Below are positions 1-64,000 of a stretch of DNA of 64,000 nt, one piece after another. A model generated the notes under the pieces. The model did no database searches and was not told the DNA's origin. It worked only from the letters and a program-made list of their open reading frames with translations. The stretch is from Candidatus Zixiibacteriota bacterium (GTDB lineage Bacteria; Zixibacteria; MSB-5A5; GN15; JACZUZ01), in assembly GCA_024280835.1 (NCBI GenBank), contig JAJRPJ010000009.1, forward strand, positions 1 to 64,000, given 5' to 3'. Positions within the stretch are counted from its first letter, which is position 1, and each line of letters opens with the position of its first letter. A program made the translations under genes and the position numbers.

Positions 1-1010
<1,010 letters not shown>

Positions 1011-1320
1011 TTTTAGCTATATTACTATTTTTACTTACTTAGTAAGTAGATTGCTTGCCAAGCTCCTCCGAAAAACTAGTCTCCGGAGGAATTGCTGGCA
1101 GAGCATAACTCTTAGAAATTGTGGGATCAATTACTTATATACCTGCTATCTCATGCTGGCACATAGAATTGACCCGCAACATACAAACAATTTGCGTTGC
1201 TTTGAGCCCCTTATTTGGGGCTCGCTATTGAGTTGTCAAAGATCGCATAAAAATACCTGTAACCTAAATCCTGTTACCAGATTAAGGTTCAGGCGCTCCG
1301 CTAAGCTTGATTAGCGGACG
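1011..1320 (-). other. rRNA operon leader with hairpins and boxA-like site
   Basis: This is the transcribed spacer between the rRNA promoter and the 16S 5' end. It holds a hairpin right at the predicted transcript start (TCCGCTAA/TTAGCGGA, 1297-1318). It also holds a boxA-like antitermination sequence on the minus strand (TGCGATCTTTGACAAC, 1232-1247), a GAGCCCC/GGGGCTC hairpin (1204-1223) and a GC stem CTCCG/CGGAG around 1065-1090 that could take part in precursor processing. An 87-codon frame on the plus strand here has no ribosome site and is not believed. Confidence 0.7.
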
Positions 1321-1323
1321 GCC

Positions 1324-1392
1324 ATTATACTCACCCCTAGGCAAGGTGTCAAGCAAGTAATGAGGATTTTATCACTTTTTTTTATTTATTTT
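1324..1392 (-). promoter_or_regulatory. rRNA operon promoter, near-consensus sigma70 type with AT-rich upstream element
   Basis: On the minus strand there is a perfect -35 box TTGACA (1347-1352), a 17-bp spacer and a perfect -10 box TATAAT (1324-1329). An A/T-rich tract at about 1365-1392 resembles an UP element. The predicted start is near 1317, exactly at the 5' hairpin of the leader. This is what is expected of a strong rRNA promoter. Confidence 0.88.
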
Positions 1393-1652
1393 TGAACGTG
1401 CGGTTTGCAAGGCGCGAATACTCTGTCTCTCCATAGGAAGGAGACCATTTGTGGCCACTTCAAGGACGATAAATATCGATCCTCTTGGTCACCAATTTGC
1501 AGTATTATTTTGCTCTTGGGAGGTCAAATTTGCGCCGTGTTGGGGCTTTGGCGCAACTTTGGAAGATGAAGACGGCTTGTGCCGACATGAAAAGGCATAA
1601 CTGGAGACTTAACTGGAGGCATATCATAGCTTTACTTGGATACTTCAGTTAG

Positions 1653-2099
1653 TTACTTCTTTTTTGAAGCCGACTTACCTTTAACTTGCTCCAAGCGAAC
1701 CATTGTCCGCTGTAAAGCATAGCGAATATCATGGTTTTTGAAGGGTTTGACGATGAAGTCCTCCGCTCCAGCTTCTAGGGCTTGCTTGCCGGTGAACTGG
1801 TCAGCGAAACCTGTGATGAGTATTACTGGCACATGTGGGTATGAACATTTCACTTCAACTAGAAATTCCAAGCCATCCATTTGAGGCATCATTATATCAG
1901 AAATCACTATATCGACTTTTGTGCCTTCAAGACGCTCAAGGCCTTCGATACCATTGCCAGCGGTAACTACCCTGAATCCTTCGCGGAGAAGTGACCGCTC
2001 GAGGACTTTTCGCACTACTGGCTCATCGTCGACAACAAGAATGGTCATACCCTTACTGGACTCGGAACCTATCGAATATCTATCATTATGACTTGACAT
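1653..2099 (-). CDS. single-domain response regulator (CheY-like receiver)
   Basis: A stand-alone receiver domain of 148 residues that would be phosphorylated by a histidine kinase elsewhere. The acidic pocket VVDDE (about residues 22-26), the phospho-acceptor Asp in SDIMMP (about 67), the switch Thr/Ser in LITGF and the conserved Lys in KPFK are all present. A basic tail (GKSASKKK) follows and there is no output domain. The start is supported by AAAGGAG about 10 nt upstream. It closely resembles the receivers at 35385 and 50628 (minus), so a small paralogous family of orphan receivers exists here. The partner kinase is not in the window. Confidence 0.93.
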   Translation of the reverse strand: MSSHNDRYSIGSESSKGMTILVVDDEPVVRKVLERSLLREGFRVVTAGNGIEGLERLEGTKVDIVISDIMMPQMDGLEFLVEVKCSYPHVPVILITGFADQFTGKQALEAGAEDFIVKPFKNHDIRYALQRTMVRLEQVKGKSASKKK

Positions 2100-2387
2100 A
2101 TGACTGTGCTTCTCCTTTGAGATTTCCTGTAATAGTTTTGCTTCCAGAGAGTAGCAGTCTCTGACTTGGATTCAAGCTGACGGCCTTTACTTCCACATTT
2201 TCTTCCAATTGTATGGTACTAGACATATTCAAATGTATCGACAAATGGGACAGATGCTTTATCTTGAAACGCGTGAACTGGAGCAAATTAGTCCACTTAC
2301 CGTGATTGTACTTCAGCGATGTCATAGACTGAAAATTTACGCGGACACCTAAACAACGAGGTATGGGGCAGCACCTTATGACAAATC

Positions 2388-2460
<73 letters not shown>

Positions 2461-2591
2461 GGGATAAGCTATTTGTTCAAGTTTTGAGGCTTGGGAATAT
2501 GAAAGGCGTAGCGGGAATGCCGAGACTGAGCCAAGAGTTCTTGTAAGGATCTAACATTTCAAGAGAATCTCTTAATGAGGGCATCTTAATA

Positions 2592-2664
<73 letters not shown>

Positions 2665-2977
2665 GAGAAAAACTGTACTAAAAAAGTCAAACTAAATATC
2701 CGACCGACTATTTGCGGGCGGTGAAACGCATTCCTTTTACTTATCGGCAATTCACACTCGACATCAACCAGACACAAATCAATTAGACAAATCCAGTTAA
2801 GCCAAACGCCTACTGCAAATAAGCGGCCAGCAATGTACGCTTTGTGAGGTGAGATTGTCAATACGAATTGCCTTCAAAGATTGCTCCGACACTGAATAGT
2901 TTCGATTCTGAGTAGTCTTGTAGATGTCACTTGGACAATTCCAGAGAGAACACTTTGAGGGACGTTGTAGCCACTGG

Positions 2978-3382
2978 TTAGGCGACTTGTTTATTTCGGT
3001 TTTGCGCTCCAGGCCTTGATAGTAGCAATAAGGTAATCAAGAGAATCGAGCCGATAGCCACTATCACTGCCGTCAGTAAAGCCAGCTCGTCAGTCCCGCT
3101 TCCTTCTCCAAACAGAGCGCTGTAGAGAGCCGCTAGGGTCCATAGCGAGTAGAGTGTCAATAAGCCAGGCTTCCCCCACTTGCGATTGGCTTTGAAGGCG
3201 CCGTTGACCATAAGGTGCAAGATCCCGTAGGAGGCAAAGATTAAGTAGGAGCCTATGTGCTTATAGTCCGAGTCTAGCAAAGACAGCACAAGCAGGACAA
3301 ACATAATTAGGATGAAGGTTGACGCAACAACGACTCCACCAATCCAAATTATTTTCTTCGCACCTGTCATTTCTGTTGTCAT
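2978..3382 (-). CDS. small four-helix membrane protein, unknown function
   Basis: I do not recognise a family. The frame is open from 3463, but the ATG at 3382 (MTTEMTGAKK) is preceded by AGGAATATCAA, a better ribosome site, so the upstream 27 charged residues are probably not translated. From that start four hydrophobic segments are seen, starting at about residues 10, 43, 71 and 100 (for example VVVASTFILIMFVLLVL and AVIVAIGSILLITLLLL). A short basic C-terminus follows. It stands alone between tRNA-Phe and the ROK kinase. The inner membrane is the likely location. Confidence 0.7.
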   Translation of the reverse strand: MTTEMTGAKKIIWIGGVVVASTFILIMFVLLVLSLLDSDYKHIGSYLIFASYGILHLMVNGAFKANRKWGKPGLLTLYSLWTLAALYSALFGEGSGTDELALLTAVIVAIGSILLITLLLLSRPGAQNRNKQVA

Positions 3383-3604
3383 TTGATATTCCTGTTTCTT
3401 TGTAAATCTACTGTTTCGCTTACGTATTTTTGGCTTGTCTATGTCTCGGTCATGCAATGTCACTACCTAGCTGCAACTTTCGGAACAGCGCCCGTTCAGC
3501 GACTCGTCTAATAGTGAGACAATCCGCACGTTAATGCAAGTCCAATCAAGCCCAACAATAGCTTTCATTATGATTCGCGTCGCGGTTCTTCATTTTGGCG
3601 AATA

Positions 3605-4675
3605 TTATTGGCTTAGTTTCTTCTCTAAAAGAGTTTGCCAATATGGTTCCTGACCGAGTAGAGCCGCCCCAATCAGACCAGCGCTATTGCCTAATTTTGC
3701 GGGAGCAATTTGTAGGTCCGACACGGCTGAAACTAGCGCTACATCTTTGACTTTGTTGGCTACCCAATTCACGATTTCTGGGACTGCATCAGTGACCCCA
3801 CCACCTATTATTACCATTTCGGGGTTAATAAGATTCACGATTCCCGCTAAGGAGCGGCCAAGAATATCGCCAGTTTCTTTGAGTGTTTCAATAGCTAGCT
3901 TATCTCCCAATTTATAGGCTTCGAAGATTTCTCTGGCAGTGAGCTGTTCTGCATCTGCGATTCTTAGGATTTTGCTAATCACTTCACTGCTCTTCTGCGC
4001 GGATAGTTTTCGGCGCATGCGTCTTTCAATAGCGCGAGCTGAGGACAAATTCTCTAGTGTTCCAGAAAGCTCAGAGTTGGATATTGAATCGTCGATATCA
4101 ACGATGATGTGCCCTATTTCACCAGCGGATTGACTGTGCCCGCGCCAGAGTTGATTGTTGATGATGATTGCGCCTCCAATACCTGTGCCGATTGTGACAC
4201 ATAGAATCGAATCGACATCCCGACCAGCGCCAAAATTGAACTCAGCTAAAGCCATACCTCGGGCGTCATTCTCTACTAGGACTGGGATTTTCAATTGGCT
4301 TTCGAGCGTCGCTGAAATTTCGGAGCCCATCCAGTCAGGAATATTTGGACTGCCTCCGATTATTCGCCCTCGTTCAGCATCGACAGCGCCTGGAGTTACT
4401 ATTCCGAGATAGTGGATTTCGTGACCAAGTGTTCTAGCCTCAGCAAGCATCCTCTCCCCTATCGCTGCCAATTGGCCCAATAAGGCGTCTCTGCCCTGTC
4501 CTGAGACGGTTGGAGAGCTTGACTGGCATTCGATATCACCTGATTCAGTTACCCGCCCATATTTGACGCTGGTGCCCCCGAGGTCAATCCCGAGGTAGCG
4601 GACATTTGTGTTTTGGTTCTTGAGCGCTTCAGATTTCATTCTGTGAACATAGGTAGTTGATAGCAGTATTGCCAT
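3605..4675 (-). CDS. ROK-family sugar kinase (glucokinase-like) lacking the zinc cysteines
   Basis: Phosphorylates a hexose or acts as a ROK-type sugar sensor. No DNA-binding domain is present, so a kinase role is favoured. Seen are the N-terminal ATP loop LGIDLGGTSVKYG, the substrate loop with the catalytic Asp in VENDARG, the second phosphate motif TIGTGIGGA, the GEIGH motif, and the C-terminal adenosine motif VIIGGGV. The family's usual CxCGxxGCxE zinc motif after GEIGH is absent; the stretch reads IVDIDDSISNSELSG with no cysteine. Length (356) is slightly above the usual 300-330. The start is uncertain: the Met at residue 13 (4639) is an alternative, and neither has a good ribosome site. 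The substrate cannot be told from sequence. Confidence 0.85.
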   Translation of the reverse strand: MAILLSTTYVHRMKSEALKNQNTNVRYLGIDLGGTSVKYGRVTESGDIECQSSSPTVSGQGRDALLGQLAAIGERMLAEARTLGHEIHYLGIVTPGAVDAERGRIIGGSPNIPDWMGSEISATLESQLKIPVLVENDARGMALAEFNFGAGRDVDSILCVTIGTGIGGAIIINNQLWRGHSQSAGEIGHIIVDIDDSISNSELSGTLENLSSARAIERRMRRKLSAQKSSEVISKILRIADAEQLTAREIFEAYKLGDKLAIETLKETGDILGRSLAGIVNLINPEMVIIGGGVTDAVPEIVNWVANKVKDVALVSAVSDLQIAPAKLGNSAGLIGAALLGQEPYWQTLLEKKLSQ

Positions 4676-4732
4676 GAAGAATTATGAGGAAGTGTGTTCT
4701 AGAAGTTACGCTACAAAACCAGTCCAAATAAA

Positions 4733-4764
4733 ATAGCCCCGACCTAGAATCAGGTCGGGGCTAT
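4733..4764 (-). terminator. rho-independent terminator of the outer-membrane protein gene
   Basis: A perfect 13-bp stem (ATAGCCCCGACCT, loop of 6, AGGTCGGGGCTAT). On the minus strand it runs straight into TTTTATTT. It sits 50 bp past the stop codon of the barrel gene at 4815. Confidence 0.93.
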
Positions 4765-4814
4765 GAATTACTAATTAAAACTGCTACTTCAACAAATCTG
4801 AATAACAGTATTGT

Positions 4815-6023
4815 TTAGAAGTGCAATGTGGCTTCGCCTGACATGAAGATATTGTTTGTGGCGTCACCAGAGATGAAGTAAGGACCTTCAATAACGAATC
4901 TCGGATTGACATAAGCGTCAAATTCGAGGTCGCCAAAATGGAGACCAAAGCCGAGGAATGTTTCGTTATCGTGTAAAGTTCTCTTCTGTTTACCAGTGCT
5001 TGTGATGTTATTCTCAAATGATGTAATTCTACGGTAGTTGCTGGCGCCCATACGCAAGTCGAGCCAAGATAAGACTTCAGCGTCCATGCCGACAGTGTAG
5101 CTCGGTGGGAAACTGGCTCTCTTGTTAGAGGTGTCAGTATTCAAAGTGCCGTCACCGTTAGTATCATTCTCTGTTGTTACGTTTCTGTAGTCAAACATGA
5201 CGTCAAGAATAGCGAGAACTTTTGAAGTTGGTGTAAAATTCAATCCCCAACCGATATTAAACTCGGTTGTCTTTGTCTCGTATGCGCCAACACCAGCAGA
5301 TGCGTTAGGATCTGTCCAAGCCATCTTGTCGGTGCTCACCATTCCGTGCGCAACCCATGTGATTTTCGAGTTGATCGGGAACCAACGACGAGCTTTAAGG
5401 CCCAGCGCAATGTTACCATCTGGCTCGGTAAGCTGAGTTACCGTGCCCGTACCACTTATGGTCTCATTGGTGAATGTCTTGGTGCTAGCGTCGAACGCAA
5501 GGTCCCAAGCGCCGCCACCGACTGTCATACCCAAGGAGATACCGACACCTGTCATACCTTGACGGAAGCCGTTGTTACCTTCTTGCTCATTGTTGCTATT
5601 GAAGGTGTAAATATGTGCGCCAAATGGGTTGCTACCGAGGTTGCGACCATAAAACGCATTCAACTGACGGTTCGCTGGCAAGCCAGAAAGACCAAATGGG
5701 TTATAGGCTGAAGAGATATTGTCGACATAGACACCCACGACAAATGGGTTGCTACCTTCGTTGAACTGGAAGTGTCCACCGAAACGGGCGAATTCGTTAG
5801 AAGCGTCATCAAAGACACCGCTAGCCTGATTTGGATACTGGTTAATTGTCTGAGGAAACTGCCAGATGTTACTCTGACTTTTCATGATCATGTTAACGGA
5901 CTCGCCACCCATGGTGAATGGACGTACGTCGTACCTTGCTGGGGCCGTGCTAGCGCTGGCAGCCGAGGCCAACAGCAACGTCATAGCCGTTGTTGTTAAA
6001 AATGTTGTTAAGGAGCGTTTCAT
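4815..6023 (-). CDS. outer-membrane beta-barrel protein (porin-like)
   Basis: A predicted outer-membrane barrel of about 402 residues. The signal peptide MKRSLTTFLTTTAMTLLLASAASA is cleaved after about residue 24. The body shows alternating amphipathic strands rich in aromatic and Gly residues. The protein ends in ATLHF, with the C-terminal Phe used for barrel insertion by BAM. The ATG at 6023 is chosen because GAGAGAAGGGAAATCT precedes it and the signal peptide begins there; the frame upstream to 6080 is just open. It has its own predicted promoter (long 5' leader) and terminator, so it is probably an abundant monocistronic product. The substrate, if it is a porin, is unknown. Confidence 0.85.
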   Translation of the reverse strand: MKRSLTTFLTTTAMTLLLASAASASTAPARYDVRPFTMGGESVNMIMKSQSNIWQFPQTINQYPNQASGVFDDASNEFARFGGHFQFNEGSNPFVVGVYVDNISSAYNPFGLSGLPANRQLNAFYGRNLGSNPFGAHIYTFNSNNEQEGNNGFRQGMTGVGISLGMTVGGGAWDLAFDASTKTFTNETISGTGTVTQLTEPDGNIALGLKARRWFPINSKITWVAHGMVSTDKMAWTDPNASAGVGAYETKTTEFNIGWGLNFTPTSKVLAILDVMFDYRNVTTENDTNGDGTLNTDTSNKRASFPPSYTVGMDAEVLSWLDLRMGASNYRRITSFENNITSTGKQKRTLHDNETFLGFGLHFGDLEFDAYVNPRFVIEGPYFISGDATNNIFMSGEATLHF

Positions 6024-6283
6024 AGATTTCCCTTCTCTCTTGAACTCCGTTGTTCGGTTGTTCGTTTTACTTTTGTTCATTTCTACTTCGTTAATTACTC
6101 TTTTTAAATTCTATATTTTTACCTGCGCTTCTTGGGACTCTTGTCTGTTGCATCTATTTGCTGTTGAGCGTTGAACATTTTGGCAACAGCAGTAAAACAA
6201 TACTGCTCATGTATCATTACTAAATGCAATAAAACTTTTCGAGTCACCAAACCACCATGTGGCGGCTAATCGCGCACAGGAAT

Positions 6284-6311
6284 ATCATATTAGTGTGAAA
6301 GTTGCAAGCAA
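6284..6311 (-). promoter_or_regulatory. possible promoter of the outer-membrane protein gene
   Basis: Minus-strand TTGCTT (6306-6311), a 16-bp spacer and TATGAT (6284-6289). It would give a 5' untranslated leader of about 250 nt before the barrel gene. No other comparably good pair was noticed closer to the start codon. Confidence 0.4.
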
Positions 6312-7154
6312 AACTTTGCCTTTTTTATGTTTTTTTCATTAAATCTTAACACGGGCTTAATGTGCGTTAGTGATTATCACTGACAGCGCCCACATATCAC
6401 TCAAAAATATCTGAGATCACTGATAGTCCTACACATCAGATACTACTGTGTATAGTGACTCACGTTTATGCGTTAACATCGATTCAACTTTCAATTACTG
6501 ACTGATAACTATCTGGCTATATGTGTCCTCCCTTCCTGCCTATAAAATAGTAAAGGCTTCCAATTACAATTCGACGGAGAACATCTCTCAATGACTCCGA
6601 TTTGTCAATAATTAAAATCCGTTTTTTTGGCATTTTTGTAGAATTATTTCGCCCTCATAATAAGCCCCAGAGCCTATAGCGTCATGCCAGACTCGCAAGG
6701 CTAATGTATTACCTTACAGCCACTTAACTTTGTAGCTAATAAAGTAGTCTTCCTTGGTCGTCTTGAGTGAAATTAATGGCTTAGATAGTTTCTTCAAGAA
6801 TTGCATGTTGAGCGATTTACAAAATGGGTTGGCTAAACGACTGTTTAGGGATTATTAAGAGTATCTGTTTAACCCTATTTCGCATTCCTTTTGCGCTTGT
6901 TTTTCTTGAAAAGCTCCTACCACGCTCAAGTATTGGTTCGAACTGTAGGAAAACTTATTGGGAAGCCGAATTGGTCTCCCTTCGCTAGTTGTGTTAAACG
7001 AAAATATTTCAAAAAAGTTCACCGGCATTGCCATCTAATTTAGAAAAATCGTGACGCGCTATTCTACTGGCATTGATGGTTGAGTTTTTTCGGAATTATC
7101 TGTTAGAGGGGAATAATTATTTAGACAATTTGGAGAAACTATTGGGAGAAAAAA
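6312..7154. other. gene-free stretch of about 0.84 kb
   Basis: AT-rich sequence between the promoter of the barrel gene and tRNA-His. I see no convincing frame, tRNA or strong hairpin. The short 79-codon frame starting at 7073 runs through the tRNA and is not a gene. A small RNA or a degraded gene cannot be excluded. Confidence 0.5.
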
Positions 7155-7228
7155 TACTGGGGGACGGATTTGAACCGTCGACCTCCGGATCCACAGACCA
7201 GCGCTCTAACCAACTGAGCTACCCCAGC
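7155..7228 (-). tRNA. tRNA-His (anticodon GTG), atypical
   Basis: The minus-strand cloverleaf has acceptor GCTGGGG/CCCCAGT (ending in a G-U pair), D arm GCTC/GAGC, anticodon arm CTGGT-CTGTGGA-TCCGG, and T arm GACGG-TTCAAAT-CCGTC. The anticodon GTG gives His. Odd points are a U-U at the base of the anticodon loop, no encoded G at -1 (the base is C), and discriminator A, whereas most bacterial tRNA-His have G-1 facing C73. No CCA is encoded. Confidence 0.82.
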
Positions 7229-7360
7229 GTTTGCTACATCTACAATAAGACAGTAGCAGTCGTCCTCCAGCGCATGGCATTATTTTTGCCAATGCGTTTG
7301 CCATTGCACTAGAGGATGAATATAGTAGTCCGCTTTGTTGGGAGTGTCAAGCCTCTTGAC

Positions 7361-10216
7361 TTAGATACCAGTGGAGCCGCAAACTGGGGCCGCTCCCGAG
7401 CTGAAAATCCTAGCAATCATAAATGTCACATCGGAGATATTCACAGCATTATCTCCATTAGCATCGGCTTGATCCGCACAAGCAGGAGCTGGGCCTCCGT
7501 TGAAAATTCTAGTAATCATAAAGGTTACATCAGCGATATTGGCCGAACCATTATTGTCAGCGTCACCAGCGACCAAACAGCAACCGGCGCCAGTACAAGC
7601 ATCCAAAACACCATCATTGTCAATATCGAATTGAGACTGCGGCAGGAACACGAGTCCAGTCGGCGCTGTCATATCAGCTTCGTTGCGAATATAATAACGA
7701 TGGTAGCGACCTTCAGGGACGTATTCGAGAACCCGTGGCGTGCCACCTGAGCGAGCAACGACTATGTTACCAACATTGTTAAGTGTGATTCCCCAAGGAT
7801 GACTGATATCAACTAAATCATTGAAGACTTTGACAAAAGCGCCTGAGGCGCCATCAAACTGGAGTAATTGGTTGCCGTCATAGCTTGAGACAATGTAAGC
7901 GTCGAGGGATGGCACAAACACCAAAGCCCGCGGCCCGAAAAGTCCGCCATCACCTGCGCTGATAAAGTCACCGATTGGTGCGCCTGTAGAACCGTCGTAT
8001 TTGATAACACGGTTATTGCCACTACTGGTGACTAAAAGATCACCGTCACTATTGAAGAGCATTCCATAGGGAGCGCTAAGACCACCGCTTCCTGCTGGAA
8101 CGAAATCAGAGATGAAAGCGCCGCTCAGTCGGTCATACTTGCGGATGGCGTTATTGTCTCTGTCAGCGACATATAATTGACCTGCGCCATCAATTGCGAT
8201 TCCAGAGGGTTTGTCCAATGAGCCTCCACTTAGCACCAGTGGGGAAATCACACCTGAAAGCGGATCTAGGCGATAGACTCTTTCGCCGAGCGCTCCAAAG
8301 TTGGCGATGTATAGCTGTCTATCTGGACCGAGAGTTACGTCAAAAGGTTGTAAAGCGCCTCCCACAGAATCGGCGCCTACTGGCCAGCCGCTTCGGGCAT
8401 GGTATTCACGCAGTCCACCGACAATATCGCCGACGAAGAGATTATGTTGACGTTCAAGATCGACCCAATCTGTGACGCCATTGCCATTACAGTCCTGACA
8501 AATATCAGGGATATTGTCTCGGTCAAAGTCGGTTAGTGTGCCGTCAGCGATGTCAATAAAGTCAGCGACACCATTGCCATCACAATCTGGCTCACAGACA
8601 TCAGGAACATTGTTGCCATTGACATCTATGACACCCATATTCGAGATTTCGAATTCATCGGGGATGCCGTTACTGTTACAGTCGGATTCGCATTCATCGG
8701 GAATACCATTGGAATTGATGTCGGCGCTAGTAAGATTCAATATATCGGTCGGGTCAAGAACACTGTTACCGTTGCAGTCTTCGCATTCGTCTGGAATGCC
8801 ATTGCTGTTGACATCGGCGCTGGTGAAGTTGACAGTTATGTCGATAGCGTCGTCTATTCCGTTGTCATTGCAATCATAGAAAACGCAACCGCCAATTTCG
8901 ATTTGGTCTTGGAGGACTTGCTGTACACGGCTGTGGAACCTGTAATCAATGTTTGTCATGTAACCAGTGTGAATATGGCAGTAGCTGAGAATTGTGCCAC
9001 CTGACGGCGAAGGCACACCAAGACCGCAACTGTCGATTTCTGGGGTATAGCTGTCATGGGTGTGACCCGAGCCAGCATTGTGTCCCATTTCATGGGAAAC
9101 AACAGTGACATCCCAATTATTGAGGCTGCGATTTTCAAGAGGTGTGGCAAAGGCGCCATTGAGGTAGCCACTTATGGCGTATGAAGAAGCCGAGCAAGCG
9201 GTCGAGAAGAATGCGATGCCACCGAAAGGCAAATCGCGTCTGCCAGAAAGTAGATGAACGAAGTTCAATCCTGTTAAATCTTCATTGGCATTCCACCAGT
9301 TGCGCAAACTTCCGACATCATCGGATTGGTAGGGTTCCCCGCCTGAACTCCATAGCCTGACACGGTCGATTTTGATACGCATGTCGACATCGCGCTCGTA
9401 AGTCGCGCTAACCGCCCCGAAAAGCTGGACAATATAGGCGGCTGTTGCAGTTTCATCGCCAGCAAAAACATCTACAAATAATGAATCCGCATCGATTGCG
9501 ATGTATGCGGTTTTGACACCACGATTAGTTAAGTTGGTCGCTGTTGCTGCAGATGGTAGTGAGAATGCGGCTGGTTCGTTGAGACCGCAAAACTCCACAC
9601 CTTCTGGTAAATCTCCTTGCGGAATATTATTGGCGCTGGTGATTAGAGACCCTGAGGCGCCAAGGTCGTTTGCGGTTTGTTGTGAAGTTAGAAAGTATTG
9701 TGTTCCATTTGAAAGTGTCACAACACCTGAACTACTGCCAGCGCTCAAGGCCAGATAAGCATGAGAACCAGGGTCACCTGCCACTGAGCCGCGCAGGAGA
9801 GTCACCTGAGGCGCGGGAATTTCTCTCTCACCTGAAGCGTCGGCGATTATGAAGCGAGTTTTAGGAGTTGTGACGCTGAAGCTTCTCATGGTCAACTCTA
9901 CCGACTCGTTAGTATTGATGGGAAAGGGAATCTGTAGAGTGTGTTTTTCGCTTTGAGCGCTTATCTCCAGCAACTTGTTTAACTCTGCAATATCTAGACT
10001 TATGCGTACACTCTTTTTGGCAGAATCGAGAGCAGTTGTGGTAAGAGCTCTCAAGGGGTTTACTGACAATTCAGCAGTGTAATTTTCAGCTTTCGTAGTG
10101 GCCTGTGTTTTACTGGCGCTAGAGCCAAAAAGAGCTAGAGATAGAACTACACAGAGCCAGCCAATAGATTTAGTTGAATGCTTCGAAGTTATAGTTTGCA
10201 TTGTAAAAGTTCGCAT
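7361..10216 (-). CDS. secreted metzincin protease with calcium repeats, NHL-like propeller and dockerin
   Basis: A 951-residue exported protein. The hydrophobic signal lies at about 18-35. A protease domain reaches to about 440 with the zinc site HEMGHNAGSGH (about 375-385), which matches the metzincin pattern HExxHxxGxxH. The Met-turn position reads ILSYCH, with Leu where Met is usual. Residues about 445-590 hold Asp/Asn-rich calcium loops (DCNGNGVTD, DVNSNGIPDEC). Residues about 600-865 hold repeats like a six-bladed NHL propeller (GIAIDGAGQLYVAD, GMLFNSDGDLLVTS). Residues 876-951 form the paired dockerin-like tag starting AGCCLVAGDAD and ending PVCGSTGI. A role in extracellular protein degradation is inferred; the substrate is unknown. 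A second Met at 10201 is a possible start. Confidence 0.88.
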   Translation of the reverse strand: MRTFTMQTITSKHSTKSIGWLCVVLSLALFGSSASKTQATTKAENYTAELSVNPLRALTTTALDSAKKSVRISLDIAELNKLLEISAQSEKHTLQIPFPINTNESVELTMRSFSVTTPKTRFIIADASGEREIPAPQVTLLRGSVAGDPGSHAYLALSAGSSSGVVTLSNGTQYFLTSQQTANDLGASGSLITSANNIPQGDLPEGVEFCGLNEPAAFSLPSAATATNLTNRGVKTAYIAIDADSLFVDVFAGDETATAAYIVQLFGAVSATYERDVDMRIKIDRVRLWSSGGEPYQSDDVGSLRNWWNANEDLTGLNFVHLLSGRRDLPFGGIAFFSTACSASSYAISGYLNGAFATPLENRSLNNWDVTVVSHEMGHNAGSGHTHDSYTPEIDSCGLGVPSPSGGTILSYCHIHTGYMTNIDYRFHSRVQQVLQDQIEIGGCVFYDCNDNGIDDAIDITVNFTSADVNSNGIPDECEDCNGNSVLDPTDILNLTSADINSNGIPDECESDCNSNGIPDEFEISNMGVIDVNGNNVPDVCEPDCDGNGVADFIDIADGTLTDFDRDNIPDICQDCNGNGVTDWVDLERQHNLFVGDIVGGLREYHARSGWPVGADSVGGALQPFDVTLGPDRQLYIANFGALGERVYRLDPLSGVISPLVLSGGSLDKPSGIAIDGAGQLYVADRDNNAIRKYDRLSGAFISDFVPAGSGGLSAPYGMLFNSDGDLLVTSSGNNRVIKYDGSTGAPIGDFISAGDGGLFGPRALVFVPSLDAYIVSSYDGNQLLQFDGASGAFVKVFNDLVDISHPWGITLNNVGNIVVARSGGTPRVLEYVPEGRYHRYYIRNEADMTAPTGLVFLPQSQFDIDNDGVLDACTGAGCCLVAGDADNNGSANIADVTFMITRIFNGGPAPACADQADANGDNAVNISDVTFMIARIFSSGAAPVCGSTGI

Positions 10217-10586
10217 GGTATTGGGCGCTTCCCTTTTGATTGTCTAGGCCATTTATAAGTAGGCAAAAAATGTTGGAAAAGTGTGTTTGGACAACGCGCT
10301 GAAAAAATGTGCTGGAGAAATTCGTCAAGACGAATCCATCCAGAGAAAGACACTGAACTTTCAGTACACATAAGCTAGAAAGTCCTAGGTAATCTAGGAT
10401 ATCAGGACAACTCAGGTAAAAATAGTGTTGATGTGAGGTATATATTATGGCGCTTGACGGCAGCTCAGGCGCCACAGCTCCAATATAGCACAAGTCAAGG
10501 AATCAGCAAGTAGGAAATTCGCTCGGTGTAGGATGATTTGTCGGGTACCATTTCGCCTCTAAACCTAAGAAACTAACCAGAAGCCC
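10217..10586. other. intergenic stretch, no gene seen
   Basis: 370 bp between the metzincin gene and the phosphate transporter, both on the minus strand. It should contain the promoter of the protease gene. The open frames inside (for example to 10493) lack ribosome sites and overlap the protease start, so I do not call them. Confidence 0.5.
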
Positions 10587-11735
10587 TTATTGAAGGGCGT
10601 GGACACTAAGATAGACAACGGCGGCAATCGTGGCAGCTATCGGCAAAGTCAGAATCCATGAAGCGACGATTTTCTTGATGGTTCCGTAGTCGGCATTCTT
10701 CGTAACGGCTCCTATACCAAAAAGCGAGCCGACTGAAACATGGGTAGTTGAGACTGGCATGCCAAATTTGCTGGCGACAATCACTAGCCCCGCAGTCACT
10801 ATATTAGCTGTGAAGCCTTGTCCATGGTTCATATAGGTAATATCGCGGCTCATGACATGCGCGACTTTCTTGGCGTTCAAGACGCCACCAATGGCCATTG
10901 CAAAGGCAATCATGAGCATACTGTATTGGATATCGAAGGCTCCAGCGACAAGAATTAGGCCCATAATTTTGGGGGTATCGTTGAGACCTCTGGCAAATGA
11001 AACCGCGCCTGCGCTTATGAAGTGCATGACATCGAGGAGTTTTTCAGCTCCGATTCCCATGACAGCGCCTTGATAACGCTCTTGGCAGACCTCATTCTTG
11101 GCGAATTTGGCTGAGATATTGGCTCCATTGGGCAATGGCATAGTTGTGATAGAGGTTGCCGAACTTGACAGCGCGGTGGAAGCAACCGCCTCTTCACATT
11201 CGTCCTCCCCTACGCAAAGACAATCTTCTTTTGTGATTCCCAAAGCCAAACGGCCTTTGCGGAAAATTCGGTAAGCGATCGCCGCTAGAATAACAGCGAT
11301 GAAGGGACTAAAGAGCAGCGGGGCTACAAATCCGCCACTGAGAGCGGCAAAATTAACTTCGCCAACCACAGTGGAAAGCCCTGCGCCAATTAACGCACCA
11401 ACCAACGAGTGAGTCGTTGAAATCGGGAAGCCAGTTAGGGTGGCAATCATTACAGTTAATCCAGCGCCAACGGCTACCGCTAATAGGAATGTTGGTTCCT
11501 GCGCCACAACTGGCGGAACTAGACCTTTGCCAGAGAAGGCCTCGATAAGTTTGTGGGCTACTACTATTGAGGAAAGCGAGCCAGCAATAGTTGTCACTGT
11601 CGCCCATCCGAGAGCTACTTTGTAGTTTGTGGTATTGCTACCAAAAAGTGTGGCCACGCCTTTGAAATTGTCGTTGGCGCCGTTAGCGTAGGCAAGGAAT
11701 ATGGTGAAGACAAACAAAGCGATAGTGATTGACAT
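10587..11735 (-). CDS. PiT-family inorganic phosphate transporter
   Basis: Cation-coupled low-affinity phosphate uptake across the inner membrane. The two inverted PiT signature halves are visible: GANDNFKG near residue 19 with GFPISTTHSLVGALIGAG (about 102), and GLNDTPKI (about 250) with GMPVSTTHVSVGSLFGIG (about 325). About ten hydrophobic segments surround a central hydrophilic loop (about 165-225) that has a Cys-rich piece (CLCVGEDECEE). The length of 382 is at the short end for the family. No PhoU-like partner is adjacent. Confidence 0.95.
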   Translation of the reverse strand: MSITIALFVFTIFLAYANGANDNFKGVATLFGSNTTNYKVALGWATVTTIAGSLSSIVVAHKLIEAFSGKGLVPPVVAQEPTFLLAVAVGAGLTVMIATLTGFPISTTHSLVGALIGAGLSTVVGEVNFAALSGGFVAPLLFSPFIAVILAAIAYRIFRKGRLALGITKEDCLCVGEDECEEAVASTALSSSATSITTMPLPNGANISAKFAKNEVCQERYQGAVMGIGAEKLLDVMHFISAGAVSFARGLNDTPKIMGLILVAGAFDIQYSMLMIAFAMAIGGVLNAKKVAHVMSRDITYMNHGQGFTANIVTAGLVIVASKFGMPVSTTHVSVGSLFGIGAVTKNADYGTIKKIVASWILTLPIAATIAAVVYLSVHALQ

Positions 11736-12072
11736 GAGGTGGCTTTCTTGGTTTTGTACTAGCTAGTAGTTTTGTTCTAGTTGGTAGTTCTTGTGTAACC
11801 TGTCTTACGAATCCACGCTCACAAACTGATTTGAAGATCAATTGAGCGAAGTTGGCGAATAGTAGAACCCAGAACTAGGCATTTTGTTTCGCCGTTTCAA
11901 TATACTTTCTCATTTGACAAAAAAACAAGAAACAATGTCACGACTGTCTTCTTGTTCCAAAGCAAGCATCTGCCTTCTTTGCAATCGTGACCATTCAAGG
12001 CTGACAAAATGGAGCAATTAGGTACATTAAACAGAAGTGAGATACCGTTTGAATAGCGCTAATGCGCCAAGG
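11736..12072. other. intergenic stretch with a possible promoter for the phosphate transporter
   Basis: 337 bp with no convincing gene. On the minus strand TTGTTT (11923-11928), an 18-bp spacer and TATATT (11899-11904) could serve as a promoter for the transporter gene. This is weak evidence. Confidence 0.35.
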
Positions 12073-12981
12073 TTACAATGGGGATAGTGAATGCTCTGCA
12101 TAGATTGTTACATATGCGCCTAGGTTGTCTACACCTAAGTAACGTGTTTCTGCCGAGTTAATGCGCCACCACTTCTTGGCCTTGGCATTGAATGTGGCTT
12201 CACGTAGCGCCAGCGGTGGGTGACTAAGGAAATAGTCGCGCACAGGGTCGAGGCGCGCCTTTTGTGATTCCGCCTTGCTCTCTCGGTTTTTGTATTGAAG
12301 AAGCGAAGCGAAGGCGCGCCCTACACCATATGGATCATAATGGGTGGTCAGAATCAAATCGAAGGCGTATTCGTCGGCGGCATTCTCTTGGGTCTTGCTG
12401 AAACTATGCGACAAGAGCAGGCGAACCGCAAAATCCGTAATCTCACCAAACTCACGAGCGCCGATTTTATCTGCGAGCAGTTTGAATTTTACGGCATCCA
12501 AACAATGACCTAGTTCAATGTGACCAATTTCATGAGCTAAGACCGCCGCTAGCTCTGACTCCGACTGAAGTGTTTCTAGTAATCCTTTTGAGACCAGTAT
12601 GACCCCTCCAGGGAAGGCCATTGCGTTTGGAACGCTTCTGTCAATTAAGTAGACTCTGTAATCAAATGGCTTGGTGACGTTGACGGTTAAGTGTTTAATC
12701 AACTCACTCAAATATGTTTGCACAGAATCTTGTTCATCAAGCTGCTCTTCATATCTAGCGCCTAAAACCAATCCAAAATCGCGTTCATCCATATCCGAGA
12801 CAGGGATTATCCGAGTAACTAAATGGTCCAGCGATTTAATTGGTTCGCCAATCAATTGGAAAGCTGGAGCTAGACTTCCGGAGAGTGGTGTCGCGGTGTG
12901 CTGACGAGTGACAACAAACACTAGCGCCAGACCAGAGACGAGCAAAGCGACCAACGCCCCCAAACGTAGATTAGAACTCAT
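12073..12981 (-). CDS. M48-family zinc metalloprotease, membrane-anchored
   Basis: A peptidase of the Ste24/HtpX/BepA clan. It has an N-terminal anchor (GALVALLVSGLALVFVV), then an envelope-side domain. The zinc site is HEIGHIELGH (about residue 150) and the third ligand lies in ENAADEYA (about 200). A cysteine after the anchor is absent, so it is not a lipoprotein. Its ATG overlaps the stop of the upstream giant membrane protein by 4 bp (ATGA), which implies translational coupling. Envelope protein quality control is the usual role of such proteases; the partnership with the DUF2339-like protein is inferred from the overlap. Confidence 0.9.
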   Translation of the reverse strand: MSSNLRLGALVALLVSGLALVFVVTRQHTATPLSGSLAPAFQLIGEPIKSLDHLVTRIIPVSDMDERDFGLVLGARYEEQLDEQDSVQTYLSELIKHLTVNVTKPFDYRVYLIDRSVPNAMAFPGGVILVSKGLLETLQSESELAAVLAHEIGHIELGHCLDAVKFKLLADKIGAREFGEITDFAVRLLLSHSFSKTQENAADEYAFDLILTTHYDPYGVGRAFASLLQYKNRESKAESQKARLDPVRDYFLSHPPLALREATFNAKAKKWWRINSAETRYLGVDNLGAYVTIYAEHSLSPL

Positions 12982-15900
12982 TCGAGTCTTCCCTTGTATT
13001 TGTTGTTCAAGGCATTCATACCCAGCATGAGCAGGCCAACTCCAATAAAGACTACGCCTCGCATCCCAAGATCAGTTTGCGCCATGTCATAGACAATCAG
13101 TCGAATAGAGCAAGCTACAAGCGCGAGCATTGATAAATGCCTGAAGTCTTTTTGGCGCAGATAAAGCCCTAAGGTGAAGATAACAAAGGCTTCAACAGAC
13201 CAGAGCAAGGTGAGCGCGGTTGCGGCAAAGCGCCAGTATAGAAACAGCGCCACACCAAAAAAGAAAGGATAGTACAACCAAAACGCCTGCTTATTAGTTA
13301 TGGCTTGACACCAGATTGACAGTTTGGCCAGTCCATTGGGGAATGTGACCTCATTAAGCGCCAACCGAGAAGTTCCTAGTACGATGAAAGCCACCTGAAA
13401 TATCATTGCCAAAGCGCCTGTGAAACCTGGATGGCTGTGCCAAACCGAACCGACTGTGGTTAGCGCCGAGGTGACAAGAACCAAATCAGCGATTGATAGC
13501 CAGTAGAAGAGTAGTGAATAGAAACGGAAACGGCCCTCCAATCGGACTATAGGAGTAGCCAAGAATAGCAGCGCCAAGACGCCCCAAGCCAGAGGCCGCC
13601 ATTGCGTTGCCGTCTCGACTGAGATTATGACCGTGACAAAAGCTAAGACCAGTTCCAAAAACAGCGGATGAATAGCGCTCCAACTGGTCTTCTTCTCTAG
13701 TTCAGCGCTGGGTTTGTACAACCACCAGAATGCAAGGACGCCGAGTGCGAACAATTCTATAATACCTCTAGCTGGCGCTGGCCCCCAATACGTTTGTAGT
13801 TGCATCACTATCAACAAGTATGCCCCAGCGAAACCTACCAGATAAATATAACCCAAGTGTAAGACCGAAGTTGAATCAGGGCCTTTGACACGATTGGCAG
13901 TTTCAAGGGCCAGCAGTGACAATAGTAGCCAGATAATTCCAGGAGCCAGTGGCGAGAGAGGCTGCAAGAGAGTGTAAGCAAACAGGCCGATGTGTATCCC
14001 AGCCAAATAGATTGCTGAGGTTTTCAAGAAACGCCCGAACTTATCAGAACTTGAAAAAGCAATCGTTAGTATATCGAGCAGTATCAATGGTACGAAGTAA
14101 TATGGTAATTGAGTAGAAGCTGGCGAGGGATGACTCTCAAGGAGCTTTACATACACAAACAAGTGTCCAGCGACTAAAACTACCCACGCTGAGACTTTCA
14201 GCGACAAAGATTTCCAGCGCCAAGCCATCAAAACGAAGACCGCGCTCAACCCGAAAGTGGCAACGCCGATCCACTGACTGCTAACTAGCGACATTTGACT
14301 GACAACGGCGAGATAGCCTGTGATGAGTCCTAGTAGTGACAGACTGCCACGTTGTTCTGCCTGTTCTGTTTGCTCTGCTTGTTCTGTTTGCTCTTGATGC
14401 TCAGGAACAGCATACAACTTGGGTGAATCGTAGGACTCCCCTTTCCTAACTAGCAAATACGTGTGCAAAGTAGCCGCCAAGAGAGCGCCTGCGGCAAGTA
14501 TCAGAGCGTCTTGATTTAACATTGCCTGACTAAAACCTAACTCTAGGAATCCAAGGCTACCCAATGCGATCCCCGCGATGTGCACTAGATAGATTCCACT
14601 GTTCCTCAGCAACTGCTCTTTCTCATCTAACATGAGTTTGAGATAGAGGCAGCTTTGCAAAAAGATAACAGCAGGGATTATCATCCAATTGGCGACAAAT
14701 GGATAGAAAGATAGGATACCAATGAGCGCTAGCGCTTGAGCGACTAGAGTGTCAGTAAGATAAACCCAACGGATTTTTTCACCGCTCCGTCGACGGGCAA
14801 AAATAAAGAGCGCCGCAGAAACCACAAGAAGCGCTGTTCCACGCCATAAAGTATCACCAGCATATATGGCAATTGTTGAGGCTATTAAGAACCAGCTGCC
14901 TATATGCGCCAAGAATGGGAGCGTCTCTAGTTTGGCCGATGCGGCTGTTTTGCGATACTGAGTAATGGCTATTAGACCTCCGACAAGCAGGGCCGAAACA
15001 ATTGCCACTAGCTTTGTGTTGAGATCTCCTGTTTGTCCGCTGACAACAGGATACCAGGCCCCATGAAAAACTATATACGCTATCAAAGATATCAGAGTAT
15101 GCCGCTCCCAGCGCTTTTGGAGCGCCAAGACAAGACCAGTGACAACTACGAGGGTGGCGAGGGTAAGTGAAGTTTGCGACTGCGGTAAGAGAGCTATCGG
15201 CACCAAGCTCAAGACGACATGCAAGGACATGAAAGACTGCCTGCGCGCCGTCCAGCCTACGAGCATATTGACTACCAGCCCCAGCGTCAGAACTCCTAAG
15301 GCAACAGACATTGTTGGAATCCAGCGCAAGGCTTCTATGGCGCTGGAAGCAAAACAGGCAAAAAGGAAAACCGCCGCTCCTGCGCTACGTAACCAATTAC
15401 CAAGCGCCTCCCATTTTTCGCGCTTGGCAAGAAAGTATGACCCAGCGAACAATACGACAGAGGCAAGTGTGATCATGAGGCTACGATTCATAGGTGACAT
15501 GAGCAACCCTGCATAGCCCCCGACAAATGTAATGCCAGCCACGAGAATGACTGAACCCAGAATACCAGTCCAGTTTTCGATCAATTGTTTTTCGATGCGC
15601 TTCCAGCGTTTCTGGAACTCTGTGGGTTGCGCTGGCGCAGAAACAGGAGTTGATCCTGTCTGCCGCTCAACTTTACGATTCGCAATCGACTCCTGACTTG
15701 GAGTGTCATACACTGACGGCGCAGGTGTCAGAGGTGGAGTTGTTGGAGACGGTGTTGATGGTCGCGGCGCTGATGGTTGCTGTACTGGTAGTTGCGCTGG
15801 TGGCGGACTAGCAGCTGGTGAACCCTCAGGCGCAGTTTCCTCTGATTGCGGATATTGTGGTGGTTGCGGCCCTTGGGCTTCAACAACGGTTTGTATTGGT

Positions 15901-16133
15901 TGCGTGGATTGCGCTGGTTGAGGAGTTTGCTGAGTTGATGTGGTAGGCCCGACTGGCGCCTCGGAGCTTTGAGAGCTGTCGGTCGGAGCTACTTCCTGAT
16001 TATGCTCATATGAGGATTCTGTCAGTCGCTTGTGTAATGTATTGAAGTTAGTTTCAAGATTACGCAAACGTCTAGAGAGCTGGCTATACTTAATTAGGAT
16101 AATGATGACCACAATCACTAAGATGGAAACCAT
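12978..16133 (-). CDS. giant polytopic membrane protein, DUF2339-like
   Basis: 1051 residues. One N-terminal helix (SILVIVVIIILI) is followed by a short coiled-coil-like stretch (about 17-45). Next comes a Pro/Gln-rich linker (about 50-170) and the motif ENWTGILGSVILVAGITFVGG (spanning about 190-210), which begins a run of more than 20 hydrophobic segments to the end. This organisation matches the uncharacterised DUF2339 family. A cytosolic loop near 575-595 carries a low-complexity EQTEQAEQ repeat. The ribosome site AAAAAGGAAGAAC precedes the ATG. It is the first gene of a two-gene unit with the M48 protease. Function unknown. Confidence 0.85.
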   Translation of the reverse strand: MVSILVIVVIIILIKYSQLSRRLRNLETNFNTLHKRLTESSYEHNQEVAPTDSSQSSEAPVGPTTSTQQTPQPAQSTQPIQTVVEAQGPQPPQYPQSEETAPEGSPAASPPPAQLPVQQPSAPRPSTPSPTTPPLTPAPSVYDTPSQESIANRKVERQTGSTPVSAPAQPTEFQKRWKRIEKQLIENWTGILGSVILVAGITFVGGYAGLLMSPMNRSLMITLASVVLFAGSYFLAKREKWEALGNWLRSAGAAVFLFACFASSAIEALRWIPTMSVALGVLTLGLVVNMLVGWTARRQSFMSLHVVLSLVPIALLPQSQTSLTLATLVVVTGLVLALQKRWERHTLISLIAYIVFHGAWYPVVSGQTGDLNTKLVAIVSALLVGGLIAITQYRKTAASAKLETLPFLAHIGSWFLIASTIAIYAGDTLWRGTALLVVSAALFIFARRRSGEKIRWVYLTDTLVAQALALIGILSFYPFVANWMIIPAVIFLQSCLYLKLMLDEKEQLLRNSGIYLVHIAGIALGSLGFLELGFSQAMLNQDALILAAGALLAATLHTYLLVRKGESYDSPKLYAVPEHQEQTEQAEQTEQAEQRGSLSLLGLITGYLAVVSQMSLVSSQWIGVATFGLSAVFVLMAWRWKSLSLKVSAWVVLVAGHLFVYVKLLESHPSPASTQLPYYFVPLILLDILTIAFSSSDKFGRFLKTSAIYLAGIHIGLFAYTLLQPLSPLAPGIIWLLLSLLALETANRVKGPDSTSVLHLGYIYLVGFAGAYLLIVMQLQTYWGPAPARGIIELFALGVLAFWWLYKPSAELEKKTSWSAIHPLFLELVLAFVTVIISVETATQWRPLAWGVLALLFLATPIVRLEGRFRFYSLLFYWLSIADLVLVTSALTTVGSVWHSHPGFTGALAMIFQVAFIVLGTSRLALNEVTFPNGLAKLSIWCQAITNKQAFWLYYPFFFGVALFLYWRFAATALTLLWSVEAFVIFTLGLYLRQKDFRHLSMLALVACSIRLIVYDMAQTDLGMRGVVFIGVGLLMLGMNALNNKYKGRLE

Positions 16134-16377
16134 GTTCTTCCTTTTTCTTTGCGTAATCGACGGATCATATGTGAACCGTCATCAAAGTCGAGCTACTAAC
16201 GATTGAAGCTAAGGCACAAACTTGTCATTGGCAACCTCTATCCAGAATCGATCCATAGCTGGTTTAGTAGCAAAGCCTGATTCGCTTGTGATGGATGACA
16301 GAAGTCCTTGAAGATTTGGCGGAAGCGCGCTGGCTTCTCTTGCGCAGTTCGTTGTAACTCCTTATCCTCTAACGTTC

Positions 16378-16462
16378 GCCGGAGTGGTGGAATGGTAGAC
16401 ACCAGGGACTTAAAATCCCTTGGGAGGTAACTCCCGTGCCGGTTCAAGTCCGGCCTCCGGTA
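16378..16462 (+). tRNA. tRNA-Leu (anticodon TAA)
   Basis: A class II tRNA with acceptor GCCGGAG/CTCCGGT, anticodon arm AGGGA-CTTAAAA-TCCCT, a long variable arm (GGGAGGTAACTCCC) and T arm GCCGG-TTCAAGT-CCGGC. The discriminator is A and no CCA is encoded. It lies 250 bp upstream of rpmG on the same strand. Confidence 0.96.
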
Positions 16463-16711
16463 TTGTATTTTTGGGGTTTCTGACGAAGCCTTTTGCCGTG
16501 GCCTCAATTGAGGTAACTCATTGTAGTTCATAGCACAACACTACCAACGAGAGACTATTGGTAATCTTTGCGCTGGCTTTTCTGTGGAAAAGTCGTATAC
16601 TACTCGGCCTGCGCTCTTTCGGCGCTAGGAAATATTAATTGGATGTCTCTGCAAAGCAGAACTCCCCGAAATAGAATAAATATCATTATATAGGTTTATT
16701 GGAGATTTACG

Positions 16712-16879
16712 ATGGGTAAGAAGAAAACAGGACAGCGCATTCACGTTAAATTGCGCAGCACCGAGAGCACCTATGTGTATCATTCGGTCAAAAACAAGCG
16801 CAACACGACTGAGCGGATTTTGATTAAGAAATATGATCCGATTCTGCGTAAGCATGTGGATTTCAAAGAAGAGCGTTAA
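16712..16879 (+). CDS. rpmG: 50S ribosomal protein L33
   Basis: A 55-residue protein starting [20 protein letters not shown] and ending HVDFKEER. The core [20 protein letters not shown] is typical of L33 (compare E. coli [20 protein letters not shown]). It is the cysteine-free, zinc-independent type. The ribosome site GGAG lies 7 nt before the ATG. A strong terminator follows 40 bp downstream, so it is transcribed alone or together with the upstream tRNA-Leu. Bacterial genomes often place rpmG beside tRNA genes and secE; secE is not here. Confidence 0.95.
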
Positions 16880-16917
16880 ATCGATTGACGTTTTATCCAG
16901 GTTGAAAATGATTTATT

Positions 16918-16950
16918 AAGGCCTCCTTGTTTTGGAGGCCTTTTCGTTTT
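16918..16950 (+). terminator. rho-independent terminator after rpmG
   Basis: GGCCTCC, a 7-nt loop and GGAGGCC (16920-16940), followed by TTTTCGTTTTT. Confidence 0.95.
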
Positions 16951-17031
16951 TGGACATTCTTGTTTTTGGGGATTCTTCTTTTTTAAGATTTGGGTTTGTG
17001 GTCGACCTTAGATAAGGTATTATGAGGCGCT

Positions 17032-17883
17032 ATGAAAATTCTGATGATGATACTTGGAATATTGGGTGGTGTTTACCTTGTGCTTTGCCTCTGGCTCTAT
17101 TTTAGACAGTCATCACTGGTGTTCTTTCCGAGTAAGACGATTCTGGCCTCTCCAACCGATTACAAGATGACATTTGAAGATGTCTTTCTTGAATCATCAA
17201 ACGGCGCCAAGATACACGGTTGGTACATTCCTGCAGACTCAGCAACTAACTCATTGAACAGAACAGTTTTGTTTTGCCATGGCAATGGCGGTAATATCTC
17301 ACATCGACTTGAGATAATATCACTTTGGCGCTCGCTGGGGTTTTCGGTATTTTGTTTTGATTATCAAGGTTATGGTCTCAGCCAAGGGTCGCCGTCGGAG
17401 GATGCGACATATGCCGATGTTCGGGCCAGCTGGGATTATTTGACTCTCACGCGTAACATTGCGCCTTCAGATATTATTGTTCTTGGCCGTTCAATGGGCG
17501 CCGCTGTGGCAACTGGACTTGTTGCAGACTTATCAAAAAACAATTTGCCGACACCCTCAGGTTTGATACTTGAGGCGCCATTCACTTCGGTTCCCGATAT
17601 GGGAGCGCGGCTGTATCCTTTTTTACCAGTGCGTCTGTTGTCACGCATCACCTATGACAACCAATCTCATTTGGCAAAAATTCATATTCCGACGTTGTTC
17701 TTGCATGGTAGTGACGATAGCGTAGTACCACTTTCTATGGGACACGAAGTTTTTAAATCAGCCAACGAACCTAAGCGTTTTGTCGAATTGTCTGGTGACC
17801 ATGAAGACACTTATATTGTCTCAAAAGAGCGCTATTGCGCGGCTTTGATAGATTTCGCGAGTGACACACAACCTAGAGAATAG
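17032..17883 (+). CDS. alpha/beta hydrolase, Bem46/ABHD13-like
   Basis: Membrane-anchored serine hydrolase. The N-terminal helix (ILMMILGILGGVYLVLCLWLY) is followed by the family's lead-in (SLVFFPSKT) and an oxyanion loop FCHGNGGN. The nucleophile elbow is GRSMGA (Ser near residue 155), the Asp lies in HGSDDSVVP (about 228) and the His in SGDHEDTY (about 262). The length of 283 is normal. GAGG precedes the ATG. The next gene starts 12 bp after its stop, so the two are probably cotranscribed. The substrate is unknown. Confidence 0.9.
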   Translation: MKILMMILGILGGVYLVLCLWLYFRQSSLVFFPSKTILASPTDYKMTFEDVFLESSNGAKIHGWYIPADSATNSLNRTVLFCHGNGGNISHRLEIISLWRSLGFSVFCFDYQGYGLSQGSPSEDATYADVRASWDYLTLTRNIAPSDIIVLGRSMGAAVATGLVADLSKNNLPTPSGLILEAPFTSVPDMGARLYPFLPVRLLSRITYDNQSHLAKIHIPTLFLHGSDDSVVPLSMGHEVFKSANEPKRFVELSGDHEDTYIVSKERYCAALIDFASDTQPRE

Positions 17884-17895
17884 CGAGATTTTTTC

Positions 17896-18708
17896 ATGCA
17901 TGGAGTAAATCCCAAAGATGGTAATCGTAAAGTTGACTGGAGCGCAGCTTCAAGGGACTATGCTTTACATCGCCCAGGGTTTCCAGAGAGTTTCTATGCT
18001 AAACTCCAACGATTCGGTATTGGTCTTCCGTCTCAGAGGATTTTGGACTTAGGAACTGGAACAGGAACTGTGGCGCGTCAGTTTGCAGCGTATGGCTCGC
18101 AGGTGGTTGGAGTCGATATTGCCGCTGGACAGATTGCGGAGGCCAAGCGACTTGCAAAAGACGCCGAGCTGGAAGTTGATTTTAGGACTTGCAGCGCTGA
18201 AGAGACACAGCTACCAGACAATTCTTTTGATATTGTTATCGCAGCGCAATGCTGGTTGTATTTTGAGAGAGATAGTATTCTCTCAGAGGTAAAGCGCCTA
18301 CTTGACTCTGGCGGACGATTGATTACATGTCATCTTAGTTGGCTACCACGTATCGACAAAGTGGCTCAGGCGACAGAGGCGCTTATTAGAAAGCACAACC
18401 CCGATTGGAGCGCAAATGACTGGGATGGCGTCGTGCCGATTTTCCCTGCGTGGCTTGACGAGCCTTTGAAAGTACAGACGTCGGAGTTGGAAGCGATGTT
18501 CTACTATGATGAATATATTCCCTTCACGCATAAGAGTTGGCGCGGTAGAATCCGCGCCTCACGCGGGGTTAGCGCCACCTTGAGTGAAGAAAATGTTCGC
18601 AAGTTCGATATTGAACATGAGGAGTTATTGCGGAGAATCACACCAGAAACTTTTGGTGTGATTCACCGGATTGACGCCCACATATTCAAGATCAACGATA
18701 GCCTATAA
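17896..18708 (+). CDS. class I SAM-dependent methyltransferase
   Basis: A 270-residue methyltransferase of the UbiE/Methyltransf_11 type. Motif I is ILDLGTGTGTVARQF (about residue 55), the acidic residue after beta-2 lies in VVGVDIA, the adenine region is FRTCSAEETQLPDNSFD, and motif IV is IVIAAQCWLYFE. The C-terminal half resembles yeast TMT1/trans-aconitate-type methyltransferases, but the substrate cannot be read from sequence. It is probably in one transcript with the hydrolase before it. Confidence 0.9.
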   Translation: MHGVNPKDGNRKVDWSAASRDYALHRPGFPESFYAKLQRFGIGLPSQRILDLGTGTGTVARQFAAYGSQVVGVDIAAGQIAEAKRLAKDAELEVDFRTCSAEETQLPDNSFDIVIAAQCWLYFERDSILSEVKRLLDSGGRLITCHLSWLPRIDKVAQATEALIRKHNPDWSANDWDGVVPIFPAWLDEPLKVQTSELEAMFYYDEYIPFTHKSWRGRIRASRGVSATLSEENVRKFDIEHEELLRRITPETFGVIHRIDAHIFKINDSL

Positions 18709-18748
18709 TGAAGTTGCATTAACAGACTAACAAATAGAAACAGCACAT

Positions 18749-20803
18749 ATGGGAAAAGCAGACACAACAATATTTCCTAAAAATATCGCGATAGCGCTCG
18801 GAGCTGTAGCTTTGATTCTGTTGGCGCTGAAGTTTGTCTCTCTGGCCAATGATCCGCCATTGTACTTTGTAAAGCATGGGCAGTCGCTTCTGACAGACCC
18901 ATATCATCTGACTCACCATGCTAGACAAAGCTCTCTCTATGACGATGCGAATGTCTTTAAGATACATCGCTGGGACAATTTCAAGAACTCACTCGTATCT
19001 GGTTTTGCGTTTTTGACTTTTGCGGTAGCTGGTGTTTCTCGTACGAGCGCCAACTTTGCAGCAGTCTTGCTTAGTGTTGGTGGAATACTGTTGTTTTCAT
19101 TTGGTATTTATCGTCGTCGTGGTCAGAAAGAAGCGCTACTAACATTATTAATGCTTTTGGGCAATCATCTGCTTTTCTTTTATGGGCGCCTTCCACTGCT
19201 TGAGAACGGGCTGATTTTTCTTAGCGGCGCTTTGTTCTATGTATACATGGTTTATGGGAAAACCATAGCCGGACAAATAGTCTGCGGGGCATTAATAGCT
19301 CTGGCGGCCTTGGCGGGAAAATTATTTGGCGCATTGTTATTGGCTCCGGCGCTGCTGACGATTCTCTATGAGTATCGCAGTAAGGCGGTTTTGCCTGTAG
19401 CGTATTTGCTGGGTGGAACGCTAAGCGGCGCAGTTTTGTATGCGCTGGTTTTCTATGGCGGTGATATGTCACTTGTGTTTTCGTATTACCAAGAACAAAC
19501 AACTGGAATGTACGGATCTCCGCCAGGATTTGGCTCTCCTCTTAATTTTCTAAAGATGCTGATTACTTATGGTGGTGAATCTGGAATGATTCAATACCAG
19601 CCACTTTGGTTTGCGCTGTCTGGTTTGGGACTGATTCTTGCGACTTTGATGGCTCCATCTCAATTGAAGAGTGATGAGAGATTTACACCAGTGCTCTTTT
19701 GTGCGCTTTGGCTGTTGGTGGGCCTTGCCAGTTTGTCTCCATTTCTCTATCGTCCACTACGCTACGCCCTTTTCTTGACACTCCCCGCTGGAGCCTTATC
19801 GGCGTATTTGATTGCTCAGGATCTCAAAAAGCGAGTGCGTTTGCAATCTTTCCAAACTTGGATAGCGCCTTGTGTCACATTCGTTGTTGTTTGGTACCTA
19901 CTCACTCAAGGCGCCATGTATTTCGGGCCAGTCAAAGGTAAATTTGCAGCTGGTATAGCGGTTTTAGTCAAAACTGGTGTCGTCGCAGCGCTTCTGGCTG
20001 CGGCCTTGGGTTGGTTCTTTAGACGCGCACGAAATTTCAATCCTAAGCCAGTGGGTACAATTGTTCTTGGACTCATTCTTTCGGTTACGATTTACAATCA
20101 AGGTTCCTATCTGTATCGTGGGCTGGTTAAGCCCAGGGCATTGTTGCAGAGTTACAATCAATATCTAACTGAGATAATCCCAAATAGTTCAGTGATAACA
20201 GGGCCCTATGCGCCAGCGTTAACGATTGATAATTCGCTGAAATCTGTTATTTACATGTTCGGGCTTTCTAATATTGACAGTGGTCTTTTTCGCGATTATC
20301 CGATTACTCATGTGGCTGTTGAGCCTAGCAACTGGCAAGTAGCGCTAAAGGATTTCCCTGAGTTGAAAAACGCACATTTGCTAACAGAGATGGTAGTACG
20401 AGAACAAGGAATTCGTCTCTATCGCGTGGCAGATTCAACATTCCCATTGACAGACTTTGAAATAGCCGCAGGCCTGATAGCTCGCAACCGACCAGATTCG
20501 GCGATAGGATTTTTGGATAACTTTCTTAGAGCGCACCCAGATAATCTCTTTGGTAGAATCAGTATGATTACTGCCACTTTAGGAACACGAGACACGACAT
20601 CAGCCGCCACCCAGTTGAGGCAATTTGTTAATGACTATCCTGAAAACTACTTTGCCTTGGCCTACGCACTAGGAATGTATCGTCATCTAGCAGGACTGAC
20701 CCGCTCACAAAAGCACATACTAACCGCAGAGGCTCTTCGCCAAAGAGTTGAAGAGTTGAACCCCTATATGCCAACTGGTCGAGTTACAAAAGTCGGCGGC
20801 TAA
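18749..20803 (+). CDS. polytopic GT-C-like glycosyltransferase with C-terminal TPR-like tail
   Basis: 684 residues. Residues about 12-30 form the first helix. A periplasmic loop contains acidic pairs of the GT-C type (LYDDANVFKIHRWDNFKNS). Ten or more hydrophobic segments run to about 455. A soluble periplasmic part follows and ends in a helical-repeat-like region (about 570-684, DSAIGFLDNFLRAHPDN). This resembles the PMT/ArnT (GT39/GT83) families that use polyprenyl-phosphate sugars. The donor and acceptor are unknown. No clear ribosome site precedes the ATG. Confidence 0.7.
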   Translation: MGKADTTIFPKNIAIALGAVALILLALKFVSLANDPPLYFVKHGQSLLTDPYHLTHHARQSSLYDDANVFKIHRWDNFKNSLVSGFAFLTFAVAGVSRTSANFAAVLLSVGGILLFSFGIYRRRGQKEALLTLLMLLGNHLLFFYGRLPLLENGLIFLSGALFYVYMVYGKTIAGQIVCGALIALAALAGKLFGALLLAPALLTILYEYRSKAVLPVAYLLGGTLSGAVLYALVFYGGDMSLVFSYYQEQTTGMYGSPPGFGSPLNFLKMLITYGGESGMIQYQPLWFALSGLGLILATLMAPSQLKSDERFTPVLFCALWLLVGLASLSPFLYRPLRYALFLTLPAGALSAYLIAQDLKKRVRLQSFQTWIAPCVTFVVVWYLLTQGAMYFGPVKGKFAAGIAVLVKTGVVAALLAAALGWFFRRARNFNPKPVGTIVLGLILSVTIYNQGSYLYRGLVKPRALLQSYNQYLTEIIPNSSVITGPYAPALTIDNSLKSVIYMFGLSNIDSGLFRDYPITHVAVEPSNWQVALKDFPELKNAHLLTEMVVREQGIRLYRVADSTFPLTDFEIAAGLIARNRPDSAIGFLDNFLRAHPDNLFGRISMITATLGTRDTTSAATQLRQFVNDYPENYFALAYALGMYRHLAGLTRSQKHILTAEALRQRVEELNPYMPTGRVTKVGG

Positions 20804-20838
20804 GAGATTGACGTGACTTAGTTCCCTCAATAAATCAT

Positions 20839-20863
20839 CCGAGCTTCAACTATCGAAGCTCGG
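20839..20863. terminator. shared hairpin between convergent genes
   Basis: CCGAGCTTC, a 7-nt loop and GAAGCTCGG lie between the stop codons of the glycosyltransferase (+) and the VWA protein (-). The T-tract is weak on both strands (minus: ATGATTTATT), so termination is likely but not certain. Confidence 0.6.
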
Positions 20864-20946
20864 ACGGCAATCGACAGGCAATCGGCAGGCTGTCGAAAGT
20901 AATCAGGCGATTATTGAGGTAGAAAGTCTTCTATCGGCGTTTCTTG

Positions 20947-22959
20947 TTACTTGTTGGCCAGACCTGCTTGTAACGCTATTGTCTTGCCGATCATCTCTGA
21001 GAGTTCTTTGATGTCCTTGTCACCAGTTTCCCTGTAGAGAGCCTGTGCGGCATGCAACTCATCGGCTAGATCATATTCTCTGGCCCAATATGAGTTCCGC
21101 AAAATCTCGGCATAGTTTGCCGCGCAAACCGCTAGACGGAAATCTGGCGGAGTGGCAGTGAAACTTCTAGTGATGCAAGTCAAATTGATTGGTCGTTTGA
21201 GTTCAGTGACTTTATCGCCTTCAGGAGATTTGTAGCGAAGATACAGCTCTCCTAATTCATCTGGGGCAAATGTGTCACCTGCGAACATATATCCGTCTTG
21301 TAGTTTAATTTCGTACAGAACTGTCACCTCATGCCCCGAGCCGACTTCGCCACCATCCACGGTGTCTACTCTGAAATCTTGGTCGGCTACATCACGGTTT
21401 TCATATCCCAGCAACCTATAACTACGTACAACTTGAGGATTAAAGACCATTTGGGCTTTGACATCACGGGCGATTACTTGCAGTGTACCCGTTAGGTTGT
21501 CGACAAATATTTTGCGCGCAGCGCTGATGTCATCGACATAGGCGTAGTGACCGTCACCTTTGTCACCGAGTTTTTCCATGAGAACATCATTGTAGTTCCC
21601 CATGCCAAACCCGACTGTTGATAGTGTTATGCCGACTTTGGCATATTGGTGAATTTGCGCGAGCAAGCCATCTGGCCCTGTTGTCCCAACATTGGCGACA
21701 CCATCGGAGCAAAGAATTACACGATTGATTTTGCCTTTTTCAAATGCGTTGTTCGCCATTTGATAACCAAGACGTATTCCCGCTTCGGCATTGGTGGCGC
21801 CTTCGGTATGGAGCGCTGCGATGGCGGAGAGGATTAAGTCTCGTTGGCTAATTGTTGTCGGTTCAAGAACTGTGTGCGCATAGGAGCCATAGACGACTAT
21901 TCCGACTTTATCATTGGCTTTCAATTCATTGACCAAGAGATTCAAGGCGCGCTTGACTAGCTCCAAACGATTACCTGAGGACATCGACCCTGAGACATCG
22001 ATAACGAAAGTTAAATTGGCTGCCTTACGGTTTTCAGGAGCAATGTCCCGACCTTTGACACCAATTCGTAGCTTGATGCTATTGCGCTGGCAACGAGAAA
22101 CGGCGCCAGTAGCGATAATCGAAAATGGACGGTTGCTAGTGCTTTGGTAACCGTATTTGAAGTGATTAACAAATTCTTCGGTACGAATCGCATCTTCGTT
22201 GGGTAAGGCATTTGAATTGAGGTAATTGCGCGCCAAAGTAAATGAGGCGTCATCAATATCAAAAGCGAAGGTCGACAGGCTGTCATCTTCGACATCGACG
22301 AACGGATTGATGCCATGATTTTTGAAGAACATAGCATCGAAGGGTTCGCCATTGACGATTGCTGTTCCGCCGTGAGAAAGTGGCAATGTCTTATTGCCGA
22401 TTATCGGCCCTGGCCCTGATTGAGGATCGCGGATAGTTACGCCGTCGACTATGTATGCAATTTCACCAGCACGACCACCTCGAATAGTCATCCTACGGGT
22501 GGACGATTTCTTGATTGGTCTAGAGAGAATTGTTTTTTGAGTTATCGCTGCCATTGAGGTTGTATGAAACTTGTCGATGAGTCGTACAGCACAAACTTCA
22601 ATGCCCTCCAACGCAGAGGAATCTGTAGAAATCTCTGTGTTACATTCCGTCGATAGTTCGGCGCTGACAACAATGTCCTTTATCGTCCGAGTGGAATAGC
22701 CAATTGAAGTTACTAATAAGTCATAAGTACCTGGCAATACAAGTCGGATTGCATATTTGCCTCTATCGTCTGTCATTGCGCCCTTGTCGGTTCCGACAAT
22801 CTGGACGGACACACCAACTAGGGGTTCTTTGGTTTCGGCATCGGTGATAACACCATTTATTTGGCCGTATTTTATTTCGGCGACCGCCATGGTGATCATG
22901 GTTGCGCTACCAAGAAGCAAAAGCGCCATGATTAGTTTTTGAAACTTTCTGGGTTTCAT
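20947..22959 (-). CDS. exported chimera: carboxypeptidase-regulatory domain, TonB-plug piece and YfbK-like VWA protein
   Basis: 670 residues. A signal peptide (about 1-28) is followed by a carboxypeptidase-regulatory-like beta-sandwich (about 32-115, GVITDAETKEPLVGVSV). A short piece resembling the plug of TonB-dependent receptors comes next (about 145-185, RMTIRGGRAGEIAYIVDGV). A YfbK-type lead (VEDDSLSTFAFDIDDASF, about 223-240) precedes a von Willebrand A domain with an intact MIDAS (DVSGSM, Asp about 321) and the C-terminal YfbK region. There is no barrel. AAAGGAGGATTT precedes the ATG. The protein probably binds a metal-dependent ligand at the envelope; the plug piece suggests a link to surface proteins, which is inference. 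Confidence 0.85.
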   Translation of the reverse strand: MKPRKFQKLIMALLLLGSATMITMAVAEIKYGQINGVITDAETKEPLVGVSVQIVGTDKGAMTDDRGKYAIRLVLPGTYDLLVTSIGYSTRTIKDIVVSAELSTECNTEISTDSSALEGIEVCAVRLIDKFHTTSMAAITQKTILSRPIKKSSTRRMTIRGGRAGEIAYIVDGVTIRDPQSGPGPIIGNKTLPLSHGGTAIVNGEPFDAMFFKNHGINPFVDVEDDSLSTFAFDIDDASFTLARNYLNSNALPNEDAIRTEEFVNHFKYGYQSTSNRPFSIIATGAVSRCQRNSIKLRIGVKGRDIAPENRKAANLTFVIDVSGSMSSGNRLELVKRALNLLVNELKANDKVGIVVYGSYAHTVLEPTTISQRDLILSAIAALHTEGATNAEAGIRLGYQMANNAFEKGKINRVILCSDGVANVGTTGPDGLLAQIHQYAKVGITLSTVGFGMGNYNDVLMEKLGDKGDGHYAYVDDISAARKIFVDNLTGTLQVIARDVKAQMVFNPQVVRSYRLLGYENRDVADQDFRVDTVDGGEVGSGHEVTVLYEIKLQDGYMFAGDTFAPDELGELYLRYKSPEGDKVTELKRPINLTCITRSFTATPPDFRLAVCAANYAEILRNSYWAREYDLADELHAAQALYRETGDKDIKELSEMIGKTIALQAGLANK

Positions 22960-23183
22960 AAATCCTCCTTTGTGAGGGAGAATGTTTATGAATGGTATGC
23001 GGTGAGAGCAATTGTCAATGGTGAGAGAGGCAGGGACACAATTACATGTTGCAAATAGGGCGCCATTAGCGAAAGGGAGTTGTTCGCCGACGACTTTTGC
23101 TCTGCAAACTCAAGAACTTAAAAGGCTTAGGAGATATTGTTCGACTTTGATAGTCGAAGGTCGACTCTGCGGTTTTCGTACAG

Positions 23184-23219
23184 CGCTACGATTCATCAGC
23201 GCTACTTGACGAAAACTCC
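23184..23219. repeat. short direct repeat inside an imperfect palindrome
   Basis: CAGCGCTAC occurs twice (around 23180 and 23200), flanked by GGTTTTCGT on the left and ACGAAAACTC on the right. It lies between the VWA gene and the next terminator. The function is unknown. Confidence 0.4.
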
Positions 23220-23233
23220 GCCCACAAAATAAC

Positions 23234-23264
23234 AAGGCGTCACTATGTGTGACGCCTTATTAAT
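23234..23264 (-). terminator. rho-independent terminator after the small dockerin gene
   Basis: AAGGCGTCAC, a 5-nt loop and GTGACGCCTT form a perfect 10-bp stem. On the minus strand TTGTTATTTTG follows. It lies about 35 bp past the stop of the gene at 23298. Confidence 0.88.
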
Positions 23265-23297
23265 AATCTCTACAGATCGAATCTGTTGAATGACAGC

Positions 23298-24293
23298 TCA
23301 AGAACCACAAACTGGGGCTGGGCCGCCAGAGAAGATTCGGGCGATGTTAAATGTGACGTCTGCGATATTGACAGCATTGTCGGCGTTTGAATCCGCAGCG
23401 CTTGGGCATGTTATCGGTGGCCCACTACTGAGAATTCGAGCTATTAGGTATGTAACATCAGCGACATTGAATGAGCCATCATCGTCGGCGTCACCGGCGA
23501 CTATGCAACATGTGCCCTGCAAAACTGGTACAAATCCTTCATCGCCAGAGAACTTCAAGAAGAGCGGATAAATGGAACTGTCTTGAGTCGGGGCTTGCAC
23601 TGGAGATAATGTTTCCCAGTTGACCTCAACTACACTCTCACTGGCGGATGCGGCCAAAGATAAATGGATAAGCGCTGGTACATCAACAGCCACGCTCGAA
23701 AGCGAACCATTGGGAACAGTAACTAGTCCGAGACTAACAACTCCAGGCGAAGGTATTGAAGACACACCTAACCCACCACCCTCAAAAACCGAACCCGCAG
23801 CGGGGAAAGTAATTGAATCCACCTGCGCCAAAGCGCCATTCACAGTGATAGAGATTGGCAGAGAGAATGCTTCATAACGTGGGGCATTGACCATAGTTAA
23901 AGCCAAATCAAATGAAGTTGTATTGGCTGGAATGCGATTGGGAAAGCGAAGTTCGATTGATTCATCAAGAGTAGGACTTAGCGAAGAACCTGTAGGAGCG
24001 CAGGTTCCCCATGTGCCGGTTCCACAAGTGAAGATACAAGTCAAAAGAGCTTGGGCGTCACCAACAGAAAGAAGTTGAAGTCCATCGAAATCGGCAGTAT
24101 CAAAGTCAACTGGCGAAGAGCCGCCATTGAAGAGGTACTCAATGTCTGTGATTAGATCTCCGATATTCACGGTTCCGTCGCCGTTAGAATCGCCACAACC
24201 CGAAGGTTGCGCCTTTATGGGCTGTGACAATATTCCAGCTAATAGAAAGATACCAACAAACAATAGGCCGTTATTTTTTTGGGCTTTGTACAT
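23298..24293 (-). CDS. secreted protein with N-terminal calcium repeats, cohesin-like region and C-terminal dockerin
   Basis: 331 residues from the ATG at 24293, chosen because GAGG lies 8 nt upstream; a GTG at 24302 is also open. Signal sequence NNGLLFVGIFLLAGILSQ. Directly after it come calcium-loop modules (GDSNGDGTVNIGDLITDIEYLF). The middle (about 105-250) is a beta-rich region that reads like a cohesin sandwich. The last 70 residues are the paired tag starting GTCCIVAGDAD and ending GPAPVCGS. It therefore carries dockerin-like modules at both ends. No catalytic motif is seen. A scaffold or adhesin role is inferred. Confidence 0.82.
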   Translation of the reverse strand: MYKAQKNNGLLFVGIFLLAGILSQPIKAQPSGCGDSNGDGTVNIGDLITDIEYLFNGGSSPVDFDTADFDGLQLLSVGDAQALLTCIFTCGTGTWGTCAPTGSSLSPTLDESIELRFPNRIPANTTSFDLALTMVNAPRYEAFSLPISITVNGALAQVDSITFPAAGSVFEGGGLGVSSIPSPGVVSLGLVTVPNGSLSSVAVDVPALIHLSLAASASESVVEVNWETLSPVQAPTQDSSIYPLFLKFSGDEGFVPVLQGTCCIVAGDADDDGSFNVADVTYLIARILSSGPPITCPSAADSNADNAVNIADVTFNIARIFSGGPAPVCGS

Positions 24294-24423
24294 CTCGTTC
24301 ACCTCATCTATCTCACAAAACTTGGTTCATTTGCCTAGTAACATCTAACTGTTATAATCTACCAGCAAGTCAGGTATTTGGCAAGTACAAGTTTTGTTGA
24401 TGTTGGAGCTCGCACACAAAACC

Positions 24424-25278
24424 TTATGGGCCACAAATTGGTGCAGGGCCACCACCAAAGATTCTATTCACGAGATACATCACATCATTAACTCTGTTAA
24501 AGCCATCACCATTTGCATCGGCTTGGCGGAGACAAGGTGGCCACGGCCCTCCCTCAAATGTCCAGCTTAGCAAGAAAGCTGCATCGGCGATGTTTGTGAA
24601 ACCGTCTCCATTTGCATCACCAGCGACGTCACAGGTAGAACACTCATATACTTCAATACAATAGCCGCCATCGGGATAGCCGCCAATACTAGCTCCCCAA
24701 GCTGGCGCTCCAATCGGAGAATACAACCATTCAGCGGCTGGTGGGAAGAAAGCCGAATCAACACAGATTACACCTTCTTGATCGACGGTAAGCGTTGCAG
24801 TCAGAATATCTTCAAGGCCGATAGGGCCGAAGCCGCTACCTTCACCCATGACAAGCGCAACTCCACCCGCTTGAAACGTACTCGGTAGAGAGCCGCTAAA
24901 TTGATCTGGCCCCATTTGTATGGAAGTGCCACCAAAATTGAAAGAAACGGGGTCCGCCCACTGGCCAACCGCTGTGATAGTTGAGTTCCAAGTAACATTT
25001 GTTATTGAGCCATCCCGGCTATAAAGCCTGAAACCCAACGACACCCCATCTGCGACAACTGAAGTTTCAGAGCTCCAAATCAGGTTGAAGGGCGTTCCAG
25101 GAGCTACCCGAACAAAAACGCTGTCGGGTTGAGAGCGTTGGGTTACCGCAAAACCCTCAACCCGCAATTCGACATTCGCTGTCTGCGATTGAGAGGTAAG
25201 TGGTGTAAGCGCAGACATGAGCAAAGCTATGAGAATAACAGTGGGCGATGTCCATCGTCGAAGTAGCCTGTGTGACAT
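24424..25278 (-). CDS. secreted dockerin-tagged protein of unknown function
   Basis: 284 residues from the ATG at 25278, which has AAAGGAGATTGTT just upstream and begins a normal signal peptide (MSHRLLRRWTSPTVILIALL). The frame is open to 25512, but that part overlaps a gene remnant and is rejected. The body (about 40-205) is an all-beta region with no catalytic motif, possibly cohesin-like. The last 70 residues are the paired tag starting CSTCDVAGDANGDG and ending GPAPICGP. The second calcium loop is altered (FNRVNDVMYLVNRIF). It lies 130 bp upstream of the previous dockerin gene on the same strand. Confidence 0.8.
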   Translation of the reverse strand: MSHRLLRRWTSPTVILIALLMSALTPLTSQSQTANVELRVEGFAVTQRSQPDSVFVRVAPGTPFNLIWSSETSVVADGVSLGFRLYSRDGSITNVTWNSTITAVGQWADPVSFNFGGTSIQMGPDQFSGSLPSTFQAGGVALVMGEGSGFGPIGLEDILTATLTVDQEGVICVDSAFFPPAAEWLYSPIGAPAWGASIGGYPDGGYCIEVYECSTCDVAGDANGDGFTNIADAAFLLSWTFEGGPWPPCLRQADANGDGFNRVNDVMYLVNRIFGGGPAPICGP

Positions 25279-25383
25279 AACAATCTCCTTTGAATTTGGA
25301 ATTCTACGTTGGTGTGTCTTGGGATAGGGCTGTTTTTGGAATAAGAAAACCGCATTGGGATTTTCATGGTTGTGTTTCTTCTT

Positions 25384-25440
25384 TCTATGGGCCGCAGGTT
25401 GGGGCTGGACCAATCTTGTTTTGGAGAAAGCGGTCACAAC
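25384..25440 (-). pseudogene. remnant of the 3' end of another dockerin-tagged gene
   Basis: On the minus strand, in a frame different from the flanking open frame, the sequence reads DRFLQNKIGPAPTCGP followed by TAG. This is the hallmark ending of the dockerin tags (compare RIFGGGPAPICGP). No upstream coding part is recognisable in the 400 bp before it, so it looks like the leftover tail of a deleted paralogue. Confidence 0.65.
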
Positions 25441-25841
25441 AACGGCGATTAGAAGTCGATGAATAATAATACTCCTTGCATGGAAAGAAGTAAAATGGAC
25501 GTGGTTTGTCAAGGTTTATTCGGTGCGAGGACTAGGACCCGGTTTTTGCGGTTGGCGATTCTAGAGCGATTTGGGGATGATATTTCCTGTTGTTATTTCC
25601 GGGATATGTAGTATCTTGACTCTGACCGTACTAAACTTGCCGTCGGTCAAGGGAATGTCCCTGCACAACTCATATTCTTCCCTCATAGAGCATTAACTGA
25701 TGTGGCTCTTGGCTGTTAGTCATTATTTCGTTTTTTGGACTAATGTTTCTATAAGGCAAGAGCTTACAGGCGCTCTTTTTGCATGAATGTCCGTTGACAT
25801 GAACTTCCTAACACTCCTCAGAGATACGAATTGATACATAT
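25441..25841. other. intergenic stretch between divergent genes
   Basis: About 400 bp separate the dockerin remnant (minus) from the FG-GAP protein (plus). No gene is seen. Promoters for both directions must be here or nearby, but I cannot pick a convincing one. Confidence 0.45.
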
Positions 25842-28772
25842 ATGAAGAATGTCGTACGCAAAACATTGATAATCAGCGCCTTAGCTCTCACGGGAGTTTT
25901 TTCGGCGTCGCAGAATAGTTACTCACAATGCACATCTGGGATTGCAATCTCTGGCGAGGTCGCAGGCGATTACTTTGGTCGCTCGGTTTCTGGCACAGGT
26001 GATTTCAATGGAGATGGGTTCGACGATATTTTGGTAGGCTCTGGAGCTAATGATGAAGCTGGGGCTAATGCTGGAAAAGTCTATATCTATTCTGGAACCA
26101 CAGGGGCTTTGCTAAAATCATTCACTGGTATTGCCGCAGGTGAGATTTTCGGTAGCGCCGCTAGCTTTGTGGGCAATGTCAATGCTACAACTTTGACGGC
26201 TGAAATAATTGTCGGCGCGAAAAGTTCGGATGTCGCAGGAGCGGACGCGGGTCGGGCTTATGTCTTTACAAGCGGCAACAACTTTCCGATTTACACTTTG
26301 ACCGGCGAGGCCGCTGGCGACGAATTCGGTTTTTCGGTTGCATCCGCTGGCGATGTCAATAATGATGGATTTGCTGATTTCGTAGTCGGAGCGCCATTTA
26401 ATGACGCTGGCGGCGCGAACGCTGGACGAGCTTATGTTTACTCAGGTCAGACAGGTTTGATTCTTTACACTTTGACAGGCTCTGCTATCGGTGACGAGTT
26501 TGGATTTTCGGTTGCAGGAGCAGGTGATGTCAATAGTGACGGTTTCGCCGATGTGATTGTCGGGGCGCCTTCAAGCGATTTTGCAGGAGCTGACGCTGGC
26601 CGAGCTTTCGTATTCTCGGGCGCTACAGGGCTGATTCTCTATACATACACTGGAGCGGCGTCATTTGACTATCTCGGACGCGCTGTCGCTGGGATTGGTG
26701 ACGCCGATGGTGATACTTTCGATGATTATGTTATTGGCGCTTCACAGTCGGTGACAAGTGGCGCGGGCCAGGCATTTATTTACTCAGGCCAAACTGGCGT
26801 ACTCTCACGTATTCTCAATGGCGAAGGCGCATTCGACTCTTTTGGAGCAACACTCTCCCCCGCTGGTGATGTTAATCAGGATGGCTTAGCCGATGTGCTA
26901 GTTAGCGCTTATGCCAACGACGCTGGTGGTAATTTGGCTGGTCGTGTTTATGTTTACGATGGCTCAACTGGCGCATTGCTCTACACGCTGACAGGGACTG
27001 CCGCAGGTGACTATTTTGGTATTGCAGTTACTGGCGGCGGCGACTTTGACGGTGATGGATTCGAGGATTTTGCGATTGCAGCTTATGGCAGTGATGCAGG
27101 TGGCGTCGACGCTGGACGAGTGACACTATACACTTGCACGCCAGATACTGATGGTGACGGCATTCAGGACCATCTTGATAATTGCCCTAATACAGCCAAC
27201 CCCACCCAAGTCGACTCTGACAATGATGGTATCGGAGATATCTGTGACATCTGTCCTTTTGACCCTGACAATGACATCGATGGTGACGGAATTTGCGGTG
27301 ACGTAGATAATTGCCCGACAGTCGCCAATCCATTGCAAATTGACTCCGATGGTGACGGTCTAGGTGATTTGTGTGATACCTGCCCGAACGACGCCAACAA
27401 TGACGCTGATGGTGATGGTATTTGCGCTGATGTAGATAATTGCCCAACCACATTCAATCCTTCTCAATTAGACACGGACGGCGATGGCATTGGTGACGCT
27501 TGCGACACTTGTCCAAACGATCCGCTCAACGATGCAGACGGCGACGGCGTTTGTGGTGATGTCGACAATTGTCCAACAGTAGCTAATGCAAACCAACTTG
27601 ATACAGACGGCGATGGAATCGGCGATTTGTGTGACACCTGCCCGAATGACCCAGACAATGACATAGACGGCTACGGTATTTGCGGCGATCTCGACAATTG
27701 CCCAACGACTGCCAATCCAACCCAAGCAGACTCAGACGGTGATGGAATCGGTGATGTTTGTGACACCTGTCCGAACGACCCAGACAACGACATTGACGGT
27801 GATGGCATCTGCGGCGACATAGATAATTGTCCTACTACCGCCAATCCAACACAAGCGGACGCTGATGGTGATGGCGTAGGGGATGTTTGTGATATTTGCC
27901 CAAGCAACCCAGATCCTCTTCAAGCCGACACAGACGGCGACGGACTCGGAGACGCTTGCGACGCCTGCCCGAATGATCCGAACAATGACATTGATGGTGA
28001 CGGTATTTGCGGTGATGTAGATAATTGCCCAACGACTCCTAATCCATCGCAAACCGATGGTGATGGTGACGCTATTGGCGACGCTTGCGATAACTGCCCA
28101 ACGACATTCAACTCGGCACAAAATGACTCAGACGGCGATGGTATCGGTGACTTGTGTGACACCTGCCCTAACGACCCATTGAACGACGTGGATGGTGATG
28201 GCATTTGTGGCGATGTTGATAATTGTCCAACCACCGCCAACCCGTCACAAACAGATACTGACGGTGATGGTATCGGTGATGTCTGTGACGCTTGCCCCAA
28301 TGACCCGAATAATGACATCGACGGCGATGGGGTCTGTGGTGATATTGACAATTGCCCAACTACCGCTAACCCTACCCAAGCGGACGCTGACGGTGATGGG
28401 ATTGGTGATGTCTGTGACGCTTGCCCCAACGACCCAGACAATGACATAGACGGCGATGGAGTTTGTGGTGATGTTGACAATTGTCCAACTACTTTTAATC
28501 CGACTCAACTAGATACTGACAATGACGGCCTTGGTGACATCTGTGACTTCTGTTGCACTGTTCCAGGTGACGCTGATGACAATGGTGTCTTTAATATCGC
28601 CGATGTGACATTTTTGATTGCTAGAATATTCACAGGCGGCGCTGCCCCATCTTGTGCAGACCAAGCTGACGCCAATGGTGACAATTCGGTCAATGTCTCG
28701 GATGTCACAACTATGATAGCGCGTATTTTCGCTAGCGGTGTCCCGCCAGTCTGCGGAGCTACAGGCAACTAA
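25842..28772 (+). CDS. secreted FG-GAP / thrombospondin type-3 repeat / dockerin protein
   Basis: 976 residues. The signal peptide covers about 1-29. About seven FG-GAP (integrin-alpha-like propeller) repeats with calcium loops such as GDFNGDGFDDILVG span about 33-428. A long array of thrombospondin type-3 calcium repeats follows (about 430-900), with a 43-residue full unit (DTDGDGIGDxCDTCPND...DGDGICGDVDNCPTT) and two shortened units. The C-terminal tag starts CCTVPGDADDNG and ends PVCGATGN. It should bind tens of calcium ions and form a long stiff stalk. An adhesin or surface-fibre role is inferred. There is no clear Shine-Dalgarno; the ATG sits in an AT-rich leader. Confidence 0.9.
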   Translation: MKNVVRKTLIISALALTGVFSASQNSYSQCTSGIAISGEVAGDYFGRSVSGTGDFNGDGFDDILVGSGANDEAGANAGKVYIYSGTTGALLKSFTGIAAGEIFGSAASFVGNVNATTLTAEIIVGAKSSDVAGADAGRAYVFTSGNNFPIYTLTGEAAGDEFGFSVASAGDVNNDGFADFVVGAPFNDAGGANAGRAYVYSGQTGLILYTLTGSAIGDEFGFSVAGAGDVNSDGFADVIVGAPSSDFAGADAGRAFVFSGATGLILYTYTGAASFDYLGRAVAGIGDADGDTFDDYVIGASQSVTSGAGQAFIYSGQTGVLSRILNGEGAFDSFGATLSPAGDVNQDGLADVLVSAYANDAGGNLAGRVYVYDGSTGALLYTLTGTAAGDYFGIAVTGGGDFDGDGFEDFAIAAYGSDAGGVDAGRVTLYTCTPDTDGDGIQDHLDNCPNTANPTQVDSDNDGIGDICDICPFDPDNDIDGDGICGDVDNCPTVANPLQIDSDGDGLGDLCDTCPNDANNDADGDGICADVDNCPTTFNPSQLDTDGDGIGDACDTCPNDPLNDADGDGVCGDVDNCPTVANANQLDTDGDGIGDLCDTCPNDPDNDIDGYGICGDLDNCPTTANPTQADSDGDGIGDVCDTCPNDPDNDIDGDGICGDIDNCPTTANPTQADADGDGVGDVCDICPSNPDPLQADTDGDGLGDACDACPNDPNNDIDGDGICGDVDNCPTTPNPSQTDGDGDAIGDACDNCPTTFNSAQNDSDGDGIGDLCDTCPNDPLNDVDGDGICGDVDNCPTTANPSQTDTDGDGIGDVCDACPNDPNNDIDGDGVCGDIDNCPTTANPTQADADGDGIGDVCDACPNDPDNDIDGDGVCGDVDNCPTTFNPTQLDTDNDGLGDICDFCCTVPGDADDNGVFNIADVTFLIARIFTGGAAPSCADQADANGDNSVNVSDVTTMIARIFASGVPPVCGATGN
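27141..28545 (+). repeat. tandem coding repeat, 129-bp unit
   Basis: About eleven 43-codon units plus two 23-codon units encode the thrombospondin type-3 array. Units are diverged at the DNA level, mostly at third positions, while the protein stays nearly constant. This indicates old repeats under selection rather than a recent expansion. The repeats also create long open frames on the opposite strand, which are artefacts. Confidence 0.9.
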
Positions 28773-29111
28773 TCTATTGGGCGGGAGCGTCTGTTCGAGC
28801 AGACGCCTATTCGAGATAGTCTGCATTGCTAATATTCTCTTCTTGCGGATAATGGCGATATAGTATACTTTGAGGGAAGCGGGAAGATGCTATGTTCTTA
28901 TGTCTTCCTCTAGATAACGAATAGTTTAGTTATGCAGCCTACCTCTAGCGCAGCAAGTTGTCCTCACAATTGATTGCTCGGTTTGTTTGTTTGGGTTACG
29001 AATTGTTCTCAAACTATTCATCCCGCGCCAGAGTAAGTTTCCGTAAAATTTCCACGGGGCGCAATTCTATTCACCAGAGCTTTTGAGATAACTTCAAGGA
29101 GTAATTGCCTC
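28773..29111. other. intergenic stretch with a hairpin after the FG-GAP gene
   Basis: GCGTCTG, a 6-nt loop and CAGACGC (28787-28806) lie 15 bp after the stop codon and may terminate transcription, though the T-tract is poor. The rest holds the upstream region of the subtilase gene; no gene is seen. Confidence 0.5.
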
Positions 29112-31583
29112 GTGCGCACAGCCTTCTTCTATAACAATCACATAAAATATCAAGCTCTCACATCGTCGCCATTCTCTTCAAAATTGGTAGCTGTTGCGAT
29201 TATGGCGGTTCTCTTGACGCTGTGTTACGGTGAGACTGCTTTTGCTGTCGACGACGGCTCTCCCCTCGCTCAGCCGTTTGTGATTCAAGGGCAACTTGAA
29301 ATTAGGTTTACAGACGAGGTAACAGTGAATTCTGCGGTTAGATCGTTTGGTCGGGTGAGTGTCTCTAGTCCAGCGGTTGACGCTGTACTGAGTACCTACG
29401 CCGTCAGTGAAATGTACTCAGTCTTTCCGTGGCGCGACGAAACGTCAACGAATGCCGCTGAACGCAGAATGAGCAAGTACGAATTGTTGGTTTTCCCCGT
29501 GACTGTCGATCTTGATATCATGATTGATGAATTGCTAGCAACTGGTAAAGTAGCTACAGCAGAAAAAATCTGGGCTGTTCCTGTTATGGAACTCCAAGGA
29601 AGTTCGGCATTTGGCTCTCAGGCGACTCCCAATGATCCTAGTTGGAATTTGCAGTACGCGCCAGCTCTGATTGGCGCTACTAGCGTTTGGGATGTTGAAA
29701 ATGGATCTGATACGGCGAAAATCGGTGTGACAGATACAGGAGTAAATTACCTACATGAAGACCTCAAGAATCAGATCTGGGTCAACCCTGGTGAAGACAT
29801 CGATAATGATGGTGAAGTTTATGATCTTGATGATCTCAATGGTATCGATGACGATGGCAACGGCATTGTTGATGACTTGATTGGTTACGACTTTTTTACA
29901 GGCTTTGGTTTACCCCTCTTCCCCGGTGAGGAAGGCGGCGGCCCAGACTCTGACCCAAATGACTTCAATGGTCATGGAACGCATGTCGCAGGAATTGCCG
30001 CCGCTGTCTCAAATAATGCGACTGGCGTGGCTGGCATCGCTGGCGGGTGGGGTGGCTCTCAAAGCTACTCCAGTCGTGGAGCGCGTATTATGTGCTTGCG
30101 TATTGGTGGAACCGCCGATGACGGCAATGGCTATGTAAACCTTTCAAACGCCGCAAGCGCATTTGATTATGCCGCACGCATGGGCGCGGATGTTATGAAT
30201 GCGTCTTGGGGTTCCTCGGGACTCTCTTCAATGCTGGATGCAATTAATATGGCTGCAGACAGCGGGATTTCGATAGGCAAGGCCGCTGGCAATGCGAACA
30301 ATAGTGAAGGCGATTGGATGAACCTTTTACCAGGTGTCATTTCTGTGGCCTCAGTTAATTCAAGTGATATCAGATCGGGGTTTTCTAGTTTTGGTGATTG
30401 GGTAGAGATATCTGCGCCTGGGTCTAGTATTTATGCTACGTATTCAAGTCAATACACACCGACATACAGATACTTAAGCGGCACCTCTATGGCAACCCCC
30501 GCATACTGTGGAGCGTTTCTATTGGTCAAATCCTTGATGCCAAGCTTCACGCGAGTTGAGATTGACTCTCTGCTATTGGCCACTGCTGATAATATCGACG
30601 CTCAGAATCCAACCTATGTTGGGGCTTTAGGCTCTGGACGTGTCAATGTCGCTAGCGCCATTGCCGATTTACCTGTGGCTAATTTTAGCGCTGGACCTGT
30701 GCTCTCTGGTACGCTAGGCTTAACAGTTGATTTTGTTGACCTTTCTCCTAATTCACCAAGCTCTTGGCTTTGGAGTTTTGGTGATGGCGCAAACTCTACT
30801 ATGCAAAACCCATCGCATACATACTCTCAGCCAGGCCTCTTCACTGTCACATTGGAAGCCACTGAGCCAAGAGGTGTTGGTTTTGAGCAGGCCAAGCGCA
30901 TGGTTTTCATTCATGCTGACACAGTCGGTGGTGATTCTGGTTCGGGTTTGCTGTCTGAGGGTGTCACAGTTCCAATAGCTTTGCATAATGATTTTCTGGT
31001 GAAATCAATTATTCTACCATTAAGCTATGCTGACTTCAATGGTATCTCGCTGGTGTTTGACTCGTTTTCAACGGTCGGTCTCCAAACTCAGGATTGGGAT
31101 GTTCAATCATTGGGTTTGAATGATCCAGTCGGCAAAGAACTTCTGATTACTCTGCAAAGCGACCTGATTGCGGGCCATTCACGCTACTTGCAACCAGGCG
31201 ACGGACCTATTGTAAACCTGCATTTCAGTTTTGACCCATCTTCTGACCCAGGGGCGTTGCCTATCACGACCACTACAGTCCTCGGCGATGTCCTATTGGT
31301 CGAGACCCAGCAAGGCTCGTATACACCTTCGTCGACACCCTCCCTCGCTATTATGGCTGGTTGCTGTGAGCAAGCTGGAGACGCCGACAATAGCGGCTCA
31401 ACAAATATCGCCGATGTAACATTTCTTATCACTAGAATATTTTCCTCAGGACCTGCCCCCGTTTGCGCCGATGCGGCTGATGCTGATGGTAGCAACTCAG
31501 TTAATATCTCCGATGTTACCTATCTCATCGCGCGTATCTTCAGTAGTGGCCCAGCCCCAGTTTGCGGCTCGACTGGCCTTTAA
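29112..31583 (+). CDS. secreted subtilisin-like serine protease with PKD, cohesin-like and dockerin domains
   Basis: 823 residues with a GTG start; AAGGAG lies 10 nt upstream. Signal segment about 24-45. A propeptide-like part runs to about 170. The S8 catalytic domain has Asp in VTDTG (about 208), His in NGHGTHVAG (about 288), Asn in AAGNANN (about 394) and Ser in SGTSMATP (about 459). An insertion after the Asp is rich in Asp (DIDNDGEVYDLDDLNGIDDD), probably a calcium site. A PKD domain lies at about 520-603 (SFGDG...PSHTYSQPG). A cohesin-like sandwich follows (about 605-745), then the tag from GCCEQAGDADNSG to PVCGSTGL. An extracellular protease; the substrate is unknown. Confidence 0.93.
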   Translation: MRTAFFYNNHIKYQALTSSPFSSKLVAVAIMAVLLTLCYGETAFAVDDGSPLAQPFVIQGQLEIRFTDEVTVNSAVRSFGRVSVSSPAVDAVLSTYAVSEMYSVFPWRDETSTNAAERRMSKYELLVFPVTVDLDIMIDELLATGKVATAEKIWAVPVMELQGSSAFGSQATPNDPSWNLQYAPALIGATSVWDVENGSDTAKIGVTDTGVNYLHEDLKNQIWVNPGEDIDNDGEVYDLDDLNGIDDDGNGIVDDLIGYDFFTGFGLPLFPGEEGGGPDSDPNDFNGHGTHVAGIAAAVSNNATGVAGIAGGWGGSQSYSSRGARIMCLRIGGTADDGNGYVNLSNAASAFDYAARMGADVMNASWGSSGLSSMLDAINMAADSGISIGKAAGNANNSEGDWMNLLPGVISVASVNSSDIRSGFSSFGDWVEISAPGSSIYATYSSQYTPTYRYLSGTSMATPAYCGAFLLVKSLMPSFTRVEIDSLLLATADNIDAQNPTYVGALGSGRVNVASAIADLPVANFSAGPVLSGTLGLTVDFVDLSPNSPSSWLWSFGDGANSTMQNPSHTYSQPGLFTVTLEATEPRGVGFEQAKRMVFIHADTVGGDSGSGLLSEGVTVPIALHNDFLVKSIILPLSYADFNGISLVFDSFSTVGLQTQDWDVQSLGLNDPVGKELLITLQSDLIAGHSRYLQPGDGPIVNLHFSFDPSSDPGALPITTTTVLGDVLLVETQQGSYTPSSTPSLAIMAGCCEQAGDADNSGSTNIADVTFLITRIFSSGPAPVCADAADADGSNSVNISDVTYLIARIFSSGPAPVCGSTGL

Positions 31584-31982
31584 TTCGATCGACAGTTAAG
31601 TTGGGTCTTAGCTCCCCTATTTGTCCATATCAGTATTTTTCGTAATAAGTTACATTTTTTCATTTATATTGTTTTTTGTGCAACAACTTCCAAGAACTCT
31701 CGTTATATCAAATGAGTCGCTGGTCGTTTCCTGTCCAGATATTTCCACCACGGACCAAAGTGACTCTTTGAATATCCCTCAGTTTTACATCTGAATCTAT
31801 TATTGCGCTATGTGAGCTGTTTTTTTGTGCTCGTCTTAGTAGCGCCTAATTCTCTCGCTCGTAATAGCCAATACGAACGAGAGTGAGTATCGCATGGAAA
31901 GTGTCATTCTCTGGTTCATAAGGCCTCTGAAGGCAAAGTTTGTAAGCGATCATCAGGAATCAACATCGAGAGGGAATTCGCA
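31584..31982. other. intergenic stretch, no gene seen
   Basis: About 400 bp, AT-rich after the subtilase stop. The 80-codon frame beginning at 31894 overlaps the next gene out of frame and has no supporting features. I see no terminator with a good T-tract. Confidence 0.5.
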
Positions 31983-33830
31983 GTGGCAACAGACAGTGTA
32001 CGAACGCAGACTAAGAGTTCGCGTGAACATGAGAAATCTGACACCCCACAACAGGGACTTGCTAAAACCTCCGATAGTTCTGAACCACGATTTCAAGCGA
32101 AGTATAGTTACGTATTGTCGGCAATCATCGCTATAGCGACAATCTTTGGCATTGGAAACGCTATTTCGAAAACCTGGTTGAGCGATGATGCTTTTATCTC
32201 ATTTCGCTACGCTAAGAATTTGAGTGACGGGCTGGGACTTGTCTATAATATTGGCGAGCGTGTCGAAGGCTACACAAACTTTCTTTGGACAACACTATTA
32301 GCTGGCGGATTACAGCTTGGTATCCCCCCTGAGACATTGGCGCCAGCGCTCGGCATTGCAAGTTTCGCAGTCTTGATTGGACTGTTGTATTGGCATTCGT
32401 TAAGGCGCAAGAAATATTCCAAGACCCTATTTCTTCCTTTTGCAGCTTTGGCGGTTCTATTGAATCGTGATATGCAGGTTTTCGCTACGAGTGGGCTAGA
32501 AACAGCGTTTTTTACTACTCTGATATTTGGAGCCTATAGCGCTATAGTTAGGCGAGACAAATCAATGGGACTTGGGGTGGCTGGGATACTATTGTCGCTA
32601 GCGGCTCTAACTCGTCCAGACGGATTGCTAATTTACGCTTCAGCCGCGGCTTACATCTTTGCGACGTCAAGACACAGTCGGGGCTTTAGTTTCAGGCCAA
32701 TGCTCAAGCTGATTATTCCAGGGCTGCTAATCTATGGGCCATATATTCTTCTGCGTTGGCAGTATTATGGACACTGGCTTCCAAATACATATTATGCAAA
32801 ATCCGCATTCCTACCGTATTACTCGCAAGGTCTGCTCTATCTCTGGCTTTTCGTCAAGACGTATTATCTATTTCTAGTAGTCCCCCTTCTTCTCTTAGGT
32901 ACTCTGCTCTATGTATTCAAACTTAGGAAACAGCCTCTCGCTACAAAATCTCAGCAAAGTTATGATTCGATGTTCTTGGCCTTTGCAATGGCATTGCCTT
33001 ATTGTCTAGCTGTTGTTCGTGTGGGAGGTGACTTCATGTTTGCGAGATTATTTGTACCAATCGTTCCACTATTGTATGTGGCAATTGAAGAGTCGCTTGA
33101 GAGGTTTTCTGTTCCGCAAAAAGTACGAGTCGCGCTGGCTGGGCTGGCTTTAATGTCCGTGATTTATCGCAACGACCAGTATTCGGATTCAGAACTGAAT
33201 ATTCACGACATTGCCGATGAGTCCAGATTATACACAAGTGAATTTGTAGCTTGGCAAAAACATATTGGCCTCGCAGCCTCTGAAATATTGCGAGACTCTG
33301 ATGCTATCGTTGCATTTAGAGGAGCAAATGCAATGCTCGTTTACTATGCAAACCCAGAAGTTGCCATTGAAGCTGAGTGCGGGTTAACAGATTCGAGCAT
33401 AGCTCATCAAACACTTGCTGTCCGCGGCCGCCCAGGCCATGAAAAAACCGCATCGGTCGAATACTTGCGAGAGAGACGTGTTCACCTCCAATTCGAAGTT
33501 GGTCTGGATTTTACGAAGACTCGCGATGAACTTCACTTCCTACAAATCGGAGATCTGGTTATCTACCTTATTGGCTATGACAATAGAGTTATGGACAAAC
33601 TCAAAGAACACCCTGGTGTTAGGTTCGTTGATTTCCCAAAATACTTGGATGACTATATAGCTAGAATGCCAGCCCTACCACCGTCCAAACTTCAAGCAGA
33701 TTACGAAGAATTCAAGAGCTTCTATTTCAACTACAACAAAGACGATGCTCGAGAAACAGAATTCCTTGCTCTCTTGGGAACATACACCACCACGAATGGG
33801 TCGACTTCAAGCTCTAGTTATTCTCCTTAG
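31983..33830 (+). CDS. AftB-like GT-C membrane glycosyltransferase
   Basis: 615 residues with a GTG start and a GAGAGGGA ribosome site. After a hydrophilic N-terminus and a first helix (about 42-60), the periplasmic loop reads WLSDDAFISFRYAKNLSDG, continuing to GERVEGYTNFLW. This DDAFI...EGYTNFLW pattern is typical of the mycobacterial arabinofuranosyltransferase AftB group and its relatives. About nine more hydrophobic segments run to about 395 and a soluble C-terminal domain follows. It would transfer a sugar from a polyprenyl-phosphate donor on the outer face of the inner membrane. The acceptor is unknown; arabinan is not implied. Confidence 0.82.
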   Translation: MATDSVRTQTKSSREHEKSDTPQQGLAKTSDSSEPRFQAKYSYVLSAIIAIATIFGIGNAISKTWLSDDAFISFRYAKNLSDGLGLVYNIGERVEGYTNFLWTTLLAGGLQLGIPPETLAPALGIASFAVLIGLLYWHSLRRKKYSKTLFLPFAALAVLLNRDMQVFATSGLETAFFTTLIFGAYSAIVRRDKSMGLGVAGILLSLAALTRPDGLLIYASAAAYIFATSRHSRGFSFRPMLKLIIPGLLIYGPYILLRWQYYGHWLPNTYYAKSAFLPYYSQGLLYLWLFVKTYYLFLVVPLLLLGTLLYVFKLRKQPLATKSQQSYDSMFLAFAMALPYCLAVVRVGGDFMFARLFVPIVPLLYVAIEESLERFSVPQKVRVALAGLALMSVIYRNDQYSDSELNIHDIADESRLYTSEFVAWQKHIGLAASEILRDSDAIVAFRGANAMLVYYANPEVAIEAECGLTDSSIAHQTLAVRGRPGHEKTASVEYLRERRVHLQFEVGLDFTKTRDELHFLQIGDLVIYLIGYDNRVMDKLKEHPGVRFVDFPKYLDDYIARMPALPPSKLQADYEEFKSFYFNYNKDDARETEFLALLGTYTTTNGSTSSSSYSP

Positions 33831-34005
33831 ACCGTGACTGATGTTTCTCTCGGCGCAATGTCCTAGAGAGAGATGTCCTAGAAGTGGTTTTTTAGCATTG
33901 CCAACTACAACTCAGTTGTGTATTCATTGCCTCAGAACTGATTACCAGTCTACCTGAGCTATTCGACAATAGCTCTAAATCTGTTCAGCGCTGAGAGAGC
34001 AAACC

Positions 34006-35244
34006 ATGAGTCCATTTTACATTGTCGCAATATTCTTGACAGCCGCCGCTCTGGCAAGCTATATCAATTACCGTTACACCAAACTGCCTTCGACTGTCGG
34101 TGTTCTAGCGATATCACTGGCTATGTCATTAGTCCTGATAGCGCTTAACTTTCTGGGAATCGATATTAGTGGACCTGCCGAAAGGTTTCTTGAAGGGGCG
34201 CACTTTAGTAAATCTCTTATGCAGGGTATGCTGAGCTTCTTGCTTTTTGCGGGCGCCATTAAGATTAATATCAACGATCTGTCAAAGCAAAAACTTGTTG
34301 TTGGAACTCTGGCCACAGTTGGTGTAGTTTTTAGCACATTCTTAATTGGCGCCTCACTGTTCTTCACATTGAAATTGTTTTCAATATCGTTGCCATTCAT
34401 CTATTGCCTGCTTTTCGGCTCTCTAATCTCTCCAACCGATCCAGTTGCTGTTCTTTCAATCTTAAAATCGCTGAAGGCTCCCAAAACTTTGGAGACCAAG
34501 ATAGCTGGCGAATCACTGTTTAATGACGGTGTCGGTGTTGTTGTCTTCCTAACTATTCTGGGAATAATTGGCTCTGGTAGTGGACACGAAACAAGTGTGC
34601 TATCGGTAGCAATATTGTTTTGCCAAGAAGCGTTGGGTGGCGCTGTCTTTGGCTTTGCAATCGGTTGGGTGGCCTACAAAGCCCTTAAGCAAGTCGACGA
34701 TCATTCCGTTGAAGTTCTCATCACTTTGGCGCTTGTTTGTGGTGGGTTTGCCTTGGCGACTGTGATTCACACTTCGGGCCCTATCGCAATAGTTGTCGCG
34801 GGGCTTTTGATTGGCAATCACGGACGACAGTTCGCGATGAGCGAGCACACCCGTGAACATTTGGACAATTTCTGGGAATTATTAGATGAGATTCTCAACG
34901 CTGTGCTCTTCGTCTGGATTGGACTTGAAGCTTTGACACTGGACTTTACACTATCCTATGCAATGCTGGGTGGCATAGCTGTCGTCCTTACCTTAAGCGC
35001 CCGCTTTATCAGTGTTTGGTCAGTGATTAGCTTGATGAAATTCCGCAGACAATTCACAGACAATGCTATTCGTATTTTGACTTGGGGGGGGTTGCGCGGT
35101 GGTATTTCTGTGGCCCTAGCTCTCTCAATCCCACAAGGTCCAGAACGCAATTTGATAGTTTCTTTGACATATGTTGTAGTAATCTTCTCAATTCTTGTGC
35201 AAGGATTGACCATCAAACACCTTATTCCGCAAGAACAATCCTAG
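34006..35244 (+). CDS. CPA1-family sodium/proton antiporter
   Basis: 412 residues with about 12 hydrophobic segments. The ion-binding motif [14 protein letters not shown] (about residue 143) and [14 protein letters not shown] (about 165) identify the NhaP/NHE clan. The conserved Arg/Gly helix is [18 protein letters not shown] (about 363). The protein ends soon after the last helix, so the long cytosolic regulatory tail of some homologues is missing. Role: Na+ or K+ extrusion and pH homeostasis at the inner membrane. GAGAG precedes the ATG. It appears monocistronic. Confidence 0.94.
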
Positions 35245-35384
35245 ACTGAAACAGGTGGTTCAAGTAAGAGTTATCGCACGCCGATAGAAGATAGAGAACA
35301 ACAAACTATCGAAACTTCTACCGTCTCGCTAGATACGTAGCTCCAGATATTTGGCCTGAAGGTTAAGATGCAAAGGTAAGACTC

Positions 35385-35783
35385 TTGAAGAACATAAAGA
35401 TACTAGTCGTTGATGACCAATTGATGATCCGCAAGATTCTATCGCGTTCTCTGGCAGCTGCTGGATTCAAGGTCGCTGCTGCAGAGGATGGTTTGAATGC
35501 TTTGGAGATTCTCAAGGAAAATACTTTTGACGTAATGATCACCGATATTATGATGCCCAATATGGATGGTATCAGCTTGCTATTGGAAACTCGTAAAGTC
35601 TATCCAGAAATGCCTGTCTTGATTATTACTGGTTTTGCTAAGTAATTATCAATTCCCAAGGCCCGCCAATTGGGCGCGGTCGATTTACTTTACAAGCCAT
35701 TCAAAAACACCGAAGTCGTGATGGCCGTACAAAGAGCATTGGCCACCAAACATCAAGTGATAAGTGAGAAGCCGCAGTCCTAA
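35385..35783 (+). pseudogene. response regulator receiver interrupted by one in-frame stop
   Basis: The frame opens with TTG (AAGGT upstream) and encodes a receiver of the same subfamily as those at 2099 and 50628. It has the VVDDQ pocket, the phospho-Asp in ITDIMMPNMDG and the IITGF switch. A TAA at 35643-35645 stops it at residue 86. The same frame then continues to TAA at 35781 with the rest of the domain intact (PKARQLGAVDLLYKPFKN and the last helix). One substitution, for example CAA to TAA, explains it. The acidic pocket also has Gln where the paralogues have Glu. It may be a recent pseudogene, a base-call error or a read-through product. Confidence 0.85.
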
Positions 35784-35812
35784 TAAGCGACACAACACTA
35801 CCCGTTAGAGCT

Positions 35813-36838
35813 TCATTTCAAATCAACAATTCTCGAAATCAACTCCTCATCATCAGGTAGTAACTCAGACTTGACCAAACGCGGAACAAGGATTCTCCAA
35901 CTATTATCAATCGCGAAGACTTTCTTAAAAATCGGTAACGCGCGATCCACTTCACCAGCTGTTACTAGTGAAACAGCATTCCAAAACATGATTTCTGGAT
36001 TTCCGGGCGCAAGAGCCTCAGCCATCGCATACTCCGCTGCGGCCGAATCTAACTTCTTGAGGGTAATATAATCATCCCCTTTATTCATGTGCTCATAAGC
36101 ACGCGAGATATTTAGTAAGCGTCGTAATTCTTTGAGTGGCTCGGGAGAATCATCAACACGTAAATCAACTATTCGATCACGCCAACTTTGCCCTGTGGCT
36201 TGACCTGTGACAACCACTATCGCCGCTGACTGCATACCGCGAATGTCACCGCCCTCGCCTTGAGCGGCCTCCATCGCCAAAAGCATGCGCTCAGCTAAGT
36301 CGCCTTCAGCGCTTTCAAAAGCTTCTGCCATTGCCTGCCAGACAGTTGAATTGCGCATTAGGTTGGCCTGCACCGAATAGTTTTTGCCTGTAATATGCCC
36401 TGCTTCGGCAATGCAATTTGCGCCAGTGTGGGTGGCAACGTTGCCATAAGCGTCGATCATGGCGACTTGTCTGACTGAGCTTTGTGGGTCACTAGCTATA
36501 AGCCCCGCCAATGCCTGGTTTGCGGTTTTGCCGAGCTTCATCATTTCCAACCCGAGTGGACCATAGGAAAAGTCGACAAGAGACTGAGTCGCCACCGCTC
36601 CAACTTCTGGTTCGGCCCAGATAACATCGGCAACTTTGAACCAATGTGACTGGACAGCAGCGCCAAACTGTCCTGTGGCGCTGTCATAGGCGACGATTGA
36701 ATAGGTGTTGACGGGACGAATTGGTCTGTTTTCAGAGGCGTTCACATTGTCAACTGCCAACATAGCGCCACAAACTAAACCAGAGCCTAAGAACGCGGCT
36801 ACTAACAAACGATTTGCTACAAAACTGTGTGACCTCAT
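35813..36838 (-). CDS. exported DUF1028 protein with C-terminal TPR region
   Basis: 341 residues. AAGGAG lies about 10 nt before the ATG. Signal segment about 9-28. The DUF1028 domain (about 44-240) starts NTYSIVAYDSATGQFGAAVQ and contains GAVATQSLVDFSYG, ATHTGANCIAEAGH and GEGGDIRGMQSAA. The family is related in fold to Ntn hydrolases, but its chemistry is not established. Residues about 250-330 are helical repeats (TPR-like, YAMAEALAPGNPEIMFWNAV). It is next to another DUF1028 gene on the same strand, 67 bp apart. Confidence 0.85.
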   Translation of the reverse strand: MRSHSFVANRLLVAAFLGSGLVCGAMLAVDNVNASENRPIRPVNTYSIVAYDSATGQFGAAVQSHWFKVADVIWAEPEVGAVATQSLVDFSYGPLGLEMMKLGKTANQALAGLIASDPQSSVRQVAMIDAYGNVATHTGANCIAEAGHITGKNYSVQANLMRNSTVWQAMAEAFESAEGDLAERMLLAMEAAQGEGGDIRGMQSAAIVVVTGQATGQSWRDRIVDLRVDDSPEPLKELRRLLNISRAYEHMNKGDDYITLKKLDSAAAEYAMAEALAPGNPEIMFWNAVSLVTAGEVDRALPIFKKVFAIDNSWRILVPRLVKSELLPDDEELISRIVDLK

Positions 36839-36905
36839 TTATCCCTTGCTCCTTGCGTAAGAATAATTTTCGTTAGCTTGCTAAACCCACTGATGACTCG
36901 TAGCC

Positions 36906-38225
36906 CTATAGAGGTGGACACTGCGGCGCAGGCCCCGACGCAAATATTCTCGCTATTAGATATGTCACATCGGCGATATTAAACGAACCAGAGCCGTCAG
37001 CGTCACCAGCGCCATCTGGAATTGGCCCAGGTCCACCGCCAAATATGCGAGCTATCAAGTAAGTTACATCTGCGATATTGAAAGAACCTGAGGCATCTGG
37101 GTCACCACAGACATAGTAAAACACCGACCTAGTTGAATTGATGGGTGTGATTACTCCATTGGCTGTGACAGTAGCGCTTACGATATCTGTTCCTGAGATA
37201 ATTGGCGCAGTTATGATTGCAGTGTATGTTCCATCGCCATTGTCGGAGACAGCGCCCAGCGCTCCTCCGCCTGTGTTGACCAGTGACACAGATGCGCCTA
37301 AAGTTGGTGTGACACCATTTTGGTTCTTGGGTGTGACAGTGATGGTTGCTGTGTGGACGCCAGACGCTGGCAATGTATCTGGCGCTAAAGTTATTTCAGT
37401 TAAAATAGGATCGGCTTGCTGAGCGAGTTTCCAATCATCAAACATGTCCTGCAAGACATCAATAGGATCAGTTGAACCAGTGGTGCTAGGAACTTGTAGG
37501 AAAAGGAAAGGAGTTGGGCCATCACCTGGATGGAAGACTCTGATGAATGAGGATATTGCAGACTTCCCATCATTGGTACACCGCAAATCGGCTCCGACTC
37601 TTTTGGCGCCTTGCAGAGCGGCCATGAGTTTTTCTTCCAATGGGCCACTGGTTAGCAAAAACTGCGTTTCCATGTCATCGAGGACATCTAAACCATTGAG
37701 AATATTACCAGCTATAGCATAGCCAGGTCCAGTGCGGTGGCCTTTGAATTCGTTGTTATCAAAACCAGTATACGCCGCTGAGGCTCCGCCGCCAGCGAGT
37801 GTGACAGCCAGATATTGTCGAAAAGTTGGTGTGCCTTGAACATCATTGTTAACCATCCATCCAATAATTGAATCGGGAGTCAGACCTTCAAGCAGTCGAT
37901 CATGGGCATTGTCTTTGTTGGCCTGAATCCAAAACGCTTGAGTGTGGACAGCCCCGAGGGACTCGACAACATCGTCGATAATAAACGAGTTGCCTATACA
38001 GGAAGCCCCTGCTCCACCGACTGCTCCAGTGAGAGTGTCCACTGCGACAATAGAGAATGTCGCCTGAGCAGACCGAGCACTGAGAATCAACGCCAGAGTG
38101 AAGAGAGTAAGAAATAATTTTGATCGAAACTGATACCGTGAGGATGGCATAGTTGTAGCTGATTTGTTCAAGAACAATTTGCGAACCCCTGCCAGCCCTC
38201 GAAGACTTTTGAGATGCTGGGACAT
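36906..38225 (-). CDS. exported DUF1028 protein with Ig-like domain and dockerin
   Basis: 439 residues from the ATG at 38225, preceded by AAAGGAGGTAGTT; the frame is open to 38252. The signal helix (KLFLTLFTLALILSARS) lies unusually far in, at about 35-52, so a later start at MPSSRYQFRS is possible. The DUF1028 domain (about 55-260) starts TFSIVAVDTLTGAVGGAGAS and has GKSAISSFIRVF near its end. An invasin/Ig-like domain follows (about 285-365, GVHTATITVTPKNQNGVTP). The tag starts VCGDPDASGSFNIADVT and ends GPAPQCPPL. The cysteine pattern is reduced compared with the other tags. Confidence 0.85.
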   Translation of the reverse strand: MSQHLKSLRGLAGVRKLFLNKSATTMPSSRYQFRSKLFLTLFTLALILSARSAQATFSIVAVDTLTGAVGGAGASCIGNSFIIDDVVESLGAVHTQAFWIQANKDNAHDRLLEGLTPDSIIGWMVNNDVQGTPTFRQYLAVTLAGGGASAAYTGFDNNEFKGHRTGPGYAIAGNILNGLDVLDDMETQFLLTSGPLEEKLMAALQGAKRVGADLRCTNDGKSAISSFIRVFHPGDGPTPFLFLQVPSTTGSTDPIDVLQDMFDDWKLAQQADPILTEITLAPDTLPASGVHTATITVTPKNQNGVTPTLGASVSLVNTGGGALGAVSDNGDGTYTAIITAPIISGTDIVSATVTANGVITPINSTRSVFYYVCGDPDASGSFNIADVTYLIARIFGGGPGPIPDGAGDADGSGSFNIADVTYLIARIFASGPAPQCPPL

Positions 38226-38381
38226 AACTACCTCCTTTAGAGTGGGCGCCATGATTCAAGGTAAGCCATCTATTCTGGACAAACCAATGAGGTGGATCAT
38301 GGCTGCTGACCAAAGAAAAACTAACTTGCTAAAGATACTATGTTATTCAGATTCGTCAATAGAAGATAATTCCCAAAATAA

Positions 38382-38921
38382 CTAACGGTAGCCTAGCTGG
38401 TTTCGCATGAAAACCAGCGTCGAATAGAAATTGATTCCATTTAGTGTGAGCATACGGATTTTCTCACGAGCCAGAAAACAGCGATAAAACCCAACTTGTT
38501 TAGTAGGAGCTAGAATTTTGGCATGGACCTGCGCCAATGCGAAGTGGGTCGAATCGCGTAAATCAAGAACTACATCAAAGACAGTATTGCGTGGAAAGTC
38601 ACGTAGATTGTCATAGTCATAGCCGTCAATTTCACGGAACTGCATATCGCCAAGAAAACGCTGATACCAAACCCCACCGACATAGATGTTTTGCAATTCC
38701 TGCTCAGCAAGTTGCGTTTGTTCCAGCACGGTCATTGAGTCCGATGAAATTCCGTAACCTTGAGAAAGGACACTATCTGCAGGAGCGCTCTCTCGTAGCG
38801 CTTTGGCCAAACTATTTCGAGAGCCACAAGAATTCCCCACAAACACAAGAACCAATACAACAAGAGACAGAAAGCCCGAAAGCGAGCTCTTTCCGGATTG
38901 CTTTGCCGTTGAGAGAATCAT
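38382..38921 (-). CDS. probable lipoprotein, unknown function
   Basis: 179 residues from the ATG at 38921; the frame is open to 38975, which would overlap serC by 41 bp. A hydrophobic stretch (GFLSLVVLVLVFVG) is followed by NSCGS, a weak lipobox. The mature part has no recognisable domain; it ends in an alpha/beta-looking region (TVFDVVLDLRDSTHFALAQV). It starts just after serC on the same strand and may be the last gene of the serine operon. No known serine-pathway role. Confidence 0.65.
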   Translation of the reverse strand: MILSTAKQSGKSSLSGFLSLVVLVLVFVGNSCGSRNSLAKALRESAPADSVLSQGYGISSDSMTVLEQTQLAEQELQNIYVGGVWYQRFLGDMQFREIDGYDYDNLRDFPRNTVFDVVLDLRDSTHFALAQVHAKILAPTKQVGFYRCFLAREKIRMLTLNGINFYSTLVFMRNQLGYR

Positions 38922-38934
38922 TGAACTAATAGCC

Positions 38935-40071
38935 CTAGACAGTCTTGGCGATTTTGACCTTTTCAAGCGCTTCAATCAATTCCTTGTGATCGGCCAGTGT
39001 GTGGACAGGGAAATTCGCTACGCGAAGCATTGTCCCTCGCAGGTGACCATAGCCAAGACCTGTTTCAAAGCGAGCGGCGCCGATAGTTTCCAGCGCTGGG
39101 GCTTCCTCTACTCCTTCTGCGAATCCGACTGCTACAGCAGTGCGCGCTCGCAGCGCTTTGTCGGTCACGGCTGGGTAGTACAAGTCTGATTTTTCTAGCC
39201 AGTTATATAACTGCTCCGCCTTGGCGATAGTTTCGGCTTCGATAACTCTTAGTCCTTTGACATTGAAACGCTCAAAGGCTTTTCCGATTAAGTAAATCTG
39301 CAAGACATTAGGAGTGTCAAGTGTTGCGTCTTTGACCGCGTACTCTTCGAGAGTGGTGATAGCGCGATTGGCGCCGATGTCTAGTCCTTCATTTTGCATA
39401 GCCTGCGCTTTGGCCAAAGCTTTCGGTGAACAAAGAGCGACCGAAAGCCCCGCTGGCAGACCACAGGCCTTTTGCACACCAAAGAAATAAAAGTCAGCCA
39501 ATTCTGGGTCAAGCGGTTCGGTCGGAGCAACCGAGACGACATCGCAGACAACAGTGACATCAGGATTGGCTTTGCGGAATTCGCGTATGTAATCCCAACT
39601 AGTCGCCACACCGCTGGCGGTTTCGGTCTTCGTGAAGAATGCGCAGTCCACTCCAGTAGGAACTTCTTCTTGGGAGCCAGAGAAACCCTGCATATCTGGC
39701 CGTTCAATTATTTGTGCGTCTTTGAGAGCTAGTTTAGCAAAGTTATAGGCGCGTCTGGAAAAATTACCGTTGACAAAATGCAGTGAGCGTTCGCGAATCA
39801 AACCTCGACAAGCGGATTCCATAGCCTCACTACCTGATGCCAGAAAATACATCTTCCAATCATTTGGCAGAGAGAAGTATGAGAATATTTCACGGCGAGC
39901 TTTGGCATAGAGTTCATAAAAACGTGGCGAACGATGCGAGATGATTGTCACACCTTGCTCTAGCGCCTCATGAATATCATTGGCTACTTCGGCGCCGTTT
40001 TGTGACGGGCCAACATTGAAATTCATCTTAATCATTTCACCGTTGCCGTTGGGGAACATTCTTACGGACAT
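38935..40071 (-). CDS. serC: phosphoserine aminotransferase
   Basis: Converts 3-phosphohydroxypyruvate and glutamate to phosphoserine and 2-oxoglutarate, with pyridoxal phosphate. MNFNVGPSQ is the usual N-terminal motif, followed by SHRSPRFYELY. The cofactor Lys lies in FFGVQKACGLPAG, with CDVVSVAPTEP before it. The C-terminal RVANFPVHTLADHKELIEAL is typical. The Met at 40071 (AAAGGATACGCTTG upstream) is preferred; the frame is open to 40119. The length of 378 is normal. It is the third gene of serB-serA-serC, 15 bp or slightly more after serA. Confidence 0.9.
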   Translation of the reverse strand: MSVRMFPNGNGEMIKMNFNVGPSQNGAEVANDIHEALEQGVTIISHRSPRFYELYAKARREIFSYFSLPNDWKMYFLASGSEAMESACRGLIRERSLHFVNGNFSRRAYNFAKLALKDAQIIERPDMQGFSGSQEEVPTGVDCAFFTKTETASGVATSWDYIREFRKANPDVTVVCDVVSVAPTEPLDPELADFYFFGVQKACGLPAGLSVALCSPKALAKAQAMQNEGLDIGANRAITTLEEYAVKDATLDTPNVLQIYLIGKAFERFNVKGLRVIEAETIAKAEQLYNWLEKSDLYYPAVTDKALRARTAVAVGFAEGVEEAPALETIGAARFETGLGYGHLRGTMLRVANFPVHTLADHKELIEALEKVKIAKTV

Positions 40072-40134
40072 CAAGCGTATCCTTTCTTGTATCCTTGCGT
40101 TGGATTCTTCTCTCATCATAAATGAAGTTCTCTT

Positions 40135-41331
40135 CTAAAACAAAACTCTGACTCGGATTGTGTTGGGTGTGGCGTTTAAGTCCTGCAACAGTTCACCTTT
40201 GACAGAGTGATCTATGTCAGTAACCAAATATCCGAGCTTGTCGGTTGTTTCGAGATGTTGACCTTCGATATTTATTTTGTGACGCTTTAGCACTGTGCCA
40301 ATATGCGAGATTACTCCAGTTACATTCTTATGAATATGAATCAACCTATGCCGACGTTCTAGTGGCGGCAATTCCATTTGTGGGAAATTCAGTGAACCAG
40401 TGGTGGTTCCGTCAGCCAAGAAACGAATCAATTTGGCGCTGGCGCTGGAGCCGATTTCTTTTTGCGCCTCCTGCGTGCTACCTGCAATATGCGGAGTTAA
40501 GATTACATTCGACAAGCCCCGCAATGGCGAGTTCCAACCAGGGCCATTAGAGCCTGGTTCATCAGGGAAAACATCAACAGCTGCGCCACGTAGCTGTTTC
40601 TTTTGTAAGGCATCCCGCAGAGCATCAATTTTGACAACTTTGCCTCGACTAGTATTTATCAAAATCGCGCCCTTTTTCATACTGCGTAATTCGGCTGGGC
40701 CAATCATGCCACGTGTCACCGAAGTATCTGGAACATGGAGCGTCACTACATCGCTTTGTTTAAGTAGTTCCTTAAGTGTACGAGCCCTTCGCGCATTACC
40801 CATCGCCAACGCCTCACGAATATCATAGAGCACAACATCCATTCCGAGAGCTTCGGCCAGCACAGAAATCTGTGAGCCAATATGTCCATAGCCAACTATA
40901 CCCAATGTCTTGCCACGGACTTCATGGCTGTGATTAGCGGATTTCTTCCAAGTTCCTTGGTGCATAGCGTTATTGGAATCAATAACACCACGGAGAAGCA
41001 TGATGATATGCCCAAGCGTCAATTCCGAAACCGAACGAGTGTTGCTATAAGGCGCATTGAAAACCGCTATCCCTCGCTCAGTGCAAGCCTCCATATCGAC
41101 TTGGTCAGAGCCTATGCAATAACATGTGACGCTGAGCAAATTGCTAGCATTGGCAACAACATTGGCAGTCACTCTTGTCTTGGAGCGAATACCTAGAGCG
41201 ACAACTCTGCGGGTGGCTTTGAGTAGCTCATCGCCCGCCAAGGCTTTGTTAACAGTCGTGACGTTCAAACCCTGCGCTTTCAAAGCACGGGCGGCGACCG
41301 AGTGTATTTTTTCTAAGAGAAGAATGTTCAT
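40135..41331 (-). CDS. serA: D-3-phosphoglycerate dehydrogenase
   Basis: First step of serine synthesis, oxidising 3-phosphoglycerate with NAD. The NAD loop is LGIVGYGHIGSQ (about 147-158). The catalytic Arg lies in NTSRGKVV, the Glu in DVFPDEPG and the His in LTPHIAGST. Residues about 325-398 form an ACT domain (LIHIHKNVTGVISHIG), as in E. coli SerA, where serine binds as feedback inhibitor. At 398 residues it is the short, E. coli-type form without the intervening domain. Middle gene of the ser operon. Confidence 0.96.
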   Translation of the reverse strand: MNILLLEKIHSVAARALKAQGLNVTTVNKALAGDELLKATRRVVALGIRSKTRVTANVVANASNLLSVTCYCIGSDQVDMEACTERGIAVFNAPYSNTRSVSELTLGHIIMLLRGVIDSNNAMHQGTWKKSANHSHEVRGKTLGIVGYGHIGSQISVLAEALGMDVVLYDIREALAMGNARRARTLKELLKQSDVVTLHVPDTSVTRGMIGPAELRSMKKGAILINTSRGKVVKIDALRDALQKKQLRGAAVDVFPDEPGSNGPGWNSPLRGLSNVILTPHIAGSTQEAQKEIGSSASAKLIRFLADGTTTGSLNFPQMELPPLERRHRLIHIHKNVTGVISHIGTVLKRHKINIEGQHLETTDKLGYLVTDIDHSVKGELLQDLNATPNTIRVRVLF

Positions 41332-41354
41332 GCTATATGTTCGCTTTTACTTCG

Positions 41355-42047
41355 TTAGATATCTTTCAGATTCAAGAGATTGACTACTTCATCAAAACTT
41401 GTGACAACCTCGTCGGCTTTGGCCAAAACAGATTCACGCCGCACAACTCCAGCGTACCCGAAAAAATACTCTGCCTGAGAGAATTCGGCAACCTGATAAT
41501 CAGTGAAACCATCACCAATCATTACTATTTCTCGCGCTAGGTTCAAAGATTTGGCGATTTTCGGTTTGCCATGGTTACCAGCCAATGGATTGCGCCTGTC
41601 GACTCCGACTATTACACCGCTGGCATCTAGGATTAAATCATTACAGTGAATCTTTTCTAGCGGAAATCCTGTTCCGCTTAGGGCTGGCTCAATGATATTT
41701 CTGAATCCACTGGAGATTATATGGCAATCAAGTTTTAGCAGATGCGGAAGATTCGACAAGAACGAAGGCGCCAGACGCTCTTTTATTTGCGCAATTGTCC
41801 GTAGGAGCGGCGCGGGTTTGGCTGGCAATAATTCCAGCCGTTTGGAAAGAGCTTCGGCAAATGGCAACTCGCCACTCATACCTAAATTGGTGATTTCCTC
41901 GGCCTCGCGCATGATAGCCAGCCGCTCTTCCTCTGGAGCATTCTCCAAAAGATCGGCGCAAAGAATATCCATGCCCTCGACTTCGCAAATAACGCTATCG
42001 AAATCGATTAGTAAGGTTTTGACATTTGAGTATGGTTTGACGGACAT
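41355..42047 (-). CDS. serB: phosphoserine phosphatase (HAD family)
   Basis: Last step of the pathway: phosphoserine to serine. HAD motif I reads IDFDSVICEVEG (the nucleophile is the first Asp; Val stands where Thr is usual, which the family tolerates). Motif II is ISSGF, the Lys lies in HGKPKIAK and motif III is MIGDGFTDYQVA. At 230 residues it lacks the N-terminal ACT domain of E. coli SerB. It is the first gene of the operon, 23 bp upstream of serA. The context strengthens the assignment. Confidence 0.9.
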   Translation of the reverse strand: MSVKPYSNVKTLLIDFDSVICEVEGMDILCADLLENAPEEERLAIMREAEEITNLGMSGELPFAEALSKRLELLPAKPAPLLRTIAQIKERLAPSFLSNLPHLLKLDCHIISSGFRNIIEPALSGTGFPLEKIHCNDLILDASGVIVGVDRRNPLAGNHGKPKIAKSLNLAREIVMIGDGFTDYQVAEFSQAEYFFGYAGVVRRESVLAKADEVVTSFDEVVNLLNLKDI

Positions 42048-42201
42048 TGGCCTCTCGTGAGGATTTGGGTAGAAACTTCTTAGCCGGTTTCTCGGGTGGT
42101 CAATATACAGCGTTTGACCCTAGTTGGAAACCTTGAGCAAAATATGTATCTTGAAAACCATCGTTGGGCGATTTCTATGATTTTCAACGCCCTACGATAA
42201 A

Positions 42202-42223
42202 ACCAGATTCCGTTAGATCTGGT
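42202..42223. promoter_or_regulatory. inverted repeat upstream of pepF, possible operator
   Basis: ACCAGAT, an 8-nt spacer and ATCTGGT lie about 80 bp before the pepF start, overlapping a TATATA tract that could be a -10 region. The function is a guess. Confidence 0.3.
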
Positions 42224-42301
42224 ATATATGGAAAATAACTTTAGGCACACAATGTCGCGCTAGAGAATAGCCGCCAATTGTGAAAAGGAGATTTAATTAT
42301 C

Positions 42302-44128
42302 ATGACTAATGCAGAAGCCACAATGGCCGCGCCAAAATCCGTTTCTTTGACTTGGGATTTGGATTCATTATTTGCTGGCGGAGCTAGCGGAGATTCTTTC
42401 AGCGCCTTTTGCGCAGAATTGAAATCGAAAATCGGTGAGGCCAATAACCGCCTTGCAAAATTAACTACAACTCTCAATAGCGACAGCTCTGACTCTTGGG
42501 AAGACTTCATCTTGTTCATTCAAGATATTGCCGCAAGACTTGAGCAGGGTGGCGCTTTTGCTGGTTGTTTGATTAGCGCAAAAGTCTCAGATGCAAAAGC
42601 TGGCCAGATGCACGGCGAGATTGGCGATTTGCGCGGTGAGTTTCTCAAAAGCATGACTAGCTTTGAGGCCTTGACTGCCAACGTTAGTGACGGCGAATGG
42701 AACTCATTTGTTGACCGTCCTGCGCTCAAGACAATTGCATTTCCACTCAATGAAATGCGCAAAGAAGCCCAAATCAAAATGTCTCCAGAGCTCGAAGCGC
42801 TGACTGAGGAGTTGGCGGTCAATGGTTACCACGCTTGGGATCATCTCTACACCAAAATGGCTGGCGAGTCGACAGTCGAATGGGATGAAGGCGGCAAAAC
42901 CACAACTATCTCACTTGGACAACTGGCTACCAAATTCAATAGCTCTGACCGCGATGTTCGCGCTAAGGCTTTTGGTATTCTCAGCGAAGCTTGGAAAAGT
43001 CGTTCATCACTGGCGGCGATGGCTTTGAATAATCAGGCGGGATTCCGTTTGACGCTCTACAAACGCCGCGGTTGGAACTCTCCGACTGATGAGCCACTGC
43101 GAATGAATCGCATGACTCGCGCGACAGTGGATGCAATGTGGAGCGCGGTTAATGAGAGCAAGGCTCAATTGGCCAAGTATGTCAATGCCAAAAAGCAATT
43201 ACTCGGCGTTGATAGTTTCCGCTGGTATGACGAATCGGCTCCTGTTGGTAGTTCTTCGGCGGAGTTTTCATGGGATGAGGCTTGGGAGTTTGTGATTAAC
43301 AATGTTGGCGCCTTTAGCCCTGATATGAAATCATTCTGCGAAATGGCGCGCGACAAGCGTTGGGTCGAGGGTGAAGACAGACCTGACAAATCCGCTGGAG
43401 GTTTTTGTACGTCATTCCCGCTGAATAAGGAAAGCCGCATCTTTATGACATTTGGCAACACTTATGGCGACTTGAGCACTTTGGCGCATGAGTTGGGTCA
43501 CGCTTATCATAGCCATGTCCTCAAGGACCGTGAGTTTTTCGCAACACAGTATCCGATGAACCTTGCCGAGACGGCTTCGACTTTCAATGAACTACTAATT
43601 ATCGATGCAGCCTTGAAACAAAGCTCAGACAAGCAAGAGAAGTTGATGTTGCTGGATCAAAAAATGCAGTCGGCTTTGACTTTCTTCTGTAATATCCAAA
43701 CACGTTTTCTTTTCGACGAGAAATTCTACGCCGCTCGCGCCAATGGCGCTTTGACCACGCAGGAGCTAAATGATTTGATGTGCGAGGCGCAACGTGAGGC
43801 CTTTGGTGATATACTCGCCGAGGACGGATTGCATCCGCTTTTCTGGGCCTCGAAACTGCACTTCTTCTTCACTGATGTGCCGTTCTATAACTTCCCTTAC
43901 ACATTCGGCTACTTGTTCGCCACAGGCGTCTACGCCCACGCGCAAAAACAAGGCGCCTCATTCGCCGAAGGCTACAGCGCAATGCTAGCCGACACAGGCT
44001 CAATGATGGCCGAAGAAGTCGCCCAAAAACACCTCGGCGTAGACCTAACAAAAGTAGATTTCTGGCGCAGCGCAGTCAACGGAGCGCTTGAGGGCTTGGA
44101 TGAGTTCATAGATTTGGCGAAAGGGTAG
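42302..44128 (+). CDS. pepF: oligoendopeptidase F family M3 metallopeptidase
   Basis: A cytosolic zinc peptidase that degrades oligopeptides. The active site HELGHAYHSH lies at about residue 398, and the third ligand Glu in NLAETASTFNE about 25 residues later. The N-terminal helical half starts with SLTWDLDSLFAGG, typical of the family. The length of 608 is normal. AAAGGAGATTTAATTATC precedes the ATG. It is monocistronic; downstream lies mobile-element debris. Confidence 0.95.
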   Translation: MTNAEATMAAPKSVSLTWDLDSLFAGGASGDSFSAFCAELKSKIGEANNRLAKLTTTLNSDSSDSWEDFILFIQDIAARLEQGGAFAGCLISAKVSDAKAGQMHGEIGDLRGEFLKSMTSFEALTANVSDGEWNSFVDRPALKTIAFPLNEMRKEAQIKMSPELEALTEELAVNGYHAWDHLYTKMAGESTVEWDEGGKTTTISLGQLATKFNSSDRDVRAKAFGILSEAWKSRSSLAAMALNNQAGFRLTLYKRRGWNSPTDEPLRMNRMTRATVDAMWSAVNESKAQLAKYVNAKKQLLGVDSFRWYDESAPVGSSSAEFSWDEAWEFVINNVGAFSPDMKSFCEMARDKRWVEGEDRPDKSAGGFCTSFPLNKESRIFMTFGNTYGDLSTLAHELGHAYHSHVLKDREFFATQYPMNLAETASTFNELLIIDAALKQSSDKQEKLMLLDQKMQSALTFFCNIQTRFLFDEKFYAARANGALTTQELNDLMCEAQREAFGDILAEDGLHPLFWASKLHFFFTDVPFYNFPYTFGYLFATGVYAHAQKQGASFAEGYSAMLADTGSMMAEEVAQKHLGVDLTKVDFWRSAVNGALEGLDEFIDLAKG

Positions 44129-44214
44129 GAGCACAAACTGTTTAACACTATTACGTACTTAGTGTGTTGAGGATATCTTTTCCTTTGAATACGAGGTTAT
44201 ACAAGTCCAAACAA

Positions 44215-44349
44215 TAAATATTCGAATGGATTGAAGTGTTTTACAACAAAGTCAGACGTCACTCTACTCTGGGATACATAAGCCCTGGTGAATTCGAAAC
44301 AGAAAATAGCTATGCTAAATAAACAGTCCACTTTTGTGGGGGAAGATCA
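44215..44349 (+). mobile_element. IS3-family remnant: transposase C-terminus and right end
   Basis: From 44218 the frame reads IFEWIEVFYNKVRRHSTLGY, continuing ISPGEFETENSYAK and then TAA at 44320. This is the last part of an IS3-family OrfB (DDE transposase). After the stop the sequence GTCCACTTTTGTGGGGGAAG matches the usual IS3 terminal inverted repeat. An in-frame TAA directly before the match shows that the rest of the element is gone. Confidence 0.88.
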
Positions 44350-44385
44350 GAGCCATACGCTCCTGACTTCTTAACTTCCAAGTAA

Positions 44386-45060
44386 ATGAGAATCGATAGA
44401 ATCAAGAATCAACAGTCAGATAGATTCCAAATGAGATTAGAGAAGACTTTTGCAATTTCAATAAGCTCCATGTTCTTGTGCACAATGACTTTCTCATGTG
44501 TGGGCAACTATAAATCACCAGGGCAAGAGTTCTATGAAGCCTTTGAAAAAGCTACCCAACCGTTGAGCAGAGATGAGGAGATTGAGAGAGGCCTTGAAGT
44601 CGGTAGGTGGAGAGGTACCTTGGATGGAATTCGAAATAGATACCTGTACTGGTCTAATGGTTCTCTCAGAGCTGAATGGCATGAAACTACAAGAGGAATG
44701 AGAAATATATTCACACATGGATCAGCATCAGTTTTCAACTCTGATGGAGGCCTATTGGCGACCTTTTCATTCAATTATGACGAGTTGGATCGAGAGATGA
44801 AAGTATTTTGGGGAAATGGTTCGATAGCCCTCAGTGCTTATTTCGTTGACGGAATTGCTAGTGGTACTTGGATCGCAAGAGATAGCCTTGAACTTGTCAT
44901 TGATACTAAAGATTTTTCGCACAGTCGAATGAATCTCTATGAAGTATTGGATAAGGTCCCAACTCTTTTCCCAATTGATTATCATTGGTGGATGCCAAGA
45001 GAAATGTTAACTGCCATCGAAGAAAACGAGATGTATTTTCAGCCCGATATTACAAATTAA
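44386..45060 (+). CDS. putative lipoprotein with YwqK/MORN-like repeats
   Basis: Up to 224 residues; the Met at 44431 is an alternative start. A hydrophobic segment (FAISISSMFLCTMTFSC) ends in a possible lipid-modified Cys. The following part has repeated aromatic-Gly units (YLYWSNGSLRAEWHE, SVFNSDGGLLATFSF, VFWGNGSIALSAYF). These resemble the MORN/YwqK variants used in antitoxin-like and surface proteins. I cannot assign a function. It lies between IS3 debris and a MITE, so it may be an acquired gene. Confidence 0.6.
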   Translation: MRIDRIKNQQSDRFQMRLEKTFAISISSMFLCTMTFSCVGNYKSPGQEFYEAFEKATQPLSRDEEIERGLEVGRWRGTLDGIRNRYLYWSNGSLRAEWHETTRGMRNIFTHGSASVFNSDGGLLATFSFNYDELDREMKVFWGNGSIALSAYFVDGIASGTWIARDSLELVIDTKDFSHSRMNLYEVLDKVPTLFPIDYHWWMPREMLTAIEENEMYFQPDITN

Positions 45061-45099
45061 AACTCGGCAGGTCAGGAGCACGGGTGCCCCATCCGCTTG

Positions 45100-45261
45100 G
45101 GGCTTGTTGATAAAGTCCCAAACCGTTGCGTTGGGTCTTGCGACGGCGCTTTTTGCCGTTGTGTGACCCGACGCTTTACCTATGAAAACGTGTGAGGTCA
45201 CAATTTTCAAAAAGCGAAAATCAAGACCTCACACAACAAATGGGACTTTATCAACAAGCCC
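45100..45261. mobile_element. MITE-like element, 162 bp, 21-bp terminal inverted repeats
   Basis: The left end begins GGGCTTGTTGATAAAGTCCC and the right end is its exact reverse complement over 21 bp. The element is bordered by CTTG on both sides (45096-45099 and 45262-45265), a 4-bp target duplication. The flanks (GCCCCATCCG and CGGTGGG) look like one palindromic repeat split by the insertion. It carries no gene but two inner palindromes: 45128-45174 and GTGTGAGGTC/GACCTCACAC at 45190-45234. The mobilising transposase is not present. Confidence 0.82.
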
Positions 45262-45281
45262 CTTGCGGTGGGATTAGTAAA

Positions 45282-45393
45282 GTAGGTCATGTCTCCTTCT
45301 TAGGGACTTGACGGTTTTCCGGTTCCGCACATAATCACACTTTCATCTTTGGCATAGTGTGTGTCAAGTCCCTGAAAAGGGGACATGACCTAC
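45282..45393. mobile_element. palindromic element, copy A (112 bp)
   Basis: Starts GTAGGTCATGTC and ends GACATGACCTAC, with a second inverted pair inside (GGGACTTGAC...GTCAAGTCCC). It is nearly the same as copy B at 45837 and the same length. A non-autonomous element or REP/BIME-type repeat is likely. Confidence 0.8.
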
Positions 45394-45420
45394 GAGATTG
45401 TTCTGCTAACTGTCAGACAC

Positions 45421-45455
45421 AAAAAAAACCAGCGCCTGAATCGGGCGCTGGTTTT
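45421..45455 (-). terminator. terminator of the truncated gene (copy A side)
   Basis: AAAACCAGCGCC, a 7-nt loop and GGCGCTGGTTTT. On the minus strand it ends in a run of eight T. It is homologous to the hairpin at 45977 and part of the duplicated block. Confidence 0.9.
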
Positions 45456-45479
45456 CTTGTTTGGTGTTGCTATTCTTTG

Positions 45480-45507
45480 TTTCGTCAGGTCCTCAGACCT
45501 GACGAAA
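45480..45507. repeat. extragenic palindrome with core GTCAGGTCCTCAGACCTGAC
   Basis: TTTCGTCAGGTC, CTCA and GACCTGACGAAA form a perfect 12-bp stem. The same 20-bp core recurs at 55343-55362. Confidence 0.85.
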
Positions 45508-45540
45508 ATTAGTCGTAGGTATGCCTACAAGAATCCGAGA

Positions 45541-45885
45541 TTATGGGTGTTTGGCGCTGGCGGTTTTGAACTCGGGGTGTTTGCGGAGTTCCTTGATTAG
45601 GCCGTTGACGGCGCCGTAGATTGCATCAGGTAATGTTATCGAGGCGTCTTTGACTCTTAGGTAGCTCTTGCCCCATTTGGTGTTGAACTTGACTTCCATC
45701 ACTTGCGCGCCCGTTTTGGCATCGTATAGTAATAGTGTGACATAGGTATTGACTCCCCCCGACTCAGCTGCAAATCTCAATTTTGTCAGCAAAAAACTCT
45801 CGGCATTGGTGACATCGACATAACTTTGCCAGTATAGTAGGTCATGTCCCCTTTTTATGGACTTGACATTTTTACGGTTCCGCAC
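45541..45885 (-). pseudogene. 5'-truncated gene whose start lies inside palindromic element B
   Basis: A frame of 114 residues with a GTG start. The first 16 or so codons are encoded by palindromic element B, and protein-like sequence begins only at YWQSYVDVTNAESFLL. The remaining about 95 residues look like a genuine soluble domain (TYVTLLLYDAKTGAQVMEVK) of unknown family. No ribosome site precedes the GTG. The simplest reading is that the element inserted and the true 5' end was lost. Its own terminator lies downstream at 45421-45455. Confidence 0.65.
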
Positions 45886-45948
45886 ATGTTCAAACAGCCT
45901 TCTTTGGCATAGTGAGTGTCAAGTCCCTGAAAAGGGGACTTGACCTAC
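45837..45948. mobile_element. palindromic element, copy B (112 bp)
   Basis: Starts GTAGGTCATGTCCCC and ends GACTTGACCTAC, closely matching copy A. The match continues past the element through a terminator hairpin to about 46024 (copy A: to about 45471), so a block of about 190 bp is duplicated. Confidence 0.8.
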
Positions 45949-45974
45949 GAGATTGCTCTACTAACTATCAGATA

Positions 45975-46008
45975 CAAAAAACCAACGCCTGAATCGGACG
46001 CTGGTTTT
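45975..46008 (-). terminator. terminator of the TlpA-like gene (copy B side)
   Basis: The minus strand reads AAAACCAGCGTCC, loop GATTCA, then GGCGTTGGTTTTTT. The stem uses two G-U pairs in RNA. It lies 47 bp after the stop codon at 46055. Confidence 0.85.
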
Positions 46009-46054
46009 CTTGTTTGGTGTTGCTGTTTGTGTGACAAGTTACTGGTGTGACTCG

Positions 46055-47629
46055 CTAGTGGACATTGCCGATGATGGCTTTCTTGACGGTCGCCCCTAGG
46101 TTTTCTCCGTGAAGGTCTTCGCCCATCGCTACTAGATTACCTTTGCGGTCAACTAGGAACATAGCGGGGATGGATTTGACTAGGAATCTGTCGGCCAATG
46201 AAATATTCCAGCCCTTGCCTTCATAGATATGGCGCCAGTTCATTTCTTTCTCAGCAGTCCATTTCCGCAATTGTTTGGTCGTCACTCGACTGTCATAGTC
46301 CAAAGAAACTGAAATTATTTCCAGCCCCTGCGAATGGTATTCCTTGTAAACAGACTTAACATTCGGCAACTCAGCCAAACAAGGGCCGCACCATGTCGCC
46401 CAAAAATCGACGAGCACAACTTTACCTTTGTAATCGGCGAGAGTAACATTCTTGCCCTTGAAATCAGGTTGATTCAAATCCAGCGGCCAGATTGAGTTGA
46501 CAGCATCTGAATGAAAACCAACAGAGATAATACGCATGGCATCTTTGTCATCGTCTTCGCGGCACTTATCAATAAGCGTCCGCAAATCAGCATAAAGCGC
46601 CTGAACTTCTTCGGGGCCTTCCTCATTGGCGGTGGCTAGCTTGTGAGCCATAATCCAAGCGCTAGCTGAACCACTGAAACTTGATTTTTCACTAACCTTG
46701 GCGAAATACGCCTGCGCTTGATTTATTGATGCAGTTTGCTCAGCGGATGGTTCGTCATCACAAAGTTTCTTAACCAGAGCCAACCCAGCAAGGTAATTCG
46801 CTTCATCGGCGGCTGGTGGTGGCGGTGAGGTCGCTAAATAAGCTTGCGCTTCTTTGACAACACCATCGGAAAGCGAGCCCCAACAATCCCAGATGGTTTT
46901 GATATTGCCGATTGTGCGAACGCGGTATAGTCCAGAATCATAGGTTGAATCACCTTTACGTAATTCTTGTTCAGCCGCTAGTCGACGAGCATAGAAATCC
47001 AATGACGCGGCGGCATACTGCCAGTCATGCCAGATGACAGCATTGGCTTTGAGAATATCACTTTGGGCTTGCGTCCAAGCGTTAAGCTCTTCGGGAGTCG
47101 AGAAAGTTTGCGGAGGAGTTGAATAGTCAGGTAAGCCATGTGCGAACATCTTGTCTTTGTCGGCTAAGTTTGCTTTGCTCTGGGCAACTAGCTTCTCAAA
47201 CTCAGGACTATCTTTCAATGACGCCAAATCTGAGTCATTCAATAAGTCATCAGGATTCGCCCAACCACTGTTGACTGATTCTTTGAGCCAGTGCAGACCT
47301 TTTTCTAGGTTCCCTGTTCGACCATAAACACAGGCGAGATTATAGGCGCCAAGTTTGCCCTCGGGAACCAGTTCCATTTGCGCAGTGAAACTCCCCACAG
47401 CTTTGGCTTCGTCACCTGCGTTCAAAGCCTGATAGCCATCATTCGCTAGGCTACGGTACTGGTCTATTATTTCTGAACTGTAAACTTTGGGTAGCTGGAG
47501 ACCATTGCTTGAACTGGTTTCCTTCGACGATGAGCAGGCCAAAGTTATCACCGAGAGCGCCGCTGTCAATGTGAATAACCCAATACGGCTTGCGAGTTTC
47601 TCTGTCCTGTGTGTTAGTAATCTTTTCAT
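46055..47629 (-). CDS. lipoprotein with TPR-like region and C-terminal TlpA-type thioredoxin domain
   Basis: 524 residues. AAGGAAAGT precedes the ATG. The signal ends at ITLACSSS, a good lipobox. Residues about 55-160 look like TPR repeats (GYQALNAGDEAKAVGSFTAQ). A helical middle part follows. Residues about 385-524 form a thioredoxin fold of the AhpC-TSA/ResA/TlpA type with redox motif WATWCGPC (about 417) and the cis-Pro in KSIPAMFLVD. It probably reduces disulfides in the envelope, on the periplasmic face of a membrane. The partner proteins are unknown. Confidence 0.9.
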   Translation of the reverse strand: MKRLLTHRTEKLASRIGLFTLTAALSVITLACSSSKETSSSNGLQLPKVYSSEIIDQYRSLANDGYQALNAGDEAKAVGSFTAQMELVPEGKLGAYNLACVYGRTGNLEKGLHWLKESVNSGWANPDDLLNDSDLASLKDSPEFEKLVAQSKANLADKDKMFAHGLPDYSTPPQTFSTPEELNAWTQAQSDILKANAVIWHDWQYAAASLDFYARRLAAEQELRKGDSTYDSGLYRVRTIGNIKTIWDCWGSLSDGVVKEAQAYLATSPPPPAADEANYLAGLALVKKLCDDEPSAEQTASINQAQAYFAKVSEKSSFSGSASAWIMAHKLATANEEGPEEVQALYADLRTLIDKCREDDDKDAMRIISVGFHSDAVNSIWPLDLNQPDFKGKNVTLADYKGKVVLVDFWATWCGPCLAELPNVKSVYKEYHSQGLEIISVSLDYDSRVTTKQLRKWTAEKEMNWRHIYEGKGWNISLADRFLVKSIPAMFLVDRKGNLVAMGEDLHGENLGATVKKAIIGNVH

Positions 47630-47776
47630 ACTTTCCTTCCGTACAGATTCATTTCATAAATAGTGTACATACTCTTGTCGATACACACTGTTCTTCACTC
47701 AAGCTATAACGCACTTGATGGACTAACAGTTTCCTACTAATTTACTCATTCGGTGTAATTTATGGGAATTTGTCCC

Positions 47777-48670
47777 TTAGAACAAATCCATATCCGCTGT
47801 TGTCTGATACAGATATTCTAAGGCCACAGTCCGCTCTTTGCCTGAGCCACTAATCTCTACCACACGAACGCGAGCATAATGTTTGTCATCAGTCAGGGCC
47901 TCAAACACATCTCCAGCTTTGATTTTGACTTCATCGCTTTTTGAACCTGAACTTTTGACTCCAGCGGCGTCGAGCATGGACTTGAAATTGCCGACTTTGC
48001 GGAAACGTGTTGATTTTAGGCCAAAACTAAGTTTTGAAGGCGAACTAAGGAAATCACCTTTGGATGAACTAGAAAAATACAAATCATTGCGCGCATTGTC
48101 GGCGCGTTGCGCCGAACCTGCGGCAAAATCAAAACCATCGGTTTCACCTTTGTAGCGGATCAAGAGCGAAAACTCTCCCCCTGGCATAGGCGTAAAGTGA
48201 ATGACATTTGAGGGCTTGGATTCTGAGCCATCGGAGAAAACGTTGCGCACTACCGCTGTGTAGCGCACGCCATTAAGCAACGACCTTAGCTCGACTGTTT
48301 CCATAGTCTGGTCGGCATTTGTGTCACCAGGATATGGAGGGCCATTGTGCGACTCTAATATACCATTGGGGAAATTATCTGTCACTGCTGAATCAGGGAC
48401 GATATAGAAATTGTATCCACGGCTGGCGCCGGTTGTACCACAATTCGGGCGCCACTGGAAGAAAACACCATTGTCACGCGGGATGTATTGCAAGTCGCCC
48501 GGAACACGGGTATTGGATATGTAGGCGCCCTCCCCGCTGCTTTTAGCGCTCCTGGCCCCACCGCAACCTGTCAGAACAGTCATGGCTGCAATTATTAACA
48601 TTAAGCTGAGAAAAGAAGTCATAGAGGACTGTGAAAACAGATTCAAGAAACGACGAAATAGTTTAGCCAT
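47777..48670 (-). CDS. lipoprotein with fibronectin-III-like domain
   Basis: 297 residues. The signal MTSFLSLMLIIAAMTVLTGCGG ends in a clear lipobox (LTGC, Cys about 36). Residues about 60-160 read like an FnIII domain (NGVFFQWRPN, LNGVRYTAVVRNVFSDGSES). The C-terminal 130 residues are a beta-rich domain of unknown type that includes KIKAGDVFEALTDDKHYARV. It is probably anchored in the outer membrane. There is no clear operon partner; the gaps to both neighbours are about 100-150 bp. Confidence 0.82.
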   Translation of the reverse strand: MAKLFRRFLNLFSQSSMTSFLSLMLIIAAMTVLTGCGGARSAKSSGEGAYISNTRVPGDLQYIPRDNGVFFQWRPNCGTTGASRGYNFYIVPDSAVTDNFPNGILESHNGPPYPGDTNADQTMETVELRSLLNGVRYTAVVRNVFSDGSESKPSNVIHFTPMPGGEFSLLIRYKGETDGFDFAAGSAQRADNARNDLYFSSSSKGDFLSSPSKLSFGLKSTRFRKVGNFKSMLDAAGVKSSGSKSDEVKIKAGDVFEALTDDKHYARVRVVEISGSGKERTVALEYLYQTTADMDLF

Positions 48671-48760
48671 TTTGCGGGATTACATCCTTTGGAGTTAATG
48701 CGCCACACTGAGACGGCATTGGTAAGTTACTGTCTATATCTCTTTGTCTAACTTAATATC

Positions 48761-49705
48761 TTAGAAATCATCTGGACGAAAATTCGGGTCCGAGCGCGCG
48801 ATGCGCTCAAGTTTTGAGATTCCATTTGGACCGAAATAATTATCTTTCTTGCGATAGATTCTATCTTTGATTGCCTCTTCAAAACTAATGAACTCATAGC
48901 CCTCAGCGGCGATTACGTCCAACAAGTCGCCGAGAAACATAGCGTTTAGGCGGTTAACGTGCAAGAGCATGATATGTTTGACTGGCCGATTGACAACCTT
49001 ATTGGCGAGGTATTCGGCTTTGGCTAGGGCCTCAAGAATGTGCGACAAATACTCCTGCCGCAAATGATCAAAGGTTGTCGAATCTGTGGAAAACCGAATG
49101 CTCTCCATAGTCAGATTGTAGAGATAATCCTCAGTGTCAACCGAAACGTCAGCGATTATTATCTTGTTGTCCTTGAGAAGCGCATTGACTTTGTCCCGAA
49201 CTTTTGCGGACTCGCCATAGTGCAAATAAGGATAACGGAAGTAACGTTTTTTCTGTCCGAAACCCGAGAGAAAGGATTCTATTGTTCTGGCGCCAGCTAT
49301 GATGTCGCTGATAAATAACTCTGGCTCAGTGGTGTGTAGATCTTGATGTGTGTTTGTGTGATTGCCAAGGACATGTCCATCCTCTAGCCAGGCTGCTAGA
49401 ATATCCCAATCTGAGTTAATATTATCGCCGATCACAAACCCAGCTGATTTCACTTCGCGCTCGTGTAACGCATCAAGTATTCGTCGAGTGATTCCATGTC
49501 GCTCTTTGGAATCATAAACACGAACGACTGGTAAATCATCGAATGTCACAGAGATCTTGCGGGTCAGTTTTGCTTTGGCCTTCTTCTCAGAGGCCGGTTT
49601 TGATTGTGCTACAACCAAGGTACTTGAGAGAGTTAGTAGCAAGAGTAGCCCAACAATAACCGCTGGAAATAGTCTTTGAGACAGTCTTTGAGTTCGGTTG
49701 TCCAT
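48761..49705 (-). CDS. exported polysaccharide deacetylase (NodB/CE4 family)
   Basis: 314 residues with an N-terminal signal (VIVGLLLLLTLSSTLVVA). The NodB domain spans about 48-270. The catalytic Asp pair lies in VTFDDLP (about 53), the metal His residues in GNHTNTHQDL (about 117) and the motif-3 Arg in RYPYLHYG (about 160). The late part has HIMLLHVNRLNA, the motif-5 region with the catalytic His. It would remove N-acetyl groups from peptidoglycan or another polysaccharide in the periplasm. The substrate is undetermined. Confidence 0.92.
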   Translation of the reverse strand: MDNRTQRLSQRLFPAVIVGLLLLLTLSSTLVVAQSKPASEKKAKAKLTRKISVTFDDLPVVRVYDSKERHGITRRILDALHEREVKSAGFVIGDNINSDWDILAAWLEDGHVLGNHTNTHQDLHTTEPELFISDIIAGARTIESFLSGFGQKKRYFRYPYLHYGESAKVRDKVNALLKDNKIIIADVSVDTEDYLYNLTMESIRFSTDSTTFDHLRQEYLSHILEALAKAEYLANKVVNRPVKHIMLLHVNRLNAMFLGDLLDVIAAEGYEFISFEEAIKDRIYRKKDNYFGPNGISKLERIARSDPNFRPDDF

Positions 49706-49825
49706 GACTTGTATTGTACGTCCTCTCTAGGTGTATTTTCAAGATAAAAGCCAGTTCGCTGGGAGCCATTCACTGAGAGTTGACAGCCGACTAACGAACA
49801 CGTAGTCTCCATCTGGGGGTGAATC

Positions 49826-50206
49826 ATGATTAAAGCAAATCAAAAAGCATTAGTATCTACAAGCAATCTTCTATTTCGCAGTAAGCTCTCCTTGATGCTC
49901 AGAGCGCTTGAGTTAGAATCGGTAAGTTTGGGAGCCAAGGCTAATCTCAAAGAACTTATTCTGGAGCATAAGCCAGCTATTATAATCTTCGACCTAAGCC
50001 GAGAGATTATTGACTCGATTAGCGCAATTGTTGAGTTGCGTAGCTCTGAAGTTGGATTCAATGGAGCGATACTTTGCTTCGGCCCGCATGTCGCTACAGA
50101 ACTGTTGCAATCCGCCGAAAACTCAGGCGCGGACATGGTTATCCCCAACTCTGTCTTATCTGCCAAAGGCGGCAAGATAATTGAAAAGTTACTATCGAGT
50201 AGTTAG
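49826..50206 (+). CDS. degenerate receiver-like protein
   Basis: 126 residues with a CheY-like secondary-structure order. The phospho-acceptor strand is kept as AIIIFDLSREI, but the N-terminal acidic pair is missing (LVSTSNLLFR) and the conserved Lys at the end is absent (ADMVIPNSVLS). It is probably an atypical receiver that is not phosphorylated in the normal way. GGGGGTGAATC precedes the ATG. It is convergent with the regular receiver gene, and the stops are 5 bp apart. Confidence 0.7.
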   Translation: MIKANQKALVSTSNLLFRSKLSLMLRALELESVSLGAKANLKELILEHKPAIIIFDLSREIIDSISAIVELRSSEVGFNGAILCFGPHVATELLQSAENSGADMVIPNSVLSAKGGKIIEKLLSSS

Positions 50207-50211
50207 AAGAA

Positions 50212-50628
50212 TCATGAAGACGGATTTGAATTAGATCTTGAGCGGAGCTTCTCGCTAATCATCAGCGCTCGGCGAATAGACTCAATGATTTCAACATTCT
50301 TAAATGGCTTGAGAATTAGATCCGCGACACCCATCTCAAGGGCTTGACGTCGGGTTAAAGAATCAGAATAGCCAGTTATCAAAAGAGCGGTCAAGTTCCT
50401 GTGACGACTCAAGGCTTCTTTGACAAAGGTAATCCCGTCCATCTTGGGCATACGAATATCACTAATCAGAATATCAACGTTTGACCTGTCAAGAACCTCG
50501 AGACCTTCGAGACCGTCTTCGGCTATTGAAATTTTGCATCCATGCGTTCTTAATGTCCTAGTTAACAAATCACGCATAATTTGCTCATCATCTACAATAA
50601 GAAAATGTCTATGTTTCAATGATGTCAA
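50212..50628 (-). CDS. single-domain response regulator (CheY-like receiver)
   Basis: 138 residues from a TTG start (ribosome site GCGGGTAT is weak; a second TTG three codons on is possible). All key residues are present: IVDDEQ, phospho-Asp in SDIRMPKMDG, LITGY, and Lys in KPFKN. The C-terminus is Ser/Arg-rich and there is no output domain. It belongs to the same subfamily as the receivers at 2099 (minus) and 35385 (plus, broken). The kinase partner is not in the window. Confidence 0.92.
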   Translation of the reverse strand: MTSLKHRHFLIVDDEQIMRDLLTRTLRTHGCKISIAEDGLEGLEVLDRSNVDILISDIRMPKMDGITFVKEALSRHRNLTALLITGYSDSLTRRQALEMGVADLILKPFKNVEIIESIRRALMISEKLRSRSNSNPSS

Positions 50629-50793
50629 TGGATACCCGCTTTTGTTGAACTGCCACTAGTTGAATTGCCACTAGGCAATAATTCTTGTTCAATGATTCGC
50701 AAACATTGATTCATAGTGAATCAATGTTCCTAAATCACTAATCGGCGGAAAACGGAAAATCTTTACTCCAATTGGCTACTGCAACATGCTCTA

Positions 50794-53235
50794 TTAGGGC
50801 CCGCAAACTGGCCCAAGGCCAGAATTGAAAATCCAGCTAATAAGAAAAGTTACATCAGCAATATTGACAGATCCGTCTCCATTAGCATCGGCTGATTGTT
50901 CGCAAACTGGCGCCACTCCAGAGCCAAAAATACGGGCGACAAGAAATGTTACGTCGGCAATATTGGCGCTGAAATCAAAATTCGCATCGCCTGGGACCAC
51001 ACAACAAGTCGAAACCAAGGTTATTGTCCCTGAGAGAGTGTCTGGTGCAAAGTTGACTATATCGGAAGCAAACAATGGCGACGCGCCACCAAAACTGGGC
51101 ATAGTAATCGGATGTGGTGTTGCGCTCGGGCTACCAAGAATAGTGAAGAACAAATTAAGAACAGCTCCAGAACCAGCGGCAAGGAATGGTTCAGAAGGAG
51201 CCACTGTCATCGAGTAAGCTGCTCGCTTGTTAAAAGGATCAATACTGACTTGGCTCAAAGCTCCGAATGTCTCAGTGCGCAATCCTGTTGTTGTCGCGCT
51301 ATCAAAGCTCAATGACAGAGGGCCGTCGTTCCATGAGAACGGAATGACGATTTGGCTTAGTGGCCTTGTATTTCGGGCATAGATTTCGACATTAACCTGT
51401 GAGCCACCGCCGCCAGTTACATCTTGTGATATCAATGTATCAGCGACAATTAACAATCTCTCTGGTTTACGAACTATCAAAGACTCACCACCGCGAGTGA
51501 CCGTTAAATTCAAATCATAGAGACCGGGCAAGGTGTAGTTGTGACTCGGGTCTTCGGAACTTGATGAACTACTATCTCCGAAGTCCCAGAGATAATTATC
51601 AATTGGAGTCAATGGCGTGGCGCTGAATGACACAGTTGCTGGCGCGCGCGCAAACTGCGGAGCAACACCTAGGTCGGCGTCAATAACAACTCCAAAAAGC
51701 GCGTCTATTCCCGCCCGCAAATCTGGCAGAGGACCAATGTGCTCTAGAGTATCACCTTGTTGCGGTGAACCTGTGGCATTTAAGATGGTTCGAATCTCAT
51801 CGGCATCCAGAGTGGCTCCGCCACTAGCGGCCTTGTAGGCGGCCTGTAGCGCTATCACCGAGCCAGTGACGATTGGCGAAGCCGACGATGTGCCAGAAAA
51901 ACTGCGAGTATACCAAGTGTTGTCAGAGGCGCCACTGTAAAGATCGCCATAACCAGTTGTGGTCACGCCATTACCATAACCTTGCAAATTGACCCGTTCG
52001 CCATAGTTAGAAAAGGCCAAACGACGACGCGCGATGCCAAAGGGAATGAGCTGATTGGCGGGCGCTCCCGCCCCACATATTATTGCATGCGAATTGCGGA
52101 AAGTTGTGTCGAATACTTGTTGGTAAATTGATGTGTCATCATAGTTTTCTCCGCCATTGCCTGCGGCCTCGCAGATAGTCATACCCATCGCCCAAATCTG
52201 AACAAAAACATCAAAGTTGGCCTGAAAATACTCCATTGCCACAAACCCAGCTTGTCCGCTAATGACTTGAAAATTGAAATGCGGACCTGGGGTGTGTAAT
52301 TCTATTAAAAACACATCGCCCGGATTCATACTTGCCGCCGCTGTCAGCATTGTTCCCAACGAAGAATGCCCCCACTGCGCCGCTGGAACTATACCGCGCG
52401 TGCCTGTGCCATTGTCGGCGCCGATAATCTCTCCCATCACTGCAGTACCGTGGTCATTATCAGAGCTACTGCCACTGGTAACTATCACTGGCGGGTTGGA
52501 TGCCAATTCTTCATGTGAAAGATTCCAACCGTTTTCGATATCGACGATTATAATCCCAGCGCCGTACCCATCGGCAAACTCGCCAGCGGAGTAAGCGTCA
52601 ACACCATCTGGAGCAGCTTCTAAATAATCCTGGTCATCCTGAAATGATGGAGTGCTTGAGGCCACCGAGGCCAGTTGGGATGACTGTGATTGAGTGGGCA
52701 AAGCGCCCATTTCAAAGTTATCTAATGTCGCCAGATAGGCGCGTGGCTCGGGGTAGGCAATCTCTATATAATCAAGGGCGTTGAGTTCATTGCACAGTCG
52801 CTCACATTCGGCAGGATCTGTTATTTCGATGTAATAGTAATTTGCCAAGTCAGCTAACTCTTGATTGGTCTTACGCTGTAAAGCCTCACGTTGTCTATCA
52901 AGTTCACCAGCCGGAATTTTTAACAACGGCTTGATTGTCGCTTTTAGTTCATGTTTCTTCAGAACTGTCAGGACTGATGATATGTCTTTGCCAGCGAGCG
53001 ACCGTAAACCAGAGGCGCCACGACCAGTGATCGCGCGCACCTGTGAGCCCTCGGCAAATTTAATAACAATTCTGAGAATATCCGCCTGAGCGCCAATAAC
53101 TGTCGTTGGAGGTTTGTACGCCGCCACGCGTGGTTTCAATTTGGCGCTGGCTGTCCCTACGGCGGTCAGCAATACCATGAGGGTCAGAACGGTTGTCTTT
53201 GGCCTTATTAGATTCTTAATCAGTTCCATATTCAT
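50794..53235 (-). CDS. secreted subtilisin-like protease with PKD, cohesin-like and dockerin domains
   Basis: 813 residues. The signal peptide covers about 1-31. A long pro-region runs to about 215. The S8 domain has Asp in IIIVDIENGW (about 232), His in DNDHGTAVMG (about 262), Asn in EAAGNGGEN (about 360) and Ser in SGTSSASP (about 450). A PKD domain lies at about 525-598 (WDFGDSSSSSSEDPSHNY). A cohesin-like sandwich follows (about 600-740, VNVEIYARNTRPLSQIVIPF), then the tag from CCVVPGDANFDF to GPVCGP. It shares its whole architecture with the subtilase at 29112, although the catalytic domains are quite different, so the two are not recent duplicates. Confidence 0.92.
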   Translation of the reverse strand: MNMELIKNLIRPKTTVLTLMVLLTAVGTASAKLKPRVAAYKPPTTVIGAQADILRIVIKFAEGSQVRAITGRGASGLRSLAGKDISSVLTVLKKHELKATIKPLLKIPAGELDRQREALQRKTNQELADLANYYYIEITDPAECERLCNELNALDYIEIAYPEPRAYLATLDNFEMGALPTQSQSSQLASVASSTPSFQDDQDYLEAAPDGVDAYSAGEFADGYGAGIIIVDIENGWNLSHEELASNPPVIVTSGSSSDNDHGTAVMGEIIGADNGTGTRGIVPAAQWGHSSLGTMLTAAASMNPGDVFLIELHTPGPHFNFQVISGQAGFVAMEYFQANFDVFVQIWAMGMTICEAAGNGGENYDDTSIYQQVFDTTFRNSHAIICGAGAPANQLIPFGIARRRLAFSNYGERVNLQGYGNGVTTTGYGDLYSGASDNTWYTRSFSGTSSASPIVTGSVIALQAAYKAASGGATLDADEIRTILNATGSPQQGDTLEHIGPLPDLRAGIDALFGVVIDADLGVAPQFARAPATVSFSATPLTPIDNYLWDFGDSSSSSSEDPSHNYTLPGLYDLNLTVTRGGESLIVRKPERLLIVADTLISQDVTGGGGSQVNVEIYARNTRPLSQIVIPFSWNDGPLSLSFDSATTTGLRTETFGALSQVSIDPFNKRAAYSMTVAPSEPFLAAGSGAVLNLFFTILGSPSATPHPITMPSFGGASPLFASDIVNFAPDTLSGTITLVSTCCVVPGDANFDFSANIADVTFLVARIFGSGVAPVCEQSADANGDGSVNIADVTFLISWIFNSGLGPVCGP

Positions 53236-53490
53236 CTACAACTTCCTATGCTATTGGCAATAAGTGATCATATAGATTATACAAATCTGCCACAAACTGG
53301 AATATCCAGCATATTGCGGCATTCTACTTACTAAATCGACAAGTGAGGGAACAGCTTAACGAACTGCAACAGCGGTAATTACGGCTCGGATATATGGGTG
53401 GAGTAGAGTGAAAACAATCCTCTATCCAACGAAATTTAAGATACCACATCTTCACCCTGTATCAAGCGAAATCTAGCCCGAGCTAAAACG

Positions 53491-53525
53491 AAAAAATCCC
53501 GTAGGGTTAGAACCCTAGGGATTTT
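53491..53525 (-). terminator. terminator of the tpiA-secG-tRNA-Leu unit
   Basis: The minus strand reads AAAATCCCTAGGGTT, a 2-nt loop, then AACCCTACGGGATTTTTT with one bulged base. It lies 42 bp past tRNA-Leu. Confidence 0.9.
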
Positions 53526-53566
53526 AGAAAATCTTGATTTTGGTCTTGAACTTGATCTTAATTCTT

Positions 53567-53648
53567 TGCGGAAGGGGGGACTTGAACCCCCATACCTTGC
53601 GGCGCCACCCCCTCAAGATGGTGCGTCTACCAATTCCGCCACTCCCGC
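53567..53648 (-). tRNA. tRNA-Leu (anticodon GAG)
   Basis: A class II tRNA on the minus strand with acceptor GCGGGAG/CTTCCGC (two weak pairs), anticodon arm CCATC-TTGAGGG-GGTGG, a long variable arm and T arm GGGGG-TTCAAGT-CCCCC. The discriminator is A and no CCA is encoded. It lies 45 bp downstream of secG, a common bacterial arrangement. Confidence 0.95.
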
Positions 53649-53693
53649 GTTGAATTATTCTAGTAAGAACTTCAGATATATTGCAGGAGGGAA

Positions 53694-54149
53694 TTAGCGA
53701 CTCTGCGTTGAATCTCCTTCAGCGGCCTCTGTGACAACAGAGTCACCTGAGTCTTCCACCTTGATAAGATCGTCCAAATTCACACCATCTTCTGTAGTAG
53801 CTGAGGTATCGAACTGAGTGCCAGCAGCAGCTTGGTTGGCTTGAATTTCTTTTTGCATTTTCTCTGTGACAATTGATCTCGCATTCGGGTCTTGCTGTCC
53901 ACCAGCGACGGCCACACTTTGAGAGCTTAGCAATGTCAGAGCAATGCAATTCAACATGAAAATAACTGCCAGAACTGTCGTGACTTTAGACAAAAACGGA
54001 ACACGCGCCCCACCGAAGGAGCCACCACCGCCACTGCTACCACCAAATGCTCCGCCACTAAGAGCTTCGCCCTTTGATGACTGCATAAGGACTACAAGGA
54101 TTAGCGAGACAGCTACGATTACATGAAATACGACGACTCCAAAAAACAC
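53694..54149 (-). CDS. secG: protein translocase subunit SecG
   Basis: A small inner-membrane subunit of the SecYEG channel. GTG start with GGAGGAAAACCCC before it. The first helix is VVFHVIVAVSLILVVLMQ, the conserved loop is SSKGEALSGGAFGG, a Gly-rich stretch follows, and the second helix is VTTVLAVIFMLNCIALTLL. The acidic C-terminal extension (about 90-151) is longer than in E. coli SecG (110 residues). It is followed by tRNA-Leu and preceded by tpiA, the classical order. Confidence 0.95.
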   Translation of the reverse strand: MFFGVVVFHVIVAVSLILVVLMQSSKGEALSGGAFGGSSGGGGSFGGARVPFLSKVTTVLAVIFMLNCIALTLLSSQSVAVAGGQQDPNARSIVTEKMQKEIQANQAAAGTQFDTSATTEDGVNLDDLIKVEDSGDSVVTEAAEGDSTQSR

Positions 54150-54226
54150 GGGGTTTTCCTCCGTAAGATATTTACTATTGTTTCTAAATTACAACTGCTT
54201 CTATCATAAGCGCTCTCCGCAATTCA

Positions 54227-55027
54227 TCAACTCTGAACTGCTTCCAGTTTGAACCCTGGAGTCGCTTCTATGATGGCGCAAAACTCGGCGGACTTCAAAC
54301 TACATCCTCCGACCAAAGCCCCATCAATGTCTTCTTGCTTCAACAACCCTGCGGCATTGTCGGGTTTCACCGAACCGCCATAGAGTATACGGGTTGAATC
54401 GCCAACTGTGGCGCTTATTTTCTCAACTAGCCAATTGCGGATAAACCGATGACTCTCCTGCGCTATTTCTGGAGTCGCAACTTGGCCGGTTCCAATGGCC
54501 CAAACTGGCTCATAGGCGACAATAACCTCTTGCCCTTGGCGAACATCCTCAACAACAGAATCAGTAAAAGCGCCTGCTAATTGACGCGTCAAAACCGATT
54601 CGGTCTCGCTGCTATCTCTCTGTTCGGCAGTTTCTCCGACACAAATAATCGGCGTCAGCTTGTTAGCCAACGCCAAAGTAACTTTGCGGCCGATTAAATC
54701 ATCTGATTCCTTAAAATACCCCCGCCGCTCGGAGTGGCCAAGTATAACCACGCCACATCCCGAAGTCAATAACATTGATGCCGAGATATCCCCAGTATAG
54801 GCCCCAGATTCGAACTCACTCATATTCTGCGAAGCGACCCGTATCTTGCTCCATTTCAGCAGATTAGCAATTTCATGTAGACCGACAAATGAAGGCGCGA
54901 CAACCACATCGACTGTCGCTTGCTGTCCGACTTTGGAGTCCAGACGCTCCACCAAACGGAGTCCCTGCTCCACCGAAAGATTCATCTTCCAATTACCAGC
55001 AATCATATATTTTCGTGAGTTAGCCAT
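54227..55027 (-). CDS. tpiA: triosephosphate isomerase
   Basis: A glycolytic enzyme interconverting dihydroxyacetone phosphate and glyceraldehyde 3-phosphate. It starts MANSRKYMIAGNWKMN (Asn and Lys of the active site). The His lies in ILGHSERR, the Glu in VAYEPVWAIGTG, and loop 7 reads ILYGGSVKPDN. The ATG at 55027 is chosen. The frame runs on to 55288, but that part is read from extragenic palindromes and has no TIM similarity. The length of 266 is close to the normal 250. It is followed 77 bp later by secG. Confidence 0.96.
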   Translation of the reverse strand: MANSRKYMIAGNWKMNLSVEQGLRLVERLDSKVGQQATVDVVVAPSFVGLHEIANLLKWSKIRVASQNMSEFESGAYTGDISASMLLTSGCGVVILGHSERRGYFKESDDLIGRKVTLALANKLTPIICVGETAEQRDSSETESVLTRQLAGAFTDSVVEDVRQGQEVIVAYEPVWAIGTGQVATPEIAQESHRFIRNWLVEKISATVGDSTRILYGGSVKPDNAAGLLKQEDIDGALVGGCSLKSAEFCAIIEATPGFKLEAVQS

Positions 55028-55133
55028 AACGCTGGTATAGATAAATCCCAAAACGCGTTGAGGCAAGCATTTGGTTGAATGAAAATGCACCAATCCCCCA
55101 ACGCCCTCCCATTTCCACCAACGCATCCCAGTC

Positions 55134-55364
55134 GTAGGGGCACAGCGTGCTGTGCCCTCTCCCGATTCCAGCAGAACATCCCGACCTGTAGGGGCATCGT
55201 TTCGGCGCCTTTCTTTTCGATTCACAAGAAAAGGCGCCGAAACCCTGCCCCTACGGTTGGTGAGATTTTCTTGACGCACAAAAGGCACAGCACGCTGTGC
55301 CCCTACGGTTGGTAGGTGTTTTCTTGGAATCGTTCTAGTTGAGTCAGGTCCTCAGACCTGACTC
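55134..55364. repeat. cluster of extragenic palindromes
   Basis: Three repeat types are packed between tpiA and the large dockerin gene. The first is TAGGGGCACAGC/GTGCTGTGCCC (55136-55158) with an inverted second copy (55284-55306). The second is GTTTCGGCGCCTT...AAGGCGCCGAAAC (55199-55243) followed by CCTGCCCCTACGG. The third is GAGTCAGGTC-CTCA-GACCTGACTC (55341-55364). The same types recur near 59 kb and at 45480. They inflate several spurious open frames. Confidence 0.85.
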
Positions 55365-55563
55365 TGGTAAAATAACCACAGCGTACTGCGCGCCACACAT
55401 GACTATAACCTAATATTCTGGATTTCATTTTTTCTCTTGCCATCAAATGGTGAAATGATATATTGAATGTACCCACGCTGGAGCTCTCCCTCCGCCTCTT
55501 TGAGGGACACACCCCAACGGCACATCAATCTTACACTCCCTCGCGCACCACGGAGGTAGGCCC
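55365..55563. other. upstream region of the BNR-like gene
   Basis: About 200 bp separate the palindrome cluster from the next gene. Several overlapping open frames on both strands here have no supporting features. CACGGAGG lies just before the ATG at 55564 and supports that start. Confidence 0.5.
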
Positions 55564-58500
55564 ATGCGTTCTTCAAGAAGTTCATCAAAACCCAGTTTAC
55601 ACACCAATAATTGGCAGAATACGATTGTTGGGTTGTCCATTGCTTTACTAGCAACTTTCTGCGCATCTGGCGTTCTGGGTATGGACAAGAAAACCACTGA
55701 GAAGCTGAAACTACAAGCTATTAACTCTGTCAAATACGCTCTACCAGTTAATAGACTAGACAAATCTACTTCAAGCGGCGCTGATGGCGGACAGTATATT
55801 GGCGCCACTTCTTCAAGCGCGACGCTTGGTTGCACGCCAGGATCGCAGGATGCAATTCGAGGCCTGACGTTTGGATGTACGTATTATGATTTTCAGCGTA
55901 ATGGCTCAATGAATCGTATGATTGTCACCAATGAACCGTCGCATATTTTGAATTTCACATGGACTAATCAAGATAACAATTCGATAACTGGTTTTCGCGA
56001 TGTTAGGTTTGAGGGATTTGACCCATCAATCGGAATCCTTTCCGACGGTACTGGGGGAGTTGATATTGGAGGCAATTGGTTCCCTGCTAGATCAGGATTT
56101 CCTACTATAGACAGCAGGGGCGCCAATGGATTGGCAGTGAACTCTTACCATTGGGATCCTTCTCTCGGCGCTGGAAGTACAGAGAACGCATGGATATTCT
56201 ATAACAATACTCCATCACTGGCAGACTACAGCGGTCAAATAATTGACACCGCCAACGTCAATCTTCTTAAACTAGGAAACGCCACCGAACTTAAATGGCC
56301 ACGCGTCGCCTACACAAACGATGGCGCTGGAACCGAAGTTACTCACTTACTTATCAATAGTAATCGCACCGACGCCGACGGCCAAATACTTTACACACGC
56401 AAGGTTGGTATCGGAGGCGCTGGCGTCTGGGACCCTGCCTTTGAAGTTGGCGCAGGTGGCTTTCATTTAAGTGGCTCTATTACAGCATCGCGCAAAGCAG
56501 GTTCGCAGAAAGTTGTGATTGCGGCGGCTCTTGGACGAGGTGATGGAACTCAGTCTGGTGGCTATATTCGGCGGTTCAACGGTCAGGTTTCTGGGCAGAA
56601 TGACAATGATATTTTCTATATGGAATCCAATGACGCGGGAGCCACTTGGGGACCTTTGACCAATGTCACTATGCGGCCTGATTCTTTGGTCCATCTAGGA
56701 AACCCTATTTTTAATTTCTCACCAGCGGCAAAGCTCGATGTGCTCTACGACCAGTCCGATGTTTTCCACATTGTTTGGCAGGCGGCGATTTGGAATGGTT
56801 ACCAAGGACCATTTACGACACAAGGACGGTTCTTCCACTACGACCCGACTAACGACAAGATTCGGATTGTGCATGATTTTGTTTGGGATCAGACCAAATG
56901 TAATGGCGGGCTATTTAATCTCAACGCCACCAATCCCCAAATCTCTGAATGTGACAATAAACTCTATGTGACGTTCGAGCAGTTCAATGATATCCCAAAC
57001 GGCATTGAAGATGATTGCAGTCAACGAGCGCCAACCTCTCCTGAGGGCGCGGCCAATGGAGACATTTATGTCACTGTCTCCGACAATGGCGGACTGAACT
57101 GGGATCTCAAACGGAATTTGACAGCAACCTATACCCCCAACTGCGATACTATTCTAGGTGGAGCGTTTCCTGATTGCGATTCAGATGTTTGGCATTCAAC
57201 CACACGCTATGGAGTTGATGTCGATGTGAATACTGATGACTTCGATGCAATAGCGGATTTGAGCGCCAATATCGGCGGCTACGCTGGATCAAATTATTTG
57301 TTTGTGCAATATGTCAATGACTCAGAACCAGGTGGAGCAATTAACGCTGAAGGCGCTTGGACAAACAATAGTATGAAGGTCTTTCGTTTTGGGTGTGTGG
57401 AGAAGGTTTCCAATCCTACTATCGTCTTACCCTTTCCAACTGTGCAAGCTGTATCTGACCCAGCGTTCACTCTTCCTGGCCAAGACTCGGCAATAGCATG
57501 GACTCTCACCAATGTGAGCAATCAACCAGCCAACTATTCAATAACGATTTTGAACGATTCTCCTGCTGGGAATATTGCGATAACTGGCTCTCCTCTTAGT
57601 GGCGTGATTTCTGAAGGTGATCCAAACTTTGCGTCATTTGCTTTGATATTGAACGCCAACTTGGAGACAACCGTTCAGCATGCACACGCAGAGATACTGA
57701 TTGAGGGTGACCTATTGGGCGGACCGCGCACATTTCTGTTTGACTACACAATCGGCGACTTACAACTTCGCAAAATCGACACACTCGCAAACATGCTGGT
57801 CTTCAGCAACCAAGGCGGTGTTGGACTACAAAACAATGGTGGCGCTGGTGGACTGACGATGGATTTCCAAGACAATCCCGCTTCCTCTGAATGTGACACA
57901 ACAGGCAATGCCGATAATTATCTCTTTGATGGTTCACCGATTGTTTCCTATAACAACGGCATAGTAGTGACCTCAATGTTTAGCAATAACATTGTTGATT
58001 CATTCCAGTTCAGACCACTCTCTCCCCCATCTTCGGATGAGGTTTCCGATCCTGATTGGTTCTTGGGTAATTCATCTGAGTTCACAACGCAAGATTCTTT
58101 GTTGCGTCTATCTGTGACCTATGCCTCACCAAAAACATCTATCTGGAATCGTCCGAACTGGAAAGTTGTCTTTGCACAGGTGAATTATTATCTGGCTCCA
58201 GGCGCTAGCGCTCCGCTTGATAGTGTCTTTTGCGCCTATGGCTGGGATTGGGATGCGCCTTCGGATTCTGGATCACGCAATAGTTCTTTCTTCAATGTAG
58301 AGAATCTTCTAATCGGTTTGCGGGGCCTTGAAGCTGGGCAGGACACTGGTAACACAGCCTGCTTACCAAATGACCAGCGTTATGCAGCTTCCTTATGGGC
58401 GCCAAACTTCCAGATCTGCCTTCCAGACTACACTGACGCAGGAAGCGGACTCATGGCGACGGGATTTCAGGCGTTCTACACACGTGACAATGCCTCTTTC

Positions 58501-58995
58501 ATCGAAGGAAACTGGGTGCACAGCAAGCTTAACTCGGCTCTGCGCTCAATCGTTGGAATTTCTCTGTTCAACAGCTCCGCGTCAGATAGTCAGGAAGTTG
58601 ACTTACATTTGGTTCTCAATAGTGGCGCCTATCGAATTGACCCCGATGACACTTTGAGCATGGTTGTCGTGATGATCACAGGCATTGGCTCGCGTGAGCA
58701 ATTTGATTCTTCGGTGGCGCTGATTAGACTCCTTCGGGCGCCGTTGATACCAACCGAATGCCTATGTTGTGTCGTACCAGGCGACTACAATGATGACGGA
58801 CAGTTCAATATCGCAGATGTGACTAGCGCAATCAACTCCATATTCTGCCCTACAGCTTTCTGTCCACCACCTCCGTGCCTAGATCAGGCTGACTTCAACA
58901 GCGACGGCAGCTTCAACATCGCAGATGTTACAGCCATGATAGCGAGAATTTTCAGCGGCGGCCCGCCGCCTGTCTGCGGCACAACTGGTAGATGA
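55564..58995 (+). CDS. large secreted protein with BNR-like repeats and dockerin
   Basis: 1143 residues. CACGGAGGTAGGCCC precedes the ATG. The signal lies at about 20-40. The N-terminal half (about 90-610) is beta-rich with Asp-box-like turns (SNDAGATWGP, SDNGGLNWD), as in sialidase-type propellers, but no sialidase catalytic set is recognised. The second half (about 625-1060) holds further beta domains, including a P-type interaction look-alike (WTLTNVSNQPANYSITI). The tag starts CCVVPGDYNDDG and ends PVCGTTGR. It has extra cysteines (IFCPTAFCPPPPCLDQ) in the linker between the two halves of the tag. Carbohydrate or matrix binding is a guess. Confidence 0.85.
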   Translation: MRSSRSSSKPSLHTNNWQNTIVGLSIALLATFCASGVLGMDKKTTEKLKLQAINSVKYALPVNRLDKSTSSGADGGQYIGATSSSATLGCTPGSQDAIRGLTFGCTYYDFQRNGSMNRMIVTNEPSHILNFTWTNQDNNSITGFRDVRFEGFDPSIGILSDGTGGVDIGGNWFPARSGFPTIDSRGANGLAVNSYHWDPSLGAGSTENAWIFYNNTPSLADYSGQIIDTANVNLLKLGNATELKWPRVAYTNDGAGTEVTHLLINSNRTDADGQILYTRKVGIGGAGVWDPAFEVGAGGFHLSGSITASRKAGSQKVVIAAALGRGDGTQSGGYIRRFNGQVSGQNDNDIFYMESNDAGATWGPLTNVTMRPDSLVHLGNPIFNFSPAAKLDVLYDQSDVFHIVWQAAIWNGYQGPFTTQGRFFHYDPTNDKIRIVHDFVWDQTKCNGGLFNLNATNPQISECDNKLYVTFEQFNDIPNGIEDDCSQRAPTSPEGAANGDIYVTVSDNGGLNWDLKRNLTATYTPNCDTILGGAFPDCDSDVWHSTTRYGVDVDVNTDDFDAIADLSANIGGYAGSNYLFVQYVNDSEPGGAINAEGAWTNNSMKVFRFGCVEKVSNPTIVLPFPTVQAVSDPAFTLPGQDSAIAWTLTNVSNQPANYSITILNDSPAGNIAITGSPLSGVISEGDPNFASFALILNANLETTVQHAHAEILIEGDLLGGPRTFLFDYTIGDLQLRKIDTLANMLVFSNQGGVGLQNNGGAGGLTMDFQDNPASSECDTTGNADNYLFDGSPIVSYNNGIVVTSMFSNNIVDSFQFRPLSPPSSDEVSDPDWFLGNSSEFTTQDSLLRLSVTYASPKTSIWNRPNWKVVFAQVNYYLAPGASAPLDSVFCAYGWDWDAPSDSGSRNSSFFNVENLLIGLRGLEAGQDTGNTACLPNDQRYAASLWAPNFQICLPDYTDAGSGLMATGFQAFYTRDNASFIEGNWVHSKLNSALRSIVGISLFNSSASDSQEVDLHLVLNSGAYRIDPDDTLSMVVVMITGIGSREQFDSSVALIRLLRAPLIPTECLCCVVPGDYNDDGQFNIADVTSAINSIFCPTAFCPPPPCLDQADFNSDGSFNIADVTAMIARIFSGGPPPVCGTTGR

Positions 58996-59022
58996 GTTAT
59001 TACACAAGCAACCACATTCTTG

Positions 59023-59052
59023 AAAGGGCGCCGTTTCGGCGCCCTTTCCTTT
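59023..59052 (+). terminator. hairpin after the BNR-like gene
   Basis: AAAGGGCGCC, GTTTC and GGCGCCCTTT form a perfect 10-bp stem, then CCTTTG. It works as a terminator and also belongs to the GGCGCCGAAAC repeat type seen at 55199. Confidence 0.8.
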
Positions 59053-59154
59053 GTGGGCAACACTACAAATCAAGGCAAGGCAGAGAAACCCTGCCCCTAC
59101 AATTCGAACACATCATTGCCGACAGAACCATTGTGGCGAGTCTTGATACTCGTT

Positions 59155-59201
59155 GTGTCGGGTCTTGCGGCGGCGTTTTTTGCCGCCGTGTGACCCGACA
59201 C
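59155..59201. repeat. extragenic palindrome also found inside the MITE
   Basis: GTGTCGGGTC...GACCCGACAC encloses an inner GGCGGC...GCCGCC stem with a T-rich loop. It closely matches 45128-45174 inside the MITE. Confidence 0.85.
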
Positions 59202-59228
59202 TTAACTCAGCCTTACACCTATTCAGCG

Positions 59229-59256
59229 GAAAAGGCACAGCGCGCTGTGCCCCTAC
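59229..59256. repeat. extragenic palindrome AAGGCACAGC/GCTGTGCCCCTAC type
   Basis: GGCACAGCGCGCTGTGCC, followed by CCTAC. It is the same type as the two copies at 55136 and 55284. Confidence 0.8.
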
Positions 59257-59277
59257 TTTGGAATGACTCAGCTGGGC

Positions 59278-59309
59278 AAAAAAATAAGGACACCGACAGG
59301 TGTCCTTAT
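59278..59309 (-). terminator. rho-independent terminator of gapA
   Basis: ATAAGGACACC, a 4-nt loop and GGTGTCCTTAT. On the minus strand a run of seven T follows. It lies 27 bp after the stop codon. Confidence 0.93.
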
Positions 59310-59336
59310 GCGAATCCAAGCTTATGCGAGCTGGGC

Positions 59337-60350
<1,014 letters not shown>

Positions 60351-60473
60351 CTATTTACAACTTCAATTTACAATGTTTAGAAAACATTTCTTGAAACAAT
60401 ATCCCACCTTAACACTTCACACCAAAGTGACGGTCTTTGATGCGCTTAGTTATCTTCTCTTAATCTGCTTCTT

Positions 60474-61199
60474 TCAGTTATCGTCTTTGCCACCTAGTGG
60501 AAAGAGATACGCTGCTCCAATGGTGATAGAATAGCCAGAATAATTCTGTAAGCCCAAGAAACCATCTGAGCCAAAGTCGATTTGATAATATTTCCCCGCC
60601 GCGGTCAGCGCAATAGTTTCGGCGATGGGAATATCAACTCCTCCGCCAACAACGTAGTTCAAATCTGTGGCGGTTGTATTTGAGAAGCCCAGTGACCTGA
60701 AACTTGAACCTGTTTGGCTCCCAATATATAAGCCAGCGCCACCAAGAATATAGGGGTGCATCTTTCCAATACTAAGCCCACCGAGCGGATAGAAGCGTAA
60801 AGCCGCTTGGATTGGATAGATATTGATCGCGCCTGTAAGCGTATTTTGTGTGGCGACTATTTCACTGCGATTAGAAACGCCGAGCCCAAGATCGGCGCGG
60901 AAGAAATTAGAAAAGGCATGACTATAGAATAACTCACCGAAGATATTGGCGTCGGAAACTTGTTGCTCCACGCCGAGTCTACCTACTGCGTCGCCCTTAT
61001 CACCAGTATTAATCCAAATGCCGATTCTACCGCCGACCATGTCATGCTGACCAAGAGGCCCAGCGTTTACTTTCGCTGAATTGGAAAAACTTAGAATTAC
61101 TCCCAACAACAGCGCCTTAGCTACAAGAGAGGATAGCTGTCTTTTGGAGTATATTTGAGGACGTACTTTATTGGCCATCTCAGTGTAGGTGTTTTTCAT
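60474..61199 (-). CDS. outer-membrane beta-barrel protein, small
   Basis: 241 residues. GGAG lies 9 nt before the ATG. The signal LVAKALLLGVILSFSNSAKVNA ends at about residue 46. The rest is a run of amphipathic beta strands (FFRADLGLGVSNRS, AALRFYPLGG, YILGGAGLYIGSQ, YSITIGAAYLF), in the style of the OmpW/opacity-protein 8-stranded barrels. Four or five polar residues after the last strand make the C-terminus atypical. Function unknown. Confidence 0.8.
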   Translation of the reverse strand: MKNTYTEMANKVRPQIYSKRQLSSLVAKALLLGVILSFSNSAKVNAGPLGQHDMVGGRIGIWINTGDKGDAVGRLGVEQQVSDANIFGELFYSHAFSNFFRADLGLGVSNRSEIVATQNTLTGAINIYPIQAALRFYPLGGLSIGKMHPYILGGAGLYIGSQTGSSFRSLGFSNTTATDLNYVVGGGVDIPIAETIALTAAGKYYQIDFGSDGFLGLQNYSGYSITIGAAYLFPLGGKDDN

Positions 61200-61498
61200 C
61201 TATCTCGTCTCCGTGATACTTGGTTATAGTTACTATTCTAGAATTACCCACTATCGGCAGGTCTCCCACAACTACAACCCTGATAAGCGGTCAATTGAGC
61301 CACAAACTTCAATGTTTTTTGGCTGCATAATTTATTAGCTCTTCCAGTTCTTAGTCATGCCTACAATTAGCGCCAAGATTTGTGGCCCGCTCTCATCTAT
61401 TTGAGGCAACCAATTCAATTTGTGAAAAACATCACAAAAGCGCAAGCGCTGGAACTGACATGTCTGGATTCTACTGAACAGTCGAAATAGGGATATTT

Positions 61499-63187
61499 TC
61501 AGTCGGAAGTTGGGTTGTGCAGGATAATCCGCTGATGAGGATAATCGAACGTAACTCGGTAGTTGTCTAAAAAGCCATTGCCGATATTGCCGGCGAGTTC
61601 TGTGGACGCCGAAACACCCTCTCCACCCAAAATAATCCAAGCTGGTTGATCTTGGATATGTAGGTTCGGCAAGTCGAAGTTTTCTATGGTCACAGCTTTG
61701 GTTGGCAGAGAACCTCCAACTCCCCCGATATTTCCCTTATCTTTTGGCGCTATTCGCTTGGGCAAACCCTCGAAAGAATTGGCTCTCACGAAATGTTCAT
61801 GCAACAAGACGCTATATTCACTGCCGATATCAATGAGGAACGAGCCAATCTCGCTATTAATTTTAACCTCAAGTGTGGGGACATTTAAGTAGTAATAAAT
61901 GGGCATGATGGTATTGATATCGGTCGCCCTAGAGACTACGTCTTGTGATGATGGATAGATTGTCATTTGTTCACGGTCATAGTCAACAGCGACAATGAAG
62001 CGAGCAAGAAAGTCATAGCCCACAATCCCAACAATACCGCGGAGAGCGCTTCGCATTCCCTCACCCAATGACAAAACGCTTGCGACTTGATTCTTGAAGA
62101 CTATACCTCCGACGTTCATCTCTTCAATTGTTGCAAAGTTGAATTTGACCAAACCTGCGATTCCCAGCCCGCTTTGGGAGCCGAATGTCTTTAGGCCCAG
62201 CGCCTCAATGTGTGCAGCGTCAATAACGAATCCACCAGCGCCCGAATCCAGCAGAAACAAACGCGGCTTTGATCCGTTGATACTCATCCGAAAGTACAAG
62301 TGCCCTTGGTAATACTCAAGTGGCGCCACAATGCTGTCAACACCAACGGGAAATACAACTTTTGTCCTATCTGTCTCTGGCCGCCAGAAACTACTATCAG
62401 GAATTGGTTCGTTGACCTCGCTGGACTGCGTTTGCATAGTGATATTTAAATCTGAGATATTTGCTGTTAATTCACTATGAAAGGCAAATGTGAAGCCAGC
62501 AATCTCGCGAAAGTCGGAGTAGATTATTTTCGCTTCCACGAAGTCATAGCGCAGTAGAACTTCTATGACATTGCCACTCAAACTATCAATGAACGCCTCG
62601 GCGGTGATTCCTTTGTCTGTTGTGAATTGGAAGAGATACCCACCTCTACCCTGAAATGCTTTTGGACCGAGACATTCACGATGGAGAAATTGCTCTGGCT
62701 GGCTAAGGAATTCTTTACTTTCGATTATTCTAGCAATGACCAGCAGGTCCTCACTTAGACGGGAGATATCATTGACAATTCCATTGGGATTCGCTTCCCA
62801 GCCTTTGACCCCATCAAAGCCTTGACTGAACGCCATGAGTCCTAAATCCACAGAGGAACAATACCCCCTGTCTTTATTGAACAAAGTTGTGAATCCCCCT
62901 GGGAGCCCCGCATGTTCGACGACTCCGCCAAGAGAATAGCTTTGTGGTGTTTGTGACGGATCAGGAAATTCTGACAATTTGTAGATACGCTTGAGAACGG
63001 TTTTTGCATTACAGTCATTTGCTGTCTTCGCCGTAGCGCTAACCAAGAAGACAGCAGAAACTAAGAACACTATCACAAGAGAAACGAATTTGCCGCTCTT
63101 GGTAATGATCGCTTTTGAGCAAAGAAACGTTTCTGGAGTTGCGTTAAGCTTTGACAAATGCAACCTCATTTGATTGTGGATTCTCAT
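61499..63187 (-). CDS. exported protein with two retropepsin-like aspartyl protease half-domains
   Basis: 562 residues. The signal anchor lies at about 33-52 (VSLVIVFLVSAVFLVS). Residues about 75-270 resemble the LolA/outer-membrane-lipoprotein-sorting type beta region in size and pattern. The first retropepsin domain (about 290-430) has the active motif LLDSGAGGFVID. The second (about 445-562) has LIDIGSEYSVLL, with Ile for Thr/Ser in the DTG-type triplet. The combination matches uncharacterised bacterial pepsin-like proteins. Whether the second site is active is uncertain. It lies 49 bp downstream of rodA on the same strand and may be in one transcript. Confidence 0.82.
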   Translation of the reverse strand: MRIHNQMRLHLSKLNATPETFLCSKAIITKSGKFVSLVIVFLVSAVFLVSATAKTANDCNAKTVLKRIYKLSEFPDPSQTPQSYSLGGVVEHAGLPGGFTTLFNKDRGYCSSVDLGLMAFSQGFDGVKGWEANPNGIVNDISRLSEDLLVIARIIESKEFLSQPEQFLHRECLGPKAFQGRGGYLFQFTTDKGITAEAFIDSLSGNVIEVLLRYDFVEAKIIYSDFREIAGFTFAFHSELTANISDLNITMQTQSSEVNEPIPDSSFWRPETDRTKVVFPVGVDSIVAPLEYYQGHLYFRMSINGSKPRLFLLDSGAGGFVIDAAHIEALGLKTFGSQSGLGIAGLVKFNFATIEEMNVGGIVFKNQVASVLSLGEGMRSALRGIVGIVGYDFLARFIVAVDYDREQMTIYPSSQDVVSRATDINTIMPIYYYLNVPTLEVKINSEIGSFLIDIGSEYSVLLHEHFVRANSFEGLPKRIAPKDKGNIGGVGGSLPTKAVTIENFDLPNLHIQDQPAWIILGGEGVSASTELAGNIGNGFLDNYRVTFDYPHQRIILHNPTSD

Positions 63188-63236
63188 GGCCGCTGAAATG
63201 CAGACGCCATGTGTTATTGTGATGCGCTTGAAATAA

Positions 63237-64000
63237 CTAGTATTCCTGCCAGCTCGACCCTGCGGAAATAGTCAGGGCAATCAACGTCCAATTGAATACC
63301 AGGGACGTGCCTCCATAACTCAAGAAAGGCAACGGTAGTCCAGTCACTGGTGTCACACCGATTGTCATCCCAATATTAACAAACACTTGAAAGAGGATAA
63401 TTGTTGCAGCGCCAAAGACAAGATACGAAGAAAATTTTGAGCGGCACTTTAGAGCTATACGAACCATGCGGTAGAGTAAGTATAGAAATAGTCCAAGAAC
63501 TATCAACGCTCCCAAGAATCCGAACTCTTCACCTAAGACTGAAAAAATAAAGTCGGTGTGTCGCTCGGGTAAGAATTCGAGACGACTTTGAGTTGATTGG
63601 AGGAAGCCTTTGCCTGTCATGCCACCCGAGCCAATCGAAATTCGTGATTGAATAATCTGATACCCTGCGCCACGAGGGTCGCGGCCTGGATCAAGAAAAG
63701 TTAGGATGCGAAGTTTTTGGTAATTGTGGAGTCCATTCCAAATAAACGGTGTAATCACTCCGCAAGCAAGGTTGACCAAGACAGCCGTCGAGCCATAGAA
63801 TAGACCTGGTCGCAAGTAGAAAATCAGCGCTAGCAAGACTACAAAGAAAAGCGCCCAAGTGACAATATTTGCGCTAGCGATCATCGAGATTCCTGGCGAA
63901 AGAGACAATGCCAAATAGCCGATTGAAAGTCCCGCCCAAAACCAGATACCTATCAGGAGCGCGATGAAGACTAATGACGTCCCAAGATCGGGTTGCTTGA
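63237..64000 (-). CDS. rodA: rod-shape SEDS glycosyltransferase RodA, C-terminal part (5' end outside the window)
   Basis: The frame stays open to the window edge and reads KQPDLGTS at the very start, a RodA/FtsW signature. LDPGRDPRGAGYQIIQSRIS, then GGMTGKGFL, LEFLPERHTDFIFSVLGEEFG and GLPLPFLSYGGTSL follow. Six or so transmembrane helices are visible. RodA polymerises lipid II glycans with a class B PBP during cell elongation, so the cells are probably rods. Only the last about 254 residues are seen. The stop is at 63237. Confidence 0.95.
   Translation of the reverse strand, partial: KQPDLGTSLVFIALLIGIWFWAGLSIGYLALSLSPGISMIASANIVTWALFFVVLLALIFYLRPGLFYGSTAVLVNLACGVITPFIWNGLHNYQKLRILTFLDPGRDPRGAGYQIIQSRISIGSGGMTGKGFLQSTQSRLEFLPERHTDFIFSVLGEEFGFLGALIVLGLFLYLLYRMVRIALKCRSKFSSYLVFGAATIILFQVFVNIGMTIGVTPVTGLPLPFLSYGGTSLVFNWTLIALTISAGSSWQEY

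What the first reader, a model, noticed from the sequence alone, without database searches (positions are those of the whole stretch)
7361..58995. One Cys-flanked dockerin pair tags eight otherwise unrelated secreted proteins
Eight genes (ends at 7361-, 23298-, 24424-, 28772+, 31583+, 36906-, 50794-, 58995+) finish with the same about 70-residue module: CC-x-x-(A/P)GDA..NIADVTxLIxRIF, a linker with a Cys, then ADANGD..VNIxDVTxxIxRIF..GPAPVCG at the C-terminus. The carriers are two subtilases, a metzincin, an FG-GAP/TSP3 stalk, a DUF1028 protein, a BNR-like protein and two small proteins. The fixed end position, the terminal Cys and the near-invariant ending suggest a sorting or surface-attachment signal rather than only cellulosome-type docking. 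Calcium loops and pairing Cys are seen directly; the function is inference.
Basis: partly seen in the sequence, partly recalled or inferred. Interest (0 to 1): 0.75.

Follow-up and report, generated by a model that had tools for sequence, protein, structure and literature searches.

The report
Dockerin end-tags standing in for secretion tails
In an uncultured Zixibacteria-like genome about seventy otherwise mostly unrelated proteins end in one calcium-binding docking tag, and in related proteins the same place is sometimes taken by the usual type IX secretion tail, which suggests the tag hooks proteins onto matching receptors that are themselves put on the cell surface by that secretion system.

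Summary
In detail: eight window genes end in a two-repeat dockerin module. In this genome 73 ORFs carry it; in 67 it ends within 10 residues of the stop. Third codon positions are near saturation while mean residue identity is 59%: selection, not recent copying, keeps it. It is a true dockerin. The genome has a type IX secretion system: SprA, PorU and a PorV-family gene, 47 type A sorting tails over cut-off. All seven ORFs with a Pfam cohesin at E<0.3 (four over cut-off) end in such a tail. Eleven carriers, two in the window, have a cohesin-like domain directly before the dockerin; the one modelled folds as a cohesin. Dockerin and tail replace each other on homologous proteins: 20 of 64 dockerin-tagged bodies match a tail-tagged one; a subtilase tree needs six swaps. 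Five of six dockerin-less genomes lack cohesins. Best reading: a non-covalent surface tag received by cohesins exported by type IX secretion. Binding, location and outer-membrane route are inferred. A tail-bearing cohesin scaffold was proposed before, in Cloacimonadota (PMC8542988).

The parts
7373..7588 (-). C-terminal dockerin pair of the reprolysin-type (M12B-like) protease 7361-10216
   Evidence: Pfam Reprolysin and Dockerin_1
23301..23519 (-). C-terminal dockerin pair of small protein 23298-24302
24015..24197 (-). second, N-terminal dockerin pair of the same protein (Doc - beta domain - Doc; same layout in relatives in L042 and L048)
   Evidence: the middle domain matches cohesins only in a low-confidence model
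24427..24648 (-). C-terminal dockerin pair of 24424-25512; its body is homologous to part of the tail-tagged cohesin proteins C1:125990 and C8:14863
28542..28760 (+). C-terminal dockerin pair of FG-GAP/TSP3 protein 25842-28772
30918..31340 (+). cohesin-fold domain directly before the dockerin in subtilase 29112-31583
   Evidence: seed and match of the domain profile; model pLDDT 83.9, best Z 16.7 to cohesins
31353..31571 (+). C-terminal dockerin pair of subtilase 29112-31583
36912..37130 (-). C-terminal dockerin pair of DUF1028 protein 36906-38252
   Evidence: Dockerin_1 below cut-off
50797..51015 (-). C-terminal dockerin pair of subtilase 50794-53235
51022..51441 (-). cohesin-like domain directly before the dockerin in subtilase 50794-53235
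   Evidence: seed and match of the domain profile; not modelled
58756..58983 (+). C-terminal dockerin pair of large protein 55564-58995

Best explanation
The module is a type I-like dockerin used as a general surface-display tag. A small set of proteins that carry cohesin domains is exported through the type IX secretion system and held at the outer membrane by their own C-terminal sorting tail; some seventy proteins that lack such a tail end instead in a dockerin and are captured by these cohesins, calcium-dependently and non-covalently. Eleven carriers also have a cohesin-like domain just before the dockerin, so docking could be chained. Shown: terminal position, dockerin and cohesin homology or fold, type IX genes and tails, cohesin-plus-tail architecture, exchange of dockerin and tail on homologous proteins. 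Inferred: that these cohesins bind these dockerins, that carriers end outside the cell, and how they cross the outer membrane.
For: Terminal within 10 aa in 67 of 73 module ORFs of this genome and for 75 of 85 modules in 58 related loci. Both repeats keep NIADVT..IARIF while four-fold sites are near saturation, identity 0.332 against 0.300 expected, which fits a two-way binding surface. SprA, PorU 666.6 bits against cut-off 420 with a PorV-family gene next to it, 47 over-cut-off TIGR04183 tails. All seven ORFs with a Pfam cohesin at E<0.3, four of them over its cut-off, carry such a tail, among them a 500-residue frame of two cohesins plus tail. The window subtilase's domain is a cohesin fold. 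20 of 64 queried dockerin-tagged bodies match a tail-tagged protein of the same genome at E<1e-8, e.g. 45% identity over 201 aa. 83 of 90 complete subtilase ends from 16 genomes are tail (61) or dockerin (22); the careful tree needs 6 changes, one between sister paralogues of one genome with 100/100 support. Cohesin absent in 5 of 6 module-less genomes and 9 of 126 others. Cohesin counts follow dockerin counts with tail counts held (partial rank correlation 0.51), tails less so (0.17).
Against: No binding was tested and no complex was modelled. Module-less genomes are two lineages (f6, f17), so co-loss and higher tail counts rest on few events; over all 132 genomes dockerin and tail counts correlate positively (+0.32), and the family-level trend is not significant (-0.36, P 0.13). 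G025 and G027, both over 90% complete, have many modules but no Pfam cohesin at E<=1e-3; G122 has two cohesins and no module. Cohesin-like domains also sit in 13 dockerin carriers, so a cohesin need not be a receptor for other proteins. Of the 20 body matches, 8 are to one tail-tagged protein only (C13:44715, which aligns with the FG-GAP part of window protein 25842) and some are through shared domains, so they are not all like-for-like paralogues. 6 of 73 module ORFs are not terminal. A signal-peptide heuristic did not discriminate (66 of 73 carriers, 16 of 26 background).
Confidence: 0.6

Rival explanations
1. The dockerin pair is itself a type IX sorting signal, read directly by PorV/SprA as a second kind of C-terminal domain; cohesins are incidental.
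For: Near-fixed C-terminal position; exchange with type IX tails on homologous proteins; every searched genome of the phylum has type IX tails.
Against: Dockerin homology and cohesin co-occurrence would be unexplained; internal and N-terminal copies exist; in two ORFs a dockerin is followed by an ordinary tail.
Confidence: 0.1
2. A cohesin-dockerin network forms an extracellular or S-layer-like coat by head-to-tail docking of carriers that hold both domains, with no special link to type IX secretion.
For: 11 carriers have the cohesin-like domain directly before the dockerin; one window protein has two dockerin pairs.
Against: All seven Pfam-cohesin ORFs at E<0.3 have type IX tails; tag exchange.
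Confidence: 0.13
3. The terminal module is a structural, calcium-binding cap (or clasps the neighbouring cohesin inside the same chain) that stabilises the protein, without binding another protein.
For: Mostly conserved Cys (86, 93, 79 and 97% in their columns) and loop residues; cohesin-like domain and dockerin side by side in one chain.
Against: A cohesin-like domain was detected in only 13 carriers; helix positions recalled as cohesin-contacting are conserved in both repeats; does not explain exchange with tails.
Confidence: 0.1
4. An ordinary cellulosome for polysaccharide breakdown.
For: Dockerin and cohesin families; the 18 PDB sequence matches are named dockerins, cellulosomal enzymes or scaffoldins and an amylase of Ruminococcus bromii; three carriers match Ig_Rha78A_N, a rhamnosidase-associated domain.
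Against: The families most often matched are FG-GAP, TSP3, PKD and subtilase; no glycoside hydrolase catalytic family among the 25 shown of 53; no many-cohesin scaffoldin seen.
Confidence: 0.07

Closest known systems
Ca. Stygibacter (Cloacimonadota) cellulosome-like complex, PMC8542988 (section 7 read)
   Same: C-terminal dockerins on signal-peptide enzymes incl. S8 and C25 peptidases; cohesin scaffoldin-like protein with a conserved C-terminal domain for cell-surface attachment
   Different: There one 3,755-aa scaffoldin with tandem cohesins and CBMs and a few enzymes; here about 70 carriers, several scattered cohesin proteins with tails, cohesin-like domain plus dockerin in one chain, and evidence that dockerin and tail replace each other
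'Planctosome' of Nemodlikiaceae (Planctomycetes), PMC6461901 (passages seen)
   Same: Non-cellulosomal cohesin/dockerin system with reprolysin-like peptidases, TSP3 repeats and an adaptor holding both domains; proposed for polypeptides
   Different: Anchor proposed through a lamin-tail domain; no type IX secretion link in the passages seen
Clostridial cellulosome (mostly recalled; one passage of PMC11557425 seen)
   Same: Dockerin on secreted enzymes, cohesin-bearing anchor
   Different: Gram-positive anchors, polysaccharide enzymes, many-cohesin scaffoldins
Type IX secretion type A sorting tail (TIGR04183)
   Same: Short conserved C-terminal address shared by many proteins in the same genome; exchanged with the dockerin on homologues
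   Different: Unrelated sequence; Ig-like tail (FlgD_ig overlap) against calcium-loop helix pair
Archaeoglobus fulgidus non-cellulosomal cohesin (2xdh; fold match)
   Same: Cohesin outside a cellulosome; cohesin and dockerin in one protein there is recalled, not checked
   Different: Archaeon, no type IX secretion (recalled)

Membership tests
Type I dockerin (PF00404) | two calcium-loop repeats matching the Pfam and solved-structure profiles | tested here: met
   64 genome matches, best 1.9e-11; six of the eight window carriers over the cut-off; profile of 63 modules finds 18 solved sequences, best 3e-6
Cohesin | cohesin beta-sandwich fold in the window | tested here: met
   model of window 30900-31580: the 50 Foldseek rows shown are cohesins or cohesin-bearing chains, best E 1.1e-8; Z 16.7, 2.2 A, 136 aligned
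Cellulosome | scaffoldin with several cohesins | tested here: inconclusive
   at most two cohesins per ORF by Pfam over the genome and by a home-made profile over fetched ORFs; both can miss diverged cohesins
Cellulosome | carriers mainly polysaccharide-degrading enzymes | tested here: inconclusive
   no glycoside hydrolase catalytic family among 25 of 53 families shown for 67 carriers; 28 families were not shown
Cellulosome / cohesin-dockerin system | dockerin binds cohesin | not testable with these tools
Type IX secretion system in this genome | SprA, PorU, PorV and sorting tails | tested here: met
   PorV family model met, the narrower PorV equivalog cut-off not met (149 of 250 bits); GldKLMN not searched
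Type IX type A sorting tail | the module itself, or the carrier's end, matches TIGR04183 | tested here: not met
   by a tail profile made from this genome's tails only 2 of 73 module ORFs hold a tail, in both after an internal dockerin
PEP-CTERM / LPXTG / GlyGly-CTERM sorting signals | hydrophobic helix and basic cluster at the very C-terminus (recalled) | tested here: not met
   67 of 73 ORFs stop within 10 residues of the module, leaving no room for it; sortase and exosortase genes were not searched

The most novel reading that the evidence does not exclude
A two-component secretion address: dockerin-tagged proteins fold in the periplasm, dock there onto cohesin proteins that carry the type IX tail, and pass SprA as complexes, so that one tail exports many tail-less cargos. 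The phylum would have two exchangeable ways to be type IX cargo, in cis (own tail) and in trans (dockerin).
Probability: 0.2. Interest if true: 0.88.

Novelty: new variant of a known kind. Interest (0 to 1): 0.62.

Why it matters
Dockerin-bearing proteins occur in uncultured phyla and are usually read as cellulosomes. If the dockerin stands in for the type IX tail, much of the surface proteome of this phylum (126 of 132 searched genomes have the module) becomes predictable from sequence, and how tail-less proteins get outside becomes testable. It would also be a natural one-anchor, many-cargo display system in diderm bacteria.

Tried and rejected
Type II secretion as the route: a GspD over the curated cut-off was found in none of 132 genomes, though 128 have weaker secretin matches; this lowers but does not exclude it. 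A plain negative correlation between dockerin and tail counts: not found, it is positive over all 132 genomes. Only dockerin-poor lineages stand out: among genomes at least 90% complete, median 135 tail candidates in 8 with <=5 strong module hits (one of them, G021, has 47) against 54 in 65 with >=20, P 2e-4, relatedness not corrected. SprA against module presence gave no contrast, both are near universal (117 and 126 of 132). Recent module copying: rejected. Cys clasp as the essence: rejected, lineage-limited. Signal-peptide heuristic: uninformative. The second structure model (23298-24302) was poor, pLDDT 47.8; its cohesin matches are only a hint.

Literature searches: 'dockerin' with 'Zixibacteria' 0 papers (with 'C-terminal' added 0), 'Zixibacteria' with 'type IX secretion' 0, 'Zixiibacteriota' with 'secretion' and 'extracellular' 0, 'dockerin' with 'type IX secretion' 11, 'dockerin', 'T9SS' and 'cohesin' 8, 'scaffoldin' with 'T9SS' 23, 12 listed, sorting-signal terms 85, 15 listed, non-cellulosomal terms 33, 20 listed. 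Of the papers listed I looked into four: PMC8542988 (section 7 and passages), PMC6461901, PMC11557425 and PMC3534657 (passages; the last reports no dockerin in cellulase genes of Melioribacter). Only open-licence papers are held, so absence from print is not shown.
Full report
What was checked. Pfam confirms subtilase, reprolysin-type protease, FG-GAP/TSP3 and DUF1028 carriers, not the BNR label.

The organism. The window is G000:C11:1-64000 of a 3.31 Mb, 96% complete genome. A scan of named genomes with the module returned 58 loci, 55 of them in Candidatus Zixiibacteriota MAGs; the phylum of the window is inferred from this.

The module genome-wide. The eight-row profile gives 79 places at E<=1; stretches around all of them were fetched (those in the window were at hand). 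With a profile of 63 modules, 73 ORFs hold it (a few are cut at contig ends or very short); in 67 it ends within 10 residues of the stop, and 23 of these end in CGTTGx. The six others: two are followed by a type IX tail, one is N-terminal, two are mid-chain, one has 20 residues after it. In the 58 related loci 75 of 85 modules are terminal; three of the ten others lie in ORFs cut by the end of the locus, and several are N-terminal copies in proteins laid out like 23298-24302. Mean amino-acid identity between modules is 0.585, but identity at four-fold degenerate sites is 0.332 against 0.300 expected from pooled third-base frequencies. So the likeness is held by selection. Both repeats keep the same residues at positions that in classical dockerins contact the cohesin (positions recalled).

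Type IX secretion. SprA_N is present. A C25 ORF is PorU by NCBIfam (666.6 bits, cut-off 420) and the next gene is PorV-family (207 bits, cut-off 90; the narrower PorV equivalog is not reached). There are 55 TIGR04183 matches at E<=1, 47 over the cut-off, 43 of these 47 ending within 9 residues of the stop, mostly with an RKMVLLK-like end. In the phylum 132 of 132 genomes have such tails and 117 of 132 SprA.

Cohesins. Pfam finds ten matches in nine ORFs, five matches over the cut-off in four ORFs. The seven ORFs with E<0.3 all have a type IX tail; of the two weaker ones, C12:422875 has neither tag and C6:66443 is a dockerin carrier. A profile made from six domains finds 20 at E<1e-4 among the fetched ORFs, which were chosen for dockerins, cohesins or tails: 13 in dockerin carriers (11 directly before the dockerin) and 7 in five tail-tagged proteins (seeds and iterated rows match by construction). 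The window's own domain with its dockerin (30900-31580) folds with pLDDT 83.9; the 50 Foldseek rows shown are cohesins or cohesin-bearing chains, with Z up to 16.7.

Exchange of tags. With tags removed, 20 of 64 dockerin-tagged bodies (68 tagged, four too short to query) match a tail-tagged protein of the same genome at E<1e-8, among them C10:348579 and C1:90443 (45% over 201 residues) and the neighbours C17:85306 and C17:87597 (27% over 517); 8 of the 20 match C13:44715 only, and some matches are through shared domains. Subtilases were taken from 16 further genomes: of 95 ends 5 were cut; of the 90 complete, 61 end in a tail, 22 in a dockerin, 6 in neither, 1 has an internal dockerin. Complete ends in seven dockerin-rich genomes: 21 dockerin and 26 tail; in nine dockerin-poor ones 1 and 35 (Fisher about 1e-5 with 27 for 26; relatedness not corrected). 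On the careful tree of 85 rows the tag changes at least 6 times (9 on the quick tree): sister paralogues L225 (tail) and L226 (dockerin) of one genome at 100/100; tail-tagged L246, L249, L263 join dockerin-tagged L274 (100/96) and then the dockerin-tagged window subtilase group (99/91).

Phylum counts. Modules at E<=1e-8 in 126 of 132 genomes. Six genomes have none (G006, G007, G119-G122); five of these have no cohesin at E<=1e-3, against 9 of 126 others (Fisher 3.7e-5, but two lineages). Their tail candidates number 43 (G006, 52% complete), 149, 131, 139, 239 and 302, against a median of 54 in 65 module-rich genomes at least 90% complete. Against the simple picture: over all genomes dockerin and tail counts correlate positively (+0.32), the family-level trend is not significant, and family f16 has both many tails and a fair number of modules. 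Cohesin candidates follow dockerin candidates (0.56; 0.51 with tails held) more than tail candidates (0.31; 0.17 with dockerins held).

Interpretation. The evidence fits a division of labour: type IX secretion puts cohesins on the surface, dockerins bring the rest. Binding, calcium dependence and location are inferred. How carriers cross the outer membrane is open: no type II GspD over cut-off in 132 genomes, and riding with cohesin proteins through SprA is the boldest reading. The cohesin-like domain beside the dockerin in eleven carriers, and the two-dockerin protein 23298-24302, suggest chains or branches.

Known before. A cohesin scaffold with a C-terminal attachment domain plus C-terminal dockerin peptidases was proposed for Ca. 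Stygibacter (PMC8542988, section 7), and a proteolytic 'planctosome' for Planctomycetes (PMC6461901, passages). Among the held papers my searches showed no paper on the Zixibacteria system, and I saw no report of exchange of dockerin for tail in the listings, most of whose papers I did not open.

Noticed in passing
35813-36838 and 36906-38252: 35813-36838 starts like a DUF1028 protein by eye (not scanned) and lies beside the DUF1028 carrier 36906-38252 but has no dockerin; a possible tagged/untagged neighbour pair.
   Followed up: no
G102:C11:15601-15777: A cohesin match at E 1.4e-10 lies in an open frame of 24,197 residues in a related genome, a giant protein if real.
   Followed up: no
G000:C3:57602-67636: An open frame of 3344 residues with many repeated units ends in a weak cohesin match, a diverged dockerin-like stretch (by eye) and a type IX tail.
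   Followed up: partly
L053 (record titled Nitrosomonas sp. OFTM190) and L072 (Desulfobacterota): The module also appears in records named for other phyla; the first may be a mis-binned Zixibacteria contig.
   Followed up: no
G000:C1:122714, C4:12933, C1:125990, C8:14863, C3:57602: Tail-tagged cohesin proteins share, by eye, a diverged dockerin-like stretch (RGDINLNG...EIADA..FTNYF) between cohesin and tail, perhaps a second dockerin kind with other partners.
   Followed up: partly
7373-58983: Carriers are clustered: 8 in 64 kb against 1.4 expected from the genome mean.
   Followed up: partly

Follow-up and report, generated by a model that had tools for sequence, protein, structure and literature searches.

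The window analysed here, 64,000 nucleotides from a Candidatus Zixiibacteriota genome (G000; 3.31 Mb in 20 contigs, 96% complete), carries two direct repeats of about 190 bp each next to a gene for a TlpA/thioredoxin-like lipoprotein (tlpA). They are located at 45282-45471 and 45837-46024, in the same orientation, and are separated by 365 bp without repetition (Table 1). The two blocks are identical in 167 of 190 alignment columns (87.9%; E = 2.8e-63 in a whole-genome search of G000), and the shared stretch begins with GTAG and ends with TGTTGCT. Outside these ends, 40-base flanks align at 45-48%, which is chance level. Broken down by part, identity amounts to 28/31 in the left and 30/31 in the right arm of the palindrome, 39/50 (78%) in its spacer, 23/28 (82%) in the linker, 34/37 in the terminator, and 13/13 in the tail (TTCTTGTTTGGTGTTGCT). 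The only full-length match to the block elsewhere in G000 is block 2; all remaining matches consist of the palindrome arms alone, save one that pairs the terminator hairpin with its own reverse complement. Thus, the two palindrome-plus-terminator blocks of equal orientation which the preliminary description had placed here are real. For comparison we used the sister species, Candidatus Zixiibacteriota isolate Dive100_bin1.56 (a MAG, G001), as the sole congener.

Table 1. Features of the duplicated region and the adjacent tlpA gene (positions in the window)
Feature	Position	Strand	Remarks
REPIN copy 1	45282..45393	+	inverted GTAG-tagged arms at 45282-45312 and 45363-45393; 50-bp spacer
Terminator copy 1 (intrinsic)	45422..45458	-	follows the gene fragment; stem CCAGCGCC/GGCGCTGG perfect, with minus-strand U8
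Solo REP from another family (GTCAGGTCCTCAGACCTGAC)	45477..45506		separated from block 1 by 5 bp
Truncated gene fragment	45541..45836 (end approximate)	-	matches the C-terminal 80 residues of a 196-aa putative lipoprotein of G025
REPIN copy 2	45837..45948	+	arms at 45837-45867 and 45918-45948
Terminator copy 2	45976..46011	-	about 45-80 bp past the stop of the TlpA-like gene, between REPIN and TlpA-like gene
TlpA/thioredoxin-like lipoprotein gene	46055..47629	-	524 aa; ortholog with 68% identity in G001; terminator copy 2 is its terminator

The 112-bp palindrome, initially taken to be one element, does fold end to end (-59 kcal/mol for copy 1 and -56 kcal/mol for copy 2, calculated with RNA parameters); it consists, however, of a pair of 31-bp REPs (GTAGGTCAWGTCCCCTTTTCAGGGACTTGAC), each tagged with GTAG, which are inverted relative to each other and enclose a 50-bp spacer, their GTAG ends pointing outward. 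On its own, a REP folds into a 10-bp stem preceded by GTAG, and the two arms, 50 bp apart, are 90% complementary. A pattern search for the arm returned 16 occurrences in G000 and 19 in G001 but no hit in 58 further related genomes; the reversed pattern, used as a control, gave no match. The 16 arms in G000 comprise the two doublets in the window, one wider doublet (C18:19292-19463) and ten solo REPs. The doublets of the family in G001 measure 106-121 bp with spacers of about 45-60 bp and are built on the same plan, while their spacers and flanks are unrelated. With a short GTAG-tagged palindrome, multiple extragenic copies and inverted pairs that form a hairpin, the 112-bp palindrome is a REPIN of the GTAG class. 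Some members of the family share flanking DNA: three solo REPs in G000 (C13:165876, C10:1502 and C13:171549) do so, a C13/C10 pair having common flanks over 823 bp at 87%, and these were copied within larger duplicated segments. At C2:139-1009 of G001, a REPIN of the family is tandemly duplicated together with its flanks (379 bp, 91% identical, 493-bp spacing).

The preliminary description had suggested looking for a REP-associated Y1 transposase gene, and one flanked by REPINs of this family does exist in the sister species, while no such cognate was found in the window's own genome. The G001 gene, a 169-codon open frame (C9:26933-27247), is bracketed by two REPINs of the family (118 and 120 bp) and matches the equivalog NF047646 with 136 bits against a cut-off of 80; judged by this arrangement, it is probably the mobiliser of the family. 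Its best match in G000 is only 45% identical, and at the orthologous site beside MreB in G000 a different gene is present. G000 possesses seven Y1 (PF01797) genes, on contigs C3, C7, C8 and C10, of which six score above the NCBIfam cut-off for REP-associated tyrosine transposases (RAYTs) and the C7 gene below it. Inverted REP-like hairpins particular to the gene lie on both sides of five of the seven; the C7 gene has direct copies of a REPIN-like doublet on either side, and the gene at C8:437634 has no flanking repeats. Copies of GTCAGGTCCTCAGACCTGAC, the solo REP found between the blocks, flank the RAYT at C10:345915, and GTAGGTCAWGTCCCCTTTTCAGGGACTTGAC flanks none of the seven. A cognate RAYT is therefore not among the Y1 genes of this 96% complete genome; the simple inference is that it was lost from G000, although the assembly is incomplete, and mobility of the REPIN in the window's genome today is at best putative. 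The congener G001 contains eight Y1 matches. These findings add to a poorly studied phylum a REP/REPIN family whose cognate RAYT can be identified, and the seven Y1/RAYT genes of G000, at least five of them with their own REPs, are a by-product of more interest than the duplicated terminator.

Both terminators fold as hairpins followed by a T-run, and with the identity given above the terminators of two different genes are indeed homologous. Two changes in terminator 2 relative to terminator 1 yield G-U pairs in the minus-strand RNA and A-C mismatches in the plus-strand RNA. These changes fit a terminator that has been kept for the leftward tlpA gene, which suggests selection on it. The tlpA ortholog in G001 is followed by a hairpin with the same CCAGCGC/GCGCTGG core at a position equivalent to that of terminator 2. 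The alignment of terminator 1 with this G001 terminator is weak (79% over 42 nt, E 0.008), the match being short and palindromic. Since a similar hairpin occupies the equivalent position in the sister species, the most economical reading takes terminator 2 for the old tlpA terminator, with copy 2 as the probable source. Hairpins with T-runs in both blocks, together with G-U pairing retained on the tlpA strand only, might also be expected if the palindromes were a duplicated bidirectional terminator or attenuator selected to end transcription rather than mobile elements. We regard this as very unlikely, as the 31-bp REP occurs without this terminator at about ten further places and also around the G001 transposase gene. 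A comparison with Rfam produced sub-threshold chance matches only.

The leftward open reading frame between the blocks is, as noted previously, a gene fragment: it aligns only with the last 80 of the 196 residues of its homolog (residues 118-196 of the G025 protein, 44% over 80 columns), the sole one in the phylum. The truncation point and the outer end of REPIN copy 2 are about 20 bp apart, and the missing N-terminal part was found nowhere in G000. We also considered whether the fragment is a remnant of tlpA; this was ruled out, its only homolog being an unrelated putative lipoprotein. REPs are known to settle preferentially near gene 3' ends (PMC3733652), so that two REPINs might have inserted independently beside terminators that were already alike, be it in paralogous genes or following gene conversion. 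The two genes are unrelated, though, and the blocks have spacer and linker in common as well, whereas the spacers of REPINs elsewhere in the family are unrelated, which leaves this scenario with hardly any credibility.

The suggestion that the element travels with, or was duplicated together with, its terminator can now be divided. The two were duplicated together, while travelling finds no counterpart, the terminator being confined to the two blocks. No third copy of linker plus terminator is present in G000, nor was one found beside the other REPs inspected; when genome copies are compared, similarity is limited to the 31-bp arm, and the terminator similarity is consequently a matter of local duplication, the outcome which the preliminary description had named as refuting its reading. 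The terminator as a component of the mobile unit is thereby rejected. With units of 190 bp that include linker and terminator, and 365 bp unrepeated between them, the locus represents a tandem REPIN cluster with flanks.

We therefore favor, with a probability of roughly 0.8, a scenario in which a REPIN spread by a RAYT came to lie beside the tlpA terminator and was later duplicated locally along with it, the terminator being a passenger. The REPIN would be a miniature non-autonomous element, spread in trans by a RAYT (a Y1 HUH transposase) via a single-stranded intermediate, and one such element would have lain immediately downstream of the tlpA terminator. Some 190 bp, reaching from the outer GTAG end through the terminator, would subsequently have been duplicated locally in direct orientation and copied leftward. 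The likely route is template switching or replication slippage at the hairpins, or else a tandem duplication the interior of which was altered later. A simple tandem duplication leaves the 365 bp of unrelated sequence separating the copies unexplained; this stretch would later have gained the truncated gene and the solo REP of the other family. As the blocks have diverged by 12%, the event must be old and its original junctions are blurred. Mobilisation by the G001 RAYT, the mechanism of duplication and the role of copy 2 as the source are the parts of this scenario that we infer. The duplicated terminator is, accordingly, a passenger of an ordinary local duplication, and the element is of a known type.

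The orthologous intergenic site of the sister species (G001:C7:47930-48586) also harbors a REPIN-like doublet twice in direct orientation, in this case a different one (117 bp, 97% identical). A 145-bp copy of the tlpA end (98% identical) is located there and is cut off at one of the doublets. At this junction the two homologies overlap by AGT, a microhomology of 3 bp positioned 6 bp outside the GTAG, and the two terminators at the locus are dissimilar. The tlpA intergenic region has thus apparently gathered REPINs and rearrangements independently in both species. These observations bear on the possibility that a RAYT moved REPIN and terminator as a single piece, in which case one boundary would be the GTAG end and the other a surrogate provided by the terminator hairpin or by a chance cleavage site beyond it. 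TnpA_REP cuts at CT sites on both sides of a REP and in vitro uses distant cleavage sites as well (PMC8266576); such distant cleavage would be in line with movement in one piece, as would the block boundary that falls exactly at the GTAG end and the G001 gene fragment which, at the equivalent locus, is also cut off beside a REPIN outer end. However, the block occurs just twice and at a single locus, the terminator is missing from every other copy of the REP family, and the AGT microhomology outside the GTAG is better explained by template switching, so that we consider movement in one piece improbable. It might further be speculated that RAYT action at REPIN ends captures and copies adjacent DNA such as the terminator and truncates neighboring genes close to the outer end of the REPIN, so that REPIN loci would be sites of recurrent breakage at which new gene fragments acquire terminators. 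We see this as a quite improbable generalization; if true, recurrent breakage at REPIN ends would help to explain why REPs accumulate at gene ends.

The arrangement resembles that of known systems in several respects. In Pseudomonas, tandem REPIN clusters with flanks have been described as the commonest higher-order arrangement, and the units of ordered clusters are typically repeated in tandem "including the flanking sequences", with a short non-repeated stretch between units (Bertels and Rainey 2011, PMC3116915). Like those REPINs, the elements studied here are inverted REP doublets with a variable spacer that form one long hairpin, they occur as tandem copies including flanks with a short unrepeated gap, and the cognate RAYT is bracketed by REPINs. 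In contrast, the present family is low-copy, with 16-19 arms rather than hundreds; the duplicated flank holds an intrinsic terminator, and the gap is a truncated gene. As in the GTAG-tagged REPs and REPtrons (PMC3733652), a perfect hairpin carries GTAG at its base, dimers have spacers of 20-100 bp, and a genome contains several element-specific RAYTs; the host is, however, of the Zixibacteria type, unlike the Proteobacteria, Cyanobacteria, Chloroflexi and PVC group reported there. The E. coli REP/BIME and TnpA_REP system (PMC8266576) likewise couples a GTAG-plus-hairpin substrate with a Y1 HUH transposase of the IS200-like superfamily, although the stem in the present family is perfect and not bulged, and its activity is a prediction from sequence. 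A literature search on REPs duplicated together with Rho-independent terminators yielded nothing relevant.

Further repeats are present in the window. A C-terminal remnant of an IS3-type transposase is encoded at 44212-44325 on the plus strand (peptide FEWIEVFYNKVRRHSTLGYISPGEF; Pfam rve_2, 22.3 bits against a cut-off of 22). Additional palindromic repeat families are located at 45093-45268, 55120-55320 and 59020-59256. The first of these has 28-bp arms around an inner hairpin, which has further copies at 59151 and next to the M3 peptidase gene of G001.
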